A DNA stretch of 64,000 nt from Flavobacterium sp. MFBS3-15 (lineage in GTDB: Bacteria; Bacteroidota; Bacteroidia; Flavobacteriales; Flavobacteriaceae). The notes beneath the pieces are model-generated. The model worked only from the letters and a program-made list of their open reading frames with translations, had not been told where the DNA came from and searched no databases. A program made the position numbers and the translations under genes. Shown here one piece after another: positions 1 through 64,000 of this stretch; position 1 is the stretch's first letter, and the number at the start of each line of letters is the position of its first letter. Location: assembly GCF_026107645.2 (NCBI RefSeq), contig NZ_JAPCHV010000012.1, positions 62,001-126,000 on the forward strand, given 5' to 3'.

Positions 1-2
1 AA

Positions 3-899
3 TGGCTGCATACCCGCTGCCAGCCCATTGCCATCCGCAACGTGGTCGAATTCCTCTCAGGCGTACTGCTAAGAGCGGAAACCTTTGGCAGGCATTATGA
101 CATTTATGGCCCGGACATCCTCTCCTACAAGGAAATGCTGCTTGATTTTGCAGCGGTCAGGGGGCTAAGGAGGAGGATACTGACGGTTCCGGTGATGACA
201 CCCCGCCTCTCCTCCTACTGGCTTTACTTTGTCACCTCGACATCTTATCCACTGGCCAGGAACCTGGTCGAGAGCATGAAGGTGGATGTAGTTGCGCAGC
301 CCAACGGCCTCGCAGAATCCCTTGGGATACGCCTGATGCCTTACCGCGAAGCGATTGCGATCGCCTTCGGCAGGATCGAGCAGAATATGGTTATCTCTAC
401 CTGGAAAGATGCTATGGGCCCGCGACGGGCAGGGCATCTCTCCCTCCAGGTGCAGGTCCCCGAGTATGGCGTCTTTACCGATGTGAAGACCCTGCGGGCA
501 AAAGATCCCGAAACCTCAGCGGACCGCATCTTCGCCATCGGCGGTACTGCCGGGTGGTACTACGCGGACTGGCTTTGGGGCTTCAGGGGATTCCTTGACA
601 AACTCTTCGGCGGTGTGGGCCTGACACGCGGACGCAGGGACGCCAAGGCGCTTTCGGCAGGCGAGTCGCTTGATTTCTGGCGCGTGATCTACGCTGACCG
701 CGGCGAAAAGCGGCTGCTCCTGTATGCCGAGATGCGGCTTCCGGGCGAGGCATGGCTGGAATTCACCATCGCCGACGGCCTGATCACGCAGACCGCCACC
801 TTCCGCCCGCTTGGCCTTGCCGGCAGGCTGTACTGGTATCTTGTGCTGCCGTTCCATTATTTTATATTCAACGGGATGATCAAAAAGATAGCGCAATGA
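3..899 (+). CDS. SDR/NmrA-like NAD(P)-binding protein with DUF2867 domain (5' end outside window)
   Basis: The reading frame is open from the first bases of the window, so the N-terminal Rossmann part with the NAD(P)-binding glycine motif is missing. The visible part begins with an IAIRNVVEFL-type segment and a YGPDILSY motif typical of atypical (NmrA/YbjT-like) SDR proteins. It continues into a C-terminal half rich in Trp and aromatic residues (GGTAGWYYADWLWGFRG, residues counted loosely) that matches the DUF2867 polyketide-cyclase-like domain found after YbjT-type SDRs. The last segment is hydrophobic (LYWYLVLPFHYFIFNG). The stop codon overlaps the next start in an ATGA arrangement, so the gene is coupled to the TIGR03643 gene. 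Substrate and reaction are not known from sequence. In related genomes this trio often sits near cryptochrome/photolyase genes; that is recollection and cannot be checked here. Confidence 0.85.
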   Translation, partial: WLHTRCQPIAIRNVVEFLSGVLLRAETFGRHYDIYGPDILSYKEMLLDFAAVRGLRRRILTVPVMTPRLSSYWLYFVTSTSYPLARNLVESMKVDVVAQPNGLAESLGIRLMPYREAIAIAFGRIEQNMVISTWKDAMGPRRAGHLSLQVQVPEYGVFTDVKTLRAKDPETSADRIFAIGGTAGWYYADWLWGFRGFLDKLFGGVGLTRGRRDAKALSAGESLDFWRVIYADRGEKRLLLYAEMRLPGEAWLEFTIADGLITQTATFRPLGLAGRLYWYLVLPFHYFIFNGMIKKIAQ

Positions 900-1183
900 A
901 GAGAAAAGTACAGCAATTCAGCATGGAGGAGCTCGACAGGATTATCGAGATGGCTTGGGAAGACCGTACCCCCTTTGAAGCGATACGGGCGCAGTTCGGG
1001 CTCAGTGAAGGGGGCGTACGCGGGCTGATGCGCAAAGAGCTCAGTCCGGCCAGTTACAGGAACTGGCGCACGCGTGTGGAACGCTGCCGTACCAAGCACC
1101 TGCACCGGCGCGACGAAGCGATCAGCAGGTTTCGCAGCAGCAGGCAGCGTGCCATCACCGGAAATAAGATATCGAAGCGATGA
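896..1183 (+). CDS. TIGR03643 family small protein
   Basis: A 95-residue basic protein starting at the ATG that overlaps the previous stop codon (ATGA at 896-899). A longer in-frame extension upstream is only a shadow of the preceding gene. The sequence carries the conserved pattern of the TIGR03643 family: an EMAWEDRTPFEAI segment, an FGL turn and an LMRKELSPASYRNWRTRV segment, then an Arg-rich tail. The N-terminal half looks like a small helical, possibly helix-turn-helix-like fold. The family has no assigned biochemical function that I know of. Both ends show ATGA overlap with neighbours, so the three genes are almost certainly translated as one unit. Confidence 0.85.
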   Translation: MKRKVQQFSMEELDRIIEMAWEDRTPFEAIRAQFGLSEGGVRGLMRKELSPASYRNWRTRVERCRTKHLHRRDEAISRFRSSRQRAITGNKISKR

Positions 1184-1320
1184 AAGGGTTCAAAAAAGCG
1201 AACCTGCCGTCAAAAGGCTGCAAAAATTGCGGCCTGCTCTTCACTTTACATGAGAAATTGGAGGAAGACTTGAAAAAAATATACTGCCTTCACAAGACGG
1301 GACTATTTGGCTACCAATAA
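1180..1320 (+). CDS. DUF2256-like mini-protein, divergent
   Basis: A 46-residue reading frame starting at an ATG that overlaps the TIGR03643 stop (ATGA at 1180-1183). The N-terminus (KKANLPSKGCKNCGLLFT) matches the DUF2256 signature of LPSK followed by CxxC and a phenylalanine-threonine pair. The family normally continues with a Trp-containing basic stretch and a YCSxxC end that completes a four-cysteine zinc-ribbon-like site. Here Cys14, Cys17 and Cys36 are present, but the last cysteine is absent (YCLHKT) and the Trp residues are replaced. The protein may therefore have lost metal binding, or His38 may substitute. Context and start leave little doubt that it is translated; the function is unknown. 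Confidence 0.65.
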   Translation: MKGFKKANLPSKGCKNCGLLFTLHEKLEEDLKKIYCLHKTGLFGYQ

Positions 1321-1388
1321 AATATTTCAGGATATATTTCAGGGACTGACACGTTAATAGCGTTAAATAAATGGTAAAATCGCTGAAT

Positions 1389-1411
1389 TAATAGTATTAC
1401 TATTATATTTG
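1389..1411 (+). promoter_or_regulatory. TetR operator (17-bp perfect palindrome) overlapping a -7 box
   Basis: TAATAGTA-T-TACTATTA at 1389-1405 is a perfect 8-1-8 inverted repeat. It overlaps by two bases the Bacteroidota -7 element TATATTTG (1404-1411, consensus TAnnTTTG), 17 nt before the ATG at 1429. A repressor bound there would block the promoter, so autorepression of the TetR gene and co-control of the exporter operon behind it is the obvious inference. Confidence 0.6.
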
Positions 1412-1428
1412 CGACAAATATTGTTTTA

Positions 1429-2106
1429 ATGAGAACATTGCTTTCAAATATAAAAGTGCAGGTCAACCCGAAAATCTACATCAAGGACCCTGAAACCTCT
1501 GTTTTAGGACGCAAGATCATCCAGGAGAGTATAATTCTCATTGATGAAATTGGGTTTGACAGCTTTACATTTAAGAAGCTTGGCGACCGCATTGGTTCCA
1601 ACGAGAGTTCCGTCTACCGGTATTTTGAAAACAAGCACAAGCTGTTGGTTTACCTTTCCTCCTGGTACTGGAGCTGGATGGAATACCGGATCGTTTTCGC
1701 TACTGCCAACATTGCCGACCCGTCGGAGAAACTCCGTAAGGCGATTACACTCGTTACCGAAAAGATTGAAGACGATGCCACTACCGACTATATCGACGAA
1801 TCGGTGCTGAACAGGATAATAATAGCTGAATTCACAAAGACTTTCCTTACAAAAGAGGTCGATTTGGAGAATAAGGAAGGTTTTTTCCTGATCTACAAGC
1901 GTGTTGTCAACCGTATCGTAGACATAATTACCGAAATAAGCCCTGATTTCCCTTTCCCGAAAAGCTTTGCCTCGGGTATCGTTGAGGGTTCCCTGCACCA
2001 GCATTTCATCAAGGACCATTTCAAGACGATCACCGACTGCAATGATGATGTCAGTCCTACAGATTTCTACCTCCATCTCGCAACATTTATAACCAAACAA
2101 CCATGA
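1429..2106 (+). CDS. TetR/AcrR family transcriptional regulator
   Basis: A 225-residue protein with an N-terminal TetR helix-turn-helix at about residues 28-75 (GFDSFTFKKLGDRIGSNESSVYRYF, then ENKHKLL), the classic SxxxxYRYFxNKxxL pattern. The remaining helical part is the ligand/dimerisation domain and is not similar to any subfamily I recognise. It has about 25 more N-terminal residues than usual. The stop overlaps the start of the ABC exporter gene (ATGA at 2103), placing it first in an operon with ABC, HlyD and TolC genes. With the 17-bp palindrome over its own promoter, it probably acts as a local repressor that is released by a ligand linked to the exporter's substrate. Confidence 0.9.
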   Translation: MRTLLSNIKVQVNPKIYIKDPETSVLGRKIIQESIILIDEIGFDSFTFKKLGDRIGSNESSVYRYFENKHKLLVYLSSWYWSWMEYRIVFATANIADPSEKLRKAITLVTEKIEDDATTDYIDESVLNRIIIAEFTKTFLTKEVDLENKEGFFLIYKRVVNRIVDIITEISPDFPFPKSFASGIVEGSLHQHFIKDHFKTITDCNDDVSPTDFYLHLATFITKQP

Positions 2107-3764
2107 CACCGGCAAAACGATTCTTCAGCCTTCTAAAGCTTGACAGGAAAGATGTCTATCAGATATTCTTCTATGCGCTCTTTGCAGGGCTAATAAGCCT
2201 TTCGCTTCCTTTGGGAATACAGGCCATCATCAATTTTATCCAAAGCGGCAGGGTGAGCGTCTCATGGATAGTGCTCATTGTGGTAGTCGTGGCGGGTGTG
2301 GCCCTTGTCGGCTTGCTTTCGCTAATGCAGCTGCGCATCACCGAGAACCTTCAGCAGAAAATTTTTGTGCGCTCCTCCTTTGAATTCGCCTACCGGCTTC
2401 CAAAAATCCGCTTTGACGAGCTGTACAACAATGTGTATCCTCCGGAGCTGGCGAACAGGTTCTTTGATACGCTCACCATACAGAAGGGGGTGTCAAAGCT
2501 TCTGATCGATTTCTCTGCAGCACTACTGCAGATCGGCTTTGGCATCATCCTGCTCTCGCTGTACCACCCATTTTTTATCCTCTTCGGCATCCTGCTTGTG
2601 TTGCTGCTCTACATGATATTCAGGTTTTCTTACAAAGCCGGCCTCGATACGAGCCTAAGCGAATCGAAGTATAAGTACCAGGCAGCCGACTGGCTGCAGG
2701 AAATTGCGCGCAACAATTCATCATTCCGTACCCGTGTGAACTTCGACTATGCTCTGGAAAAAAATAATAGCCTTGTCGGCAGCTATCTCAACTATCGCGA
2801 GAAGCACTTCAACATCATCAGGCGCCAGTTTACTCAGCTCATCATCTTTAAGGTCATCATTACTGCTGGCCTGCTGCTCATCGGGGGCTACCTTGTGCTT
2901 GGGCAGCAGATGAACATTGGGCAGTTTGTAGCTGCGGAGATCATAATACTTTTAGTAATCAACTCTGTCGAGAAGATTGTCCTGGGCCTGGAGACATTTT
3001 ATGATGTACTGACCGCTACCGAGAAAATTGGGCAGGTGGCAGATATGGACATTGAGGAGGGCACGCCGTCGGCAACCTTGCCTAATGATCAGCCAATAAC
3101 GATAGAAGTGGAAAATATCAGGTTCCGGTATCCGGGGGCTCAAAAGGATATTATACGGAATGTCAGCCTGAAGATAGCACCCGGTGAAAAGATTTTGCTG
3201 CAGGGGGCGAATGGCTCGGGCAAGACAACACTGATACGCCTCCTTTCGGGTTTGCTGCAGCCCAGCTCAGGAAGCATTTTCATCAACGACGACACATTCA
3301 CCAAAATTGACAATGCCAGCTACCGGTCTAAAATTGGCAGCATTATCCAGGGCGAAAGGCCATTTGAGGGTACAATCCTGGAGAATATCACTTTTAACAA
3401 CCCTGCCGTAAGCCAGGAGGATATACGATGGGCGCTGGACTCGGTACAGTTGACCGACTTTATAAAGACCTTGCCGGAGGGGCTCAATACGCGTATATTT
3501 CCTGAAGGCAAGCAGCTTTCATCGTCTAATGCTCAAAAAGTGCTGCTTGCCCGCAGCATTGTCCACAGGCCTTCGATACTTTTCTACGAGGACCCCACTG
3601 ACCGGATGGACGCGCAAACCGCTGCTGCGCTGATTGACTTCATATTTGCGAAAGAAAATCCATGGACCGCCGTCGTGTCGTCGGCCAATCCTCATTGGCA
3701 GGCAGGATCGACAAGACAAGTCACTATGGAAAATGGAAAAATAACCGAAGATAAAGTAGGATAG
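2103..3764 (+). CDS. ABC exporter half-transporter with degenerate nucleotide-binding domain
   Basis: A 553-residue protein with a six-helix exporter membrane domain (about residues 20-300) followed by an ABC domain (about 335-545). The order TetR, ABC, HlyD, TolC indicates a type I style export complex spanning both membranes. Walker A is intact (GANGSGKT at 368-375) and a Q-loop glutamine is present (Gln416). Several catalytic elements are unusual. The signature LSGGQ is LSSSNAQ (472-478). The Walker B end reads FYEDPTD instead of LDEPTS (Glu496-Asp497 swapped). The H-loop position reads SSANP, with alanine at 528 where histidine is expected. There is no N-terminal C39 peptidase. The protein may bind ATP but hydrolyse it poorly or by another route. 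The substrate is unknown. Confidence 0.85.
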   Translation: MTPAKRFFSLLKLDRKDVYQIFFYALFAGLISLSLPLGIQAIINFIQSGRVSVSWIVLIVVVVAGVALVGLLSLMQLRITENLQQKIFVRSSFEFAYRLPKIRFDELYNNVYPPELANRFFDTLTIQKGVSKLLIDFSAALLQIGFGIILLSLYHPFFILFGILLVLLLYMIFRFSYKAGLDTSLSESKYKYQAADWLQEIARNNSSFRTRVNFDYALEKNNSLVGSYLNYREKHFNIIRRQFTQLIIFKVIITAGLLLIGGYLVLGQQMNIGQFVAAEIIILLVINSVEKIVLGLETFYDVLTATEKIGQVADMDIEEGTPSATLPNDQPITIEVENIRFRYPGAQKDIIRNVSLKIAPGEKILLQGANGSGKTTLIRLLSGLLQPSSGSIFINDDTFTKIDNASYRSKIGSIIQGERPFEGTILENITFNNPAVSQEDIRWALDSVQLTDFIKTLPEGLNTRIFPEGKQLSSSNAQKVLLARSIVHRPSILFYEDPTDRMDAQTAAALIDFIFAKENPWTAVVSSANPHWQAGSTRQVTMENGKITEDKVG

Positions 3765-3766
3765 CC

Positions 3767-5119
3767 ATGCTGAACATCTCCAATAACAAGAAAGCGCGGC
3801 TGGAAGCCGTTGCCCATTACAGCACGATACGGCAGTTGGCCCAACGGCCACACTACAAGGTGCTGAACCGGATCATAGCCGGCCTGAGCCTGCTGGCCGT
3901 GTTATTTCTTTTTCTCCCATGGACACAAAACATATCGGGTACCGGGGCAGTAACAACCTTAAAGCCAGACCAGCGGCCACAAACCATACATACAGCGATC
4001 CCCGGACGAATAGAACGGTGGTATGTCAATGAAGGGGACTTTGTGGAAAAAGGTGACACGATACTCTTCATATCCGAGATCAAGGAGGATTATTTTGACC
4101 CCAATCTCGTAGAGAATACCAAACAGCAGGTGGATGCCAAGAAAAATGCGCTCAGTTCGTATGATGGCAAGGTGGATGCACTGGAATCGCAGATGGCAGC
4201 GCTTGCCAATGAGAAGGGACTCAAAATCCAGCAGGCACGCAATAAGATACGGCAATCCCTGCTGAAGGTGAAAAGTGACAGTATCGACCTAGAGGCGGTA
4301 AAAACACAATTGCGTATAGCAACAACACAGTATGACCGGTCTGTCCAGCTAAATAAGGAAGGCTTAAAGCCGCTTACCGATGTTGAGGAGAAAAGGCTCA
4401 AGCTCCAGGATGCACAAGCGAAGATCATAACGCAGGAGAACAAGCTCCTTACAGCTAAGAATGAGCTTATCAACGCGCAGGTGGAAATCAACCGCATCAC
4501 TGCGGAATACTCGGAAAAGATATCAAAGTCAAACAGTGACAAATTCACTGCCCTTAGCAGCCAGTTCGACACCGAGGCGCAGGTGAATAAGCTTGAAAAC
4601 CAATTCGTGAATTACAGTATACGTAATGGCATGTACTATATAAAGGCCCCACAGGACGGTTACGTGAACCGGGCGCTGCAGTCCGGCGTGGGAGAGACCA
4701 TCAAGGAAGGCACGCCAATCGTCAGCATCATGCCGGCGCAATATGACATCGCCGTCGAGACTTATGTCAGGCCCATCGACCTGCCCCTACTGAAGAAGGG
4801 CGACGAGATACGCGTATGGTTTGACGGCTGGCCCACCATAGTTTTTTCAGGCTGGCCTGATATGTCCTACGGTACTTTTGGCGGCAGGGTGGTTGCCATA
4901 GAAAACTTCATCAGCCCTAACGGCAAATACAGGGTCCTGATAGCACCGGATAAAGCGGAAGCGCCATGGCCGAAGCAGCTCAGCATCGGTGCAGGGGCAC
5001 AGACGATAGCCCTTCTTGACACCGTACCTGTCTGGTTTGAAATATGGCGCACCCTGAACGGCTTCCCACCAAATTACTATCAAAAATCCGAGGGCAATAC
5101 TAAAGAGAAAGACAAATGA
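3767..5119 (+). CDS. HlyD family secretion adaptor (membrane fusion protein)
   Basis: A 450-residue protein that starts 2 nt after the ABC gene. A short cytoplasmic N-terminus is followed by one membrane span (about residues 33-52) and then a biotinyl/lipoyl-like segment (PGRIERWYVNEGDFVEKGDTI). Next comes a long coiled coil (about 110-280, rich in Lys, Glu, Gln and Ala) and the return lipoyl/beta-barrel part (YIKAPQDGYVNRALQSGVGETIKEGTPI). This is the standard layout of HlyD-type periplasmic adaptors that link an inner-membrane ABC exporter to TolC. The length and the single N-terminal anchor fit type I secretion adaptors better than RND adaptors. The stop overlaps the TolC start (ATGA at 5116). 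Confidence 0.92.
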   Translation: MLNISNNKKARLEAVAHYSTIRQLAQRPHYKVLNRIIAGLSLLAVLFLFLPWTQNISGTGAVTTLKPDQRPQTIHTAIPGRIERWYVNEGDFVEKGDTILFISEIKEDYFDPNLVENTKQQVDAKKNALSSYDGKVDALESQMAALANEKGLKIQQARNKIRQSLLKVKSDSIDLEAVKTQLRIATTQYDRSVQLNKEGLKPLTDVEEKRLKLQDAQAKIITQENKLLTAKNELINAQVEINRITAEYSEKISKSNSDKFTALSSQFDTEAQVNKLENQFVNYSIRNGMYYIKAPQDGYVNRALQSGVGETIKEGTPIVSIMPAQYDIAVETYVRPIDLPLLKKGDEIRVWFDGWPTIVFSGWPDMSYGTFGGRVVAIENFISPNGKYRVLIAPDKAEAPWPKQLSIGAGAQTIALLDTVPVWFEIWRTLNGFPPNYYQKSEGNTKEKDK

Positions 5120-6507
5120 TCAGATTAGCGTACACACTGTTGCTCGGCCTGACGGTGCATGGTGCCTTCGGGCAGGGCCTCCAGCCCGGGGAGTTAAGTT
5201 TCAGCGAATATCTGGGCTACGTAAAGAAGTACCATCCCATGGTCCGCCAGGCCAACCTTACCATCAGCAGCGCGCAGGCGGAACTCATGTCGGCACGCGG
5301 CGCTTTTGACCCCAAAATTGAGGTCGATTTCGCTGAAAAGGAATTTAAAGGCACGGAATACTATTCGCTACTCAACTCAAGCTTCAAAATTCCAACATGG
5401 TATGGTATTGAAGTCAAGGCCGCGTTCGACAACAGCGAGGGCATGTATGTGAACCCGCAAAACACCACCCCGAACAGTGGCCTGACATCACTCGGCGTCA
5501 GCGTCCCTTTGGCTCAGGGGCTTCTCATCAACAGGAGGATGGCGGATTTGAGGTCGTCTAAAATCCAGCTTCGCCTCAGTGAGGCAGAGCGGAAACTGCA
5601 GGCTACCGATGCAATTTACCTTGCCGCGATAGCCTACTTCGACTGGAAAAAGGCATTCGATGAGGTGCGCCTCTACCGGACGTACCTGGAATTTGCGGAA
5701 ACGAGGTATCTCGGGATCACCAAACTCATTGAAGCCGGAGATAAGCCGGGAATCGACAGCATCGAAGCGGGGATACTGGTGAAGTCAAGAAAATTATCGC
5801 TGGCTGAAGCATCGCTAAAGCTGACCAAAGCGCGGCTGGAGATGTCAAACTTCATCTGGATTGATAATGTCCCTGTTGAGCTTGATGAAAATATCGTACC
5901 CGAAAATGATGTGGCCGCTTCCATTACCGAAGAGCTTAACCTCAATGATTTTGCCACGGCAGCGCCCGATGTCGAAAACCACCCAAAAATCGTGGCGTTG
6001 CGCAATAAGTTAGACATCATGGAGGTAGAGCGGCGCTACAAAGCGAACCTCCTGTTGCCGAAAGTGGATATAAGTTACAATTATCTTTCCGAACCTTCCT
6101 ATTTCAGCAATTACCGATTCGAAGACTATAAGGTCGGACTTAATTTCTCTTTCCCTATTTTCCTGCGCAAGGAACGCGGGGGATTGCGTCTGGCCAAGCT
6201 GAAGATACAGGATGGACAGCTGGATCTCGACCTCGAAAGGGTCGCCATAAAGAATAAGATTGCGGCCCGCCAGGCTGAAATTGCCTCCATCAGTGAGCAA
6301 AAAAGAATCATCGACGGCCTGGTGCAGGACTACAGTGTTATGTTGCAATCGGAAGAGCGGCTGTTCTCTTTTGGCGAAAGCTCGATGTTCCTTATCAATT
6401 CCAGGGAAAATTCAGTAGTTAGTGCAAAACTCTCGCAAATTGGTATAGAGAACAGGCTGCTCCAATCTAATGCAGAGCTGTTCAGGTCGGTGAGCAACCC
6501 TGATTGA
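5116..6507 (+). CDS. TolC family outer-membrane efflux protein
   Basis: A 463-residue protein with an N-terminal signal peptide (cleavage near VHGAFG-QG, about residue 19) and no lipobox cysteine. The rest follows the TolC family pattern: two long alpha-helical repeats with coiled-coil character separated by short beta segments (for example YNYLSEPSYFSNYRFEDYKVGLNFSFPIFLRKERGGLRLAKLKIQ at about 320-360). It is the last gene of the TetR-ABC-HlyD-TolC operon and supplies the outer-membrane duct for that exporter. The start is the ATG overlapping the HlyD stop. No clear terminator follows it. Confidence 0.9.
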   Translation: MIRLAYTLLLGLTVHGAFGQGLQPGELSFSEYLGYVKKYHPMVRQANLTISSAQAELMSARGAFDPKIEVDFAEKEFKGTEYYSLLNSSFKIPTWYGIEVKAAFDNSEGMYVNPQNTTPNSGLTSLGVSVPLAQGLLINRRMADLRSSKIQLRLSEAERKLQATDAIYLAAIAYFDWKKAFDEVRLYRTYLEFAETRYLGITKLIEAGDKPGIDSIEAGILVKSRKLSLAEASLKLTKARLEMSNFIWIDNVPVELDENIVPENDVAASITEELNLNDFATAAPDVENHPKIVALRNKLDIMEVERRYKANLLLPKVDISYNYLSEPSYFSNYRFEDYKVGLNFSFPIFLRKERGGLRLAKLKIQDGQLDLDLERVAIKNKIAARQAEIASISEQKRIIDGLVQDYSVMLQSEERLFSFGESSMFLINSRENSVVSAKLSQIGIENRLLQSNAELFRSVSNPD

Positions 6508-6942
6508 AAAGTATTTAACTAGTTATTGGCCGCAGGAACTTGAAAAAAAATTATTATTGATAATAATGCTTATGACTGCGAATCAGCGCTTGAGGCCGTA
6601 CAGGACATTTATCTGTAATCGAATGTAGTGAGCAGCAAGGCAGCACGCTGGCATTGCAGTTTCCTGAAAAGCAATGAGCGCTTTGGCATGATTATCCTAA
6701 ACTGAATTTGGAAGATATGGGCAGGATAATGCCCGTCGTTCTACTATAATGTCTCACTGAAAGCGAAGTGTATTTCCTTGGATTAATCACGTCCCTCATC
6801 CGCCCCTTGTAGCAAAAACAACAAACGATCGTATAATTACTTTCTGCATCGGCAAATAAAAATCACAAAAAAACTTGCACAGTAAAATTTAATTGCCGTA
6901 AATTTGCCTAACGGTGTTAAGTGATTTAAACACTTACAAATC
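6508..6942 (+). promoter_or_regulatory. 435-bp intergenic region with promoter and one efflux operator
   Basis: No convincing gene was found. A short frame near 6550-6618 reads like a decayed protein fragment, but stops follow at once. The 3' end holds a good Bacteroidota promoter: TTG at 6875-6877, 21 nt, then TAAATTTG (6899-6906). Immediately after it, TAACGGTGTTAAGT (6909-6922) is the exact reverse complement of the operator core ACTTAACACCGTTA found three times before the adaptor gene downstream. A second dyad, TAAGTG/CACTTA, overlaps it and ends close to the ATG at 6943. Autoregulation of the TetR gene is inferred. Confidence 0.6.
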
Positions 6943-7530
6943 ATGGGAAGTAAAGAGCGTATTTTAAGGCAAAAAGAACAGACCCGTGCCAATATCCTGA
7001 AAGCTGCGAGGCAAATCGTAAAACAGGAAGGATGGCAAGGACTCAGCATGCGTAAGATTGCCGATAAGATAGAATATACCGCCCCAATTATTTACGAATA
7101 CTTTTCCAGCAAGGAAGCCATACTGCAGGAGCTTACCTGTAAAGGGTTCCAATTGCTGTCCAAAGACCTTGACGAGGCGAAGAAAAAATATGACGATCCT
7201 GTAGAGCAACTGGAATGCATGTGGATGGCCTACTGGGATTTTGCCCACAATAACAAGGAAATGTACCAGTTGATGTATGGCGTTCAGATGACGTGCTGCT
7301 CGCAATCGACACCCGAAAGCGATCACCCGTATGACCTCATCACAGAAGTTATCGGAGAGATAATGAAGAGCGATGATGAAGACGTAGTTATGCAAAAGTA
7401 CTTTACCTTTTTCTCTGTTATACATGGGCTTATCTCCATTAATATGCTGAGCCAGGGACTGGGCGACGATATGAATAAACAAATATTGAAGGATGCTATA
7501 ACCGGGATTACCCGAACCCTGCACCCGTAG
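6943..7530 (+). CDS. TetR/AcrR family regulator of the RND efflux operon
   Basis: A 195-residue protein with a TetR helix-turn-helix at about residues 14-60 (ANILKAARQIV, LSMRKIADKIEYTAPIIYEYFSSKEAIL). The C-terminal half (YWDFAHNNKEMYQLMYGV) resembles the TetR_C_33/WHG ligand domain. It lies directly upstream of, and in the same direction as, the efflux genes, with about 180 bp between. Copies of one operator sequence lie before this gene (one) and before the adaptor gene (three), so it probably represses itself and the pump and is released by a pump substrate. It has normal length and an intact helix-turn-helix. Confidence 0.9.
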   Translation: MGSKERILRQKEQTRANILKAARQIVKQEGWQGLSMRKIADKIEYTAPIIYEYFSSKEAILQELTCKGFQLLSKDLDEAKKKYDDPVEQLECMWMAYWDFAHNNKEMYQLMYGVQMTCCSQSTPESDHPYDLITEVIGEIMKSDDEDVVMQKYFTFFSVIHGLISINMLSQGLGDDMNKQILKDAITGITRTLHP

Positions 7531-7547
7531 CTTTTTTTTAACCTTTT

Positions 7548-7697
7548 ACTTAACACTGTTAAACCATTTAAATCCATTTAAATCCATTCTATAATGCCAT
7601 ACCGGGCATATTTTTTAAACCTTTTACTTAACACCGTTAAATACTTTTATTTCGTTTAATTTAAAAATTTTTGAACCTTTACTTAACACCATTAAAT
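7548..7697 (+). promoter_or_regulatory. Three tandem operator copies before the RND efflux operon
   Basis: ACTTAACACTGTTAAA (7548-7563), ACTTAACACCGTTAAAT (7626-7642) and ACTTAACACCATTAAAT (7681-7697) are three near-identical sites, each preceded by a pyrimidine-rich AACCTTT(T) stretch. The core TTAAC-N3-GTTAA is an inverted repeat, as expected for a TetR dimer. The same core occurs in reverse at 6909-6922 before the TetR gene. A partial copy (ACTTAACACTTAAC) lies at 8867-8880 before the pump gene. Spacings between the three full sites are 78 and 55 bp. Confidence 0.65.
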
Positions 7698-7711
7698 AAT
7701 TTAAGATCATT

Positions 7712-8851
7712 ATGAAGCCAGTTAATCAAATTTTATCGCTTGCAGTAATTGCCTTGCTGTATGCATGTTCCGGCAAGCAGGACCAACCGGCACCAACCGC
7801 ACAGGCCGTACCTGTTCCCGTTTATAATGTAACACAGCACGATGCCTTTACCTGGCAGGAATACCCGGTAATGCTGGAAGGCCGCACCGATGTGGAAATA
7901 AGGCCGCAGGTAGACGGCTACCTCCAAAGCGTATTGGTAGACGAAGGCGCCTACGTAAAAGCAGGGCAGCCCATTTTTAAGATACAGGACCACCGCTACC
8001 GCGAGGCACTCAACAATGCCTCAGGAAGCCTGAACGCCGCCGAGGCCGCGCTCATCAACGCTAAACTTGAAGTTGAAAAGCTTACCCCCTTGGTAGACGG
8101 AAAGGTAATTTCGGAATACCAGCTTAAATCGGCCAAGGCAGCCCTGAAGATTGCAGAAGGTAATAAAAAGCAGGCTGAAGCAGTGGTGGCTTCGGCACGC
8201 ATCAACCTTGAGTTTACTACAGTTAAGGCGCCGGTAAGCGGCTACATTACCCGCCTGCCGAAAAAACAGGGAAGCCTTGTATCGGCAGCCGACCCGCTGC
8301 CTCTTACCACTCTTTCTGACAATGCCGAAATGCACGCCTATTTCTCGGTTAGCGAAGCTGATTTCATTGCCTTCCGCGACAAAAACGAGGGCGCTACGCT
8401 GAAAGATAAGCTGGCCCACCTTCCTGCCCTGTCGTTAGTGCTTCCTGACAATACCGAGTATGCGCAAAAAGGGAAGATCGATATGGTAGACGGGCAGTTC
8501 AACAAGACTACCGGGGCAATTACCCTGAGGGCAAGCTTCCCCAACGCGCAGGGGCTGCTCCGTGCCGGAAACACCGGTAAGGTAAGGCTTGGCCTGCCGC
8601 ACGCCAATGCTGTTTTAGTACCGCAGGCAGCCACAGTAGAACTACAGGATAAAGTGTATGTATATACCGTGGATGCTTCTAACAAAGTAACTAAAACCCC
8701 TATAGTTGTAGTAGGCAAATCAGGCAACGACTATATCATTAAAGAGGGGGTAAAGGCAGGCGACCGCATTGTGTACAAAGGCTTCGAAGGCTTGCAGGAT
8801 GGCGTGACCATAGCCCCTGAGAAGATAAAAGCCGAAATTGCATCTAAATAA
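7712..8851 (+). CDS. RND efflux periplasmic adaptor (AcrA/MexA type lipoprotein)
   Basis: A 379-residue protein with a lipoprotein signal peptide ending in LLYAC (lipidation cysteine at about residue 19). It then has the usual adaptor order: first lipoyl half (EIRPQVDGYLQSVLVDEGAYVKAGQPIFKI), a helical hairpin (about 95-160) and the second lipoyl half (FTTVKAPVSGYITRLPKKQGSLV). A beta-barrel and a membrane-proximal domain follow, ending in GDRIVYKGFEGLQDGVTI. Together with the RND permease and outer-membrane channel that follow, it forms a tripartite drug/toxicant pump across the envelope. The gene is first after the triple operator array. Confidence 0.95.
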   Translation: MKPVNQILSLAVIALLYACSGKQDQPAPTAQAVPVPVYNVTQHDAFTWQEYPVMLEGRTDVEIRPQVDGYLQSVLVDEGAYVKAGQPIFKIQDHRYREALNNASGSLNAAEAALINAKLEVEKLTPLVDGKVISEYQLKSAKAALKIAEGNKKQAEAVVASARINLEFTTVKAPVSGYITRLPKKQGSLVSAADPLPLTTLSDNAEMHAYFSVSEADFIAFRDKNEGATLKDKLAHLPALSLVLPDNTEYAQKGKIDMVDGQFNKTTGAITLRASFPNAQGLLRAGNTGKVRLGLPHANAVLVPQAATVELQDKVYVYTVDASNKVTKTPIVVVGKSGNDYIIKEGVKAGDRIVYKGFEGLQDGVTIAPEKIKAEIASK

Positions 8852-8882
8852 TTACAGTACAAAGACTTAACACTTAACAGAA

Positions 8883-11800
8883 ATGCTTAAAAAATTTATA
8901 GACCGGCCGGTTCTGGCCACGGTCATATCCCTTATTTTGGCTATTTTAGGGACCATAGGCCTCGCCTCGCTGCCCCTCAGGCAGTTCCCTGACATCGCTC
9001 CTCCCGCGGTTCAGGTAACGGCCCTATACCCCGGCGCCAATGCCGAAACTGTGCTCCGCTCGGTAGCGCCATCGCTGGAAGAAGCAATCAATGGGGTGGA
9101 GAACATGAGCTACATGACCTCTACCGCCAGTAACGACGGATCGCTTGTGATTTCGGTATTCTTTAAACTGGGCACCGACCCCGACCAGGCTGCCGTAAAC
9201 GTGCAAAACCGTGTGGCACAGGCCACCAGCCAGCTTCCTTCCGAAGTGATACAGGCGGGCATCACTACAGCCAAACAACAGAACAGCCTTATCATGGTGG
9301 TGGATATGTTCAGTGAGGACGAATCGAAATATGACCAGACCTTCCTCGCCAATTATGCACAGATCAACATCATCCCTGAAATCAAACGTATACCCGGTGT
9401 GGGCCAGTCGATCATCTTCGGTGGTAACAAAGACTATTCAATGCGTGTATGGCTCAACCCATCACAAATGGCATCGTACAACATTACGCCGCGTGAGGTA
9501 ATGGCCGCCATACAGGACAAGAACCTTGAGGCTGCTCCGGGCAAGTTTGGCGAAAACAGCACACAGTCGTTCGAGTATGTTATCAAATACAAAGGCAAGC
9601 TCAACAAACCGGGCGATTATGAGAACATCATCGTCCGCACCAATCCCGACGGTACCATGCTGCGCCTTAAAGATGTGGCAAAGATTGAATTCGGTGCCTA
9701 TACCTACGGTAACTTTACCCGTGTGAACGGCAAGCCGGGCATCAACATTGCCGTGATGCAGCTGCCGGGATCGAACGCCAACGAGATCCAGATTGCCATT
9801 GACGAGCTTATGGAAAAGGCTTCAAAGAAATTCCCTAAAGATGTAAAGCATCTTGTGCTGTACAATACTAAAACCATGCTCGATGCGTCAATAGCACAGG
9901 TTCGTTCAACATTGATTGAAGCATTCATACTGGTATTCATCGTCGTGTACCTGTTCCTTCAGGATTTCCGTTCCACGCTCATCCCGGCCATTGCGGTTCC
10001 TGTTGCCTTGCTTGGTACATTCTTCTTCATGTCGATATTCGGGTTCTCCATCAACCTGCTTACATTGTTTGCTCTGGTGCTCGCCATAGGTATCGTAGTG
10101 GATGATGCCATCGTCGTCGTCGAGGCCGTGCATGCCAAGATGGAGCATAAGCACCTCCCTCCTAAAGCTGCAACCACATCGGCCATGAGCGAAATTACAG
10201 GTGCTATCATCTCGATTACATTGGTAATGTCGGCAGTGTTCCTTCCGGTGGGTTTCATGCAGGGGTCAACCGGGGTATTCTACAGGCAGTTTGCCTTTAC
10301 ACTCGCCATTGCCATCATCATATCGGCCATTAATGCGCTTACACTCAGCCCTGCTCTCGCAGCCCTGTTCCTGAAACAGCACACCCCCCACCCTGTAAAT
10401 AAGGGTGTTGGCGAGCCGTACAAAGCACCAACATTCAAGCAGCGTTTCTTTGCGGGCTTCAATGCTAATTTCGACAAGCTTACCAACCGTTATGTAGGAA
10501 GCCTGCGCTTTTTGGTACGCTACCGCTGGGCAACGTTGGCAAGCCTTGCAGGACTTATAGTACTTACCGTATGGATGGTACGCCGCACACCATCAGGTTT
10601 CATACCGAGTGAAGACCAGGGCTTCATAGCCATATCACTGTCAATGCCTGCGGGAAGCTCGCTCGACCGTACTACTGCCGCCATGCAGGAAGCAGAGAAA
10701 GCACTAGAACCGATGGAAGCCAAGCGTACGCTAATGGGGCTGTCGGGCTTCAACATTCTCACGCAATCATCCAGCCCGTCGTTCGGGGTGGCGTTCATCC
10801 TACTGAAAGAATCGAAAGAACGTGGCAGCATCAAAGACATTAACGCCATAATGGACGATGCGAGGCAGCGGCTTTCGGCAGTAAAGGGAGCCAACTTCTT
10901 TGTGTTCACCTTCCCTACCGTGCCGGGATTCAGTAATGTGGACGGGCTTGACTTTGTATTGCAGGACCGCACAGGAGGATCACTGGGTAAGTTCAGCGAG
11001 ACGGGCAACAAGTTCATAGGTGAACTGATGAAGCGTCCTGAAATCGCCGTCGCCTTTACCTCCTTCCGTGCCGACTACCCACAATTTGAGATGGAAGTGG
11101 ACGACGTGAAGGCCGAGCAGCTTGGCGTAAGCGTGAAAGACCTGATGCAGACGGTGCAGGCCTATTACGGAAGCGCACAGGTGAGCGATTTTAACCGCTT
11201 TGGCAAATACTACCGCGTGATGGTGCAGGCAGATAAAGGTACGCGCGCCACACCGGAATCGCTGGATGCCGTATTTGTGAAAAACAAAAATGGCGAGATG
11301 GTACCGGTAAACACGCTGGTAAAACTGGCCAGGGTATATGGTCCGGAAAATGCCTCGCGCTATAACCTGTTCAACTCGATGGGAATAAACGCCATACAAA
11401 AGCCGGGCTACAGCTCTGGTGATGCTATACGTGCCGTAGAGGAAGTTGCCGCACAGTCGTTACCGGAAGGCTACTCCTATGAGTTCTCGGGTATGACGAG
11501 GGAAGAAATATCATCGGGCGGGCAGTCGGCCATCATTTTTGGGCTCAGCCTCATCTTTGTGTACTTCCTGTTGGCAGCACAATATGAGAGCTACATACTG
11601 CCAATGGCTGTAATCCTCTCAATACCTACGGGCATCTTTGGGGTGTTTGCCGCCATAGGCATGACCGGAATTTCCAACAACATTTACGTGCAGGTAGCGC
11701 TGGTGATGCTTATTGGCCTTTTGGCTAAAAATGCCATCCTGATCGTGGAATTTGCCGTACAGCGAAGGCGGGCGGGCAAGTCTTTGCTGTCTTCTGCCCT

Positions 11801-12068
11801 TGAGGCTGCCAAGCTAAGGCTAAGGCCGATTATTATGACATCGCTTGCCTTTATCGTAGGGCTAATCCCTATGATGGGTGCCACAGGGCCGTCGGCGCAG
11901 GGTAACCACTCCATCAGTATTGGCGCTGCAGGCGGTATGCTTTCGGGCGTAATCCTTGGCCTGTTTGTCATACCGGTATTATTCATCGTTTTCCAATACC
12001 TGCAGGAGAAGGTTTCACGTAAAGTAGAAGAACCACAGCCTGCCCTTGAAACTGAACTTATAAAATAA
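8883..12068 (+). CDS. RND family efflux permease (HAE1/AcrB-like)
   Basis: A 1061-residue protein with two homologous halves, each with one membrane helix, a large periplasmic loop and five more helices, the usual AcrB layout and length. The N-terminus FIDRPVLATVISLILAILG and the PDIAPPAVQVTALYPGANAETV segment are characteristic of the HAE1 subfamily. The proton-relay aspartate pair is present in helix 4 (GIVVDDAIVVVEAV), as is the helix 10 lysine region (GLLAKNAILIVEFA). It is expected to drive proton-coupled extrusion of hydrophobic or amphiphilic compounds. Substrates cannot be read from sequence. It sits between the adaptor gene (31 nt gap) and the channel gene (4 nt gap). Confidence 0.96.
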   Translation: MLKKFIDRPVLATVISLILAILGTIGLASLPLRQFPDIAPPAVQVTALYPGANAETVLRSVAPSLEEAINGVENMSYMTSTASNDGSLVISVFFKLGTDPDQAAVNVQNRVAQATSQLPSEVIQAGITTAKQQNSLIMVVDMFSEDESKYDQTFLANYAQINIIPEIKRIPGVGQSIIFGGNKDYSMRVWLNPSQMASYNITPREVMAAIQDKNLEAAPGKFGENSTQSFEYVIKYKGKLNKPGDYENIIVRTNPDGTMLRLKDVAKIEFGAYTYGNFTRVNGKPGINIAVMQLPGSNANEIQIAIDELMEKASKKFPKDVKHLVLYNTKTMLDASIAQVRSTLIEAFILVFIVVYLFLQDFRSTLIPAIAVPVALLGTFFFMSIFGFSINLLTLFALVLAIGIVVDDAIVVVEAVHAKMEHKHLPPKAATTSAMSEITGAIISITLVMSAVFLPVGFMQGSTGVFYRQFAFTLAIAIIISAINALTLSPALAALFLKQHTPHPVNKGVGEPYKAPTFKQRFFAGFNANFDKLTNRYVGSLRFLVRYRWATLASLAGLIVLTVWMVRRTPSGFIPSEDQGFIAISLSMPAGSSLDRTTAAMQEAEKALEPMEAKRTLMGLSGFNILTQSSSPSFGVAFILLKESKERGSIKDINAIMDDARQRLSAVKGANFFVFTFPTVPGFSNVDGLDFVLQDRTGGSLGKFSETGNKFIGELMKRPEIAVAFTSFRADYPQFEMEVDDVKAEQLGVSVKDLMQTVQAYYGSAQVSDFNRFGKYYRVMVQADKGTRATPESLDAVFVKNKNGEMVPVNTLVKLARVYGPENASRYNLFNSMGINAIQKPGYSSGDAIRAVEEVAAQSLPEGYSYEFSGMTREEISSGGQSAIIFGLSLIFVYFLLAAQYESYILPMAVILSIPTGIFGVFAAIGMTGISNNIYVQVALVMLIGLLAKNAILIVEFAVQRRRAGKSLLSSALEAAKLRLRPIIMTSLAFIVGLIPMMGATGPSAQGNHSISIGAAGGMLSGVILGLFVIPVLFIVFQYLQEKVSRKVEEPQPALETELIK

Positions 12069-12072
12069 AACA

Positions 12073-13473
12073 ATGAGAACATTTAGTTATATACTCCTAC
12101 TGCTCACGCTGATAGGATGCAAAGTTTCGAAAGACACGCCATTGCCGCAACAGGATCTGCCGGAAGCTTACCGCAATGCCTTTGCAACCGACACCACAAC
12201 CATTGCCGACCTGAAATGGGATGCATTTTTTACCGACCCTCAATTACAGGAACTCATAGGCAACACTATAAAAGGCAACCTTGACCTGCAAATTGCCGTG
12301 AAGAACATCGAGGCATCAAGGCAGATGCTCCGCCAGAGCAAATGGGGACAGGTGCCGCAGCTTAACGCTTATGTCTCGGCAAGCAGCAACATACCGAGTG
12401 AGAACAGCCTGAACGGGCTGAGCCTGAATAACTTTCTTGGCACCAGCCATATTGAGGATTATAATGCCGGGCTATCACTTTCATGGGAAGCTGATATTTG
12501 GGGGAAGATCAGCAGCCGTAAAAAAGAGGCGCTGGCAAACTACCTTAAAACTGAAGAAGCCAAAAAGCTGGTACAGGCCAATCTTGTAGCCAGTGCGGCT
12601 CAAGGCTATTATAACCTCCTCATGCTGGATGCCCAACTGGAAGTGGCCCTGAAGAATCGTACCCTCAGCGAAAATACCGTGAATATGGTAACGCGCCAGT
12701 TCGATGCCGGGCAGGTAACCCACCTGGCGGTAGAGCAGGCCGAAGCCCAAAGGCTGCGTGCCGCACAAATAGTTCCGCAGCTCGAAAAGGAAATACTGCT
12801 ACAGGAAAATGCGCTTAGCCTGCTTACTGGTACAGTACCAGGAGCCATAGGAAGATCGGGGACGATTGCTAATACAGCGCTGCACAGCGAGCTGCCAACA
12901 GGTATCCCTGCATCGATACTGAGCCGCAGGCCCGATGTAAAGGCACAGGAGCATGAGCTGGCCGCCGCCAATGCCCGTGTGGGTATCGCCAAAGCCTTCA
13001 TGTATCCCGCACTGAATATCACTGCCAATGGTGGCCTGAACTCCTTTAAGTCGGATAACTGGTTCAACATGCCGTCGTCGCTGTTCGGGCTGGTAACAGG
13101 AAGCCTCGCGCAGCCGCTATTGCAGGGGCGCAGGCTGAAAACCCAATATGAAGTGGCCAAAACCGAACGCGAAAAAGCTGTTATAGGCTTCCGCCAGCAG
13201 GTGCTGGTAGCTGTGGGTGAAGTATCGGACGCATTGGCTGAAATAGAAAAACTTAAAGAAGAGGTGGCATTCGCCAATGAAAGGGTGGCCAACCTGCAAA
13301 AAGCCGTGGGCAATGCCGACAAGCTGTTTGGAAGCGGGCTGGCCAGCTACTTAGAAGTAATAACCGCACAAAGCAACGTATTGCAGAGCGAGCTCGACCT
13401 TGCCACTGTAAAACGAAACCAACTGGCCGCCGAAGTAAAACTCTACAGGGCACTGGGCGGCGGCTGGAAATAA
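12073..13473 (+). CDS. RND outer-membrane channel lipoprotein (OprM/NodT family)
   Basis: A 466-residue TolC-family protein with a lipoprotein signal ending in LTLIGC (cysteine at about residue 16), as in the OprM/NodT branch. Typical segments are seen: LKWDAFFTDPQLQELI near the N-terminus, YNAGLSLSWEADIWGKISSRKKEA (the conserved WEIDLWGR-type motif) and ILSRRPDVKAQEHELAAANARVGIAKA. The C-terminus (NQLAAEVKLYRALGGGWK) matches the family's LYKALGGGW ending. It completes the efflux operon and is followed by a strong terminator. Confidence 0.95.
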   Translation: MRTFSYILLLLTLIGCKVSKDTPLPQQDLPEAYRNAFATDTTTIADLKWDAFFTDPQLQELIGNTIKGNLDLQIAVKNIEASRQMLRQSKWGQVPQLNAYVSASSNIPSENSLNGLSLNNFLGTSHIEDYNAGLSLSWEADIWGKISSRKKEALANYLKTEEAKKLVQANLVASAAQGYYNLLMLDAQLEVALKNRTLSENTVNMVTRQFDAGQVTHLAVEQAEAQRLRAAQIVPQLEKEILLQENALSLLTGTVPGAIGRSGTIANTALHSELPTGIPASILSRRPDVKAQEHELAAANARVGIAKAFMYPALNITANGGLNSFKSDNWFNMPSSLFGLVTGSLAQPLLQGRRLKTQYEVAKTEREKAVIGFRQQVLVAVGEVSDALAEIEKLKEEVAFANERVANLQKAVGNADKLFGSGLASYLEVITAQSNVLQSELDLATVKRNQLAAEVKLYRALGGGWK

Positions 13474-13505
13474 AGATTGATTATTTGTTTTCTGTTAACT
13501 GGGAG

Positions 13506-13541
13506 GCTGTCACGGAGAAATCTGTGGCAGCTTTTCTTTTT
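13506..13541 (+). terminator. Rho-independent terminator of the RND operon
   Basis: GCTGTCAC (13506-13513) pairs with GTGGCAGC (13524-13531) with one G-U pair across a 10-nt loop and is followed by a T-rich run (TTTTCTTTTT). It lies 33 nt after the channel gene stop. Confidence 0.8.
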
Positions 13542-13591
13542 ATTGAGTAATTTGCCGCAAATAGCGATCATTGTGTATAATAATTAATTTT

Positions 13592-13606
13592 GACTATCAA
13601 ATAGTC
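13592..13606. promoter_or_regulatory. Inverted repeat upstream of the HTCS gene
   Basis: GACTAT-CAA-ATAGTC is a perfect 6-3-6 inverted repeat located 33 nt before the hybrid two-component regulator start, in an AT-rich leader. It could be a regulatory site or a small hairpin in the mRNA leader. No repeat of it was noticed elsewhere in the window. Confidence 0.35.
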
Positions 13607-13638
13607 GTTTATTTAAATATTGCTTACTTTTAAGGAAT

Positions 13639-16600
13639 ATGGCAAAATTCCCCATGCATAATTATAAATATCAAAGAAAAACATTAGCCACACAAGCAGT
13701 GTTATGCCTGATTATTGCAATAATGGCAATATCATGCCAAAAAAACCGACAGGCGCCCGTATCCCGCTTACCACAAAAAGCAAGCATTGGAAATGTAAAA
13801 AGTCTTCAGGACGATAATCAGAAATATATAACTGAAGCGCTTGATAATACCGCCGGTCTTTCTAACAGCTCGGTGAATTGTGTTTTTCAGGATTCGCAAA
13901 ACCTGTTATGGATAGGTACATGGGATGGGCTAAACCGATATGATGGCAGCAGCTTTAAGATTTTCAGGCCTGAACCCAACAACAGCAATTCCCTGAGCAA
14001 CCAGGTTGTGCTGGATGTTGTCGAGGACGATAACGGCCAGATATGGGTACTAACCATGCATGGCATCAATCGTTACGACAAAACCACCGATAAATTTTAC
14101 CAGTATTTTTATTCTGCTGATAGTGCCCCTCCCCTATCCGAATCACATTTTAAGCTTGCCCTCAACAAGGACAAAAAAGTCTTTTGTGCCGTAAAGGGAT
14201 GGGGAATAGGTTATTTTGATGGCAATAAATTTAAAGTTCTTAAAACCGGGCTTGCAAAAGACAGAACCATACGCAGCCTTGAGTTTATGCAAAAGGATAA
14301 ACTGCTTGCGCTAACAGAAGACAACAACCTTTACTCTATAGATATTAATGAAACGGAGCAATTGGCTACTGCAAAAAAAGCATTAGGAAATATAAAAGCA
14401 TTTGATATACTTCCTGACAGAAACATCTGCATCGTATCGACTGACGGAATAGTCTCAATACTTGATGAAAACCTTAGAGCAAAAGAGGTATTCAGTGGCG
14501 GAATTGAAACTATCATAGGTCATACAGCCTCCGAATTACTCTTTCTAGGCAGACAGGGTTATACTACAACTGATTTTTCAGGTAATAAAATCCAAAGAAA
14601 GTGGGTGGACGCGCTGTCCAGGCACAAGGTTACCTCTATTATCAAAGGAAGCGAAGGCATAGTCTGGATGGGTACTGATGGTGACGGCCTATTGAAAGCT
14701 TCCCCACAGGAAAAGCTGTTTAGAACAATATCAAAAACACAGCTCCCTGAAATGGATGGAGGCATTGTAAGGTCGTTCTTAAAAGATGAAGACAATACCT
14801 TTTGGATAGGCACTAAGGGCAAAGGGCTGTTTCACATCACTTCAAATCTTTATACTGATTCACCCGCACCTTTGAACTATACTTTTTTTAACGAGGTCAA
14901 CAGCCCTTTGGATAACGCTGTATATTCTCTTTGCAAGGGACAAGACGGGCTTATCTTCATTGGCACTGATGATGCAGGGCTAACTGTTTATGACAACAAA
15001 ACCAAACAAGTTGTAGCATGGAAAGATATTGAAGGCAGCAATAATTGCGATTATTTTAAATCGGTTTATGCGATTTACCAGGACAATATGCAAAACATAT
15101 GGCTGGGTACTAATGGCTATGGGATGATAAAGCTGAGCCTTGAACGCATGGGCCAAAAACTGAAAGTAGGCGCATTTAAAAAATATTCGGCCGCAAATGG
15201 GAGCACAAATGCTTTGGGCAGTAACATCATTTTTTCCATTGTCCCAAAAAATGAAAAAGAACTTTGGCTGGGTACCCGACTTGGCGGCCTTAATTTATTT
15301 AGTAAAACAACTGAAAAATTCCTTGCCTTTAAAAACAAGCCGGGAGATAGCTCCAGCCTTTCCAATAATGACATCCTGAGCCTGGGCTTTGACAAAAAAG
15401 GAAAGCTGTGGATAGGAACCAGCTATGGACTCAGCACACTGGAAAGCTTTGATGGCAGCAGTCCGAAATTCAAAAACTATTCGGTAAATGACGGTTTGCC
15501 CAACAATACTATACACGGCATCCTGGCAGACAGGAACAACAACCTGTGGATAAGCACTAACTTTGGACTTTCCGCGTTCAATGCCGATAGGGATAAGTTT
15601 ACCAACTATGTAAAAAGCGATGGCCTGCAAAACAATGAGTTTGCAGACGGCGCGTTTTACTCTGATGCTGAGGCAGGACATATTTTTATGGGAGGCATTA
15701 AGGGTTTCAATTATTTTTCCCCACAAAAGATTAAGGAATCAACTGTGCTTCCCGACCTTTTCATAGACCGCATAAGCGGGCATAATCAGCCGGTACCATT
15801 TTACCAGGGCTTGCTGGTAGCGCCTGACAAGGATAATGCCCCGGCCCTTACCCTGAAGCACAACCAAAACTTTCTGGACATATACCTTACTGCACTTACA
15901 TTTACTAACAACGAAAAGTGCCGCTATGCCTATCAACTGAAAGGTTTTGACAAGAACTGGAATACCATAGACAACCGCAAGATCATTTCATTTACCAATG
16001 TGCCTCCGGGCAACTACTCGCTGTACATGAAATGGAGCAACAGCGACGGTGTATGGACACAACCTGTGCATACTGCCGACATAAAAATTAAACCCGTTTG
16101 GTGGCAATCGAACATGGCATTGGTTATCTATACGATACTCGGGATAGGCTTCGTATTATTTGTCAGGAGCTATAACCTAAAGCGTCAATCATTGAGGCAA
16201 AATATCCTCTTCAGGCAACGCGAGGAAGAATTGCACGAGAACAGGCTTACTTTTTTTACGAATATTGCCCACGAGTTCCTTACTCCACTAACCCTCATTG
16301 CAGGACCGGTACAAAAGCTGAACGAAGCCGGAAACATGGATGAACGAAGCCGGAAGTTCATTAAAATGATACAGCGCAACGCATCAAGGCTATCTTTCCT
16401 TACACAACAACTACTGGAGTTTCGCAAGGCCGAGCACGACCATCTTGAGGTACGTGTAAGGCATTTTGACATGGTAGGCATTGTTGAGCAGATAGCCGAA
16501 TTGTTTGACGACTGGGCCATTGACAAAAACATTAACTACCAGTTACAGGTACCCAACTCGCTTGAAGGATGGTTTGATAAGGAGAAGATTGAGAAAATAC

Positions 16601-17850
16601 TTTTCAACCTCCTCTCAAATGCTTTTAAGTATACACCCATCGAAGGAAAGATCAGCTTTGCCTCCGAGATTGACTATGCGAAAGACGAAACCCTTAAGAT
16701 AACGGTGACAAATACCGGCAAAGGCATTCCTAAGGAAAAACTCGACTCGCTGTTTGACCGTTTCTTTTTATCGGATCCCAACCAGGTATCAGATACCGAG
16801 ATGTTTCGTACCGGTATAGGGCTGGCCTACGTAAAAAGGCTGGTAACAGTATTACGGGGCGAAATAGTGGTATCAAGCATACCCGATGAGACGACCACTT
16901 TTACCATACTGATTCCATGTGGCAAATCAGCTTTTACCGAAAAAGAAATAGATAACAGCACAACTTCGGGCCTTATTTCAAGACACTTAAAAGATATACT
17001 GGAAGAACCTGCACTATCGCAGGAAAGTATACATAAAAAACTGTCCTCTATTGAAAAAGCGCAGGACAACCGAAAGAAGCTTCTTATTGTAGAAGACGAA
17101 AAGGAAATACACACCTACCTAAAAGATTTGCTTGGTGAAAAATATAGCCTGGCCTTTGCCCTGAACGGTGCAGATGCTATGAAAATTGTAGAGAAAGACC
17201 TGCCCGACCTTATCATTAGCGATGTGATGATGCCGGTAATGGACGGCGTGGAGCTGTGCCGGATTATTAAGACAGATGTGCGTACCTGCCACATACCGTT
17301 TATAATGCTTACCGCAAAAAGCTCGGTAGAGCATCGGATCGAGGGACTGGAAAGCGGAGCCAATTCCTATATCCCCAAACCTTTTTACCCGGACCACCTT
17401 ATGGTACGTGTGCAAAAGCTGCTGGAGGAAAAAGAACTTATACTTAAGCATTTTGCACAGGATACACTTGTAGAAAGCCTTAATGAAATACCTCTGGATA
17501 ATGATGAGAAGGCGTTTATCAAATCCGCTATAGATATCATAAGGAAAAATATAGACAGCGAAAACCTGGACAGCGCTTTTATCGAGAAAGCTTTGGGTAT
17601 AAGCAATTCGCAACTGTACCGCAAAACTAAGGAGTTTTTCAACCTCTCACCGGGCGACCTCATACGTACAGTAAGGCTTAAGTATGCTGCCGAGTTATTG
17701 CGCAAAAATGTGCTTACTGTATCGGAAATATGCTACAAATCGGGTTTCAACAACCGATCTTACTTTTACAGGGAGTTTAAAAAACTATACGGAACCACAC
17801 CAAAAAACTACCAGTTGCAATTCAGCGCAAAAAAGGCAGCATTCAAATAA
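13639..17850 (+). CDS. Hybrid two-component system regulator (HTCS) of the polysaccharide utilisation locus
   Basis: A 1403-residue one-protein signalling system. An N-terminal signal/anchor segment (about residues 16-33, with a lipobox-like AISC) is followed by a periplasmic two-component regulator propeller of many WIGT/WLGT repeats (about 60-700) and a Y_Y_Y domain. A membrane span follows at about 825-845. The cytoplasmic part has a HisKA domain with phospho-accepting His878 (NIAHEFLTPLTL; the usual Arg after Phe is Leu), a HATPase domain, a receiver with phospho-acceptor Asp1195 (LIISDVMMP) and an AraC-type DNA-binding domain (about 1297-1393). The protein should sense an oligosaccharide in the periplasm and activate the susC operon that follows on the same strand. 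A direct repeat suited to an AraC-type dimer lies between the two genes. Confidence 0.95.
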   Translation: MAKFPMHNYKYQRKTLATQAVLCLIIAIMAISCQKNRQAPVSRLPQKASIGNVKSLQDDNQKYITEALDNTAGLSNSSVNCVFQDSQNLLWIGTWDGLNRYDGSSFKIFRPEPNNSNSLSNQVVLDVVEDDNGQIWVLTMHGINRYDKTTDKFYQYFYSADSAPPLSESHFKLALNKDKKVFCAVKGWGIGYFDGNKFKVLKTGLAKDRTIRSLEFMQKDKLLALTEDNNLYSIDINETEQLATAKKALGNIKAFDILPDRNICIVSTDGIVSILDENLRAKEVFSGGIETIIGHTASELLFLGRQGYTTTDFSGNKIQRKWVDALSRHKVTSIIKGSEGIVWMGTDGDGLLKASPQEKLFRTISKTQLPEMDGGIVRSFLKDEDNTFWIGTKGKGLFHITSNLYTDSPAPLNYTFFNEVNSPLDNAVYSLCKGQDGLIFIGTDDAGLTVYDNKTKQVVAWKDIEGSNNCDYFKSVYAIYQDNMQNIWLGTNGYGMIKLSLERMGQKLKVGAFKKYSAANGSTNALGSNIIFSIVPKNEKELWLGTRLGGLNLFSKTTEKFLAFKNKPGDSSSLSNNDILSLGFDKKGKLWIGTSYGLSTLESFDGSSPKFKNYSVNDGLPNNTIHGILADRNNNLWISTNFGLSAFNADRDKFTNYVKSDGLQNNEFADGAFYSDAEAGHIFMGGIKGFNYFSPQKIKESTVLPDLFIDRISGHNQPVPFYQGLLVAPDKDNAPALTLKHNQNFLDIYLTALTFTNNEKCRYAYQLKGFDKNWNTIDNRKIISFTNVPPGNYSLYMKWSNSDGVWTQPVHTADIKIKPVWWQSNMALVIYTILGIGFVLFVRSYNLKRQSLRQNILFRQREEELHENRLTFFTNIAHEFLTPLTLIAGPVQKLNEAGNMDERSRKFIKMIQRNASRLSFLTQQLLEFRKAEHDHLEVRVRHFDMVGIVEQIAELFDDWAIDKNINYQLQVPNSLEGWFDKEKIEKILFNLLSNAFKYTPIEGKISFASEIDYAKDETLKITVTNTGKGIPKEKLDSLFDRFFLSDPNQVSDTEMFRTGIGLAYVKRLVTVLRGEIVVSSIPDETTTFTILIPCGKSAFTEKEIDNSTTSGLISRHLKDILEEPALSQESIHKKLSSIEKAQDNRKKLLIVEDEKEIHTYLKDLLGEKYSLAFALNGADAMKIVEKDLPDLIISDVMMPVMDGVELCRIIKTDVRTCHIPFIMLTAKSSVEHRIEGLESGANSYIPKPFYPDHLMVRVQKLLEEKELILKHFAQDTLVESLNEIPLDNDEKAFIKSAIDIIRKNIDSENLDSAFIEKALGISNSQLYRKTKEFFNLSPGDLIRTVRLKYAAELLRKNVLTVSEICYKSGFNNRSYFYREFKKLYGTTPKNYQLQFSAKKAAFK

Positions 17851-17875
17851 TCTTGAAAATCAACAACTTAACATC

Positions 17876-17905
17876 AGTGTACACTTTTGAAGAAATAGTG
17901 TACAC
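17876..17905 (+). promoter_or_regulatory. Direct-repeat operator for the HTCS before susC
   Basis: AGTGTACAC occurs at 17876-17884 and again at 17897-17905, a spacing of exactly 21 bp (two helical turns), as expected for an AraC-type activator dimer. A weak -7-like TACATTTA sits at 17925-17932 with no -33 TTG, which suits an activator-dependent promoter. susC starts about 105 nt further on. Confidence 0.65.
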
Positions 17906-18037
17906 AATTTTTTTATGCGTTATTTACATTTACAACGTTTTCGTAACCCAATAATTAACTAAAATCCAAATTTAAACCAATGTTAATGACACACATGAAA
18001 AAAAATTATCAAAACATTAACAAAACACATTTCTGAT

Positions 18038-21000
18038 ATGAGTAAGAAAATTATTTGCCATTTGCTCCTTATGTGGGCAACATTATCAGGGGGGGCAATA
18101 TTTGCCCAAACCGTATCGGGTACTGTAACCGATAAAGATGGGCCCCTGCCATCGGTTAGTGTTATTGTAAAAGGATCTGCCACAGGCACTACAACCGATT
18201 TTGACGGTAATTATACGATTAATGCAGGGCCTACAGATGTAATTGTATTTAGCTTTATCGGCTACGCTACGCAAGAGGTACCTAATAACGGATCAGGTAC
18301 AATAAACGTTGTATTAGCCGAAGACACCCAGCAGCTTGACGAGATTGTGGTTGTGGGCTATACCGGACAGAAAAAAAGTTCGATCTCGGGTGCGGTTGCG
18401 CAGATCGATGTGGAGAACATGACTAAAACAAGGGTACATGATGTTGCACAGGCATTACAAGGGCAGGCTGCCGGTGTATTTGTAGCTGCCAATACAGGTG
18501 CTCCCGGTGACGGCATAAAAATTCGTATACGTGGTGAAGGCACTGTTAATGGAAATGACATACTTTATATTGTTGATGGCGTGCCAACTACAGAAATATC
18601 ATTCCTTAACCAAGGGGATATTAAAACTATTACAGTATTAAAGGATGCTGCATCAGCATCGATTTACGGTTCGCGGGCAGGCAACGGGGTTGTTGTGATT
18701 ACCACTAAACAGGGCGCAGAAGGAAAGGGTACGCTTGATGTGAATGCTTTTACAGGAATTCACTTTGCACAAAACCTGCCGGACATGCTGAATGCAGACC
18801 AGTACCTTACGGTTAAAGACCGTGCATGGCATAACACTATAGGAAATGATCCAAGCGCGGAAAGCCCCTATGCTTTTGACCGCAGGACTAGAACAGACCT
18901 TGCCAATACTAACTGGCTTGACGAATTGTTTAACACAGGTATATCAAACAACGTGCAGGTATCGGCAAGTGGTGGAAATGAAAAGATGCACTACCTTATA
19001 TCAGGAGGATACTATGGAATGGACGGTATCGTAACCGAAGACAAGGATAAGTACAAGCGTGTAAATTTTAGGACAAACATTAACGGTGAATTATTTGACA
19101 GGTTTACGGTAGGCACAAACCTGCAGATAAGCTTTGCGTCGCAAGACAAGCTTTCATCTGCTGGTGACGCACCTGGCGTAATCCGCCACGCGCTTATCCG
19201 GCCGCCTGTTATTCCGGTTTACAAAGACCCTACCGACCCAACATGGTCATCGAGAAACCCTTACACCGACTTGCCATTTTACACTGGACCTGACGGCGGA
19301 TGGAGTAAAATATACGAATACACCTCTAACCCTTTGGCAATAGTACACTTTACGGATGACAAGAGAAATACCTACCAGACATTTGGTAACGTATTTGCAG
19401 AATATGCTTTCCTTAGCGACAAATCGCTAAAGTTGAGGAGCAACCTGGGTGTTGACGCTAAGTTTTCGCATAACAAAAACTTTGGTGAAAATTATGGAGA
19501 CCCTAACATTGCCAACCCAGCCGATGTATATTATGGACTTGGCAGAAACAATAGACCCAATAGCCTGAATGAAAACCGTGGTCAGGATGTGACCTTTACA
19601 TGGTCAAACACACTGAATTTTGTAAAAAACTTTGGCGACCACAGCATTAATGCCTTGGCCGGCTCAGAGATAATTAAGAATAAAGCCGCTGCAATAGGTG
19701 GTGCACGCTCAAATTTTGATATTTTTACCGATCCTTTCCGCTACCTTGACTATGGCGGCATAGGAAGTGCAAACACTCCTTACCCTTATAGTTCGGGCAG
19801 CGAAACACAATGGACACTTGTTTCCTTTTTTGGCACTGCTACCTATGGATATAAAGACAGGTATTATGCTACTGCCACTATGAGGGCTGACGGTTCTTCA
19901 CGATTTGGGCCTAATAATAAATGGGGCTACTTTCCTGCCCTTTCCGGTAACTGGATCATATCAAACGAAGATTTTCTGAAGGACTCTAATGCTTTATCAT
20001 ACCTGAGGCTAAGGGCCGGATGGGGACAAAATGGTAATCAAAACCTGCCATTCAATGGATATGACACCTTTGTTTTTTATACCGAAAATGGCCCTCAATT
20101 TCAGCGATTCGGAAATGATGACCTGAAATGGGAAACCACTACGCAAACTAACATAGGTCTTGATTTCTCATTCTTAAACAATAAACTCTCATTTTCAGCA
20201 GATTATTTCCATAAAAAAACAGACGACATCCTTCTAACTATAACACCTCCGGGTATTGCGGGTAACCTAAGCCCAACATGGATAAATGCCGGATCGGTAG
20301 TAAACAAGGGACTTGAATTGATGGCGAGTTACCAAAACAATGACAGTGACTTTAAATATGGTATATCTGCAAATATGGCTACCCTAAAAAATGAGGTAAC
20401 ACAGCTTGAAGGAAGAGTACCTTATATAAATTACACCGGCGATAACACAAGAGTTGAAGTAGGACAGGCTTTGCATTCGTACTATGGATATGAATTTATC
20501 GGCATATACCAAAACCAGGCTGAAATTGACGAATACCTATATACAAACGCTAACGGAAGACAGCCCGGAGATATGAAGTTTAGAGATGTAAACGGAGATG
20601 GCGAAATCAATGCTCAGGATAGAAAAATTATTGGTAACCCAACTCCTGAGATAACATATGGTATCAATTTTAATGCATCGTATAAAAACTTTGATTTGTC
20701 GTTCTTGTGGCAGGGCGTTAGTAACATTGACCGTTACAATGACCTTAAACAGATACTCGATTATGATACAAGGCCTTTCAATTCTACTACCGCAGTACTT
20801 GGAGCATGGGACGGTGAAGGCTCAACCAACTCAACCCCACGCTTAACTTTTAATCCTAATGGTGGGCAAGAGATTTCAAGCAAATTTGTTGAGGATGCAT
20901 CCTACCTTAGACTGAAAAACATAGAATTGGGCTACACATTCACAAATTCGATAAAAGGTTTTACCAGCCTGCGAATCTACGCTTCAGGACAAAACCTGCT

Positions 21001-21109
21001 AACATTTACCAAATACACAGGCCTGGATCCCGAATCTACATTATATAAAGACCAGGGTACTTACCCACAATCTGCCGCTGTATTGTTTGGTGCACAGATT
21101 AAACTCTAA
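18038..21109 (+). CDS. SusC-like TonB-dependent outer-membrane transporter
   Basis: A 1023-residue protein with a signal peptide (cleavage after AIFAQ, about residue 24) and a carboxypeptidase-D-like N-terminal domain (VSGTVTDKDGPLPSVSVIVKGSATGTTTDFDGNYTI, read in parts). A TonB-box region precedes a full plug domain (EIVVVGYTGQKKSSISGAV to SIYGSRAGNGVVVITTKQG, about 105-230). A 22-strand barrel ends in an aromatic-poor FGAQIKL C-terminus. It imports the target oligosaccharide together with the SusD lipoprotein encoded 10 nt downstream. The start chosen gives a proper signal peptide; earlier ATGs at 17980-17996 do not. Regulation is probably through the HTCS and the direct repeat upstream. 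Confidence 0.96.
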   Translation: MSKKIICHLLLMWATLSGGAIFAQTVSGTVTDKDGPLPSVSVIVKGSATGTTTDFDGNYTINAGPTDVIVFSFIGYATQEVPNNGSGTINVVLAEDTQQLDEIVVVGYTGQKKSSISGAVAQIDVENMTKTRVHDVAQALQGQAAGVFVAANTGAPGDGIKIRIRGEGTVNGNDILYIVDGVPTTEISFLNQGDIKTITVLKDAASASIYGSRAGNGVVVITTKQGAEGKGTLDVNAFTGIHFAQNLPDMLNADQYLTVKDRAWHNTIGNDPSAESPYAFDRRTRTDLANTNWLDELFNTGISNNVQVSASGGNEKMHYLISGGYYGMDGIVTEDKDKYKRVNFRTNINGELFDRFTVGTNLQISFASQDKLSSAGDAPGVIRHALIRPPVIPVYKDPTDPTWSSRNPYTDLPFYTGPDGGWSKIYEYTSNPLAIVHFTDDKRNTYQTFGNVFAEYAFLSDKSLKLRSNLGVDAKFSHNKNFGENYGDPNIANPADVYYGLGRNNRPNSLNENRGQDVTFTWSNTLNFVKNFGDHSINALAGSEIIKNKAAAIGGARSNFDIFTDPFRYLDYGGIGSANTPYPYSSGSETQWTLVSFFGTATYGYKDRYYATATMRADGSSRFGPNNKWGYFPALSGNWIISNEDFLKDSNALSYLRLRAGWGQNGNQNLPFNGYDTFVFYTENGPQFQRFGNDDLKWETTTQTNIGLDFSFLNNKLSFSADYFHKKTDDILLTITPPGIAGNLSPTWINAGSVVNKGLELMASYQNNDSDFKYGISANMATLKNEVTQLEGRVPYINYTGDNTRVEVGQALHSYYGYEFIGIYQNQAEIDEYLYTNANGRQPGDMKFRDVNGDGEINAQDRKIIGNPTPEITYGINFNASYKNFDLSFLWQGVSNIDRYNDLKQILDYDTRPFNSTTAVLGAWDGEGSTNSTPRLTFNPNGGQEISSKFVEDASYLRLKNIELGYTFTNSIKGFTSLRIYASGQNLLTFTKYTGLDPESTLYKDQGTYPQSAAVLFGAQIKL

Positions 21110-21119
21110 AAAAACAGTT

Positions 21120-22601
21120 ATGAAAAATTATATTAAAATTGGATTATTAGCAGGCGTTATGGCATTTACTGCCTGTGAAGATGAACTGGATAACCCTCCG
21201 TATGGTGTATTAACGCAGGACGAAGCTGACGATACTCCAACTATCACTTCTATGGAAAATACAGTACGCTCATCGTACGACCTGCTTTCTAACAGGCTGA
21301 ACATTTTAGGCGACTGGAACTGGGCCGGCGGCCTTGTGTTCCAAAACGATTATATACTTCAGGACATCGCATCGGACGATATGGAGAAAAAATGGGTCAC
21401 TGATGGTGACCAGCCCTGGATGGACGAGATAAACAACTTTACGTTTACCTCTACCAACGGAGGGCCAAACGGATTATGGAAATATAATTATGAAGCTATA
21501 AAAAGGCTGAACACTGTACTGGAACATTTAAACAAAGATAACATCGAGGAAATCACAGGGATAACTACTGAAAGGAAAAATCAGTTGAAAGGTGAAGCCT
21601 ACTTCCTCCGATCTTACTATTATTTCTCGCTTGTAACAAATTTTGGAGATGTGCCACTTGTACTTCAACCGATTAAAACTTTTGAGCAGTCGTTTGAAGT
21701 GGCAGTACGTGCACCAAAAGAACAAGTATGGGAGCAGATTAAGGCTGATCTTGTTATCGCGAAAGGATTGTTGCCTAACACGAAGTATTCTTCTGAAACA
21801 GAAAAATGGAGGGTATCTAAAGGCGCTGTGATTGCATTACAGGCAAAATCAGAACTGTATACAGAGAATTGGAGTGCAGTGCCGACGCTTGTAGATGAGC
21901 TTGGTCCTTTGGGTTTCAGCCTGAATACAAATTACTTTGACTCGTTCAGGACATCGTCTGAATTTAATGAAAATGAAGTAATTTTTTGTTTCGACCACCA
22001 GACTAACGCCACTCCTCGCAGAGGCAATGGTATATGTGCACCACTTGGCTGGGGCTTTTTTGCGCCAAGCAGTGATTTCCTCGCGGCATTTGAACCTAAT
22101 GATCCCAGGCTATTATATACAGTAAATGTAGGGCCACAAAACGTGAACAAAATGCTGGGCAGCCTCGATGGTCTAAATAAAGGCAATGATGATGCGCCAA
22201 ATAATAAGATATATATGCGCTATGCCGATGCATTGCTTTGGAAGGCCGAAGCTTTATTGAAAACTGGCGATCATGCGGGAGCAATCGCAATCATCAACCA
22301 GATAAGAGAAAGAGCCAGAACAACGGTAACAGCTGATGGCGATTTTGCGCCAGCGGGCACGCTGCCAGCAAGGCCGTCTTCTACCGATACGGCTACTGTG
22401 ATGGATTGGCTTATCCATGAAAGAAGAGTGGAACTTGGCTTTGAGAACCAAAGGATGCTCGACCTGAAACGTTGGGGGATAGCAAAAGAAGTACTACAGG
22501 CGCACGGAAAGAACTTCCAGGATAAGCACTACCTCTATCCGATTCCACAATCTGAAATAGATGTTTCGGCAGGTACGCTTACACAAAATCCTGGATACTA
22601 A
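21120..22601 (+). CDS. SusD-like glycan-binding outer-membrane lipoprotein
   Basis: A 493-residue protein beginning at the ATG 10 nt after susC. An upstream in-frame start overlapping susC is less likely because the ATG at 21120 gives a clean lipoprotein signal (MKNYIKIGLLAGVMAFTAC). The family's tetratricopeptide-like helical core is visible (KGEAYFLRSYYYFSLVTNFGDVPLVLQP; YMRYADALLWKAEALLKTGDHAGAIAIINQIRERA; VELGFENQRMLDLKRWG). The C-terminal YPIPQSEIDVSAGTLTQNPGY is the standard SusD ending. It binds the target glycan at the cell surface and acts as lid of the SusC channel. Confidence 0.96.
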   Translation: MKNYIKIGLLAGVMAFTACEDELDNPPYGVLTQDEADDTPTITSMENTVRSSYDLLSNRLNILGDWNWAGGLVFQNDYILQDIASDDMEKKWVTDGDQPWMDEINNFTFTSTNGGPNGLWKYNYEAIKRLNTVLEHLNKDNIEEITGITTERKNQLKGEAYFLRSYYYFSLVTNFGDVPLVLQPIKTFEQSFEVAVRAPKEQVWEQIKADLVIAKGLLPNTKYSSETEKWRVSKGAVIALQAKSELYTENWSAVPTLVDELGPLGFSLNTNYFDSFRTSSEFNENEVIFCFDHQTNATPRRGNGICAPLGWGFFAPSSDFLAAFEPNDPRLLYTVNVGPQNVNKMLGSLDGLNKGNDDAPNNKIYMRYADALLWKAEALLKTGDHAGAIAIINQIRERARTTVTADGDFAPAGTLPARPSSTDTATVMDWLIHERRVELGFENQRMLDLKRWGIAKEVLQAHGKNFQDKHYLYPIPQSEIDVSAGTLTQNPGY

Positions 22602-22627
22602 GAAAACTTATTAAAAATACGTGTTTG

Positions 22628-22668
22628 GGTTAGTGCCCGGGACTGTTCGTAATCAGACCGGGCTAACC
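22628..22668 (+). other. Stable intercistronic hairpin between susD and the enzyme genes
   Basis: GGTTA (22628-22632) pairs with TAACC (22664-22668), and GCCCGG (22635-22640) pairs with CCGGGC (22658-22663), with a two-base bulge and a 17-nt loop. There is no T-run, so it is more likely an mRNA-stabilising or differential-expression element than a full terminator. It would favour the susCD part of the transcript over the downstream enzymes. Confidence 0.6.
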
Positions 22669-22689
22669 TAAATCACTTTACAATTGCAA

Positions 22690-23754
22690 ATGAAAGATTT
22701 AGCAAAACGCTTTCCACAAAATCCATTACTATCTCCGGCCGACCTTATTCCAAGCAGGGACGGGCTGGAAATTACCTGCTTGCTCAACCCCGGTGCCTTT
22801 ACTTTTCAGGGTAAAACATGGCTTATAGTGCGCGTGGCAGAAAGGCCAAAGCAGGCTGAAAAAGTGATCTCCTTCCCTATCCTTACCGGAAACGGGAGCA
22901 TAGAGATTATGGAGATTGACAAGAACGACCCGGAGTTGATAGCCGATGACGCAAGGGTCATTAACTACAAGGGCGAGGATTACCTTACTACCCTGTCGCA
23001 CCTGCGCCTGCTGTGCAGCGACAACGGTATTGATTTTTATGAACCGGATGGCTACCCAGTGCTTGTGGGCGAAGGCATTATGGAAACCTTCGGCATTGAG
23101 GATTGCCGCGTGGCCGAAATTGACGGCACTTATTACCTAACTTTTACTTCAGTTTCGCCAAACGGCGTGGGTGTTGGTTTGCGCACAACTAGAGACTGGA
23201 AAAACTTTGAGAAACACGGGCTTATATTCCCGGCGCACAATAAAGATTGTGCCATTTTTGACGAGAAGATAAACGGCCTGTTCTATGCCATACACCGACC
23301 AAGCAGTGTAGACATAGGCGGTAACTATATATGGATCGCCTCATCCCCGGACGGCATTTACTGGGGCGGCCACAAATGCATTGTAAAAACCCGCAAAGGC
23401 CATTGGGACAGCAAGCGCGTAGGCGGAGGCGCTGCCCCGATAAAAACGGAAAAAGGCTGGCTGGAAATATACCATGGCGCTAACGAGGCACACCAATATT
23501 GCCTTGGAGCAGTCCTTTTGGATTTGAACGACCCCTCTAAAGTGCTGGCACGTACGGAAGAGCCTATCATGAGACCGCTGGAAGAGTATGAATTGAAAGG
23601 CTTTTTCGGTCATGTGGTGTTTACCAACGGGCATATTGTGGAGCCTGACGGCGACACAGTAACGGTTTACTACGGCGCGGCAGACGAATTTGTATGCGCT
23701 GCGAAATTCTCCATTCAGGATATCCTTTCACTTTTAAAATACGACCGATGCTGA
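22690..23754 (+). CDS. GH130 family glycoside phosphorylase (beta-mannoside type)
   Basis: A 354-residue cytoplasmic protein with no signal peptide. The ATG at 22690 is chosen over an in-frame TTG two codons earlier. It shows the five-bladed propeller signature of GH130: NPLLSP and LNPGA near the N-terminus, GIEDCRV with the catalytic Asp138, and VGGGAAPIKTEKGWLEIYHGA with the phosphate-contact region. Family members phosphorolyse beta-mannosyl bonds (mannosyl-glucose, beta-1,4- or beta-1,2-mannobiose) to mannose-1-phosphate; a minority are hydrolases. The exact linkage cannot be read here. With no epimerase gene nearby, the mannosyl-glucose route that needs epimerisation of mannobiose is not supported. 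The stop overlaps the permease start by 7 nt. Confidence 0.88.
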   Translation: MKDLAKRFPQNPLLSPADLIPSRDGLEITCLLNPGAFTFQGKTWLIVRVAERPKQAEKVISFPILTGNGSIEIMEIDKNDPELIADDARVINYKGEDYLTTLSHLRLLCSDNGIDFYEPDGYPVLVGEGIMETFGIEDCRVAEIDGTYYLTFTSVSPNGVGVGLRTTRDWKNFEKHGLIFPAHNKDCAIFDEKINGLFYAIHRPSSVDIGGNYIWIASSPDGIYWGGHKCIVKTRKGHWDSKRVGGGAAPIKTEKGWLEIYHGANEAHQYCLGAVLLDLNDPSKVLARTEEPIMRPLEEYELKGFFGHVVFTNGHIVEPDGDTVTVYYGAADEFVCAAKFSIQDILSLLKYDRC

Positions 23755-25040
23755 AAAAACTTATTACAGAGGTCGACCATTTTAAAAACCAGTCGCATAA
23801 CTTTAAAATACTGGTGCTTACCAATCTGGTATATGCGTTGGTACAGCCGGTGATTGATATATTTGTGGCGGCCTATATCATGCGGAATTCTGATGATACC
23901 TCGATGGTAGTGACTTACCAGCTGGCTATTTACACGGGTATCCCCCTTACGTTTTTGCTGAATGGCTTTTTGCTGAAACATATCAGTATAAGGATGCTCT
24001 ATTCGATAGGTATGATGCTTAGCGGCGTTTCGATGATCATCATGATGTCCCTTACTACACTTACTCTTGGAGGCATTGCAGTAGCGGGCATTACAATGGG
24101 GTTGTCGTTCGGGCTGTATTGGTCCAACCGCGACTACCTGGCGATATACACCACAAACGACGACAACCGGAACTACTACTACGGCCTCGAAACGTTTTTT
24201 TACACCATCATTGCCATAATAATCCCGGTTGCCATAGGCTGGTTCATCCAGTCAAAATCAGGTGCCGACGGAAAGCACGATGCGTACGTTATCATTACCT
24301 GTATCGTATTTGTCATCACCATGTGCGCTTCGGCAGTATGCTTCAGGGGCAGATTTGAAAATCCGGTACAGAAGAAATACATCTTCTTCAAGTTTCATCC
24401 TCTGTGGTACAAACTACTTTCATTAGCAGCTTTCAAAGGGTTGGCACAGGGATTCCTGGTAACCGCCCCTGCCATGCTTATCTTTAAAATATTGGGCGAA
24501 GAAGGTGCGCTGGGCAATGCACAATCCATAGGAGCCGTGTTGGCCGCCATCATCATTTATTTCGTAGGTCGTTTCTCGAAGCCGTCTGACAGGGTAAAGA
24601 CGTTTACCGTAGGGCTTGTGCTTTTTGCGATAGGTGCATGCGCCAATGGCCTTCTGTTCAACGAAACGGGCGTTATCGTGTTCCTGCTGCTGCTGCTCAT
24701 GGCAAAACCTCTAATGGACCTGGCCTACTACCCTATCCAGCTGCGTGTTATCGACATTGTATCGAAAATAGAAAAGCGTGGCGAGTTTGCCTACATCCTG
24801 AACCACGAAGCCGGACTATATCTTGGAAGACTGCTGGGCGCGGGTACATTCCTGCTGTTGTTTTATTTTGTATCTGAAGACTTTGCCCTTCAATATGCAG
24901 TGGCCATCATTGCCATATTGCAATTATGCTCTATCTTCATCAGCAAAAACATTATTTCCCATGGCAACAGGATAGCCACTGAGCCTGAAAAGATTGAACC
25001 TGAAGAAGTGATGCAGGAAGCAGCTTCTAACTTAGTATAA
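23748..25040 (+). CDS. MFS permease, probably oligosaccharide importer of the PUL
   Basis: A 430-residue protein with about 12 hydrophobic segments. The ATG at 23748 overlaps the GH130 stop by 7 nt (ATGCTGA); a longer in-frame start inside the GH130 gene would put a non-hydrophobic tail in front and is unlikely. Pairs of helices alternate with short basic loops (GRFSKPSDRVKTF in the centre), and charged motifs occur around NRDYLAIYTTNDDNRNYYYGLE. A permease lying between a cytoplasmic phosphorylase and periplasmic enzymes most simply carries the disaccharide product across the inner membrane to GH130. It is not obviously a member of the GPH (MelB) group. Confidence 0.85.
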   Translation: MLKKLITEVDHFKNQSHNFKILVLTNLVYALVQPVIDIFVAAYIMRNSDDTSMVVTYQLAIYTGIPLTFLLNGFLLKHISIRMLYSIGMMLSGVSMIIMMSLTTLTLGGIAVAGITMGLSFGLYWSNRDYLAIYTTNDDNRNYYYGLETFFYTIIAIIIPVAIGWFIQSKSGADGKHDAYVIITCIVFVITMCASAVCFRGRFENPVQKKYIFFKFHPLWYKLLSLAAFKGLAQGFLVTAPAMLIFKILGEEGALGNAQSIGAVLAAIIIYFVGRFSKPSDRVKTFTVGLVLFAIGACANGLLFNETGVIVFLLLLLMAKPLMDLAYYPIQLRVIDIVSKIEKRGEFAYILNHEAGLYLGRLLGAGTFLLLFYFVSEDFALQYAVAIIAILQLCSIFISKNIISHGNRIATEPEKIEPEEVMQEAASNLV

Positions 25041-25058
25041 CAAATCATCAATCAGAAA

Positions 25059-26768
25059 ATGAACAATATATTAAAAGCCTATTTATTATTCGTATCTGCC
25101 TACAGCCTGCAAGCGCAGGTAACACAAATCCCGATTCCACGCGTTGACCAGATGCCCGATATGCCTGCGCATTTTGAAATCATCGACTACAACAAGCTGT
25201 CGCACGACTTCAATACCGTGGTTTTCGACTTTAATGCCAAAGGGAAACACTGGCCGATTGTGTGGATAGACAAATCGCAAAAAAATTTTCCACAGGATGT
25301 TGTGGGTATGTATACCGCGATGGGCGATGTAAGGCAGGGACCAAATAACAATAGAGGGATGTTCCATGAAGCACTGGCAAGCATGGGAGCAACGTTGGGA
25401 GCAACGTTGGTGGGCATCGACAAGACCAAAGACCGTGGCCACAATTATGTTGCCATGCTCAAAAACTACTTCAACAGCGAGACCGGCTGGGACATCATGA
25501 TGAACAATACCTGTCCTGAAGTAGCATTGCTGGGTGGCGGCTATGGGCGCGACTGGTGGTATGATGTGTATCCGAACGTGCTTTTTTATGCCATTTACGA
25601 AAAATACCCGAACGAACCGGGACTGGAGCAGATGGCACGCAAAATAGCCGATAAGTTCTATGAGGCCGACAAGATACTGAACGGCAACTACGACTACTCG
25701 TTCTTTGACTACGGGAAAATGCAGCCGATGAAGAACAACATTTGCGCACAGCCCGATGCTGCGGCAGGCCATGCTTGGGTACTGTACTCTGCCTACAAGA
25801 AATTCGGGGACAAGAAATATCTTGACGGGGCCATATCGGCGCTTAATGCGTTACAGTCACAGCCCATCAACCCCACCTACGAACTACTGATGCCTTTTGG
25901 GGCCTACCTGGCCGCAAGGATCAACGCCGAAGAAGGTAAAACCTACGACATCGACAAAATGCTTGCCTGGAGTTTTGACGGCACCGCAATTTGCCGCGAG
26001 GGCTGGGGAGTGCTGGTGGGCAACTGGAATGGCTACGACATTTCAGGCACAGTGGGCAGCACGGTAGACCGCGGCGGCTACGGCTTCCTGATGAATACCT
26101 ACGACATGGCATGGCCCATTGTACCGATGGCCCGCTATAACCAGGCATACGCCAATGCCATCGGCAAATGGATGCTGAATGCTGCCAATGCCTCAAAATT
26201 CTTCTACCCGCAGTACATGCCGGATGAGCATGAAACCATTCCGGAGCTGGCAGATGCAAGTAAAAACGTTATCGCCTATGAAGGTATCATCAAGCGCTCA
26301 AACATGGATCGGTACCAACACGTACCCGCACCGGTAGCCCAGGGCGACGGACCTCTATGGGTACCGGGACAGAACCCGCCGGAGTCGCAATTGAGCGTGT
26401 ACGGCAGCGGCCACGTGGGGATATTCGGCAGCATCATAAAAAAGACGGATGTGGAGGGAATATTGCAGCTTGACCTGCTGGCAACCGACTCATTCCATGA
26501 TAAGGCATATCCATCATACTTGTACTATAACCCTCATGGGGAAACAAAAACCATTACTGTAAAAGCCGCTAAAGGCCAAAAAGTAGATCTATACGACACC
26601 ATATCAGGCAAGTTTATTGCGAAGAACGTGAAGGCATCTGCCAAGGTTACCATCCCGGCAAAAGGATCAGCGGTGATTGTGATGGTCCCTGCTAAAGGCA
26701 AAGTGACCCGTTCAGGCTCTAAGATGCTTGTTGACAATGTGGTAATTGATTATAATGCAGCAAAATAA
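25059..26768 (+). CDS. Secreted protein of unknown family in the PUL, candidate (alpha/alpha)6 carbohydrate-active enzyme
   Basis: A 569-residue protein with a signal peptide (cleavage after SLQAQ, about residue 20) and no lipobox or T9SS tail, so probably periplasmic. The middle (about 100-400) has a repeating helix pattern with conserved-looking aromatic and acidic patches: GGYGRDWWYDVYPNVLFYAIYEKYP, AAAGHAWVLYSAYKKFGDKKYL, EGWGVLVGNWNGYD. This is the style of alpha/alpha-toroid glycosidases and lyases. The last 100 residues look like a beta-sandwich (KTITVKAAKGQKVDLYD). I do not recognise the family. The position between a permease and a GH13 gene, 18 nt after the permease, argues for a role in cleaving or trimming the imported glycan. 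Catalytic residues cannot be assigned. Confidence 0.55.
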   Translation: MNNILKAYLLFVSAYSLQAQVTQIPIPRVDQMPDMPAHFEIIDYNKLSHDFNTVVFDFNAKGKHWPIVWIDKSQKNFPQDVVGMYTAMGDVRQGPNNNRGMFHEALASMGATLGATLVGIDKTKDRGHNYVAMLKNYFNSETGWDIMMNNTCPEVALLGGGYGRDWWYDVYPNVLFYAIYEKYPNEPGLEQMARKIADKFYEADKILNGNYDYSFFDYGKMQPMKNNICAQPDAAAGHAWVLYSAYKKFGDKKYLDGAISALNALQSQPINPTYELLMPFGAYLAARINAEEGKTYDIDKMLAWSFDGTAICREGWGVLVGNWNGYDISGTVGSTVDRGGYGFLMNTYDMAWPIVPMARYNQAYANAIGKWMLNAANASKFFYPQYMPDEHETIPELADASKNVIAYEGIIKRSNMDRYQHVPAPVAQGDGPLWVPGQNPPESQLSVYGSGHVGIFGSIIKKTDVEGILQLDLLATDSFHDKAYPSYLYYNPHGETKTITVKAAKGQKVDLYDTISGKFIAKNVKASAKVTIPAKGSAVIVMVPAKGKVTRSGSKMLVDNVVIDYNAAK

Positions 26769-28381
26769 TGCGCAGCCTTTCCACCAAAATAGCAATCCTG
26801 TTCATGGCTTTGTGGGTTAGTAATTCTTTTGGACAGGAAAAACATTGGTGGAAGGAAAGCGTATTTTACCAGATATACATGCCCAGTTATGCCGACAGCG
26901 GTGGGGACGGCTATGGCGACTTTAAGGGTATCACGCAAAAGCTGGATCATATTAAAGGACTGGGCATTAAATGTATATGGCTAACCCCTTTTTTAAAATC
27001 GCCCAAGGTGGATAATGGCTATGATGTAGCAGACTATTATACTGTTGACCCAACCTACGGCACGATGGAGGATTTTCAGGATTTTCTTTATGAGGCGCAC
27101 AAACGGGACATTAATGTAATTATGGATATGGTGGTGAACCACACCTCAACCGAATGTGAATGGTTTAAGGAAGCTCAAAAATCAAAGGATAACTACTATC
27201 GCGATTACTACATATGGAAGGACAATCCCAACAACTGGGAATCATTCTTCGGAGGGACGGCATGGCAACTGGACGAAACTACTAACCAATATTATTACCA
27301 CAAATTTGATGTATCCATGGCCGACCTGAACTGGTCGAACCCCAAAGTCATAGCCGAAATTGAAAAGGTATTGAAATTCTGGCTTGAGATGGGCGTAGAT
27401 GGTTTCCGGTTTGACGTGATCAACTTCCTTACCACCGATGGCATCCTTCAGGACAACCCTATGAAAAGTGACCGTCAGGAACATCTGTACGACATCAACC
27501 AACCCGGTATAAAAAACGCGCTCAAAAAACTGAAGGCCGTAGTAAACAGCTATCCCAATCGTTTTACTGTGGGAGAAATAGGCAGCGACAAGATTGATGT
27601 ATTAAAACAATACCAGTCGCCCGATATGATGGATGTGGTGTTCAATTTTAATTTTGGCAGCATACCCGAATTTTCGGCAGAGAAAATATTAGGAGAACTG
27701 CACAGCATGGAAAAGGAAATGGAAGGATACCCTACCCTGTTCTTTGGCAGCCACGACATGCCTAGGATGATGGACCGACTGGCAGGTGGCAACGAGGAGA
27801 GGGCTTTGGCTTTGGCAACCCTGATGCTCACTGCCAAAGGCGTTCCTTTCATTTATTTTGGGGAGGAAATAGGGATGAAAAATATAGTGGCCAAATCGTA
27901 TGATGACATTGTCGACATACAGGGCAAAACCCATTACAGGCTGGCTAAAACTAACGGTAAAACCGATGCCGAGGCGCTTGTAATAGCCAACGGCCATAAT
28001 CGGGACAAATCACGCGGCCCGATGCAGTGGGATGCTTCCGCGAATTCGGGATTCACTACAGGTAAACCCTGGATAAAGGTACACCCTGATTACAAAATCA
28101 CCAATGTTGCGGTACAGTCGAAAGTTAAAACCTCATTGCTCAATGAATACAAAAAGCTAATTGCCCTGCGCAACAACACACCTGTATTACAATACGGACA
28201 ATACACCCAACTGGAATTTGCCGGTGACAGGATCACTTTTACCCGTAGCTTTGAAGGTAGCAGCATTACCGTTATCATCAATTTTGGCAAAAGCTATACT
28301 CCTTCCCTTCCGAAAAAAGCAAAAATTTTAGCGGGGAATAAAAATCTTCGTCCCAACAGCTATCTTATTTACAATCACTAA
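26768..28381 (+). CDS. Secreted GH13 alpha-glucosidase-type enzyme
   Basis: A 537-residue protein with a signal peptide (cleavage after SNSFGQ, about residue 22), starting at the ATG that overlaps the previous stop (TAATG). It has the alpha-amylase TIM barrel with the four conserved regions: DMVVNHTS, GFRFDVINF (nucleophile Asp216), TVGEIG (acid/base Glu270) and FGSHDMPR (Asp330). In the last, most exo-acting relatives have NHDQPR, so the Ser and Met are unusual. The start (WWKESVFYQIYMPSYADSGGDGYGDFKGI) places it with oligo-1,6-glucosidase/alpha-glucosidase-like subfamilies rather than endo-amylases. It is the last gene of the PUL and probably removes alpha-glucosyl units in the periplasm. 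Confidence 0.9.
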   Translation: MRSLSTKIAILFMALWVSNSFGQEKHWWKESVFYQIYMPSYADSGGDGYGDFKGITQKLDHIKGLGIKCIWLTPFLKSPKVDNGYDVADYYTVDPTYGTMEDFQDFLYEAHKRDINVIMDMVVNHTSTECEWFKEAQKSKDNYYRDYYIWKDNPNNWESFFGGTAWQLDETTNQYYYHKFDVSMADLNWSNPKVIAEIEKVLKFWLEMGVDGFRFDVINFLTTDGILQDNPMKSDRQEHLYDINQPGIKNALKKLKAVVNSYPNRFTVGEIGSDKIDVLKQYQSPDMMDVVFNFNFGSIPEFSAEKILGELHSMEKEMEGYPTLFFGSHDMPRMMDRLAGGNEERALALATLMLTAKGVPFIYFGEEIGMKNIVAKSYDDIVDIQGKTHYRLAKTNGKTDAEALVIANGHNRDKSRGPMQWDASANSGFTTGKPWIKVHPDYKITNVAVQSKVKTSLLNEYKKLIALRNNTPVLQYGQYTQLEFAGDRITFTRSFEGSSITVIINFGKSYTPSLPKKAKILAGNKNLRPNSYLIYNH

Positions 28382-28410
28382 CCAAGTTTCTCAAAACATT
28401 TTATGGTATG

Positions 28411-28453
28411 TGACACAGGTCATTTACCCAGAATTGTCATTGCGTTAATTTTG
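28411..28453 (+). promoter_or_regulatory. CRP/FNR-type box with fixed-spaced -7 element (PEP-protein/kinase/regulator operon)
   Basis: TGAC-ACAG-GTCA (28411-28422) is a perfect dyad. TAATTTTG (28446-28453) matches the -7 consensus TAnnTTTG, with 23 nt between. The dyad centre would lie near -41 of the transcription start, the class II activator position. Five more promoters in the window have exactly the same layout, so the operon encoding the kinase and the regulator is probably autoregulated. Confidence 0.75.
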
Positions 28454-28501
28454 CTTTGTTACGGATAATGCCTTTTGGCTCCGTAGCCTAACAACGATGC
28501 G

Positions 28502-29554
28502 ATGGAACGATCTATAATAAAATTCGGTGAGGCCGGGACGGGCAATGCTTCAGAAATAGGGAGCAAAAATGCCGCTTTAGAGGATTTGTATGCAATCCCG
28601 GCCACTAAGGGCCTTCATGTTCCCGATGGATTTGCGGTAACGGTGGCTGTCTTTACGAAGTTCATGCAGCACAACGGTCTGCAGGAATCGCTTAGGCAGC
28701 TCATGGAACGGTTGGAGAGGAAAGATTTTTCTAACCTTAATGAAACCGGTACAGCAGCACGAAGGCTTATCATGGAAGCGAAATTCCCGCGGATTCAGGA
28801 ACAGGAAATAACTGATGCGTATGCTGCACTCCTTCCCCTGAAAAATGGCGATGTGGCTGTACGCAGCAGTCCGTTTGCTACAGGATTTTCAAATCTTTTT
28901 CCGGAAGGGCTGCACGAATCGTACCTCAATATAAGAGGGCCATTGGCGCTCATTTATGCCATAAAATGCTGCTATGCGTCGCTCTACAGCAACAAGGCGA
29001 TAAAATTCCGCGAAACCCACGGCATTGCGCATGATGCTGTATATCTTGCCATCGGCATACAGCGCATGGTACGTGCAGGCACAGGATGCTCCGGGATTTG
29101 CAACACACCGCACTCCGGTTCCGGTTTTCCCGATGGGGTCCGGATCACTGCCAACTGGGGATTGGGCCAGAATACCCTGCCGGAAACGTGGGACGAATAC
29201 ATCATCCGCCGGCCGTTGCAAAATATGGCAGGCAATATCCAAAAAAGCACCGGCAGCAAAAGCAGGATGACGGTGTACAAGGATGTATCTGCCGGAACCA
29301 ACTCGACCCTCACAATCATTACCCTTCCTGAACTGCGCGTTAAGACGGTGCTTGACGATGCAGAAATTTTTGAGCTTGCCCGGCTTGCGCTGCTTCTTGA
29401 GGTACACTATGGCCGTCCTGTAGGATTTGAATGGGCCAAAGACGGTGACGATGACCTGTTTTACATTACCGGGTTATGCCCTGAAGACCCGCGCAGCTAC
29501 AGACACACGGAAGTAATGCATCCCAAACCGCAAAAGGGCTACGATGTAGCATAA
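28502..29554 (+). CDS. Standalone PEP-synthase/PPDK-type ATP-grasp domain protein
   Basis: A 350-residue protein that corresponds only to the N-terminal nucleotide-binding domain of phosphoenolpyruvate synthase. Recognisable parts are GSKNAALEDLY, VPDGFAVTVAVFTKF, VAVRSSPFATGFSNLFPEGLHESYLN (the family usually has RSSATAED...SFAGQ) and CSGICNTPHSGSGFPDGVRITANWGLGQ (usually SGVMFTxxxxxGF...ITAxxGLGE). The phosphohistidine swivel domain and the C-terminal PEP/pyruvate barrel are absent, so the full PEP synthase reaction is not possible. Several loop residues differ from active enzymes. It is first in an operon with a FixL-like kinase and a receiver-CRP regulator, behind a CRP-type box. A regulatory or energy-sensing role is conceivable but is only inference. 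Confidence 0.75.
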   Translation: MERSIIKFGEAGTGNASEIGSKNAALEDLYAIPATKGLHVPDGFAVTVAVFTKFMQHNGLQESLRQLMERLERKDFSNLNETGTAARRLIMEAKFPRIQEQEITDAYAALLPLKNGDVAVRSSPFATGFSNLFPEGLHESYLNIRGPLALIYAIKCCYASLYSNKAIKFRETHGIAHDAVYLAIGIQRMVRAGTGCSGICNTPHSGSGFPDGVRITANWGLGQNTLPETWDEYIIRRPLQNMAGNIQKSTGSKSRMTVYKDVSAGTNSTLTIITLPELRVKTVLDDAEIFELARLALLLEVHYGRPVGFEWAKDGDDDLFYITGLCPEDPRSYRHTEVMHPKPQKGYDVA

Positions 29555-29619
29555 GTGACTTTTATGATAAATCTTACAGATTATTTTCCCGATATTTGTT
29601 TTTTAGTAAAAGACACCTG

Positions 29620-30807
29620 ATGAAAAACGAGGCGCTTTTAAACTCCATCGTAGAGAATGCAATAGACGGCATCATTACCATCAACGACCGGGGCATAGTA
29701 GAATCCATAAACCCTGCGGCATGCCAGCTCTTCCTGTACTCTCCTGAAGAGGTTGTAGGCCGGAATATTTCAATGCTCATGCCGCCCCCTGATAAGGAGA
29801 GGCATGACGACTACATTGAGAGATACCGGCACACCGGGCAGGCCCATATCATAGGATACGGCCGGGATGTTATAGGCCTGAAAAAGGACGGCAGCGTTTT
29901 CCCTTTCCGTTTGGGTGTTAGTGAAGTGAAGTATGAAGGAGAGCGCATGTTTGCGGGTTTTATACACGACCTGAGCCACCAGAAAGAGGCAGAAAATCGC
30001 CTTATGGAATATACTCAGCATCTGGAGGATGTAGTAAAGGAACGTACAACTTCACTCAACGAAACCATTGAGGAACTGACCAAGGCCAAAGAAGAAGTGA
30101 GCCTGTCGCTCGAAAAGGAAAAAGAACTGGGTAAGCTCAAGAGCCGGCTGCTCTCTATGGCTTCGCACGAGTTCCGCACACCGCTGAGTTCCATACAGCT
30201 TTCGGCATCCCTGATAGAACGCTATACAGCCCAATTGGAAAATGCCAATGTAGAAAAGCACTTATACAAAATAAAAGGTGCTGTAAACAACCTTACTACC
30301 ATTCTCAACGACTTCCTGCACGTGGAGAAGGCAGAGGCCGGAAAGGTAGAAGTAAAATGGGGCTCTTTTGACATTGAACACTTTTGCAGGGAAATTGTTG
30401 ATGAGATACAACTGCTTGCCAAAAAAGACCAGAATATCATCTACAATCATGTAGGTAAAAATACGGAAGTATTCCTGGACCGAAACCTGTTGCGCAACTG
30501 TATTTTCAACCTCATGTCGAACGCAATAAAATACTCCGGAGAGAATACTACCATACACCTCAGCACATGCATTGATGCGGATAGTTTTACCATCACTGTG
30601 GAGGATAACGGCATAGGCATACCCAAAGAGGAGCATAAGCACCTGTTTGAAGCCTTTTTCAGGGCACAAAACACGGGGAACATACCGGGCACCGGGCTTG
30701 GCCTCAATATTGTACTGCGCTATGTAACCCTGATGAATGGCACCATCAACTTTAAAAGTGCCACCAACGAAGGAACTTTATTTACAATTACATTCCCAAT
30801 ACAATGA
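29620..30807 (+). CDS. FixL-like haem-PAS oxygen sensor histidine kinase
   Basis: A 395-residue soluble kinase; the ATG at 29620 is chosen over a TTG eight codons upstream. The PAS domain (about residues 5-118) aligns without gaps to the haem domain of Bradyrhizobium FixL as I know it. The proximal haem ligand His200 corresponds to His62 (KERHDDYIERYR). Arg206 corresponds to Arg68, His214 to His76, Ile215 to Ile77 and the oxygen-contacting Arg220 to Arg82 (HIIGYGR). A coiled coil leads to a HisKA domain with His183 (MASHEFRTPLSS) and a HATPase with N-box (NCIFNLMSNAIKYSG) and G-boxes (DNGIGIP, GTGLGLN). It should phosphorylate the receiver-CRP protein encoded by the overlapping next gene when oxygen is low. 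There are no membrane segments. Confidence 0.88.
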   Translation: MKNEALLNSIVENAIDGIITINDRGIVESINPAACQLFLYSPEEVVGRNISMLMPPPDKERHDDYIERYRHTGQAHIIGYGRDVIGLKKDGSVFPFRLGVSEVKYEGERMFAGFIHDLSHQKEAENRLMEYTQHLEDVVKERTTSLNETIEELTKAKEEVSLSLEKEKELGKLKSRLLSMASHEFRTPLSSIQLSASLIERYTAQLENANVEKHLYKIKGAVNNLTTILNDFLHVEKAEAGKVEVKWGSFDIEHFCREIVDEIQLLAKKDQNIIYNHVGKNTEVFLDRNLLRNCIFNLMSNAIKYSGENTTIHLSTCIDADSFTITVEDNGIGIPKEEHKHLFEAFFRAQNTGNIPGTGLGLNIVLRYVTLMNGTINFKSATNEGTLFTITFPIQ

Positions 30808-31853
30808 CCAGAGTACTGATAATAGAGGATAATGACGATATTCGCGAAAACGTAGTGGAAATACTGGAGCTTTCCGGATACACGGCATATGCTGCACCAA
30901 ACGGGAAAGCAGGAGTTGAGGTGGCCATAAAACAGCTGCCCGACATCATACTTTGCGACATCATGATGCCTGAAATGGATGGCTACGGCGTTATAGAGGC
31001 GCTGAACAATCACCCGCAAACCCGTGCAACGCCTTTCATTTTTCTTACGGCAAAAGCAGAACGCACGGATGTGCGAAAGGGCATGGACCTGGGCGCTGAT
31101 GACTACCTGACAAAGCCTTTTGATGATACCGAACTGTTAAATGCCATTGAAAGCCGGCTGAAGAAAAAAGAGGTACAACAGCTGTTTTATGGCAAAACCG
31201 CTGAGAAACTTGACAGCATCATGAGCAAAAACAATGGCCTTGAAGAGCTGAAAAAGGTAATGCAGGAGCGCGATACTCGCATTTTTAAAAAGAACCAGGC
31301 CATACACCATGAAGGCGACCGCGTAACAGGCATCTACTTCATCATCAGCGGGAAGGTAAAAACGGTACAGCTGACACAGGACGGCCGCGAACTGATAACC
31401 GGGATGTATGCAGCCAACGACTACCTGGACCTGAACATCATACTGTCCAACGACACTTATATTGATACTGCCATTGCCGTGGAAGAGGCCGAACTGAGTT
31501 TCCTGCCAAGCGAGCAGCTGGACAAGCTGCTATTCCTTCACCCGGACATTGGGGCAAAATTCATAAAGATGCTGGCCAACAACATACGCGATAAGGAAAC
31601 AAGGCTGTTGCAAATTGCTTACCTATCGGTACGCAAGCGTATTGCACAGTCGATTATACGCCTGTTGGATCAGGAGGGCAATGGTGTGAGGAGCATCAAA
31701 GTAAGCCGTGATGACCTGGCTGCGATATGCGGTACAGCCCCGGAAACCGTGAGCCGCACCCTAACCGACTTTAAGGAGGAAGGCCTTATTGAAAAAAGCG
31801 GCAGTACCATACAGGTGCTGAATTATGAAAAGCTGGACAAACTGAAGAATTAA
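30804..31853 (+). CDS. Response regulator with receiver and CRP/FNR-type DNA-binding module (FixJ/FixK-like fusion)
   Basis: A 349-residue protein overlapping the kinase stop (ATGA). The receiver (about 1-120) has acidic residues Glu8, Asp9 and Asp11, phospho-acceptor Asp52 (ILCDIMMPEMDG) and the TAK and KPF motifs. A linker helix leads to a cyclic-nucleotide-type beta-roll (about 150-245) and a Crp helix-turn-helix whose recognition helix reads ETVSR (314-318), the E-xx-SR pattern that reads TGA half-sites in FNR and FixK. No FNR-type cysteine cluster is present, so oxygen information must come from the kinase. It is the likely activator of the TGAY-N4-RTCA promoters before its own operon, hemN, the cbb3 genes and the acetyl-CoA hydrolase. 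Confidence 0.92.
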   Translation: MTRVLIIEDNDDIRENVVEILELSGYTAYAAPNGKAGVEVAIKQLPDIILCDIMMPEMDGYGVIEALNNHPQTRATPFIFLTAKAERTDVRKGMDLGADDYLTKPFDDTELLNAIESRLKKKEVQQLFYGKTAEKLDSIMSKNNGLEELKKVMQERDTRIFKKNQAIHHEGDRVTGIYFIISGKVKTVQLTQDGRELITGMYAANDYLDLNIILSNDTYIDTAIAVEEAELSFLPSEQLDKLLFLHPDIGAKFIKMLANNIRDKETRLLQIAYLSVRKRIAQSIIRLLDQEGNGVRSIKVSRDDLAAICGTAPETVSRTLTDFKEEGLIEKSGSTIQVLNYEKLDKLKN

Positions 31854-31865
31854 GCCTCAGGCTAT

Positions 31866-32321
31866 TTATAACTTTTCCATTCCTGCAAGGGTTTCCATCA
31901 GCTTGGCTTCTTTTTCGCGATAGCTTTCCATAAATCGCTCCATCCTTTGTATAACTGAGGCATCTATGGCAAAGGCATCTATTTTTTCCTCAAAACGCTC
32001 TCCCCTGAGCAGTTTTTCGCTAAGCTGTTCGAGTTGGCCATCAGCTTTAAAAATGGCATTGCGCAGTTGCCCCTTGTTTTTGCCGTCCGGATCGTCGAGC
32101 CTGTCGGCTGCACGGGAAATCTTTTTTCGTGCTGCAAGGACATTGTTTTCAGACTGCCGTTTAAACAGTTTCCAGTCGTCCATTGCATTCCGTATTTTGT
32201 AATCCAGCTCTTCATAATCAGCCTGTACGGTAGTTTCGTACTGCTCTTTTTCTTCCTGGTCTTCAGCACATCCTTTGGGAGCCAGTGCCAGCAATATACC
32301 GGCAAGCACATAAATTTTCAT
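31866..32321 (-). CDS. Small helical lipoprotein of unknown function in the CRP-box regulon
   Basis: A 151-residue protein with a signal ending in a lipobox-like APKGC (cysteine at about residue 18). The rest is almost entirely charged amphipathic helix (KQSENNVLAARKKISRAADRL; GQLEQLSEKLLRGERFEEKIDAF), suggesting a coiled-coil or helical-bundle periplasmic protein. I recognise no family. It converges with the regulator gene (12 nt between stops) and diverges from hemN. Its promoter has a TGAT-N4-GTCA dyad at the same 23-nt spacing from a -7-like GAGATTTG as the other microaerobic promoters, so it probably responds to oxygen limitation. Confidence 0.7.
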   Translation of the reverse strand: MKIYVLAGILLALAPKGCAEDQEEKEQYETTVQADYEELDYKIRNAMDDWKLFKRQSENNVLAARKKISRAADRLDDPDGKNKGQLRNAIFKADGQLEQLSEKLLRGERFEEKIDAFAIDASVIQRMERFMESYREKEAKLMETLAGMEKL

Positions 32322-32339
32322 AGTGTTGATGTTTTATGG

Positions 32340-32382
32340 CAAATCTCAACCATTATTTAAAGCCATAAAATGATTCCTGTCA
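32340..32382 (-). promoter_or_regulatory. CRP/FNR-type promoter for the small lipoprotein
   Basis: On the minus strand the dyad at 32371-32382 (plus-strand TGAT-TCCT-GTCA) is 23 nt from a -7-like GAGATTTG (32340-32347, read on the minus strand). TTTG is kept while TA is GA. The spacing is identical to the other boxes of the region. Confidence 0.6.
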
Positions 32383-32410
32383 CTACAAGCCAGGGCAAAT
32401 ATTGCAAAGG

Positions 32411-32453
32411 TGATGCCTGTCATTTTTTGCAGTTGTACCGTCCCGTACTTTTG
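32411..32453 (+). promoter_or_regulatory. CRP/FNR-type promoter for hemN
   Basis: TGAT-GCCT-GTCA (32411-32422) lies 23 nt before a perfect -7 box TACTTTTG (32446-32453). The leader to the first ATG (32465) would be under 10 nt, so the second in-frame ATG at 32474 may be the true hemN start. Confidence 0.7.
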
Positions 32454-32464
32454 AAACATAAAAA

Positions 32465-33838
32465 ATGACGGAAATGGAAAGTTCGATATTGCAAAAATAT
32501 AATGTACCGGGGCCGCGCTACACCAGCTACCCTACTGTTCCCTATTGGGATAATTCAGGTTTTACAGAAACATTGTGGCAGGACAGCGTAGTGCGCTCAT
32601 TTGGCGAAAGCAATGGTGTGCAGGGCATCAGCCTGTACATCCATCTTCCGTTCTGCGAAAGTATGTGCACCTTTTGCGGGTGCAACAAGCGTATCACGAA
32701 AAACCATGCGGTAGAAGCAAGGTACATAAGTGCCATACTGAAGGAATGGGTGATGTACCGTGATCTTTTCAGGAGCAGGCCCCGCATAAAAGAGCTGCAT
32801 CTTGGCGGGGGAACACCTACATTCTTCAGTCCTGAAAACCTCGAAAAACTTATTAAGGGCATCTTTGAACTGGCCGATGCGGCGCCGGGATATGAGTTCA
32901 GCTTTGAAGGACACCCCAACAACACTACCCGCGAACATTTGGAAACCCTATACAACCTGGGATTCCGCAGGGTAAGCTTTGGCGTTCAGGACTACAGCGA
33001 AACCGTACAAAAAGCCATCAACCGTATACAACCTTTTGAAAATGTGGCAAAAGTGACCCGTTGGGCCCGTGAAATCGGGTACAGCTCCATCAGCCATGAC
33101 CTGGTGTTTGGGCTGCCGCACCAAACGGTTGAAAACATTGTGGACACTATTGAAAAGACCAATGCGCTCAGGCCCGACCGCATCTCTTTTTACAGCTATG
33201 CCCATGTGCCGTGGATAAAAGGCACAGGACAACGCGGCTTTGATGACGCGAGCTTGCCAAAAGATAACGAAAAACGCAGGCTGTATGAAGTTGGAAAAAA
33301 AATACTCTGCGACAAAGGGTATCACGAAATTGGCATGGACCATTTTGCATTGAAGAGCGATAGCATGCACGAATCATTTAAGAAAGGAACGCTTCACCGC
33401 AACTTCATGGGGTACAGCTCTTCCAGCACCCAACTGATGATCGGGCTGGGCGTATCTTCCATCAGCGACAGCTGGTACAGCTTTGCGCAAAATGAAAAAA
33501 CACTGGAGGATTATTACCAAAGGATAGAACAAAATGAGTTACCGGTTTTCCGAGGGCACATTCTTACAGAAGAAGATCTTGCCATACGCAGGCACATACT
33601 GAACCTGATGTGCCGGTTTGAAACATTATGGGATGATGAAGACAGTTATTTCAACGAATTGCCGGAAGTGCTTTGGGATTTGAGGGAGATGGAAAAAGAC
33701 GGGTTGGTAATAATTGACGATATGTCGATAATGATAACTGAAAAAGGCCTTCCGTTTGTACGTAACATCTGCATGGCCTTCGACCTGAGGCTGAAAAGGA
33801 AGGCTCCGGAGACGAAGCTGTTTTCGATGACGATATAA
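32465..33838 (+). CDS. hemN: Oxygen-independent coproporphyrinogen III dehydrogenase
   Basis: A 457-residue radical SAM enzyme that oxidatively decarboxylates coproporphyrinogen III to protoporphyrinogen IX without oxygen, a haem-synthesis step needed under low oxygen. The YNVPGPRYTSYPTVPYW opening is typical of HemN. The 4Fe-4S cluster motif is HLPFCESMCTFCGC (Cys64, Cys68, Cys71, plus the HemN-specific Cys73). The GGGTPT and SFEGHPNNTT segments and the C-terminal HemN domain are present. It sits behind a CRP/FNR-type promoter beside the oxygen-sensing regulator genes, consistent with supplying haem to the cbb3 oxidase. A start three codons later is possible (see the promoter entry). Confidence 0.96.
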   Translation: MTEMESSILQKYNVPGPRYTSYPTVPYWDNSGFTETLWQDSVVRSFGESNGVQGISLYIHLPFCESMCTFCGCNKRITKNHAVEARYISAILKEWVMYRDLFRSRPRIKELHLGGGTPTFFSPENLEKLIKGIFELADAAPGYEFSFEGHPNNTTREHLETLYNLGFRRVSFGVQDYSETVQKAINRIQPFENVAKVTRWAREIGYSSISHDLVFGLPHQTVENIVDTIEKTNALRPDRISFYSYAHVPWIKGTGQRGFDDASLPKDNEKRRLYEVGKKILCDKGYHEIGMDHFALKSDSMHESFKKGTLHRNFMGYSSSSTQLMIGLGVSSISDSWYSFAQNEKTLEDYYQRIEQNELPVFRGHILTEEDLAIRRHILNLMCRFETLWDDEDSYFNELPEVLWDLREMEKDGLVIIDDMSIMITEKGLPFVRNICMAFDLRLKRKAPETKLFSMTI

Positions 33839-33856
33839 TTTTAGGATTTAGTTTAG

Positions 33857-33887
33857 AAAACCGGTATTGCATGATACCGGTTTTTTT
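33857..33887. terminator. Bidirectional terminator between hemN and the TauE/SafE-like gene
   Basis: AAAACCGGTAT (33857-33867) is perfectly complementary to ATACCGGTTTT (33874-33884) with a short loop. A T-run follows on the plus strand, and the A-run on the other side works for the minus strand. It lies between two convergent genes. Confidence 0.85.
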
Positions 33888-33904
33888 ATCACCTTTCGAA
33901 TAAG

Positions 33905-34618
33905 TTAGTGCCCAGGTGTAACGCAGTCCGGGGCAGAGGTCACAAAAAGGGAAAGGTCGCCGGGAGAAAGATACGGGATACTCAGTCCCAACCCTCGCAC
34001 GATGAACAACATGCCGATGGCTACTGCCGCATAAGGGACTATCTTACTGAAGGAATTACGCAGGGGATTTTTCAAAATCCCGGAAGCATAGACTACCATG
34101 CTCATCAAAGGGATGGTCCCGGCACCGAACAGCATCATGTACAGCATTCCGAGCGGCACGCTTTGCATGGCAATGGCACCAAATAATGCTGCATAGACCA
34201 ATCCGCACGGCAGGAAACCGTTAAGCACCCCGGCAGTATACAATGACCTGTAGCCCTTTTTCCTGAACCTGCTCCCCAATCCGGTTTTCACTTTCGAAAT
34301 AGCCATGTACACCGGCTTACTAAAATTATAGCGCGCAAAGATATTCTCCGGTACCATTACAATCGCAATCATCACAATACCTGTAATGATGGAAAACTGT
34401 TGTTGGATTCCGGCAAGGTAGAGCCCCCTGCCCATTGTACCAAAAATCAGCCCTAACGAACCGTAAGCCGTTAGCCTGCCTGCGTGGTAGGTAAGTATCT
34501 GTAAGGTTTTCTTAGCAGGGTTGTTGCGATCCACCGGCAGCATCATGGCTATGGGCCCGCACATGCCAATGCAGTGCAGGCTGGAAACAAGGCCGAGTAT
34601 GATGGCGGAGTAAAGCAT
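33905..34618 (-). CDS. TauE/SafE-like membrane protein of the cbb3 cluster
   Basis: A 237-residue protein with about six membrane segments and the diagnostic HCIGMCGP motif near the N-terminus (about residues 15-22). A second GFLPCGLVYAAL segment in the middle gives the usual internal repeat of the UreH/DsbD-like branch annotated as sulfite exporter TauE/SafE. Proteins of this branch with HCxGMCGP are commonly encoded in cbb3 oxidase clusters and are suspected to handle copper or thiols during assembly. That function is family knowledge and is not shown here. It is the last gene of the minus-strand cbb3 cluster, separated from ccoH by a 117-nt AT-rich spacer. Confidence 0.8.
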   Translation of the reverse strand: MLYSAIILGLVSSLHCIGMCGPIAMMLPVDRNNPAKKTLQILTYHAGRLTAYGSLGLIFGTMGRGLYLAGIQQQFSIITGIVMIAIVMVPENIFARYNFSKPVYMAISKVKTGLGSRFRKKGYRSLYTAGVLNGFLPCGLVYAALFGAIAMQSVPLGMLYMMLFGAGTIPLMSMVVYASGILKNPLRNSFSKIVPYAAVAIGMLFIVRGLGLSIPYLSPGDLSLFVTSAPDCVTPGH

Positions 34619-34735
34619 CTTTTTTTAGATTGTTGGATTTTTAGATGAGAGATAATAAACGAATAGATGATGGACTAAATCCGTAATGCTAATGTCTATT
34701 ATCTATCATCTATTATCTCTTTGTCTATTGTCTTC
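34619..34735 (-). repeat. AT-rich low-complexity spacer with inverted repeats
   Basis: The spacer is built of TAGATGA/TCTATTATC-type short motifs. GAGATAATA near 34649 can pair with TATTATCTC near 34711-34719, and ATAGATGAT with ATCATCTAT, giving a long imperfect hairpin. It may modulate expression of the last gene of the cbb3 operon or be a decayed intergenic repeat. Confidence 0.4.
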
Positions 34736-35182
34736 TTACAATGTCAGCACTTGTCGTACAAGGTATCCCTTATTGTCGTATTGCCAGTCTACAGTAATGT
34801 CCCATCGACCGCCTGCCAGGTCACTTTTAGGTATGAGCAAATGATGGCCTGATAATGAAAAAGGGACTTCAAAATCAAGTTTCTGGTCAGACGGCCTGTA
34901 AAGGGACACTTTACCTTTAATTTTCTTATAATCGAGCTCTTCCGGGAAACTGATAGCTATACCTCCTCCCTGATTTACAATGAGCACCTTGTGCTCCAGC
35001 CCGGCAGCATTTTGTTCCTTGTCCAGCTGTGCCTGCAGTGTGCGCTCCTGTTTGTAGTATTCCTCTACCACAAGCTCATTATCGTATTTGCTGTCGCTTT
35101 GCACCCGGAAGACAAAAAACAATATGAATCCCATAAAAAGTGCAAACGCTGTTACTATTCCCGTACCCCAATTGAATTTCAT
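34736..35182 (-). CDS. ccoH: FixH/CcoH family cbb3 assembly protein
   Basis: A 148-residue protein with one N-terminal membrane span (about residues 8-27, GIVTAFALFMGFILFFVFRV) and a periplasmic domain with the family's DNELVVEEYYKQE segment after the anchor. The beta-rich end (GRWDITVDWQYDNKGYLVRQVLTL) is typical of FixH. The family is required for stable assembly of cbb3 oxidase together with CcoG, CcoI and CcoS. It is 12 nt downstream of ccoG in the same operon. Confidence 0.9.
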   Translation of the reverse strand: MKFNWGTGIVTAFALFMGFILFFVFRVQSDSKYDNELVVEEYYKQERTLQAQLDKEQNAAGLEHKVLIVNQGGGIAISFPEELDYKKIKGKVSLYRPSDQKLDFEVPFSLSGHHLLIPKSDLAGGRWDITVDWQYDNKGYLVRQVLTL

Positions 35183-35194
35183 GTCATTTTAGTT

Positions 35195-36613
35195 TTAGTT
35201 GAACGTCCGTGGCCCCAAAAAGTTAGTAGTCTCGGTATCTAAGCGTTTATCCCCGTTGTACACTTCCAGGGTAATTTTCGTTTTGTCTCCCTTAAGCCAG
35301 ACGGGATTTATCTCTACAAACAATGTCCCTGAAGCGATCCCCTCCCTTGGCACTTTAAACCTTGGCGCGCCTACTGGTTTTACGATGCCCTTAGGGCTGG
35401 ACAGTACAAAGTGTACATCGTTAAAATCTCTTGTGGTTTTATTGATTACCTTATATGTAAACACATTGCTTATATTCCCGCCTTTATGTTCAAAAAGCTG
35501 TCCCGGAAGGCGTAGAACAGTTGCCTCAACATCGTTACGTAAAAAGAGCATCCCTGAAAAGACACCTGTCAATATGAGCAGTACCGCTGCATAGCCCTTC
35601 ATCCGCGTGGTAAAAACGAACTTTTCCTTTTTGGTTATTTCATCCTCACTTGCATAGCGTATCAATCCCTGCGGAAAGCCTACCTTATCCATAATGGTAT
35701 TACACTCATCAATACAAGCGGTGCAGTTGGTGCACTCAAGCTGGGTTCCGTTGCGTATATCGATTCCCATTGGGCAAACGCTCACACAAAGCTTGCAGTC
35801 GATACAATCTCCCTTGCCCGAAAGTATCCGGTCTTCATTCTTAATTATCCTGCCGCGGCCGTTTTCAGCTTCGCCACGCACATGGTCGTAGGCAACTACA
35901 ATCGTTTTATTATCAAGGAGTGCGCCCTGCAGCCTACCGTAAGGGCAGGCGATGATGCATACCTGCTCCCTAAACCAAATATATATGAAATAAAAAACTC
36001 CTGTAAATATCAGCAGGGCAATCAGGGTACCCATGTTATCGGCAGGACCTTCCTCAACCATTTCGATCAGCTCATCACTGCCGGTGAGATAGGCCAGGAA
36101 CACATTGGCAATGACAAAAGAGATGACAAAAAACACAAACCACTTGAGGCCCTTCTTACGGATTTTCTCCTGGTTCCACTCCTGCTTATCGAGTTTTATC
36201 TGCGCATTCCTGTCACCTTCAATCCAGTATTCTATCCGGCGGAATACCATTTCCATGAAGATTGTCTGGGGGCATATCCACCCACAAAAGATTCGCCCGA
36301 ACGCGACTGTGAAAAGTGCCACAAACACGACCCCAATGATCATTGAAATAACAAAAAGGTGAAAATCCTGTGGCCAGAAAGGAAAACCGAAAATATTAAA
36401 CTTACGCTCTAATACATTGAACATAAGGAACTGGTTACCATTAATTTTAACAAATGGCGCCGCTATCAAAAAAGCCAATAAGAACCACGAAACAGTTTTC
36501 CTGTACTCATACAGTTTTCCCTGTGGCTTTTTAGGATACACCCATGCCCTTTTTCCTTCTTCATCTACTGTTCCGAGACGGTCCCGAAACTCCTCATCAT
36601 GCAAATCGTCCAT
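35195..36613 (-). CDS. ccoG: cbb3 oxidase accessory protein CcoG (RdxA/FixG)
   Basis: A 472-residue polyferredoxin-like membrane protein. It has several membrane spans in the first half and the NapH-type GRIFCGWICPQTIFMEMVFRRIE motif. A double 4Fe-4S ferredoxin site follows (CIDCKLCVSVCPMGIDIRNG, then CTNCTACIDEC), then another span and a C-terminal immunoglobulin-like domain (CcoG_C). CcoG is thought to reduce copper(II) for the cbb3 binuclear centre. It follows ccoP by 6 nt and precedes ccoH. Confidence 0.95.
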   Translation of the reverse strand: MDDLHDEEFRDRLGTVDEEGKRAWVYPKKPQGKLYEYRKTVSWFLLAFLIAAPFVKINGNQFLMFNVLERKFNIFGFPFWPQDFHLFVISMIIGVVFVALFTVAFGRIFCGWICPQTIFMEMVFRRIEYWIEGDRNAQIKLDKQEWNQEKIRKKGLKWFVFFVISFVIANVFLAYLTGSDELIEMVEEGPADNMGTLIALLIFTGVFYFIYIWFREQVCIIACPYGRLQGALLDNKTIVVAYDHVRGEAENGRGRIIKNEDRILSGKGDCIDCKLCVSVCPMGIDIRNGTQLECTNCTACIDECNTIMDKVGFPQGLIRYASEDEITKKEKFVFTTRMKGYAAVLLILTGVFSGMLFLRNDVEATVLRLPGQLFEHKGGNISNVFTYKVINKTTRDFNDVHFVLSSPKGIVKPVGAPRFKVPREGIASGTLFVEINPVWLKGDKTKITLEVYNGDKRLDTETTNFLGPRTFN

Positions 36614-36619
36614 GTAATA

Positions 36620-37534
36620 TTATTTACTGTTAGCCGCCACTTCAGGTGCTTTTGTAGTCTCGTCTTTCCAGACTTCACCATCCGGGGCTTTAGGATCTTT
36701 AGGGTTTGAGCCCTGTAGCGAAATTACATAGCTTGCCACCTTTTGTATCTCCGATGGCTTTAGTGTCCCTTTCCACGGCACCATACCCTTACCGTCGCGC
36801 CCACCTTCGGTTATGGTGTGGAAGACATTTTTGATACCTCCGCCCAAAATCCAGTGTTCGTCCGTTAGGTTTGGCCCTATAGCGCCACCGGCATCTGCCC
36901 TGTGGCATGCGGCACAGTTGGTTTCAAATATCTTTTTCCCTTCTGCAAGTTCCCCTGCATCAGTCAGTAAGGTTACAGTATTGGCATCAATCAGGTCTTT
37001 AGCGGTCTTCCTGTATTCCTCAACGGCAATGCGCGCCTCTTCCATTTCAGTGTCAAATTCTGCTTTTTGGTCGTCACCGTCCATAATGTGGAAACGTACC
37101 AGGTATACCGCAGCAAACAAGATGGTTACATAAAAGAGCTTTACCCACCACGGAGGCAACACATTGTCCAGCTCGTGTATGCCGTCGTAATCGTGGTTCA
37201 TAAGTACAGTACCCTCTTCTTCTATTGACTTGCCTTTTATAAAGAACCCTCTAAGTTTTATAAACCACGCACTCTGCGTGAAGTCAGTTTCATCGGCTGC
37301 GGCCAGTCTTGCTTTCTGCTCCTCGTTCATAAGGGCATTGGTTACCTTATCAACTGCAGCCACCATAATTTCAATGGCTATCAGTATGAAAACGACTATG
37401 AAAAGGAATAGCGAAACTTCGGGATATTTAATAAATGCCGGCCTGTCGCCTGAATCGATGAAAAACTCAAGTGCTGCAAAAATTATTGCAAATATCAGTG
37501 GTGCCCTTACATAAACAGGAAAATACTTTTTCAT
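36620..37534 (-). CDS. ccoP: cbb3 oxidase subunit CcoP, single-haem form
   Basis: A 304-residue membrane-anchored cytochrome c. Three hydrophobic segments (about 11-27, 41-61 and 131-149) precede a class I cytochrome c domain with haem site CAACH (207-211) and axial Met251 (KGMVPW). Classical proteobacterial CcoP has two CxxCH sites; only one is present here, and the N-terminal part is longer and carries extra membrane spans. The LPPWWVKLFYVTILFAAVYLVRF segment is the conserved CcoP anchor. It passes electrons from soluble cytochrome c to CcoO. Encoded between ccoQ and ccoG. Confidence 0.93.
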   Translation of the reverse strand: MKKYFPVYVRAPLIFAIIFAALEFFIDSGDRPAFIKYPEVSLFLFIVVFILIAIEIMVAAVDKVTNALMNEEQKARLAAADETDFTQSAWFIKLRGFFIKGKSIEEEGTVLMNHDYDGIHELDNVLPPWWVKLFYVTILFAAVYLVRFHIMDGDDQKAEFDTEMEEARIAVEEYRKTAKDLIDANTVTLLTDAGELAEGKKIFETNCAACHRADAGGAIGPNLTDEHWILGGGIKNVFHTITEGGRDGKGMVPWKGTLKPSEIQKVASYVISLQGSNPKDPKAPDGEVWKDETTKAPEVAANSK

Positions 37535-37545
37535 ATGGCTTTGTT

Positions 37546-37734
37546 TTAAATTGTATTATTTTCATCCTCTCCCGAAAAAGGAAGGTTACTCAGTTCCTCA
37601 ATTTTATCTTTCTTGTATGTGTAGACCCACGTGTACAATCCCACAAAAAAAATGAAGAATATAAGCAGCGAAATGATAGGGTAAATCTCAATCCCTGCAA
37701 TGGATTCCAGATTGTGCTTTACAAACTTTAGCAT
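37546..37734 (-). CDS. ccoQ: CcoQ-like small cbb3 oxidase subunit
   Basis: A 62-residue protein with one membrane helix (about residues 18-38, IYPIISLLIFFIFFVGLYTWVY), a basic stretch and an acidic tail. Position between ccoNO and ccoP plus the single-span layout identify it as CcoQ, which stabilises the CcoP interaction. Sequence alone would not be enough. Confidence 0.8.
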   Translation of the reverse strand: MLKFVKHNLESIAGIEIYPIISLLIFFIFFVGLYTWVYTYKKDKIEELSNLPFSGEDENNTI

Positions 37735-37740
37735 GGCTTA

Positions 37741-39933
37741 TTATTTTGAAGGTTTGTTTTCTTTAATCTTTATATCTGTACCAAGGCGCTGCAGGTACGC
37801 TATCAGGGCCACAATTTCGCGGTCTTTCATAGGAACAAACTCCTCACCCCTTGCCTGTGAAGCTTTTCGGCTTTCCTCGTAGCTCTTTACAAAGTCGGGA
37901 TCCGCATGCAGGCTTTTCTCGATTTTGGACGCCTGCTCGCTAATGCTGGCTTTCGCATTGGCAATATCCTTTTTGCTGTAAGGAACTCCAAGTTGCCCCA
38001 TCACTTCCATCTTTTTCTCAATGTCGGAATAATCCATTTTTTTGTTATCAAAGAGCCACTTATAGGCAGGCATGATTGAGCCTTCGGAAGTGCTTTGCGG
38101 ATCCCACATGTGGTTAAAATGCCAGTTGTCGCTGTACTTGCCCCCTACCCTCATCAGATCCGGGCCGGTGCGCTTTGACCCCCACAGGAACGGATGGTCG
38201 TACACATATTCACCCGATTTGGAATACTCGCCATAACGCTCCACCTCACTTCTGAAAGGCCTGATCATCTGTGAATGGCAGCCTACACAACCCTCACGGA
38301 TGTAAAGGTCACGCCCTTCAAGCTCCAATGGCGTATATGGTTTTACAGTAGAAATTGTAGGTATGTTGGACTTTACCATTATAGTCGGAACAATCTGTAT
38401 AACTCCTCCTATCAGTACAGCAATGGTGGCAAGTATTGCAAGTTGTATCGGCTTTCTTTCAAGCCATGGGTGGAATTTTTCACCCTTAAGCCTTTTGCTG
38501 CTTATTTTTTGCAGTTCAGGCGCTTCGGCAAGCTCGTCCTCGATTTTCTGGCCCTGCCTTACAGTCATTATGATATTATACACAAGTACAAGCAATCCTA
38601 TCACGAAAAGCGTTCCGCCTATCGCCCTCATCCAGTACATTGGCATGATTTGCTTCACCGTTTCAAGGAAGTTGCCGTATTTCAATGTTCCGTCAGGATT
38701 AAACTCCTTCCACATAGAAGCCTGGGTAAAACCGGCAACATACATAGGCAATGAATACATGATGATACCCAGCGTACCGATCCAGAAGTGGAAATTGGCC
38801 AGCTTAACAGAGTATAGCGAAGTCTTAGTCATGCGCGGTATGAGCCAGTAGATCATACCGAAGGTAAGGAACCCGTTCCAAGCCAGTGCACCGACGTGCA
38901 CGTGTGCAACGATCCAGTCGGTAAAGTGGGCAATGGCGTTTACATTCTTAAGCGAAAGCATCGGCCCTTCGAACGTCGCCATGCCATAGCCGGTAATGGC
39001 AACCACAAAAAATTTGAGTACCGGGCTTGTGCGCACTTTATCCCACGCGCCGCGCAATGTCAGCAATCCGTTGATCATGCCACCCCATGATGGCGCGATA
39101 AGCATGATGGAAAATACCACGCCCAGGTTTTGCGCCCAGTCGGGCAACGCTGAATACAGCAGGTGGTGCGGCCCGGCCCAGATGTAGATGAATATGAGCG
39201 ACCAAAAGTGGATGATGGATAGCTTATAAGAATACACAGGACGGTTAGCGGCCTTCGGTACAAAATAGTACATCAGTCCCAGGAATGGCGTGGTCAGGAA
39301 AAAAGCCACCGCGTTATGACCGTACCACCATTGTACCAGCGCATCCTGAACGCCTGCATAGGCTGAATAGCTTTTCATGCCACTTACAGGCAGGGCAAGG
39401 CTGTTAAAAATGTGAAGTATTGCTACAGTTATGAATGTGGCCAGGTAAAACCAGATAGCAACGTACATATGGCGTTCCCGCCTTTTGATGATGGTGCCAA
39501 TCATGTTGATGCCAAACACCACCCATATCAGTGCAATGGCAATGTCTATGGGCCACTCGAGCTCGGCATATTCTTTAGAAGAGGTATAACCCAACGGGAG
39601 CGATATGGCTGCGGCGACAATGATGAGCTGCCAGCCCCAAAAGTGAATGTTGCTCAGTGCGTTGCTAAACATCCTTGTTTTAAGAAGTCGCTGCATTGAA
39701 TAATAAATACCCGCAAACATAGCATTTCCCACAAAGGCGAAAATAACCGCATTGGTATGCAGCGGCCTCAGCCTTCCGTAACTTAGCCAGGAAACACCGT
39801 CGGTAAGGTTGGGGAACAGGTACATCGAGGCTATCAGCAGCCCCACGAGCATTCCCACTACCCCGAATACAATCGTAGCGTAAAGGAACTTTTTTACTAT
39901 CTTATTGTCGTAATAAAATTGTTGCATTTCCAT
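37741..39933 (-). CDS. ccoN: Fused cbb3 cytochrome c oxidase subunits I and II (CcoN-CcoO)
   Basis: A 730-residue fusion. Residues about 1-480 are the 12-helix CcoN catalytic subunit carrying the haem b, haem b3 and CuB ligands (for example GRLRPLHTNAVIFAF, WWYGHNAVAFFLTTPFLG, HVHVGALAWNG). After a linker, the CcoO part begins with a membrane anchor and has the monohaem cytochrome c site CVGCH (549-553) within YIREGCVGCHSQMIRPFRSEVERYGEYS (read in parts). It continues through the WGSKRTGPDL and MPAY motifs. Fusion of N and O is common in Bacteroidota. It reduces oxygen to water with high affinity and pumps protons. It starts 2 nt after the ccoS stop. Confidence 0.97.
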   Translation of the reverse strand: MEMQQFYYDNKIVKKFLYATIVFGVVGMLVGLLIASMYLFPNLTDGVSWLSYGRLRPLHTNAVIFAFVGNAMFAGIYYSMQRLLKTRMFSNALSNIHFWGWQLIIVAAAISLPLGYTSSKEYAELEWPIDIAIALIWVVFGINMIGTIIKRRERHMYVAIWFYLATFITVAILHIFNSLALPVSGMKSYSAYAGVQDALVQWWYGHNAVAFFLTTPFLGLMYYFVPKAANRPVYSYKLSIIHFWSLIFIYIWAGPHHLLYSALPDWAQNLGVVFSIMLIAPSWGGMINGLLTLRGAWDKVRTSPVLKFFVVAITGYGMATFEGPMLSLKNVNAIAHFTDWIVAHVHVGALAWNGFLTFGMIYWLIPRMTKTSLYSVKLANFHFWIGTLGIIMYSLPMYVAGFTQASMWKEFNPDGTLKYGNFLETVKQIMPMYWMRAIGGTLFVIGLLVLVYNIIMTVRQGQKIEDELAEAPELQKISSKRLKGEKFHPWLERKPIQLAILATIAVLIGGVIQIVPTIMVKSNIPTISTVKPYTPLELEGRDLYIREGCVGCHSQMIRPFRSEVERYGEYSKSGEYVYDHPFLWGSKRTGPDLMRVGGKYSDNWHFNHMWDPQSTSEGSIMPAYKWLFDNKKMDYSDIEKKMEVMGQLGVPYSKKDIANAKASISEQASKIEKSLHADPDFVKSYEESRKASQARGEEFVPMKDREIVALIAYLQRLGTDIKIKENKPSK

Positions 39934-39935
39934 GA

Positions 39936-40118
39936 TCAGGCGTTATTTTGATTTTGTGGTTTGTTTTCTTCCTTCTTTATCTCGTCGTCAAATAATACCC
40001 TGACAGAAGGGGTATAACTGTCGTCAAATTGCCCCTGCTTCACTGCCTTTATGAAGGCATAAAGAAAAAGGACCGCGACAATAATACTGATGGTGATCAA
40101 TAAATAGATTACGCTCAT
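39936..40118 (-). CDS. ccoS: CcoS cbb3 maturation protein
   Basis: A 60-residue protein with one N-terminal membrane helix (SVIYLLITISIIVAVLFLYAFI) followed by the family's KAVKQGQFDD and RVLFDDE motifs. The family is needed for insertion of haem and copper cofactors into cbb3 oxidase. It is the first gene behind the CRP/FNR-type promoter at 40139-40181 and is followed directly by ccoNO. Confidence 0.92.
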   Translation of the reverse strand: MSVIYLLITISIIVAVLFLYAFIKAVKQGQFDDSYTPSVRVLFDDEIKKEENKPQNQNNA

Positions 40119-40138
40119 GGTTCTTAAATTTATGTTAA

Positions 40139-40181
40139 CAAAATTAGTTGAGGCACGGTTCTTAAAATATGACGATGGTCA
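40139..40181 (-). promoter_or_regulatory. CRP/FNR-type promoter for ccoS-ccoNOQP and downstream genes
   Basis: The dyad TGAC-GATG-GTCA (40170-40181), extended to ATGAC/GTCAT, lies 23 nt from TAATTTTG on the minus strand (40139-40146), a perfect TAnnTTTG. The leader to ccoS is about 18 nt. The site lies between the ccoI stop and the ccoS start, so the oxidase genes have their own oxygen-regulated promoter. Confidence 0.75.
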
Positions 40182-40202
40182 TGTTTACTGTTTTTTTTAC
40201 AA

Positions 40203-42575
40203 TTATTTTCTGCGTGCATAATAATTACTCATTACCGTCACAAAACTGATGATGGTAATTGTGCTCAGCGGCATGATGATCGCGGCTGTGAGCGGCATAA
40301 GCCTTCCTGTAACGGCGAAAGACAACCCCACCACATTGTACAGCAGCGACAGTACAAAACTCATCCGGATGGTGTTGATAGTCCGTTTGGAAAGCTGCAT
40401 GAAATATCCCAGTTTTCGGAATTCTCCCGCATCGAATATGCCATCACAGGCAGGCGAGAACACATTGACATTTTCAGAGATGGCGATTCCGACATTGCTT
40501 TGTGCCAGAGCACCGGCATCGTTAAGCCCGTCGCCAATCATCATTACGTTACTGCCTTTCATTTGGAGATTTTCAATAAAAGCCAGCTTCTGCTCCGGTT
40601 TTTGGTTAAAATGAAATTCAGTCCCCAGAGGGAGCAGCTGTTCCAGCACATGCCTCTCGCCGGCATTGTCGCCTGATAGTATTTTAAGTGAATAATTCTT
40701 CTGCAATTCGGCAAAAAGCCCCTTCAGGCCTTCGCGATATTGATTATCAAAAACATACTTGCCCATGTAGTTGCGGTTAATGGCAATGTGCACGTTGGTC
40801 TGCATCAGGTTATCCTCCTCGTAGCCTACAAATGCCGCCGACCCGATTTTAATATGAATACCATCAATTACCCCACTAATCCCTTTTCCGGTTACTTCCT
40901 CAAAATCATCTACCGGGAGCGCGCGCGTCATAGGCAGCGCATCATACAGCATCCTGCTCAAGGGGTGGTTCGAGCCGCGCAGTACATTCCTTATGTACAT
41001 CAGCTGCTTGTCGTCAGGAGCGGTACCCTCAAAATAGATTTCCGACTTTTTATTGGTGGTTATGGTTCCTGTCTTATCAAAAACTATGGTATCAATCTTT
41101 GCCATCTGCTCTATCACGGTGGCATTTTTAAGATAGAGTTTGCGGTTGCCCATTATCCGGAGCACGTTGCCCAACGTAAATGGGGCGCTCAAAGCCAATG
41201 CGCATGGGCACGCCACTATAAGCACGGCAGTAAACACATTGAAGGCAGTTTGCGTATCAATAAAAATCCATATGCCGAAAGAAACAACTGCTATCAATAG
41301 CAATAATGGAGTAAAATATCGGCTGATGGTATCGGTCATGGTCTTGTAATCCCTGTCGCCCTTTCGGGAAAACACGTCATTGCTCCACAACTGTGTAAGG
41401 TAGCTTTGCGATACCGACCGCAGCACTTCCATTTCGACCACAGGGCCAATCTGCTTACCTCCTGCATATATCTTGTCACCGGAATGCTTGGTTACGGGAA
41501 CCGATTCACCTGTTACAAAGCTGTAGTCTATCAGGGTGCTCTCGCTCATCAGTATCCCGTCTACAGGAATGAGCTCGTTGTTGCGTATCAGTAGCCTGTC
41601 ACCTGGCTGCACATCATATACAGGTATTGATACTTCGCCCCTGTCGGCCACTAACTTAGTTACCGCTATAGGAAAATAGGATTTGAAATCACGTTCGAAA
41701 GAAAGGAAATTATACGTTTTTTGCTGGAAAAGTTTTCCTAAAAGCATAAAGAACACCAGCCCCGTAAGGCTGTCGAAAAAGCCCTGCCCGTAGCCAAAGA
41801 TGATGTCGACAGTACTGCGAACAAACATCACCACGATACCCAATGCGATGGGTACTTCGATATTTAACATGCCCGCCCTGACACTTTTCCATGCCGATAT
41901 GTAATATCCGCTTGCCGAGTAGAGGAACGACGGTAATGCCAATGTAAATACAAGCCAACGGAAAAAGCCGCGGTAATTGTCCAGCCAGTACTCCTCCATT
42001 TCAAAATATTCGGGAAATGACAGCAGCATGATGTTTCCAAAGCAAAAGAACGCGACGCCCAGCTTATAGATAAGGTCGCGGCTCACACTTTTAGGCTTAT
42101 TGTCATAATTGTCGAGGCTGATATAAGGCTCATAGCCAATGGAGTTGAGCATATATACAATTTCCTTAAGCGTAGTGGCCGATGGGTCAAAGATGATGCG
42201 CACCCTTTTTTCATGGAAATTGACCTGCGAGCTGCTTACGGCCTTGTTGAGTTTATTAAGGTTTTCCAATATCCAAATACAGGAGCTGCAATGGATGTGC
42301 GGAATGTAGAGGCTAATAATATGTAAATTGTCCTCTTCAAATTCCAAAAGCCTTTTAACGATGTCCTCATTGTCAAGAAAGTCATACTTGCCACTGATTT
42401 CCTGTGGTGTTGATCCCGGCGACCGCTCAAAGCTGTAATAATCCGTAAGCCCGTTGAGGCTGAAAATTTCATATACGGTCTTACAGCCGTTGCAGCAAAA
42501 AGATTTCTCATCAAAAATGATCTCCTCTTTCTTTACAACGTCCAGTCCGCAATGAAAACATTTTTGCGTGTCCAT
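40203..42575 (-). CDS. ccoI: Copper-transporting P-type ATPase for cbb3 assembly (CcoI/FixI)
   Basis: A 790-residue P1B-type ATPase. The N-terminus has a cysteine-rich CFHCGLDVV...CCNGCKTVYEIF region (YHS-like, typical of FixI) and a heavy-metal-associated domain with HIHCSSC. The membrane ion motif CPCALALSAPF, the phosphorylation site DKTGTIT and the hinge GDGLNDAGAL are present. It supplies copper for the CuB centre of cbb3 oxidase. A separate CRP/FNR-type promoter lies before it, back to back with that of the acetyl-CoA hydrolase. Confidence 0.95.
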   Translation of the reverse strand: MDTQKCFHCGLDVVKKEEIIFDEKSFCCNGCKTVYEIFSLNGLTDYYSFERSPGSTPQEISGKYDFLDNEDIVKRLLEFEEDNLHIISLYIPHIHCSSCIWILENLNKLNKAVSSSQVNFHEKRVRIIFDPSATTLKEIVYMLNSIGYEPYISLDNYDNKPKSVSRDLIYKLGVAFFCFGNIMLLSFPEYFEMEEYWLDNYRGFFRWLVFTLALPSFLYSASGYYISAWKSVRAGMLNIEVPIALGIVVMFVRSTVDIIFGYGQGFFDSLTGLVFFMLLGKLFQQKTYNFLSFERDFKSYFPIAVTKLVADRGEVSIPVYDVQPGDRLLIRNNELIPVDGILMSESTLIDYSFVTGESVPVTKHSGDKIYAGGKQIGPVVEMEVLRSVSQSYLTQLWSNDVFSRKGDRDYKTMTDTISRYFTPLLLLIAVVSFGIWIFIDTQTAFNVFTAVLIVACPCALALSAPFTLGNVLRIMGNRKLYLKNATVIEQMAKIDTIVFDKTGTITTNKKSEIYFEGTAPDDKQLMYIRNVLRGSNHPLSRMLYDALPMTRALPVDDFEEVTGKGISGVIDGIHIKIGSAAFVGYEEDNLMQTNVHIAINRNYMGKYVFDNQYREGLKGLFAELQKNYSLKILSGDNAGERHVLEQLLPLGTEFHFNQKPEQKLAFIENLQMKGSNVMMIGDGLNDAGALAQSNVGIAISENVNVFSPACDGIFDAGEFRKLGYFMQLSKRTINTIRMSFVLSLLYNVVGLSFAVTGRLMPLTAAIIMPLSTITIISFVTVMSNYYARRK

Positions 42576-42598
42576 TATTTGCTCATTTTACCTGTGGG

Positions 42599-42641
42599 CA
42601 AAATTGGCTCCTATGCCCAGAAAGGGAAATGACATGCATCA
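42599..42641 (-). promoter_or_regulatory. CRP/FNR-type promoter for ccoI
   Basis: The dyad ATGAC-ATGC-ATCAT (core 42630-42641) lies 23 nt from a -7-like CAATTTTG on the minus strand (42599-42606; one mismatch to TAnnTTTG). The spacing is the same as in the other five promoters. Confidence 0.65.
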
Positions 42642-42671
42642 TTAAGGCTGTGCATGTTTAGATGTTAAAAG

Positions 42672-42714
42672 TGACAAAAGTCATATTTACTACAATCGGG
42701 CAGACGTAATTTTA
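42672..42714 (+). promoter_or_regulatory. CRP/FNR-type promoter for the acetyl-CoA hydrolase gene
   Basis: TGAC-AAAA-GTCA (42672-42683) is a perfect dyad, 23 nt before TAATTTTA (42707-42714; one mismatch to TAnnTTTG). The ATG follows at 42732. Confidence 0.65.
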
Positions 42715-42731
42715 CACCAAAATTTAACCTC

Positions 42732-44003
42732 ATGACCCGATATACCACAGCAGAAGAAGCCGTAAAAATCGTACAGTCCAACCAAAGGGTATATGTACAG
42801 GCCGCGGCAGCGACGCCTTACTTCCTTACCAAAGCACTGAGTGAAAGGGCCTCAGAGCTGCGCAATGTAGAACTTTGCCATCTTCATACCGAAGGCGAAG
42901 CGCATTATGCCAATCCTGAACTGGCCGACAGTTTCCATGTGAATTCCTTTTTCATTGGCAAGAATGTGCGCCACACGCTGGCAGCAGGCAACGGATCTTA
43001 CACCCCAGTGTTCCTAAGCGAATTGCCAAACCTGTTCCGGCGTAAGATTATTGCCCTTGACGCGGCGTTCATCCATGTATCGCCCCCTGATGCCCATGGT
43101 TACTGCTCACTTGGCGTATCGGTAGAGGCAACGCTTGCCGCTATACAAAATGCAAAAACTGTAGTAGCGCAGGTCAACCCGCAAATGCCCAGGACCTTTG
43201 GCGACGGCATCATTCATGTTTCGCAAATTGATTATCTGGTGGAAGTCGATACTCCGGTGTTTTCGCACGGGCAAGGCGCTATTTCCGAAACCGAAAACAG
43301 GATCGGGCAGTATGTCGCCTCCCTCATTGATGACCGGAGCACGTTACAAATGGGTATCGGTTCCATACCGAATGCCGCGTTGTCGAACCTCAAAAACCAC
43401 AAAGACCTTGGCCTGCATACCGAAATGTTCTCCGATGGCGTTATCGACCTCATCGAGAAGGGTGTCATCAACTGCAAATACAAAGGGGTGATAAAGGGAA
43501 GGGCGCTTGCCACGTTTCTCATAGGCTCGCAAAGACTGTATGATTTCGTAAACGATAACCCATTCGTCGAAATGCGCGAATCGTCATTTGTAAACGATAC
43601 CGCACAGATACGCCGCAACCCGAAAATGGTGGCCATTAATTCGGCTATCGAGGTAGATGTGACCGGGCAGGTGTGCGCCGACTCGATTGGCATGAAAATG
43701 TATTCCGGTGTGGGTGGCCAGATGGACTTCATCAGGGGTGCCTCACTAAGCGAAGGCGGAAAGGCTATAATTGCGCTACCTTCAGTAACCAAAAACGGGG
43801 CCAGCAGGATTGTGCCTTTCCTTAAACAGGGAGCAGGAGTGGTGACTACTCGTGCCCATGCACAGTATATCATTACCGAATATGGCATTGCCGACCTTTA
43901 CGGAAAAACACTCAAGCAGCGAAACAAGGCCCTGATTGAGATTGCGCACCCTGACCATAGGGAAGCCATTGAAAAAAGCTTTCATGAAGGAGCCGCCTGC
44001 TGA
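42732..44003 (+). CDS. Acetyl-CoA hydrolase / CoA-transferase family protein
   Basis: A 423-residue protein of the 4-hydroxybutyrate CoA-transferase/acetyl-CoA hydrolase family. It has the two-domain layout, the LQMGIGSIPNAAL segment, the catalytic glutamate region HTEMFSDGVIDL, and the CoA-binding GVGGQMDFIRGA and ITEYGIADLYGKTLKQR motifs near the C-terminus. Such enzymes move CoA between acetyl-CoA and other acids or release acetate. It diverges from ccoI and carries its own CRP/FNR-type box with the same geometry as the oxidase promoters, suggesting induction at low oxygen, for example for acetate overflow or fermentation. Hydrolase and transferase activity cannot be separated from sequence. 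Confidence 0.9.
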   Translation: MTRYTTAEEAVKIVQSNQRVYVQAAAATPYFLTKALSERASELRNVELCHLHTEGEAHYANPELADSFHVNSFFIGKNVRHTLAAGNGSYTPVFLSELPNLFRRKIIALDAAFIHVSPPDAHGYCSLGVSVEATLAAIQNAKTVVAQVNPQMPRTFGDGIIHVSQIDYLVEVDTPVFSHGQGAISETENRIGQYVASLIDDRSTLQMGIGSIPNAALSNLKNHKDLGLHTEMFSDGVIDLIEKGVINCKYKGVIKGRALATFLIGSQRLYDFVNDNPFVEMRESSFVNDTAQIRRNPKMVAINSAIEVDVTGQVCADSIGMKMYSGVGGQMDFIRGASLSEGGKAIIALPSVTKNGASRIVPFLKQGAGVVTTRAHAQYIITEYGIADLYGKTLKQRNKALIEIAHPDHREAIEKSFHEGAAC

Positions 44004-44029
44004 CAACACTACCCTACGTTGCTAAAACA

Positions 44030-44056
44030 AAGCCGCACCTGTAATAGGCGCGGCTT
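44030..44056 (-). terminator. Hairpin between convergent genes, terminator on the minus strand
   Basis: AAGCCGC (44030-44036) pairs with GCGGCTT (44050-44056). On the minus strand the hairpin is followed by a T-rich TTTGTTTTAG, suited to ending transcription of the macroglobulin gene. On the plus strand no T-run follows. Confidence 0.6.
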
Positions 44057-44105
44057 GCCAACATAAATACTAAACCTAAACTTAAATAAAACTATATTTT
44101 TACGG

Positions 44106-47100
44106 CTACTCTACAACTTCTACAGCCAGGCCGTTGTTCCAGTTTTTGTGCTCATTATTATAGTACAAATAGGCCGATGAAGCTATTCCTAAATACTGTC
44201 CCGGAACCTGGGCCTTAAGGTCGATGTTTATTTTTCGTGTCTCCTGAGGCCCCATCTGCCTGAAGTACAGCACCAATTCGCTGCCAAAGATCTCGTAGTA
44301 GTCTACAATTTCTTTTTCTACCAGTTCCTTTAGCTGCCATGGCTCGGGCGACATGCCGCCAGGTATTCCAATGCGCACCAGCGGGTTATTTACCACAGAT
44401 TTAGATGTATTGGCCACCTCAGCGCTTATTCTGGCGGTTTCGCTAACCTTTACCTTATTGCTGCTAAGCGATGTCTTCAGTTCCAGCAGGCATTCCGCCG
44501 AATTATCAGGCACATAGCTCATGTAATCTACATAGAAGAGAAACGGTACCGTCCTGCCTTCCTCGATGCCAATGGTAAAGGTATTTTTACCCAAAGCAAT
44601 ATTGCCCGATGTATTTACCGCTATATTGCCCGATGCATCAAAACCGGTACTGAGGGCAACGCTGTTTACGCTGGCACTAACCTCCGGCTGGCCGGGTACG
44701 TTTTGAGCCATTTTGGCAAAGGTAGTTACGGCTTTCAGCCCCAACGCTGTTGCCTGTGTAGAGCCAAACCCTCCCCTGCTTTTGCTGGATTGTATATGAT
44801 CCAGTGCGCTAAGTAACTGCTCCGTAACCTTGCCTTCTTTCATGATGGCGAGTGCGTACAGCGACAGCCATTCCACCGTTTGCGATGTACCATAGCTGTG
44901 TACCACCGTTTGCTCTACCTTTACTTTATTGTAATCCTTTCCTTCGCTGTCGCTCCTGATGTTGCCTAACAGCTTTTTATACGAGGCAATGTCGCTGAGG
45001 TTATAAGCTGCCAACGACATCAGCGACATACGGTATATATCGCGGGTCTCCAACGCTTCGGCAAGTGCCTTTTGGTATTCATTGTCAAAGCCTTTTTCGC
45101 CAATTTCCGAAAGCACATATACTATGTAAGCGTTATTTACCTCATCTTTTATCGACGAAAAGCCATACTTGCCCTGATGCTGCCTAAAGCCGCCTTTGCC
45201 ATCTTTCCTGGAATTCAGCCACTTCACAGAGCGCTTCACCAATGCGGCATCTATGTCGATGAAATCCTTCATTTCGTGGAACTGCAGCAGCCCGTATGCC
45301 GTGAGCGCCTCATGCCCCGGATTGCCGCCATACCACTCGAAACCACCTCCTTTCGACTCATAATTCTTCAGTTTCTTATAGCCGTTTTCCAGGTAACCCA
45401 ATGCCTTTTTACGGAAGTCAGCATCCATGCCGCCTTTGGCAGTGAGCAGCTGCAACGCCATGATATTAGGATAGTTGGATGACGACACCTGCTCAAAACA
45501 CCCCGACGGTTCACGCAACATGGATTCCAGCCCGTTTGACAATTCGTTATACGGATTCACAATGAACTTCAACCCCGACTTAATGCTGTTATCCAGCGCT
45601 TTGCCTACGTTAAAACTGCCTGAAGTGCTTTTTGTTCCCGAAAATGCCAGGCTTACCGGGAAACCTTTACCATACACATCCATAAGCTTCTCAATGGTAG
45701 ATGTATAGCTGCCTGAAGTCACTTTTACCTTTACTTTCAGGCCATTGCCTGTTTTTACGGCAGTAATCGGAAAGTATACCGTGCGGGCCTCACGGGGATT
45801 AAGCGTAATGCTTTGCTTTTCAGCGGTTGCCAGGAAGTTCGGATTGCTTTCAAGTACAGCATCCACGGTAACAGCCTGTTCTGAGTTGTTTTTTAGCCAT
45901 AGTGGTATCCTTACAACGTCTTCCTGAGTGGCATATAGCGGTAGTTTCAGGTCAGATTGCATGGTTTCCAGCACGGCGTAGGAATGCTTGCCCTGCCCCA
46001 AATCTCCTTTGTAGGATGTCCCTTCTGCCACTATCGTAAAAGTAGTCGTATCGTCAGAATTATAGTACCCAAACTGTGCTTTGCCCTCCGTATTGGTTTG
46101 TACGGTGGCATTCCAGTAGATGCAATTCCTGAAGTCGGTTTTTTGCTCCGTTTGGGTATTTTTGTAGACCGGCATGTAGAATTCTGAGGATACAGAAAGG
46201 GATTTTGTGGTATGCCTTGATATGATTTTTGGGGTATAATGGTAGGATTTACCGAGCAGTATCCCGTTACCACCATTAAATTTGCTTGTCCTCACCACGA
46301 TCACGCCATTGGCACCCCTGTTCCCATATATGGCTGTCGCCCCTGCATCTTTTAAAATAGATACCGATTCTATGCTTTGAGGCGAAATTGCCCTGAAACT
46401 ATCCGCATTTAACGGTACGCCGTCGATGACAAACAGCGGCTCCACATAGCCGTTAATAGACCCATACCCCCGTAAAACCACGGTACTGTTCGCGCCCGGC
46501 TGACCTGATCCAGTAGATATATTCAGCCCGGCTACCTGACCCTGAAGGCTTTGCACAATTGATGCATTAGGCCTGCCTTCTATAGTCTTGGAGGAGATCG
46601 TGGTCACTGCCGCTGTCATATAGGAGCGCTTTTGGGTACCATACCCAATTACCACCACCTCTTCCAGTTGGTTGCTTTCTCCTTCCATGATAACTTTCCC
46701 ATCAGACACCTGCCGTACTTCGGCTATGGCAGACTTTGGCTTTTCGATAGGGGCTATCTCCCTGCTCTCCACTGCGGCCAGCTTCAGCTTACTTTTCAGC
46801 CCCGCTACTTCATTCAGGTCGGTTACCGAGTTCTTTATTGTATACTCCCGGTTCTTTTCGCTTTCAGCTACCAGCCATGCTTCCCTTTCGTAATGTGTAC
46901 GGGTAAACTTAAAATACCCTTCAGCATTGCTTTTGGTTTCGTACACCTTACCCGTATCAGAAAATAAGTATACCTTCAGCACAGCCGGATTGCCTTTGGT
47001 ATCGAGTATAAAACCTTCCACATCCGAGCTTTTTTCGGCCATTGCCGTTGCCTGTTTGCCGTCAAAAGCATTTATCTCTTCCTGTGCGAAACGCCTCCAG

Positions 47101-48647
47101 CCGTGGGTGTTGAGCAACATGTCGAGCGCCGCCAGCCTTTTCTCCAACGGCTCTTTTTCGTCGAAGTAAAATCGTGGCTCGTGGATGCTCCCTTTCAGCT
47201 CGTGGCCAAACAGCATCCAGGTCAGCAGGTTGTGCTGCTTGTCGTCAATATAACTCAGTATCTTCTCATCCACCACCGAAATGGAAAGGCTCGAAGCCAC
47301 GGGCTTGCCGTCCCTGTCTTTCGTCGTAACCGATACATTCACTTTCTCCCTGGGCAGGTAGTGCTCTTTATCGGTTTTCAGCTCAATTTTCAGGCCTTCC
47401 CTGTAATTGATAAACACCAACCTTTCGGCAACCGTTTTACCATTGGCAACCAGCGACAGGGCATACATACCCGTGGGCAGCCCCTTTGTTTTCATTGTCA
47501 ACTCATTACGTCCCTCTGATGCTTTTATGCCTACCGACTCACGCACCTTATCGCCATTGCGCACCACCATTTCACAATTTGCCGTAGCCGGAGCATATAA
47601 TACAATTTGCAATGCACCATCAATAGGCTGTACCGTAAAGGTATAGCCCGCAGCCAATGCCAACGGTAGTGCATAGTGCTGTTTGGCTTCAAAGGGTGCC
47701 GTAATCACGGCAGCATACATTTTTCCCTGCTCCGGGGTAAAGGCCACCTTGCCCATACCATCATAAAAACTGGCAAAGTCGGCTACCCTGTTGCCATGCT
47801 GGTCCTGAATGTACCCGGCCACATCCAGCTGCTTGCCAAACTCATTCTTCGCGATGAAGAATACATTAGACGGCTGCCCGGCAACATAACTGCCGCTTTC
47901 GGGCAAAAACTGCAGGTCGGCAAAGTCAAGGCTTATCGGTATGGCACGGGTAACCGATTCGCTGATGCCGTCATACTGCACCCGCACGTTCACAAGCCCA
48001 TCGTTGGATTGCAGCACTTCCGGCAATTTGAACTTTACTACGGCCTTGCCATTGGCATCGGTCGTACCGGATTGTGTGCCTATATTTTTCCCTTCTATAA
48101 GCACATCATATGCAAATGCATGCTTGCTGAGCGGCTTGTTGTCATTGCTCTTTAATGTAAAGTCAGCCTCACAGGTATCGCCAGGCCCATAGCCTTTTTT
48201 CCGGAAATCAAGTGTCATGAGCATCCGGTTCGCCGATACCTTCTGCACGAAAAAGCTCTTCTCGAAAGCCGGTTCGCCCAGCTGTTCCTGCAGTTTGGTA
48301 TATGCTTTCAGGCGGTACATGCCCCCCGGATGATTTGCTGTAAGGGTAAACGACCCCGCTGCCCCGCCCTGCGCCACCATGTAGCATTGGGTATCGAGCT
48401 TTTTGCCTGCACTGTCGTAAATCTCCACATATACGTAGTCGCTTTGCAGCGTAGGGCTGTTATCGGCATTGGCTACGTACAGCTTGTAAAAAACGGTCTC
48501 TTCGGGCAGGTAAAGCACATTGTTGAGATGTGCATATACTTTTTCCGACTGGCGCTGCTTATAGAAGGCCTGCATTTGCGATGTGCCGTTTTGTCCTGAC
48601 GCCAGGCCGGAAATCAGCAGGAATAGTATGATTGCTAAGGTTCTCAT
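44106..48647 (-). CDS. Alpha-2-macroglobulin-like protein with internal TonB-receptor plug domain
   Basis: A 1513-residue exported protein. The start at 48647 gives a clean signal peptide (cleavage after LASGQ); an in-frame extension 58 codons upstream runs into a repeat element and is rejected. Macroglobulin-type beta domains fill about residues 30-600. A carboxypeptidase-regulatory-like domain (VEGFILDTKGNPAVLKVYLF) follows, then a complete TonB-receptor plug at about 665-790 (EVVVIGYGTQKRS to YGNRGANGVIVVRTS). After this come the macroglobulin bait-like and complement-like alpha/alpha domains with a thioester motif CFEQ (Cys1050-Gln1053; usually GCGEQ) and a receptor-binding-like C-terminus. 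Macroglobulins trap proteases; the plug normally gates an outer-membrane barrel. The neighbouring gene encodes a plug-less barrel. Confidence 0.85.
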   Translation of the reverse strand: MRTLAIILFLLISGLASGQNGTSQMQAFYKQRQSEKVYAHLNNVLYLPEETVFYKLYVANADNSPTLQSDYVYVEIYDSAGKKLDTQCYMVAQGGAAGSFTLTANHPGGMYRLKAYTKLQEQLGEPAFEKSFFVQKVSANRMLMTLDFRKKGYGPGDTCEADFTLKSNDNKPLSKHAFAYDVLIEGKNIGTQSGTTDANGKAVVKFKLPEVLQSNDGLVNVRVQYDGISESVTRAIPISLDFADLQFLPESGSYVAGQPSNVFFIAKNEFGKQLDVAGYIQDQHGNRVADFASFYDGMGKVAFTPEQGKMYAAVITAPFEAKQHYALPLALAAGYTFTVQPIDGALQIVLYAPATANCEMVVRNGDKVRESVGIKASEGRNELTMKTKGLPTGMYALSLVANGKTVAERLVFINYREGLKIELKTDKEHYLPREKVNVSVTTKDRDGKPVASSLSISVVDEKILSYIDDKQHNLLTWMLFGHELKGSIHEPRFYFDEKEPLEKRLAALDMLLNTHGWRRFAQEEINAFDGKQATAMAEKSSDVEGFILDTKGNPAVLKVYLFSDTGKVYETKSNAEGYFKFTRTHYEREAWLVAESEKNREYTIKNSVTDLNEVAGLKSKLKLAAVESREIAPIEKPKSAIAEVRQVSDGKVIMEGESNQLEEVVVIGYGTQKRSYMTAAVTTISSKTIEGRPNASIVQSLQGQVAGLNISTGSGQPGANSTVVLRGYGSINGYVEPLFVIDGVPLNADSFRAISPQSIESVSILKDAGATAIYGNRGANGVIVVRTSKFNGGNGILLGKSYHYTPKIISRHTTKSLSVSSEFYMPVYKNTQTEQKTDFRNCIYWNATVQTNTEGKAQFGYYNSDDTTTFTIVAEGTSYKGDLGQGKHSYAVLETMQSDLKLPLYATQEDVVRIPLWLKNNSEQAVTVDAVLESNPNFLATAEKQSITLNPREARTVYFPITAVKTGNGLKVKVKVTSGSYTSTIEKLMDVYGKGFPVSLAFSGTKSTSGSFNVGKALDNSIKSGLKFIVNPYNELSNGLESMLREPSGCFEQVSSSNYPNIMALQLLTAKGGMDADFRKKALGYLENGYKKLKNYESKGGGFEWYGGNPGHEALTAYGLLQFHEMKDFIDIDAALVKRSVKWLNSRKDGKGGFRQHQGKYGFSSIKDEVNNAYIVYVLSEIGEKGFDNEYQKALAEALETRDIYRMSLMSLAAYNLSDIASYKKLLGNIRSDSEGKDYNKVKVEQTVVHSYGTSQTVEWLSLYALAIMKEGKVTEQLLSALDHIQSSKSRGGFGSTQATALGLKAVTTFAKMAQNVPGQPEVSASVNSVALSTGFDASGNIAVNTSGNIALGKNTFTIGIEEGRTVPFLFYVDYMSYVPDNSAECLLELKTSLSSNKVKVSETARISAEVANTSKSVVNNPLVRIGIPGGMSPEPWQLKELVEKEIVDYYEIFGSELVLYFRQMGPQETRKINIDLKAQVPGQYLGIASSAYLYYNNEHKNWNNGLAVEVVE

Positions 48648-48684
48648 GTTTTTTAGTTTTAAGGGTCTGCTTACTTTATTTCTA

Positions 48685-48849
48685 TTAACCACATAACTTG
48701 TCCCGCTGCAAGCAGGAGAGACATAGGATTTACAGCTTTGGGACGCCTTCATAGCGACACAGAGCATGAAGCTTTGCTTCATCTGGGTGACACTATGTTT
48801 CCTTATGGGTGATACAAACACTATCCTCCCTATGTACCTATGTGGTTAA
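48685..48849. repeat. 165-bp intergenic element with 11-bp perfect terminal inverted repeats
   Basis: TTAACCACATA (48685-48695) and TATGTGGTTAA (48839-48849) are exact inverted copies bounding the element. Inside, CATAGCGACAC...GTGACACTATG with ATGAAGC-TTT-GCTTCAT forms a strong hairpin (48750-48797). There is no coding capacity apart from a spurious frame extension. It may be a miniature mobile or dispersed intergenic repeat. No second full copy exists in this window. Confidence 0.55.
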
Positions 48850-48858
48850 GATGTTATT

Positions 48859-51612
48859 TTAGAATTTTACTGCTACCGAAAGCCCGTACACACGTTGCAG
48901 GGGCGAGTTGAAATAGTCCAGTCCGGACGTGTCGGCCGAATTGAACAGCGCATTATTGGCAAAGGCTGTATCGCTTTTGGACAGGATGAACACATTATTG
49001 ACAAATGCCGAAACCACCAGCCCTATGGAGCTTTTGCCGTTCTTCACACGGCCATTGTACCCTATGGTAACATTATGAAGCCTGAAAAAAGTGGCATCCT
49101 CAATGGCATCTTCGGCCACGCCGCCAACACCGTAGCGTACCCAGCGGTTTTGCGCTACGGGCAAGGACGGGTCATAAAAGCTTACCGGCTGCGTGTTGGG
49201 CTGGCCTGTTTGGGTAACGCCTTTAAACACAAAACCCGTAATATCGCGCTGCTGTGCCGTTGTCTGCGACACACCATAATAATCAAGCGTTTGCGAAGTA
49301 CCGTTCCACAAGTCGCCGCCCTGGCTCCAGTCAAATCCTAACCTTACGTAGAAGGATTTATAATTAGCCTTTGTGCCAAAGCCCAGCACAAAATCGGGAT
49401 TGGGATCACCAATGACGGCAGGCGATGCTGCCACAAGCGGGAAACCGTCATCGCCTATTACCTTGTTGCCATAGGCATCCCTTTGGTACACACTCCCAAC
49501 AATGACACCCACCGGCTGCCCTTCGATGTAGTTTTTATTGACATCGGCAAAACCCGCAAACGGTATGCGATCCAAATTGCGCGACAGGCCTGTAACCTTA
49601 TTCTTGTACATGGTGAAATTCAGGTCGTGCGTAAAATTCAGCTTGTCGTGGGTATACCGCGGATGGTCGAAAGATGCCGAAAACTCCAATCCTTTCTGCT
49701 CGTAGTTTACCGCCGGCAGCCAGGAAAATGTCCCTCCGGTGTTTACGGGGGCATACATATCGGCGACCTTTCTTTGGTAGAGCTCAAAGTTTAGCGCTAT
49801 AGGGCGGTCATAGCTCAGCCCTACAGTATATGCCTTTTCGCGGGTAGTAGTTGTAACGTCCGGCGCAAACAGTTCCTGATGGTTGCGCATCTGCTTAAAT
49901 TCGGCAAGATTGTAGGCAAGGCTGTTAAAGTACAGGTTGTTGTTTTGCAGGCCCGGCTCATACTGGCGTGCGGTGGCATTGCCATAAAGGCTGAAATTCC
50001 GGATAAGGAAGCGATTCCACCTAAAGCTGCCCGAGACCCCTCCGTATGCGGCAGCTGTATATGTGGAGGAAAAAGCGATGTCGGCACCGCCTTTAATTTC
50101 CAGTCCGTCATCATAGTCTAAAATATCCCAAAATTTGTGCGATGCATTGAGGTTCAGTCCTGCCTCGGTCCTGTCCTGTGTTTTAGCCAGGGTGTATTGT
50201 ACATCGGGCATCGCCGGATAATCGGCCGCGCTGCTGAATCCCTCACCATACTGCCTGCGGAAATCCCGCTGCCGGTGCTGCACATTCAGCCTGGCGCCAA
50301 GCTGGGTATTTCCTAAATTGTCATATACAAAATCATTTTCGAAAGTGAGAAGGCTGTATTTTTCCCTCCGGTCTGTATAGTCCGGTATGGCTACCTGCGC
50401 GGCGAAAGGGATATTTCCCCCGGTAAGCCGCATATCCGAATATTGCGGAAGCAGCTTAGCCGTATTGGTTACGTTACTCCGGCGGTAAACATCGGAGAAT
50501 GAAAGCGACAAGGCCGTATTTTTGGCAGCATCGCGGGTATTGCGTAACAGGTAATATGGGTTGTTTTCCTGGTGGCTGAAATTGCGCGGGGTGCCGTCGG
50601 GAAGCAATGTCCCCGCATTGTTGTCGAAATGCGCCGGTGTAACGGCATTGGCAAAAACCGCCTTGTTATGTATGAAGTTGGCATTGCTCAATTTGTCCTC
50701 AAAACGATTGAAATTGAAAGTACCGTTCAGGGTATGTTTTTTATAGGTCCTGTCATAGGAAAGCGTAGTGGCTAGGTCGTTGTTCTTCACTTCGGGCAGG
50801 TTGCCGGCAGCGCTCCTGTAGGTAAGATTCAGCTTCAGGTCGCCGCCCGTTGCCAATTTCAGCCTTGCGGTAAGGGCTGATTTATTTTCCGTTGAGGTTT
50901 GGAAAAAGCGGTTGGCGCCAAATACCGGTATGCGGCTGCCGGTGCCCACGGTAATGTCACCACCTGAATACCATGGCGTAGCGTTATCGCTTATGTGCAG
51001 GGTGCTGAGCTGCGGCCCCCAACTGAATGGTTCATTAGTTTCGGGGCCCTGGTACGTTACCGCGCCATTGACGCTCCTGCCCTGTGCAAAGCGGTTTTGG
51101 AAACTGCGCTCACGCATCGGTACACCGGCAAGGAATTCGGTATACAGGTCAATATACAGCCTGCTTTGGTTATAGTTGTTTATAAAATTGTACACATTGC
51201 CTTTATCCTTTTTGATCCGGATAACATTCTGCATATAATTGGGATAGGCATAGTTGGTCGTAGTGCCCGATGGCCCTGTGGGCTGCAGGGTGTCGTTTTG
51301 CTGCTTCAGGCTGTTGGCAAAGTCGCTGCTCATGATGGGCTGCACCCGCTGGCTGCCTTCGGGCGTGCCGTTGGCATTGGTGATTTTAATATACTGCGTC
51401 TGCATGCCGATGTAGCTGATTTCCAACTCCTGCCCCACCCTGACTTTAATGGAATAGTTGCCATCGATGTCCGATTGTGTGCAGGTTGTGGTATTTCGTA
51501 TGCAGATACTGGCTCCCGGTATGGGCAGTCCGGCATTGTCGGTCAATACGCCCGAGTAGTTTACCATTTGGCTGTAACCGGAAAAGAAAAATAAGAGTAA
51601 CAGATATCTCAT
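48859..51612 (-). CDS. SusC-like outer-membrane barrel protein lacking a plug domain
   Basis: A 917-residue protein with a short signal peptide (MRYLLLLFFFSGYSQ), then a carboxypeptidase-D-like domain (about 17-90: YSGVLTDNAGLPIPGASICI, DGNYSIKVRVGQELEISYIG). From about residue 120 on it is beta-barrel sequence of the SusC/RagA type (SRLYIDLYTEFLAGVPMRERSFQNRFAQG, RLHNVTIGYNGRVK near the end, C-terminal VYGLSVAVKF). The plug expected between these parts (VVVGYGxxKK ... IYGxRGANGVxxITTKKG) is absent, and no such motif occurs anywhere in the protein. The plug-bearing macroglobulin protein is encoded directly downstream. An open barrel of this size would be leaky, so a partner in trans is plausible but is inference. 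Confidence 0.82.
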   Translation of the reverse strand: MRYLLLLFFFSGYSQMVNYSGVLTDNAGLPIPGASICIRNTTTCTQSDIDGNYSIKVRVGQELEISYIGMQTQYIKITNANGTPEGSQRVQPIMSSDFANSLKQQNDTLQPTGPSGTTTNYAYPNYMQNVIRIKKDKGNVYNFINNYNQSRLYIDLYTEFLAGVPMRERSFQNRFAQGRSVNGAVTYQGPETNEPFSWGPQLSTLHISDNATPWYSGGDITVGTGSRIPVFGANRFFQTSTENKSALTARLKLATGGDLKLNLTYRSAAGNLPEVKNNDLATTLSYDRTYKKHTLNGTFNFNRFEDKLSNANFIHNKAVFANAVTPAHFDNNAGTLLPDGTPRNFSHQENNPYYLLRNTRDAAKNTALSLSFSDVYRRSNVTNTAKLLPQYSDMRLTGGNIPFAAQVAIPDYTDRREKYSLLTFENDFVYDNLGNTQLGARLNVQHRQRDFRRQYGEGFSSAADYPAMPDVQYTLAKTQDRTEAGLNLNASHKFWDILDYDDGLEIKGGADIAFSSTYTAAAYGGVSGSFRWNRFLIRNFSLYGNATARQYEPGLQNNNLYFNSLAYNLAEFKQMRNHQELFAPDVTTTTREKAYTVGLSYDRPIALNFELYQRKVADMYAPVNTGGTFSWLPAVNYEQKGLEFSASFDHPRYTHDKLNFTHDLNFTMYKNKVTGLSRNLDRIPFAGFADVNKNYIEGQPVGVIVGSVYQRDAYGNKVIGDDGFPLVAASPAVIGDPNPDFVLGFGTKANYKSFYVRLGFDWSQGGDLWNGTSQTLDYYGVSQTTAQQRDITGFVFKGVTQTGQPNTQPVSFYDPSLPVAQNRWVRYGVGGVAEDAIEDATFFRLHNVTIGYNGRVKNGKSSIGLVVSAFVNNVFILSKSDTAFANNALFNSADTSGLDYFNSPLQRVYGLSVAVKF

Positions 51613-51757
51613 GTGGCATGTGTTTACCTACTAGGATAATGAAATCAGGTAAAAGGTTGGGAGGACATCAAAATTTCATTTATTTAACAAGCCGATTCTT
51701 AATATGATTATTAAAAATACCTATAAATGGGTATACTTAAAATTTTGTTAAAATTGT

Positions 51758-51765
51758 ATATTTGT
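51758..51765 (+). promoter_or_regulatory. -7 promoter element of the giant HYR protein operon
   Basis: TATATTTG matches TAnnTTTG, 50 nt before the ATG at 51816 in an AT-rich region diverging from the barrel gene. No convincing -33 TTG was found at the normal distance. Confidence 0.5.
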
Positions 51766-51815
51766 CCCGTAAGACATAATCCCTAAACCCTCAACTAACC
51801 AAAACACAAGTTGTT

Positions 51816-54800
51816 ATGGCAAAAAACTACATTCAAAAAATAATTATCGTCCTGTTCTTTTTTTCCGGCTTTGGCGCGCACGCGCAGCTTTTTTCACTAT
51901 CGCAGGCCGACGCTTCAGGATGGGATCGGCCTATGACTGCCGGAGAGCAGGTATGCTTCCCTACAGCGGCTGCGGGCACGGCAACACTTATGTTCCGTAT
52001 CACCAACGATAGCGGTGGTGGATTAGCGCTTACAGGGTCGCCGGTCGTTTCAATTTCCGGGGTCAATGCCGCAAACTTTACGGCAACGCAACCCTTGCAA
52101 ACAGTCCTTACAAACGGTAGCAGTACCACCTTTACCATTTCGTATTTGCCAACTGCCGGAACTATCAGTAATGCAACAGTAAACGTAAACTATGGTGGCG
52201 GGAGCGGTACAGTCACTTTTACGCTCAAGGGCGCGCCATTTGACTTATACGGCCCAATGTACCCTCCTTTTGGCACCATTATGGCCGACGGGGTAGGCAT
52301 GACCGGAAGGCCCGGAGGAAGGGACATTTTGCTCACCAACGTTTCGATGGCGCTTCAAACTACAACCTATTGGGGGCCACAGGTAAACTCTGCCGGCATT
52401 TTGCAGCTTCAGACATCCCTTAATAATAATACCTATACCAATCAGGAAACATTCACCTTTATTGCAGCCGAAAGCAACCTGCCTCAGGGTAGAGCAGTGT
52501 GGCGGGGAACCACAAACATACAGAACGCCATAAACGGTACAACCCCAATAGTTTATTTGCGTGCTACACTACTAACCAGGCGGGCTGACAATACCATTGT
52601 TCCACTCATCGACCCTACAACACTCGGACTATCAGCACAAATTGGGGGGCTCGTGCCTTTTACCAGCCTTACTGATTACCTAAAAGCCAATTACCTGATC
52701 GAGGCATCGCTAAATGGAATAAACTGGCAGCCTTACCTCGACTTTTACGACGCCTATCCTACCCCTCCGGGGCCGCTTCCCGGACAGGGTATCGGCAACG
52801 CCTACAGCTCTGTAAGCAATGGCTTTTACTGGATAAACCACAAGCCAACGCTGACACAAAACCAGATACTGCCCTGCAATGAAGGGGGAACTGCTGCCAT
52901 AACAACAGCAAGGCTGAATGCTACCGACAGGGAAGACATGCCCACGCACCCCGAGTGGCTGGTTTTTCGTTTTGAAACCCAGAATGCAGGTACTAACCCA
53001 TTGGGTTTTGGCACAGGAGTGCTAAAGAAAAACGGAGTGCAGATGGTGGAAACAGACACCTTTACCTTGCAGGACTTACAAAACAACCTGATTACCTATG
53101 AACACAACGGAGGTGAAACGGTGTATGACGAATTCCAGTTCAGCCTTGTAGACAGCAAGGGCAAGCTGGCCAGCGACAGCGGTTTCAGCATTTTCAACTT
53201 CAAGATAAATATTTCGCCTGTCAATGATGCCCCGGTGGCCGGCAACCTGCAGTTTGACACATCTTACATTGCCCCTTATGACGGTAACTTAACAGCTACG
53301 GACCCCGACAATGCTACGTTTACCTATGCAATCGTTACACAGCCAACAAGCGGGACCGTATCGGTGAACGCTTCTACCGGAGCGTTTACCTATACGCCTA
53401 CATCGGGTGCGCCCGGAACGGATTCGTTTACCTATACCGTTAACGACGGCACAGCTACAAGCAATACCGCAACAGTAAGCATCAACCTGGTAAACCTGCC
53501 GCCAGCCAACAATAACAGCCAATGGACGATATTGGAGGATCAGTTTATTGACGCCACCTTTGTAGCAACCGACCCTGAAGGGACAGCCGTTACTTACCAG
53601 CTCGCAACACAGGCGGCATCGGGTGTGGCAACGGTAGAATCGAACGGATATTTTACCTATACGCCTAACCCAACCGAATACGGTACCGACACCTTTACGT
53701 ATACCGCCACCGATGCGCAGGGCAATACTTCCAACCCTATTACCGTAACCCTGAATGTAAGGCCGCGCCTTGACCCGGGCGACCTTATCGTGGCCGACGA
53801 TACTAAAGTGTACCACTATGACCCTGCTACATCGCAAAGCATACTGCTTACCGAAAACCAGGGGCTGAACGAAGCCATAAACGTAGCTTACAAGCAAAAC
53901 GCAGGGCTTTTTATATATGACAAAGACAACGGCCTTATCAGGATTGACCCTTTTACAGGGGTTCAGTCATTGGTGTCCCCGGTAACTAACTTTGCTTCGG
54001 GCGGGCCTATCGGCGGGCCTCCGGGAATGCTGGTAACCGGGCCTGACACGATAATTGTTTGCGACAGCGACGGCATTAAGAGCGTGACGATTTCTACAGG
54101 TGCGGTAACCACATTATTCAGTGGCGGATCGCTATCCTACCCAACAGGGCTTGCCTATCTTGATAACGGCGACCTGCTGGTAAGCGACGCCGGAATGATA
54201 CTGGGCGGATCGAGCAAAATTATCCGCATAACACCTGCCGGTGTGCAAACAATAGTAAGTTCGGGCAACAACATTATCCTTCCGCTGGACATTATCCTGA
54301 AGGACCAGAACACGCTTATTGTTGCCGATGGTGCAGCCTTTGCCGGCGGTACCGATAAGATCTATACCATTGATATCATTACAGGTACCCAAACCGTACT
54401 TTCTACAGGTGGCGATATATCGATACCTTCGGGGCTTGACATTTTTGGGAATACCGTATATGTAGTAAATAAAATGGGTTCGATGAAAGTTTTGGGAGTA
54501 AATGCGACTACAGGTGCCCAAACCGTTATTCCCGGGCCGGCATTATCCAACCCGTGGGGACTTTTGGTAATACCGGAAAACATTGTCATCGATAACACTT
54601 CCATAACCGGCACATCCTGCGTTGAAACTGCCGACGGCGAGGCAACCATTACCTTTTCAGGAGGTACAGGCCCTTATACGTATACCATTGGCAGCACGAC
54701 TGCCAATGCTGTTTCGCCGGTAACCATCAGCAATCTTGCTGCCGGAGGCCACACTGTTATCTTTACAGACAGTACTGGTGCAATCGGAACGGCTAACTTT

Positions 54801-57800
54801 ACTGTTGGTACAGAAACGGATACAACATCCCCAACCATAACTGCCCCTGCCGCTGTAACGGTGAATACCGATGCCGGAAGCTGTACCGCAACGGGAGTGG
54901 TTTTGGGAACGCCAACCTTTGCTGACAACTGTACGGGTGCGACGGTAGCCAACAATGCACCGGCGGCATTCCCGATAGGAAATACAACCGTAACATGGAC
55001 GGTAACCGATGCTTCGGGAAATACCGCAACGGCAACACAAACCGTAACCGTTGAGGATAACGAAAACCCTTTGATAACTGCCCCTGCCAATATTACAAAT
55101 AATGTAGGCGCAGGAAGCTGTGTGGCTACGGGAGTGGTTTTGGGTACACCGGTCTTTGGGGATAACTGTACGGGATCGACGGTGGCAAATAACGCTCCTG
55201 CAACCTTCCCGATTGGTGTTACTACAGTAACCTGGACCGTGACGGATGCTTCAGGAAATACCGCCACGGCTACACAAACCGTAACGATTGAAGATAATGA
55301 AAACCCGATAATAACCGCACCGGCCAACATAGTAGCCAATGCTGATGCCGGAATATGTACTGCAACCAGCATAACGCTCGGCACTCCAACCTTTAGTGAT
55401 AACTGTACAGGCGCAACGGTAACCAACAATGCGCCTGCCGCCTTTCCTATAGGCGATACGACAGTAACATGGACAGTGACCGATGGTTCGGGCAATGCTG
55501 CCACCGCTACACAAACCGTAACGGTAAACGACAACCAAAACCCAACCATCACTGCCCCTGCCGCTGTAACGGTGAACACTGATGCCGGAAGCTGTACTGG
55601 AACGGCAGTCGCATTGGGTACGCCAACCTTTGCTGACAACTGTACAGGTGCGACAGTAGCCAACAATGCCCCGGCAGCATTCCCGATAGGGAATACAACG
55701 GTAACCTGGACGGTAACAGATGCTTCAGGAAATACCGCAACGGCAACACAAACCGTAACCGTTGAGGATAATGAAGATCCGGTAATAACTGCCCCTGCCA
55801 ATATTACAAATAACGTAGGCGCAGGAAGCTGTGTGGCTACGGGAGTGGTTTTGGGTACGCCGGTCTTTGGGGATAACTGTACGGGATCGACGGTGGCTAA
55901 TAACGCTCCTGCAACCTTCCCGATCGGTATTACTACAGTAACCTGGACTGTGACCGACGCCTCGGGCAATACCGCAACAGCTACACAAACCGTAACGATT
56001 GAAGATAATGAAAACCCGATAATAACCGCACCGGCCAACATAGTAGCCAATGCTGATGCCGGAATATGTACTGCAACCAGTATAACGCTCGGCACGCCAA
56101 CCTTTAGTGATAACTGTACGGGTGCAACAGTAAGCAACAATGCGCCTGCTACTTTTCCTATCGGGGTGACAACGGTAATATGGACGGTAACTGATGGTTC
56201 AGGCAATGCTGCCACCGCTACACAAACCGTAACGATTAACGACAACCAAAACCCAACCATAAATGCCCCTGCCTCTGTAACGGTGAACACCAATGCCGGA
56301 AGTTGTACCGCAACGGCAGTCGCATTGGGTACGCCAATCTTTGCTGACAACTGTACGGGTGCGACGGTAGCCAACAATGCACCGGCGGCATTCCCGATAG
56401 GAAATACAATGGTAACCTGGACGGTAACCGATGCTTCGAACAACACGGCAACGGCAACACAAGTTGTAACCGTTGAGGATAATGAAGATCCGGTAATTAC
56501 AGCTCCGGCGAACGTAACTGCCAATGTAGGCACCGGAAGCTGTACTGCACCGGCTGTTGCGTTGGAAACGCCAACCTTTAGTGATAACTGCACGGGATCG
56601 ACCGTAGCAAACAACGCTCCTGCAACCTTCCCGATCGGTGTTACTACAGTAACCTGGACTGTGACCGACGCCTCGGGAAATACCGCAACGGCTACACAAA
56701 CCGTAACGATTGAAGATAATGAAAACCCGATAATAACCGCACCGGCCAACATAGTAGCCAATGCTGATGCCGGAATATGTACTGCAACCAGTATAACGCT
56801 CGGCACGCCAACCTTTAGTGATAACTGTACGGGTGCAACAGTAAGCAACAATGCGCCTGCTACTTTTCCTATCGGGGTGACAACGGTAACATGGACGGTA
56901 ACTGATGGTTCGGGCAATACCGCCACCGCTACACAAACTGTAATGGTAAACGACAACCAAAACCCAACCATTACTGCCCCTGCCGCTGTAACGGTGAACA
57001 CCGATGCAGGAAGCTGCACTGCAACGGCAGTCGCATTGGGTACGCCAACCTTTGCTGACAACTGTACGGGATCTACAGTAGCCAACAATGCCCCGGCGGC
57101 ATTCCCGATAGGGAGTACTACGGTAACGTGGACGGTAACCGATGCTTCGGGCAACACAGCCACAGCAACACAGGTCGTAACCGTTGAGGATAACGAAAAC
57201 CCTGTGATAACTGCCCCTGCCAATATTACAAATAATGTAGGCGCAGGAAGCTGTGTGGCTACGGGAGTGGTTTTGGGTACACCGGTCTTTGGGGATAACT
57301 GTATGGGATCGACGGTGGCAAATAACGCTCCTGCAACCTTCCCGATTGGTGTTACTGCAGTAACCTGGACCGTGACCGACACCTCGGGAAATACCGCAAC
57401 GGCTATACAGACAGTGACAATTATTGATAACATAAACCCAACTATAACTGCCCCTGTCTCCATTATTGCCAATAACACGCCTAACAGCTGTACAGGCAAT
57501 CCTGCATTAGGCACCCCTGTAGTTTCTGACAACTGCCCTGCTGCAACCGTCGTAACGAATAACGCCCCTGCTGCATTCCCAATAGGCGTAACTGTCGTAA
57601 CCTGGACAGTGACCGATGCAGGCGGCAATACAGCCACTGCAACACAATCGGTAACCATACAGGACAACCAAAACCCCCAGCTGTCTGTACAAATGGTTGT
57701 TACGGTTCCGGCCAATAACGGCAGCTGCTTCGCTACAGGCGTAAATCTTGGCATTCCTACGGCAACTGACAATTGTACGGGTGTAACGGTAAGCAACAAC

Positions 57801-59366
57801 GCGCCTGCACAATTCCCGGTAGGTACAACCATTGTGGTTTGGACCGCCACCGATGCTTCGGGCAATACCGTAACAAGAAACCAAACCGTAATTGTCCAGG
57901 ATACGCAGACACCTACAATTACAGCCCCCGGCCCGGTTACTGTAAATGTTAACGGTGGTTACTGTTTTGCAACCAATGTACCGCTGGGTGCACCTGCAGT
58001 TACCGACAACTGTACAACCCTGACCGTACACAGCAATGCACCGCAAATGTTCCCAATCGGCACAACAACTGTAACGTGGACGGTAAATGACGGGCACGGC
58101 AACATTGCTACAGCGACTCAATTAGTTACTGTAATCGATAACCAGCTGCCATACCTTAATGTCCCTGATAACATTACCATGGAAGCAGGCGAAAACTGTG
58201 AAGTTACCGGCCTGAACCTGGGCACTCCGATAGCTGCCGACAACTGTATGGCAGTAACGGTGACGAACGATGCGCCCGCAGCTTTCCCATTGGGTACCAC
58301 AACGGTAACCTGGACCGCTATTGACGGCAGCGGCAATACAACCACCGGGACACAAACCGTGACCGTGACGGCCCCTGCTGCGCCTGTGGCAAATGCGGAA
58401 CAATCGTTCTGTAACGGATCTGTAGTAAGCGACATAGCCATTACCGGCCAAAACATTGCCTGGTATGATGCCGAAACCGATGGTAACAGCGTTGCTGCCG
58501 ATGCATTGCTAACGGATGATACTACGTATTATGCTGTAGCTGTACGCAATGGCTGTGAGAGTGTAACCAGGACAGCTGTACATGTAACCATAATTACGGT
58601 TCCTGCACCGGTGGGCGCTGCAATACAGGAATTCTGCAACGAGGCTGCAATAATTGACCTTGTGACCGAAGAAACCGTATTGTGGTATGCTGCTGCAAAC
58701 AGTGATACGCCACTTGATCCTGACACAATGCTTGTTGATGGCACTGTTTATTATGCCTCATATACCGATCCTGTAACCGGGTGCGAAAGCGGAGCAAGGC
58801 TGGCGGTGACAGCGGTAATCCATGCAATCCCGGTTCCGGAAGGCAAAGCATTATATACCTTCTGCGATACGATGGTGCCGACTTTGGCAGAAATTGCGTC
58901 CGATTATCCGGGTGGCGTGTGGTATGCGGATAATGATGGCGATGAACCGCTGGCACTTACAACCATGCTGGCAAATAACACTTCCTACTATGTACGCAAC
59001 AGGGATGCCGCTACAGAATGCGAAAGCCCGGAAGCCTTTGAAGTTGAAGTGAAATTCATAGGCTGCGAGGTAACCGGCTACAACTACCTGACCCCGAATG
59101 GCAACGGTGAGAACGAATACCTGGAGTTTAAGAATATTGCCAACTTCCCCAAAAACAGGCTGGAGATATTTAACCGCCAGGGTAAAAAGCTGTATGAAAC
59201 ACAGGCATACGGCCAAAACGGCAACCTCTTTGACGGAAGGACAAGCTCAGGCTCCAACAGCTACCTGCCAACAGGCAATTATTACTATGTGCTTGAGTAC
59301 CTTAACGAGGTAACCGGACAATCGCATGTTATTAAAGGATTCTTTTACATCAACAACAATGAATAA
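51816..59366 (+). CDS. Giant T9SS-exported adhesin-like protein with HYR repeats and CHU_C-type (type B) sorting domain
   Basis: A 2516-residue protein with a signal peptide (cleavage after GAHAQ). Order of parts: an HYDIN/ASPM-like beta domain (about 24-140), a unique region, two cadherin-like VCBS-style domains (about 473-650), a beta-propeller-like section (about 652-925) and one SprB-like repeat (about 924-1000). Fifteen HYR domains follow (about 1006-2188), then three Ig-like domains with paired cysteines (about 2190-2420). It ends in a gliding-motility-type CHU_C domain (TPNGNGENEYLEFKNIANFPKNRLEIFNRQGKKLYE, read in parts). The last directs export by the type IX system and surface display. 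The next gene is a PorP/SprF protein, the typical partner. It probably mediates adhesion or surface movement. Confidence 0.93.
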   Translation: MAKNYIQKIIIVLFFFSGFGAHAQLFSLSQADASGWDRPMTAGEQVCFPTAAAGTATLMFRITNDSGGGLALTGSPVVSISGVNAANFTATQPLQTVLTNGSSTTFTISYLPTAGTISNATVNVNYGGGSGTVTFTLKGAPFDLYGPMYPPFGTIMADGVGMTGRPGGRDILLTNVSMALQTTTYWGPQVNSAGILQLQTSLNNNTYTNQETFTFIAAESNLPQGRAVWRGTTNIQNAINGTTPIVYLRATLLTRRADNTIVPLIDPTTLGLSAQIGGLVPFTSLTDYLKANYLIEASLNGINWQPYLDFYDAYPTPPGPLPGQGIGNAYSSVSNGFYWINHKPTLTQNQILPCNEGGTAAITTARLNATDREDMPTHPEWLVFRFETQNAGTNPLGFGTGVLKKNGVQMVETDTFTLQDLQNNLITYEHNGGETVYDEFQFSLVDSKGKLASDSGFSIFNFKINISPVNDAPVAGNLQFDTSYIAPYDGNLTATDPDNATFTYAIVTQPTSGTVSVNASTGAFTYTPTSGAPGTDSFTYTVNDGTATSNTATVSINLVNLPPANNNSQWTILEDQFIDATFVATDPEGTAVTYQLATQAASGVATVESNGYFTYTPNPTEYGTDTFTYTATDAQGNTSNPITVTLNVRPRLDPGDLIVADDTKVYHYDPATSQSILLTENQGLNEAINVAYKQNAGLFIYDKDNGLIRIDPFTGVQSLVSPVTNFASGGPIGGPPGMLVTGPDTIIVCDSDGIKSVTISTGAVTTLFSGGSLSYPTGLAYLDNGDLLVSDAGMILGGSSKIIRITPAGVQTIVSSGNNIILPLDIILKDQNTLIVADGAAFAGGTDKIYTIDIITGTQTVLSTGGDISIPSGLDIFGNTVYVVNKMGSMKVLGVNATTGAQTVIPGPALSNPWGLLVIPENIVIDNTSITGTSCVETADGEATITFSGGTGPYTYTIGSTTANAVSPVTISNLAAGGHTVIFTDSTGAIGTANFTVGTETDTTSPTITAPAAVTVNTDAGSCTATGVVLGTPTFADNCTGATVANNAPAAFPIGNTTVTWTVTDASGNTATATQTVTVEDNENPLITAPANITNNVGAGSCVATGVVLGTPVFGDNCTGSTVANNAPATFPIGVTTVTWTVTDASGNTATATQTVTIEDNENPIITAPANIVANADAGICTATSITLGTPTFSDNCTGATVTNNAPAAFPIGDTTVTWTVTDGSGNAATATQTVTVNDNQNPTITAPAAVTVNTDAGSCTGTAVALGTPTFADNCTGATVANNAPAAFPIGNTTVTWTVTDASGNTATATQTVTVEDNEDPVITAPANITNNVGAGSCVATGVVLGTPVFGDNCTGSTVANNAPATFPIGITTVTWTVTDASGNTATATQTVTIEDNENPIITAPANIVANADAGICTATSITLGTPTFSDNCTGATVSNNAPATFPIGVTTVIWTVTDGSGNAATATQTVTINDNQNPTINAPASVTVNTNAGSCTATAVALGTPIFADNCTGATVANNAPAAFPIGNTMVTWTVTDASNNTATATQVVTVEDNEDPVITAPANVTANVGTGSCTAPAVALETPTFSDNCTGSTVANNAPATFPIGVTTVTWTVTDASGNTATATQTVTIEDNENPIITAPANIVANADAGICTATSITLGTPTFSDNCTGATVSNNAPATFPIGVTTVTWTVTDGSGNTATATQTVMVNDNQNPTITAPAAVTVNTDAGSCTATAVALGTPTFADNCTGSTVANNAPAAFPIGSTTVTWTVTDASGNTATATQVVTVEDNENPVITAPANITNNVGAGSCVATGVVLGTPVFGDNCMGSTVANNAPATFPIGVTAVTWTVTDTSGNTATAIQTVTIIDNINPTITAPVSIIANNTPNSCTGNPALGTPVVSDNCPAATVVTNNAPAAFPIGVTVVTWTVTDAGGNTATATQSVTIQDNQNPQLSVQMVVTVPANNGSCFATGVNLGIPTATDNCTGVTVSNNAPAQFPVGTTIVVWTATDASGNTVTRNQTVIVQDTQTPTITAPGPVTVNVNGGYCFATNVPLGAPAVTDNCTTLTVHSNAPQMFPIGTTTVTWTVNDGHGNIATATQLVTVIDNQLPYLNVPDNITMEAGENCEVTGLNLGTPIAADNCMAVTVTNDAPAAFPLGTTTVTWTAIDGSGNTTTGTQTVTVTAPAAPVANAEQSFCNGSVVSDIAITGQNIAWYDAETDGNSVAADALLTDDTTYYAVAVRNGCESVTRTAVHVTIITVPAPVGAAIQEFCNEAAIIDLVTEETVLWYAAANSDTPLDPDTMLVDGTVYYASYTDPVTGCESGARLAVTAVIHAIPVPEGKALYTFCDTMVPTLAEIASDYPGGVWYADNDGDEPLALTTMLANNTSYYVRNRDAATECESPEAFEVEVKFIGCEVTGYNYLTPNGNGENEYLEFKNIANFPKNRLEIFNRQGKKLYETQAYGQNGNLFDGRTSSGSNSYLPTGNYYYVLEYLNEVTGQSHVIKGFFYINNNE
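54831..57437 (+). repeat. Higher-order tandem repeat encoding 11 HYR domains (711-bp period)
   Basis: Eleven units of exactly 237 bp (79 codons) form an A-B-C pattern repeated with a 711-bp period. A units start at 54831, 55542, 56253 and 56964, and the array ends after the fourth B unit at 57437. Units of the same letter are nearly identical in DNA across the array, while A, B and C differ clearly. This indicates recent duplication of a three-domain block. Four more diverged HYR units follow to about 58380. Confidence 0.9.
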
Positions 59367-60279
59367 ATATATAACCGCCATACTAATTACGGCAGGCACC
59401 GCCCTGTTGGCACCTGCCCATGCACAGTCGGACATAAAGCTGACGCTAAATGCCATGAACCCGCTGATGTATAACCCTGCTTATGCCGGATCATACGAAG
59501 GCATCAGCGTATCGGGCATTTACAGCACCCAATTTGTAGGCTTCCAGGGAGCGCCGGTAACGCAACTTCTTTCGGGGCACACAAGGATTGGCGACAACAT
59601 TGGCGCAGGGCTTTCGCTCATCAACGACGAAGCCGGGCCTGTGAAAGAGTTTAACTTTGAAGGAAACTTCTCTTACAATGTTGAGATAACACAGGACTTC
59701 AGCATCGCCATGGGATTGAAAGGGGGGGTGAACAACTTTACCATCGACTACAACCTGCTGTCGGTTAAAGATCCGGGAGAGATTGGAAATTCAGACAAGT
59801 ATTCCCAAATAGCCCCTATTGTCGGGGTTGGGTTCTATGCGTACCTGAACAATACGTTCCTGGGCGTTTCGACACCCAACGTGCTTACTACAAAATATTA
59901 TGACGATTTTGACAATAAGGTCGCCAAAGATAACCTGTACCTCTACTCCACCCTGGGCCACCGCTTTGAGCTGGACGACGAGATAACGCTTACGCCGATG
60001 GCAATTTTACGCTATACTGATGGTGTTGACCCGGAGATGGTTTTTATGGCCAACCTCAACTGGCAGGAATTTCTTTTTGGAGGCATCAACGTGCAGCCCG
60101 ATACCAGTGTGGGCGGGTTTGCCGGTTTCCGTTTCCTGGAAATGTTCCGTGCCGGTTATTCGTATGATACCTCAATTAACCGCTTCAGGGCCTACAACCA
60201 GGGAGTGCATACCCTATTCCTGTCTTTCGACATGTTCAGCGACAGGGACCACAACCGCAAGCCCTTTAATTTTTATTGA
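59359..60279 (+). CDS. PorP/SprF family type IX secretion outer-membrane protein
   Basis: A 306-residue protein starting at the ATG that overlaps the end of the giant adhesin gene by 8 nt (ATGAATAAA); this start gives a clear signal peptide (cleavage after APAHAQ). The family signature NPLMYNPAYAGSYEGISVSGIYSTQFVGF is near the N-terminus. The rest is an outer-membrane barrel of the PorP/SprF type, ending in SFDMFSDRDHNRKPFNFY. SprF-like proteins are needed for surface delivery of their neighbouring CHU_C-tailed cargo such as SprB, so the pair forms a dedicated cargo/anchor module. Confidence 0.94.
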   Translation: MNKYITAILITAGTALLAPAHAQSDIKLTLNAMNPLMYNPAYAGSYEGISVSGIYSTQFVGFQGAPVTQLLSGHTRIGDNIGAGLSLINDEAGPVKEFNFEGNFSYNVEITQDFSIAMGLKGGVNNFTIDYNLLSVKDPGEIGNSDKYSQIAPIVGVGFYAYLNNTFLGVSTPNVLTTKYYDDFDNKVAKDNLYLYSTLGHRFELDDEITLTPMAILRYTDGVDPEMVFMANLNWQEFLFGGINVQPDTSVGGFAGFRFLEMFRAGYSYDTSINRFRAYNQGVHTLFLSFDMFSDRDHNRKPFNFY

Positions 60280-60312
60280 TTTGTGTATTGGGAAAACACA
60301 GGTCGATTTGGA

Positions 60313-60335
60313 AACAGCCTTCGGGCTGTTTTTTT
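60313..60335 (+). terminator. Rho-independent terminator of the adhesin-SprF operon
   Basis: AACAGCC (60313-60319) and GGCTGTT (60324-60330) enclose a TTCG tetraloop and are followed by a T-run. It lies 34 nt after the SprF-like stop. Confidence 0.88.
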
Positions 60336-60465
60336 ATGTACTTACATGGCCGGTAGCCCCGGCCACAGCGGCATCCTGCAGACCCGCGGCGGTGGGGAAG
60401 CAGATATAGCGAAGGGCGGGACGGCGCATAGCAATTGCACTACAGCCGGCTGCTCCTGAAAAACA

Positions 60466-60493
60466 AAAACCGGTACATTCCTGCACCGGTTTT
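60466..60493 (-). terminator. Terminator for the minus-strand T9SS cargo gene
   Basis: AAAACCGGT (60466-60474) pairs with ACCGGTTTT (60485-60493) over a 10-nt loop. On the minus strand it is followed by TTTTTGTTTTTC. It lies about 70 nt after the stop of the gene ending at 60562. Confidence 0.75.
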
Positions 60494-60561
60494 CGGCATT
60501 GATAAAACCCAACTAAATATAAAACACACACTAAACTGTTGGCATTATGGGAAAACAACAG

Positions 60562-61398
60562 TTATTGTTTGCAAATTTTTATCTTCTCAACACGGCTGCC
60601 CGACTGCACCTGTACTATATACATTCCCGTTGCCAGGCTGCTTATGTCGGCTTCGTGCGACAGCGTATTAGGTGTTTCGGTGCGTAGCAGCTGGCCGGAA
60701 AGCGAGTAGATGTCGAGCCTGTCGATGGTATTTTGCCCAATCACTTTCAGCCTGCCCGATGTTGGGTTAGGATAAACAGACAAGTGTTGGGTAAGCAGGT
60801 TCTCCCCTGTTCCCATGGTTAACGCCTGCACCGAAATGGCATCGAGGTAAAACAGGCCTTCATTCTCGAACGACTGCACATCGAACTTTATATAATAATT
60901 ACCCGAAGCAGGCACGGTAAACGCGGCAGTGGTATGGTTGGCAGCTGTAGCACCTGTAACGTTAAGGTGTGTAGCAAGGTCATCATAATAGGTTGTACCG
61001 GGCTGGTTGAGCTGTACCCCAAACCTGCCGATGGACTTGGCCGCATCGCTATTACCATAACGATAGGAAACAGTGTACTGCACCCCCTGCTGAAAATAGA
61101 TCTCGTGGGTAAACAGCTCGGCCCCAATGGTGGGTATCATGGCACCACCCCCGGGATTGCCGGTGTAGGTATCGTAGGCCAACAACTTGCCGTCGAACCC
61201 TGCAACAGGGCCTGCAATGCTTTTAAAAACCTCCTGAGAGGCAAAGGCAACCCATTGGCTATCCATGCAGTCGGGCAGCGCGGGGACGGTGACGCTTTCG
61301 GTAGCTGCAGTATAGGGAACGGTAAAATTTTCGCCACACTGGGCGTTGGCAAGCTGCACACAGCAGGCCATTACTAATGGTAGGGTAATTTTTTTCAT
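60562..61398 (-). CDS. T9SS type A sorting-domain protein
   Basis: A 278-residue secreted protein. The ATG at 61398 is chosen because it gives a signal peptide (MKKITLPLVMACCVQLANAQ); ten extra upstream codons do not fit. The body looks like a single beta-sandwich, carbohydrate-binding-like domain (GNYYIKFDVQSFENEGLFYLDAISVQAL). The last 75 residues are a type A T9SS C-terminal domain (LSVYPNPTSGRLKVIG, LDIYSLSGQLL, ISSLATGMYIVQVQSG). There is no visible catalytic domain, so its role on the surface or in the medium is unknown. It is preceded by a similar minus-strand cargo gene, 132 nt away. Confidence 0.88.
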   Translation of the reverse strand: MKKITLPLVMACCVQLANAQCGENFTVPYTAATESVTVPALPDCMDSQWVAFASQEVFKSIAGPVAGFDGKLLAYDTYTGNPGGGAMIPTIGAELFTHEIYFQQGVQYTVSYRYGNSDAAKSIGRFGVQLNQPGTTYYDDLATHLNVTGATAANHTTAAFTVPASGNYYIKFDVQSFENEGLFYLDAISVQALTMGTGENLLTQHLSVYPNPTSGRLKVIGQNTIDRLDIYSLSGQLLRTETPNTLSHEADISSLATGMYIVQVQSGSRVEKIKICKQ

Positions 61399-61459
61399 GG
61401 TATTGGGATTTGTTGACTGCACCCCCAAGCTACACTCATACGGTTAGTCCTCACCCCGG

Positions 61460-61478
61460 CCCTCTCCAAAGGAGAGGG
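61460..61478. repeat. Short perfect palindromic intergenic element
   Basis: CCCTCTCC-AAA-GGAGAGGG is a perfect 8-bp stem with a 3-nt loop, inside a CCTCACCCCGG...GGTGG context that looks like the palindromic extragenic elements seen in many bacteria. It sits between two minus-strand T9SS cargo genes and could also act as a weak terminator. Confidence 0.55.
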
Positions 61479-61530
61479 TGGCGGAACGTAACACTCATGC
61501 CGGATAGTGTCGTGGGGTTAAACGGGTAAT

Positions 61531-62997
61531 TTAGTTAATAATAAGCTTTTCAGTTTTGTGTAATGTATCGGTTTTTACCTGTGCGATGTACATTCCTTTT
61601 TGGAGGGAAGCCAGGTTGATAGGCGAACCATCGGCAACATTATCACTATAGACCTTTTTGCCTGCCAGATCATATATAGAGATGGAGGCTGGTTCATTGG
61701 TAATAATATGCAGCAGGCCGGTTGTAGGGTTGGGATACATGGTGAAAGTTATTGCTTGCTGCCCGGGTGTGCCAAGCATTCCGCTGGTTTTAAAAGCCGC
61801 GGGTACAGCAAGCACCGACCCGAAATTCTCTACAAATTTGCTGAAAATCACCTCCCCTCCCGATTCTATCTCAATGCCGTGCGGGGTTTCTCCTATCATC
61901 CAGCCCCATCCATTGGCGGAGTAAAATTCAACCGAATGGCATTCCACATCGTTGCCGGGCAGGGTAAACTGGTGTATTTTGGTTGTATTGGCATCGGCGC
62001 CCCCGCCCCCGAAAAAGTCTTCGTTGCCAAACTCATACGGCCCGCCCGAGCCTACTACAACGCCGGCGCTGTTCTTTATTGCCCAGGATATTTCGCCCGG
62101 GTAAAAATTGGTATGTACCTTAACGGTGATATTGTTGCCGCCTTCAAGCGTTTCGGTAACATTAAATATGTCGGAAGCAGTTTGAACGTTACCGGGAACT
62201 GCTCCGTTGATGCTGGTCACTACAGCCTCATAATTATCGGCGGGGCCAATGGAGATTGGGTCGAGCATGATGGTCGTATCATCAAACATTGGGATATTGC
62301 CTGTGTAATTCTTCACAGCCAATACTTCGAAACCGTTGCGCAATTCTATCGTAGCCGAAGTTATGGTCTGGAAGCCATAATTGGTTACCGATACTTTGGG
62401 TACGGCAGAGCCGCCTTCACATACTACCAGGTCATCAATAACAGTCTTTCCGTGTTGCTGGAGGTCGGTAAGTACTCCGCAGTTCGCATTGATGTTGTCA
62501 CGGAAAGCAGGAAACTGCAGTTGCTCTACTTCGCTCACCTTGCCATTGGGGCATATCCTGAAAATGGTAGGGAAATAGTTGATCTGGTACAGCTGTCCCA
62601 CATCCCAGCTATCGATAACAGGATACGGCGAATGTTTGGTCCAGTCACCCGCCGTTACGCCATTGTCGCCCGGCATATTGGTACCGTAAAGCGACTCAAC
62701 CGAGGTGCCGTTGTCTCCTTCGATGAAAAGCACCACAAGGTCGTCAGAGCCTTCGGGGCCATAGGTGTAATACAGTTGCTCGAGTACACCCGACTCATGG
62801 TAGTTCCAGCAGGGGCCGCACCATGTGGCCGAAATGTCTAGGATGACTGTCTTGCCCTGCGCAAGGTAATCGGAGAGCGTGTGCGTAGTCCCGTTGATGT
62901 CGGTCACGGTAAAATCGGGGGCATCGCTGCCGGGAGCGATCTGGGCCGATGCGGCCATACCCGTGAGTGTAAACAAAGTAAGTAGCAGTTTTTTCAT
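61531..62997 (-). CDS. T9SS type A cargo protein with N-terminal thioredoxin-like domain
   Basis: A 488-residue secreted protein; the ATG at 62997 gives a signal peptide (MKKLLLTLFTLTGMAASAQ), while 12 codons upstream are not credible. An AhpC/TlpA-like redoxin domain (about 20-170) carries a standard WCGPC site (Cys60, Cys63) and a cis-Pro loop (NYFPTIF). A beta-sandwich region follows (about 180-410), then a type A T9SS C-terminal domain (TMYPNPTTGLLHIITNEP, ISIYDLAGKKVY, LQKGMYIAQVKTD). It is probably a thiol-disulfide-active protein exported to the surface or medium. The substrate is unknown. Confidence 0.9.
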   Translation of the reverse strand: MKKLLLTLFTLTGMAASAQIAPGSDAPDFTVTDINGTTHTLSDYLAQGKTVILDISATWCGPCWNYHESGVLEQLYYTYGPEGSDDLVVLFIEGDNGTSVESLYGTNMPGDNGVTAGDWTKHSPYPVIDSWDVGQLYQINYFPTIFRICPNGKVSEVEQLQFPAFRDNINANCGVLTDLQQHGKTVIDDLVVCEGGSAVPKVSVTNYGFQTITSATIELRNGFEVLAVKNYTGNIPMFDDTTIMLDPISIGPADNYEAVVTSINGAVPGNVQTASDIFNVTETLEGGNNITVKVHTNFYPGEISWAIKNSAGVVVGSGGPYEFGNEDFFGGGGADANTTKIHQFTLPGNDVECHSVEFYSANGWGWMIGETPHGIEIESGGEVIFSKFVENFGSVLAVPAAFKTSGMLGTPGQQAITFTMYPNPTTGLLHIITNEPASISIYDLAGKKVYSDNVADGSPINLASLQKGMYIAQVKTDTLHKTEKLIIN

Positions 62998-63097
62998 AAT
63001 AAACAGTTTAAATTTAGGCTTGCCAAAAGGCAATAGTTATCCTCCCGGCGCCAAAATAGTGCTTAGGGCCGTCAAAAGTTTTCAATAAGGTTTCTAT

Positions 63098-64000
63098 TTA
63101 ATTCTTACTCAGCGTAAGGAACTTCTCGGGGTCGACACCCGTGCTTTCCCTGTGCATTTCGATGAGCGTTTCGGTGGCATTGGTAATCGTCCACGTCCCT
63201 TCGAGGGCGTCGAGCATGCTTCCGACAAAACTGAACTGCGCCTGTTCCCCTGTTGATGAAATATCCCACGTACCGCTGTCGGAATCAGGCCCCGTTACCT
63301 GTACCGTACCATTATCGTTAAAGGTAAAATCATAATCCTGGTACATTGCCGTTTGTTCTGAATAATTGAAAAAATAGGATACATACCACGTGCCATCCGT
63401 CAGGTAATCCGAAACCGTTGGCTGGGGCCCGGGATTGAGCAGGGCGAGGCAATCATCAGTGTAACTGTCGATGGCGGCTTCGAGCTGCTGGTTGCTTTCT
63501 ATGGTTACGCTACCATCGGTCGTATTGAAGGTTATGGGAAACTCAAACGCCAGTGCGTCATAGCTTTCAATATCAGCCAATAGTTCAAAAAGCGCCTCGT
63601 TGCTGCCGATGTCGAACGATTCGGCCAACTGGTTGTTGCTGTCGTAAGTAAATATTCCTAACGGAAAGGCAATCCCCATGCAGGATAATTCAGTTGAACC
63701 CGTGCAACCGGTTTTCGCCGAATCAAAAGCTGTCTGTGTGGCGAATGTTGCTTCTGAATAATCGGCATAAACTACATTAACCGGAAAATTGATGGATATT
63801 TCTCCCCCTGTTGCCGAACCATTGGCCAGTTCGCGCACCTGCTCATAATCAGCATCCGAATCCAGGACAACCGTTTGCCCATCCACCGCCACCGAGTACG
63901 GGAACTGTATTGCGAAACAGTTGGAACCGTCAATGAAATCATCCACAGCCGTTGGGCTTTGGGATACCTGCCTGAGTTTTGAAACAAGAGTGGAGTTCTC
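63098..64000 (-). CDS. Partial protein of unknown function, probable exported Flavobacteriaceae protein (5' end outside window)
   Basis: The minus-strand frame is open to the end of the window: upstream of an internal GTG the residues ENSTLVSKLRQVSQSPTAV continue in frame, so about 300 C-terminal residues are visible. Two related segments can be seen, each with NCFAIQFPYSVAV- or FEFPITFN-like text followed by VTIES/VVLDSD and a DYEQ/NQQLEAAI pattern, suggesting an internal duplication. The last 110 residues form a lipocalin-like or beta-sandwich domain with GTWYVSYFFNYSEQTAMYQDYDFTFNDNGTVQV. No T9SS tail is present. Function is not recognised; a surface lipoprotein is likely. Confidence 0.6.
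   Translation of the reverse strand, partial: ENSTLVSKLRQVSQSPTAVDDFIDGSNCFAIQFPYSVAVDGQTVVLDSDADYEQVRELANGSATGGEISINFPVNVVYADYSEATFATQTAFDSAKTGCTGSTELSCMGIAFPLGIFTYDSNNQLAESFDIGSNEALFELLADIESYDALAFEFPITFNTTDGSVTIESNQQLEAAIDSYTDDCLALLNPGPQPTVSDYLTDGTWYVSYFFNYSEQTAMYQDYDFTFNDNGTVQVTGPDSDSGTWDISSTGEQAQFSFVGSMLDALEGTWTITNATETLIEMHRESTGVDPEKFLTLSKN

Follow-up and report, generated by a model that had tools for sequence, protein, structure and literature searches.

The 64,000-nucleotide stretch of Flavobacterium sp. MFBS3-15 analysed here (the window) contains six promoters in which a TGAY-N4-RTCA palindrome stands at one fixed distance from a TAnnTTTG-like -7 element. The question raised by the locus is which regulator reads them. 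The preferred reading, which is considered probable on the evidence of the sequence, is that all six belong to a CRP/FNR-type low-oxygen regulon with class II activation and are most likely served by a phosphorylated receiver-FNR fusion under FixL-like O2 sensing.

Genes of the region

The plus-strand operon begins with a stand-alone PPDK_N protein of 350 aa (28502..29554; PEP-synthase ATP-binding domain, Pfam PF01326, 1.1e-64), which matches the NCBIfam PEP synthase model with its N-terminal part only and below the cut-off. It is followed by a histidine kinase with a FixL-type haem PAS domain (29596..30807, +; domain and structure matches) and by a 349-aa fusion of a receiver, a cNMP-binding fold and a Crp-type HTH (30804..31853, +; Pfam and a residue check). 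A small putative lipoprotein was called as an ORF on the minus strand (31866..32321) and gave no family match in Pfam or NCBIfam. The radical SAM gene hemN (32465..33838, +; family match) encodes a protein 70-74% identical to its orthologues in the ten genus neighbourhoods where it was found. The minus-strand cluster 35195..40118 comprises ccoS, ccoNO, ccoP and ccoG, the last three named from sequence and gene order, with ccoN and ccoO as a single fused ORF of 730 aa. Family matches identify the copper P-type ATPase gene ccoI (40203..42575, -) and an acetyl-CoA hydrolase/transferase gene (42732..44003, +). The latter occupies the site, divergent from ccoI, that is held by a stand-alone FNR-type gene in 12 of 15 neighbourhoods of relatives. 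Among the downstream genes named in the first-pass annotation, the PPDK_N-kinase-regulator operon, hemN, ccoS, ccoN and ccoO (fused), ccoP, ccoI and the acetyl-CoA hydrolase gene are confirmed, with ccoG as a further member of the cluster; the "lipoprotein" lacks a Pfam or NCBIfam match. In F. psychrophilum, cbb3 oxidase and haem-synthesis genes are reported to rise under oxygen limitation (PMC9723704).

Promoter geometry

The box of the PPDK_N-kinase-regulator operon, TGACACAGGTCA (28411..28422, +), stands 23 nt from the -7 element TAATTTTG (28446..28453, +), and the pair is a strict composite in the genome scan. On the minus strand the lipoprotein promoter consists of box TGACAGGAATCA (32371..32382) and -7 element GAGATTTG (32340..32347, one mismatch), and hemN is preceded on the plus strand by TGATGCCTGTCA (32411..32422) and TACTTTTG (32446..32453). 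The ccoS-ccoNO promoter carries TGACCATCGTCA (40170..40181, -) and again TAATTTTG (40139..40146, -). The ccoI promoter carries TGATGCATGTCA (42630..42641, -) and CAATTTTG (42599..42606, -); the latter lacks the first T, a feature shared by all 12 orthologous ccoI promoters that were found. Box TGACAAAAGTCA (42672..42683, +) and -7 element TAATTTTA (42707..42714, +; one mismatch) precede the acetyl-CoA hydrolase gene. All six boxes are intergenic, and no tandem partner box was found for any of them (0/6). The six pairs agree with the first-pass annotation in position, in the exact 23-nt gap, and in the count of three -7 elements with a full match to TAnnTTTG and three with one mismatch. The core palindrome upstream of oxygen-regulated genes is that of FNR/FixK-type anaerobox promoters. 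In PMC6847099 the Flavobacterium -7 element is numbered T-12 to G-5, so the gap of 23 places the dyad centre at -41.5 from the predicted start, which supports the class II activation geometry proposed earlier.

The window contains 9 TGAYN4RTCA boxes against 2.76 expected from shuffling. When these were read on both strands (18 readings), -7 elements with at least 5/6 matches occurred six times at gap 23 and four times at the remaining 55 gaps of the range 5 to 60. The chance probability is ~1e-9 for a single preset gap and 6e-8 after multiplication by 56 gaps, and none of 200 first-order Markov resamplings had more than two boxes at any one gap. Across the genome, the strict composite at gaps 8-38 gave 11 matches (five at gap 23, two at gap 25 and one each at four others); with up to one mismatch, gap 23 gave 18 matches versus 1 for the reversed pattern. 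Chance spacing was rejected on shuffling, genome-wide gap counts and Markov resampling. A strict composite at the tandem-type gap of 45 was sought in the same genome and none was found.

Conservation in relatives

Strict gap-23 composites number 274 in 59 relatives, versus 9 for the reversed pattern. Their density is 1.76 per Mb in the 43 relatives with FNR versus 0.41 in the 16 without, and one genome has five although FNR, the fusion and ccoNO are all missing from it. Of 150 listed matches from 10 relatives, gap 23 accounts for 40 and gap 24 for 17, with 93 spread among the remaining 29 gaps. Orthologous promoters carry the same boxes at the same spacing in relatives that lack the fusion and have a stand-alone FNR-type protein; a box specific to the fusion was rejected on this ground. 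This regulator bears a CxxC motif (N-terminus MSKCEQCIVRE) and is usually encoded beside ccoI. The motif is present in 39 of 40 Flavobacterium-type stand-alone FNR ORFs as called, the 40th having it behind an over-extended start, which makes direct O2 sensing by means of an Fe-S cluster probable for this protein. Which regulator is at work cannot be read from the geometry alone. The first-pass annotation had taken the uniform spacing to imply one CRP-family protein, most simply the fusion; a single regulator is still the simplest reading and the fusion the likeliest one here, but the spacing, being shared by relatives with FNR, does not itself point to it.

The kinase and the fusion regulator

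The PAS domain of the kinase has its best matches among FixL structures (E 7.7e-32). Its His70 and Arg90 line up with the haem-ligand His and the O2-contacting Arg of FixL, the proximal His and distal Arg of a haem PAS. The kinase is described as FixL-like rather than filed as FixL, since it scores 171.7 bits against the NCBIfam FixL equivalog with a cut-off of 850, and it would sense O2 by its haem PAS in the FixL manner. The receiver of the fusion (PF00072) has an intact phosphorylation site (Asp9, the phosphoacceptor Asp52, Thr82 and Lys104) and is joined to PF00027 (cNMP-binding fold) and PF13545 (Crp-type HTH) with the recognition helix ETVSR. An E-x-x-S-R helix is linked with FNR, and in this architecture the fusion is of FNR/FixK type; it scores 71.1 and 72.3 bits against NCBIfam Fnr and FixK, below the respective cut-offs of 228 and 300. 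A CxxC cluster is absent from the fusion, which has cysteines only at 51 and 309. The FixL-type haem PAS, the missing stand-alone FNR and the tandem boxes of other fusion carriers were not mentioned in the first-pass annotation.

The gene order kinase-fusion-hemN-cco recurs in 15 of 80 named loci with the fusion. Two close relatives with the fusion (G024 and G033) have a kinase without the haem His; hence not every kinase-fusion pair has oxygen as its signal. The view that the fusion was recently acquired from Sphingobacteriaceae is unsupported; the tree groups it with other Flavobacterium fusions, nearest to that of F. subsaxonicum, which keeps FNR. A second geometry, with tandem boxes at -63.5/-41.5, is seen at many targets in the named fusion loci. 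Before ccoNO the inner of the two boxes often retains just 6/8 matches there, and in 28 of 35 cases no box of either kind was found before hemN. Tandem ccoNO promoters are no mark of the fusion, because they were also found with FNR in four neighbourhoods from other families, and they were rejected as its signature. The fusion perhaps prefers tandem sites, which counts against the preferred reading.

Candidate regulators

An unlikely, though the strongest, alternative is that another CRP-family protein, such as a short paralogue of ~190 aa, drives the six promoters and the fusion is a mere neighbour. The genome has 11 cNMP-binding domain matches (one below cut-off), six of eight short CRP-like proteins have E-x-L-S-R recognition helices as read by eye, and a gap-23 box lies directly behind four of nine other CRP-like genes, so such proteins can probably read the geometry. 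However, the boxes of the paralogues adjoin genes that neighbour the paralogues themselves, some of the six promoters have orthologues that lie beside the CxxC FNR in relatives, and the fusion is the sole match to that FNR in this genome at E 1e-10. The same boxes bear on the search template offered in the first-pass annotation. The genome scan proposed with it did give a peak at gap 23 (5/11), but the composite is no specific template for one regulon because relatives with FNR and some of the genome's own CRP-like genes share the spacing. By ORF position, the 12 matches outside the window (up to one mismatch) comprise seven upstream of a gene, three of these behind CRP-like genes and one upstream of ompW; four inside ORFs, one of them at the very start of its ORF, where it could also serve a divergent gene; and one opposite reading of a counted palindrome. 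Given this mixed placement, the composite is weak as a genome-wide template. At the gap-24 side peak, the three places examined all adjoin a CRP-like gene of 195-198 aa, and two fall between that gene and a 132-aa gene, presumably truncated-haemoglobin-like as judged by eye; apparently this peak reflects another CRP type.

It is improbable that a stand-alone Fe-S FNR is present but unassembled, with the fusion as an accessory, as may be the case in F. subsaxonicum or strain Root186, which both have the fusion and FNR. FNR is retained in 10 of 13 named fusion-bearing Flavobacterium genomes, and the present genome is a draft of 43 contigs. No FNR ortholog was found in it; of the 37 genus genomes that the search covered, it alone combines a close ccoNO with no FNR. 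Against an unassembled gene stand the rated completeness of 99.83%, the usual FNR site divergent from ccoI, which is part of the window and is occupied by another gene, and Flavobacterium sp. BFFFF1, in which likewise no FNR was found and the fusion adjoins hemN-cco, though this genome is a MAG.

It is equally improbable that the spacing is a class II CRP/FNR layout general to the phylum and that the six genes do not form one regulon. Other CRP members seemingly use gap 23 or 24, but six promoters within 14.3 kb are far above the genome average of 18 matches in 4 Mb, and the box is kept wherever the gene was found in 15 neighbourhoods (7 or 8 matches at gap 23: ccoI 12/12, ccoNO 15/15, hemN 10/10). 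Repressor sites or chance palindromes are very improbable: the gap is exact and fixed, orthologous promoters conserve it, and the centre at -41.5, by the published numbering, is that of class II sites.

Proposed mechanism

For the preferred reading, regulation by the phosphorylated fusion, we infer O2 sensing, phosphotransfer, binding, activation and feedback as follows. At low oxygen the FixL-like haem-PAS kinase would lose O2, autophosphorylate and pass the phosphate to Asp52 of the receiver. A dimer of the phosphorylated fusion would bind TGAY-N4-RTCA centred at -41.5, adjoining an RNA polymerase that engages TAnnTTTG through the primary sigma factor of Bacteroidota, and would activate the genes for the cbb3 oxidase, copper ATPase, hemN, acetyl-CoA hydrolase and small lipoprotein. 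It would also activate its own operon, a positive feedback. The six promoters seem to descend from the FNR regulon found across the genus, with the sensor exchanged and the operators kept. The odds slightly favour a natural sensor swap, in which the Fe-S FNR that serves cco and hemN throughout the genus was lost in this lineage and the haem-PAS kinase, with a FixJ+FixK fusion in one protein, took over unchanged single-box class II promoters, adjoining hemN-cco as in Sphingobacteriaceae.

Comparison with known systems

In class II promoters of E. coli the FNR or CRP dyad is centred at -41.5, as is predicted here, but the sigma factor and core promoter elements differ from those here. The sites described here define, in precise and testable form, how promoters that use the unusual Bacteroidota sigma factor are laid out for CRP/FNR activators (-41.5, or tandem -63.5/-41.5), a grammar of which no prior description was seen in the open-access literature, among the matches listed. 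The stand-alone Flavobacterium FNR shares the orthologous promoters, the gap of 23 and the neighbourhood, and differs in its recognition motif (ESCIR vs ETVSR of the fusion) and in not being found in this genome. The receiver-CRP fusions of Mucilaginibacter and Pedobacter form the same two-gene pair with a FixL-like kinase, often in the same hemN-cco neighbourhood; tandem boxes at -63.5/-41.5 are common at their loci, whereas single boxes occur here. In rhizobia, FixL-FixJ-FixK and FnrN control fixNOQP via the anaerobox TTGAT-N4-ATCAA, and one operator can serve both the FixL pathway and an FNR with a cysteine cluster (PMC7888657 and PMC4999443); the oxygen levels to which haem two-component and Fe-S sensors respond there are believed to differ (PMC7888657). 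The rhizobial system resembles the present one in its FixL-type haem kinase, FNR-type DNA-binding protein, core palindrome and cbb3 oxidase targets. It differs in that here the FixJ and FixK roles lie in one receiver-FNR protein, the promoter is of the Bacteroidota TAnnTTTG type, the search for FNR gave none and the genome is Flavobacterium-like. A shared FixL/FNR operator is thus already known from rhizobia; what sets the present locus apart is the fusion of the regulator, the apparent exchange of the sensor and the promoter geometry of Bacteroidota. The locus would illustrate how a regulon can outlast the exchange of its oxygen sensor, a haem two-component system for an Fe-S protein.

Promoter geometry

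Six boxes of the form TGAY-N4-RTCA, at 28411-28422, 32371-32382 (minus strand), 32411-32422, 40170-40181 (minus), 42630-42641 (minus) and 42672-42683, are followed by -7 elements resembling TAnnTTTG at 28446, 32340, 32446, 40139, 42599 and 42707. A check of the sequence gave a spacer of 23 nt in all six, confirming the spacing reported by the first-pass annotation. The window contains 9 boxes against 2.76 expected. At gap 23, 6 of 18 strand-wise box readings have a -7 element with 5 or 6 matches, and the remaining 55 gaps (range 5-60) yielded 4 such pairs in total. The chance of the window spacing is about 6e-8 when corrected for 56 gaps, and in 200 Markov resamplings at most two boxes shared one gap. 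The boxes of the divergent promoter pairs at 32371-32422 and 42630-42683 are 40 and 42 bp apart, or about four helical turns. The operon encoding the kinase and the regulator also contains, at 28502-29554, a stand-alone PEP-synthase ATP-binding domain; a PPDK_N-like gene upstream of the kinase occurs in five Flavobacterium loci (L165-L169) as well.

In published work, the -7 element of Flavobacterium johnsoniae extends from T-12 to G-5 (PMC6847099), and that of F. psychrophilum also falls in the range -12 to -5 (PMC9723704). With this numbering, the 23-nt spacer centres the predicted dyad at -41.5, between -42 and -41. The class II reading proposed earlier for the window promoters is well supported.

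Conservation in relatives

Across 59 relatives, 36 from the genus and 23 from elsewhere in the order, the strict composite (box, 23-nt gap and -7 element without mismatch) was found 274 times, versus 9 times for the reversed control, and it occurs at least once in 49 of the 60 genomes searched, MFBS3-15 included. An open scan (gaps 5-59) of 15 ccoNO neighbourhoods, 11 from the genus and 4 from other families, put 38 matches at gap 23, and no other gap had more than 6. In these neighbourhoods a box matching at 7 or 8 positions stands at gap 23 before ccoNO in 15 of 15, before ccoI in all 12 found and before hemN in all 10 found; the script for orthologous promoters weighed gaps 23 and 45 only. 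In a stricter scan (full box, gaps 21-26) the ccoNO boxes of L130 and L132 go undetected, as each has one mismatch. The ccoI -7 element lacks its first T in 12 of 12 relatives, as in the window. Since the ccoI, ccoNO and hemN promoters of relatives keep box and gap, the geometry is inherited and not peculiar to MFBS3-15.

A stand-alone FNR-type protein of about 230 aa (FNR below) is present in 43 of the 59 relatives (E 2.4e-40 or better with the copy of relative G033 as query). Strict composites occur at 1.76 per Mb in these 43 genomes versus 0.41 per Mb in the 16 without FNR (rank test 1e-7), many of the latter genomes being small; within the genus (32 versus 4 genomes) the rank test gave 0.018. 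One relative, G019, is an exception, with 5 matches though it lacks FNR.

Among 150 matches listed from 10 relatives, gap 23 accounts for 40 and gap 24 for 17, leaving 93 spread over the remaining 29 gaps. Spacing may distinguish regulators (gap 24 versus 23). Gap-24 composites at L278:1044, L279:1295 and L281:1455 adjoin CRP-like genes of 195-198 aa, and two of the three lie upstream of a 132-aa gene that by eye is truncated haemoglobin-like.

Composite matches in the MFBS3-15 genome

Strict composites with gaps of 8-38 number 11 in the 4.0-Mb genome, at gaps 11, 23 (five), 24, 25, 25, 29 and 33. With up to one mismatch, gap 23 gives 18 matches versus 1 for the reversed pattern, 6 in the window and 12 outside. 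Judged from the surrounding ORFs, 7 of the 12 lie upstream of a gene (three of them directly behind CRP-like genes), 4 lie inside ORFs and 1 reads an already counted palindrome in the opposite direction. One of the 7 precedes a flavoprotein gene that by eye is ferredoxin reductase-like, with Mrp- and NifU-like genes next to it. Another of the 7 is a strict composite directly upstream of an ompW-like gene (L011:225-926), whose NCBIfam match to OmpW (E 1.8e-31) is under the family cut-off. On these gene contexts the oxygen set seems to be concentrated in the window.

The composite had been offered as a search template for a single regulon, and for this it is not specific. The genome has nine other CRP-like genes (eight short, one of 261 aa), scanned at gaps 20-26. 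In four of the nine, a gap-23 box that matches at 7 or 8 positions lies at the stop codon or up to 28 bp behind it (P about 3e-8 by a simple calculation with the gap fixed beforehand); the sole further match has gap 22 and precedes one of the same genes. The composite is therefore a general marker of CRP/FNR class II promoters. The four genes are L046, L047, L051 and L053, and in two the TGA of the box is the stop codon.

Regulator and signal

The fusion (30804-31853, plus strand) is a protein of 349 aa with a receiver whose residues are intact, a cNMP-binding fold and a Crp-type HTH with the recognition helix ETVSR; it has two cysteines only. Full-length matches occur in 4 of 60 genomes, namely MFBS3-15, G024 (66%), G033 (67%) and G021 (52%), and the nearest named relatives of the protein are from Flavobacterium (up to 72% identity).

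When FNR was sought in the MFBS3-15 genome with the G033 copy, the only match at 1e-10 was the fusion itself (28%). In the genus, FNR (32 of 36 relatives) and ccoNO co-occur, and G034 (60% complete) has FNR with just a 90-aa piece of ccoNO. G001, G019, G021 and G026 lack both a full FNR and a close ccoNO; G021 keeps a 59-residue FNR match. MFBS3-15 alone among 37 genomes of the genus has a close ccoNO without FNR; outside the genus, the 0.3-Mb genome G051 does so too. All 15 relatives whose ccoNO neighbourhoods were compared have FNR, and its gene is divergent from ccoI in 12 of these neighbourhoods. An N-terminal CxxC is present in 39 of 40 Flavobacterium-type copies as called (the 40th has it behind an over-extended start), which suggests an Fe-S FNR. 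No CxxC occurs within residues 1-60 of the best matches from 10 fusion-bearing genomes of other genera; judged by their length of 350-354 aa, five of these ORFs are probably fusions themselves. On the strength of the uniform spacing, the fusion had been proposed as the simplest choice of regulator for the six promoters. The spacing does not point to it, but elimination and neighbourhood make the fusion the likely regulator.

Further carriers were taken from a contig scan; the best 80 loci, mostly Mucilaginibacter, Pedobacter and Flavobacterium, are not a census. The window-like order kinase-fusion-hemN-(DsbD-like)-ccoG-P-NO-I occurs in 15 of the best 80, titled Mucilaginibacter, Pedobacter or Arcticibacter; other loci end before it is complete. 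Of 26 named genomes tested for FNR, 13 are Flavobacterium, and 10 of these have it at 62% identity or more; it was not found in BFFFF1, JAD_PAG50586_2 and F. turcicum. The 13 others gave best matches of 29-36%. Among the 13 Flavobacterium loci, only BFFFF1 (a MAG) has hemN-cco within 10 kb of the pair. In the fusion tree the window groups with F. subsaxonicum (support 98/73), inside a Flavobacterium group of 8 (100/100). Because F. subsaxonicum keeps FNR alongside the fusion, loss of FNR in the line of the window is the simpler reading.

The best PDB matches of the kinase PAS are FixL chains (E 7.7e-32 for the whole kinase, 7e-32 for PAS alone, versus 5e-16 for the best non-FixL chain with PAS alone). 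Kinase His70 and Arg90 line up with the Bradyrhizobium FixL residues His200 and Arg220; in chain 1y28 the position aligned with Arg90 is Ala, consistent with the R220A variant. Counting those of the window, G024 and G033, 76 kinases lie beside fusions, and 62 of them have both His and Arg. The haem His is lost in the kinases of G024, G033 and L187, two Dyadobacter kinases have Gln, and nine distant kinases keep His with Arg replaced, in a poorly aligned stretch; at 7 of the 80 named loci the fusion has no kinase of this type next to it. Oxygen is thus the likely signal in the window, though not for every kinase-fusion pair. The genomes whose fusion partners at L116 and L118 lack the haem His (G024, G033) keep a CxxC FNR.

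Tandem boxes in fusion carriers

In the best 80 loci the distances from box to -7 element (at least 5 matches) peak at gap 23 (108) and gap 45 (146), with 1 to 28 at each other gap from 5 to 49. Exactly 22 bp downstream of the first box, the gap-45 set shows another, weaker one, as would be expected of tandem dimers, predicted at -63.5 and -41.5. Such boxes, weaker on the inner side, are seen in L165-L244 (for example L175:11042); recognised genes nearest to them include kinase, ccoNO, Hsp20, hemN and UspA, and 95 of the 145 nearest genes are unrecognised. The ccoNO promoters of these loci (n=20) are tandem in 15, outer-only in 1, single in 2 and without a box in 2. A single box precedes ccoI in 1 of 2, and neither box type was found at 28 of 35 hemN promoters, where another gene may separate fusion and hemN. 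A strict genome-wide scan of five carriers (gaps 18-48) gave 133 matches, of which 30 lie at gap 23, 12 at 24, 8 at 22 and 17 at 45; Pedobacter nutrimenti is the one carrier with little excess at both 23 and 45 (3 and 3 of 32), and in Dyadobacter the excess at 45 is small (1 of 24). Gap 45 is near background in the 59 relatives (42 versus 20 reversed), and the strict gap-45 composite has no match in the MFBS3-15 genome. Three fusion carriers among the relatives have a gap-45 composite directly beside the fusion, and the four other-family neighbourhoods with FNR have tandem ccoNO promoters as well.

Comparison with published systems

Among the matches listed by a largely open-access literature search, there was no Bacteroidota receiver-FNR fusion with a FixL-like kinase as its partner and nothing on a box-to--7 spacing of 23 nt. 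Oxygen limitation increases cbb3 oxidase and haem synthesis in F. psychrophilum (PMC9723704); the main text of that paper contains neither 'fnr' nor 'crp'. FixL pathways and FnrN of rhizobia act on one anaerobox (PMC7888657), and the sites of FnrN and FixK are hard to tell apart (PMC4999443).
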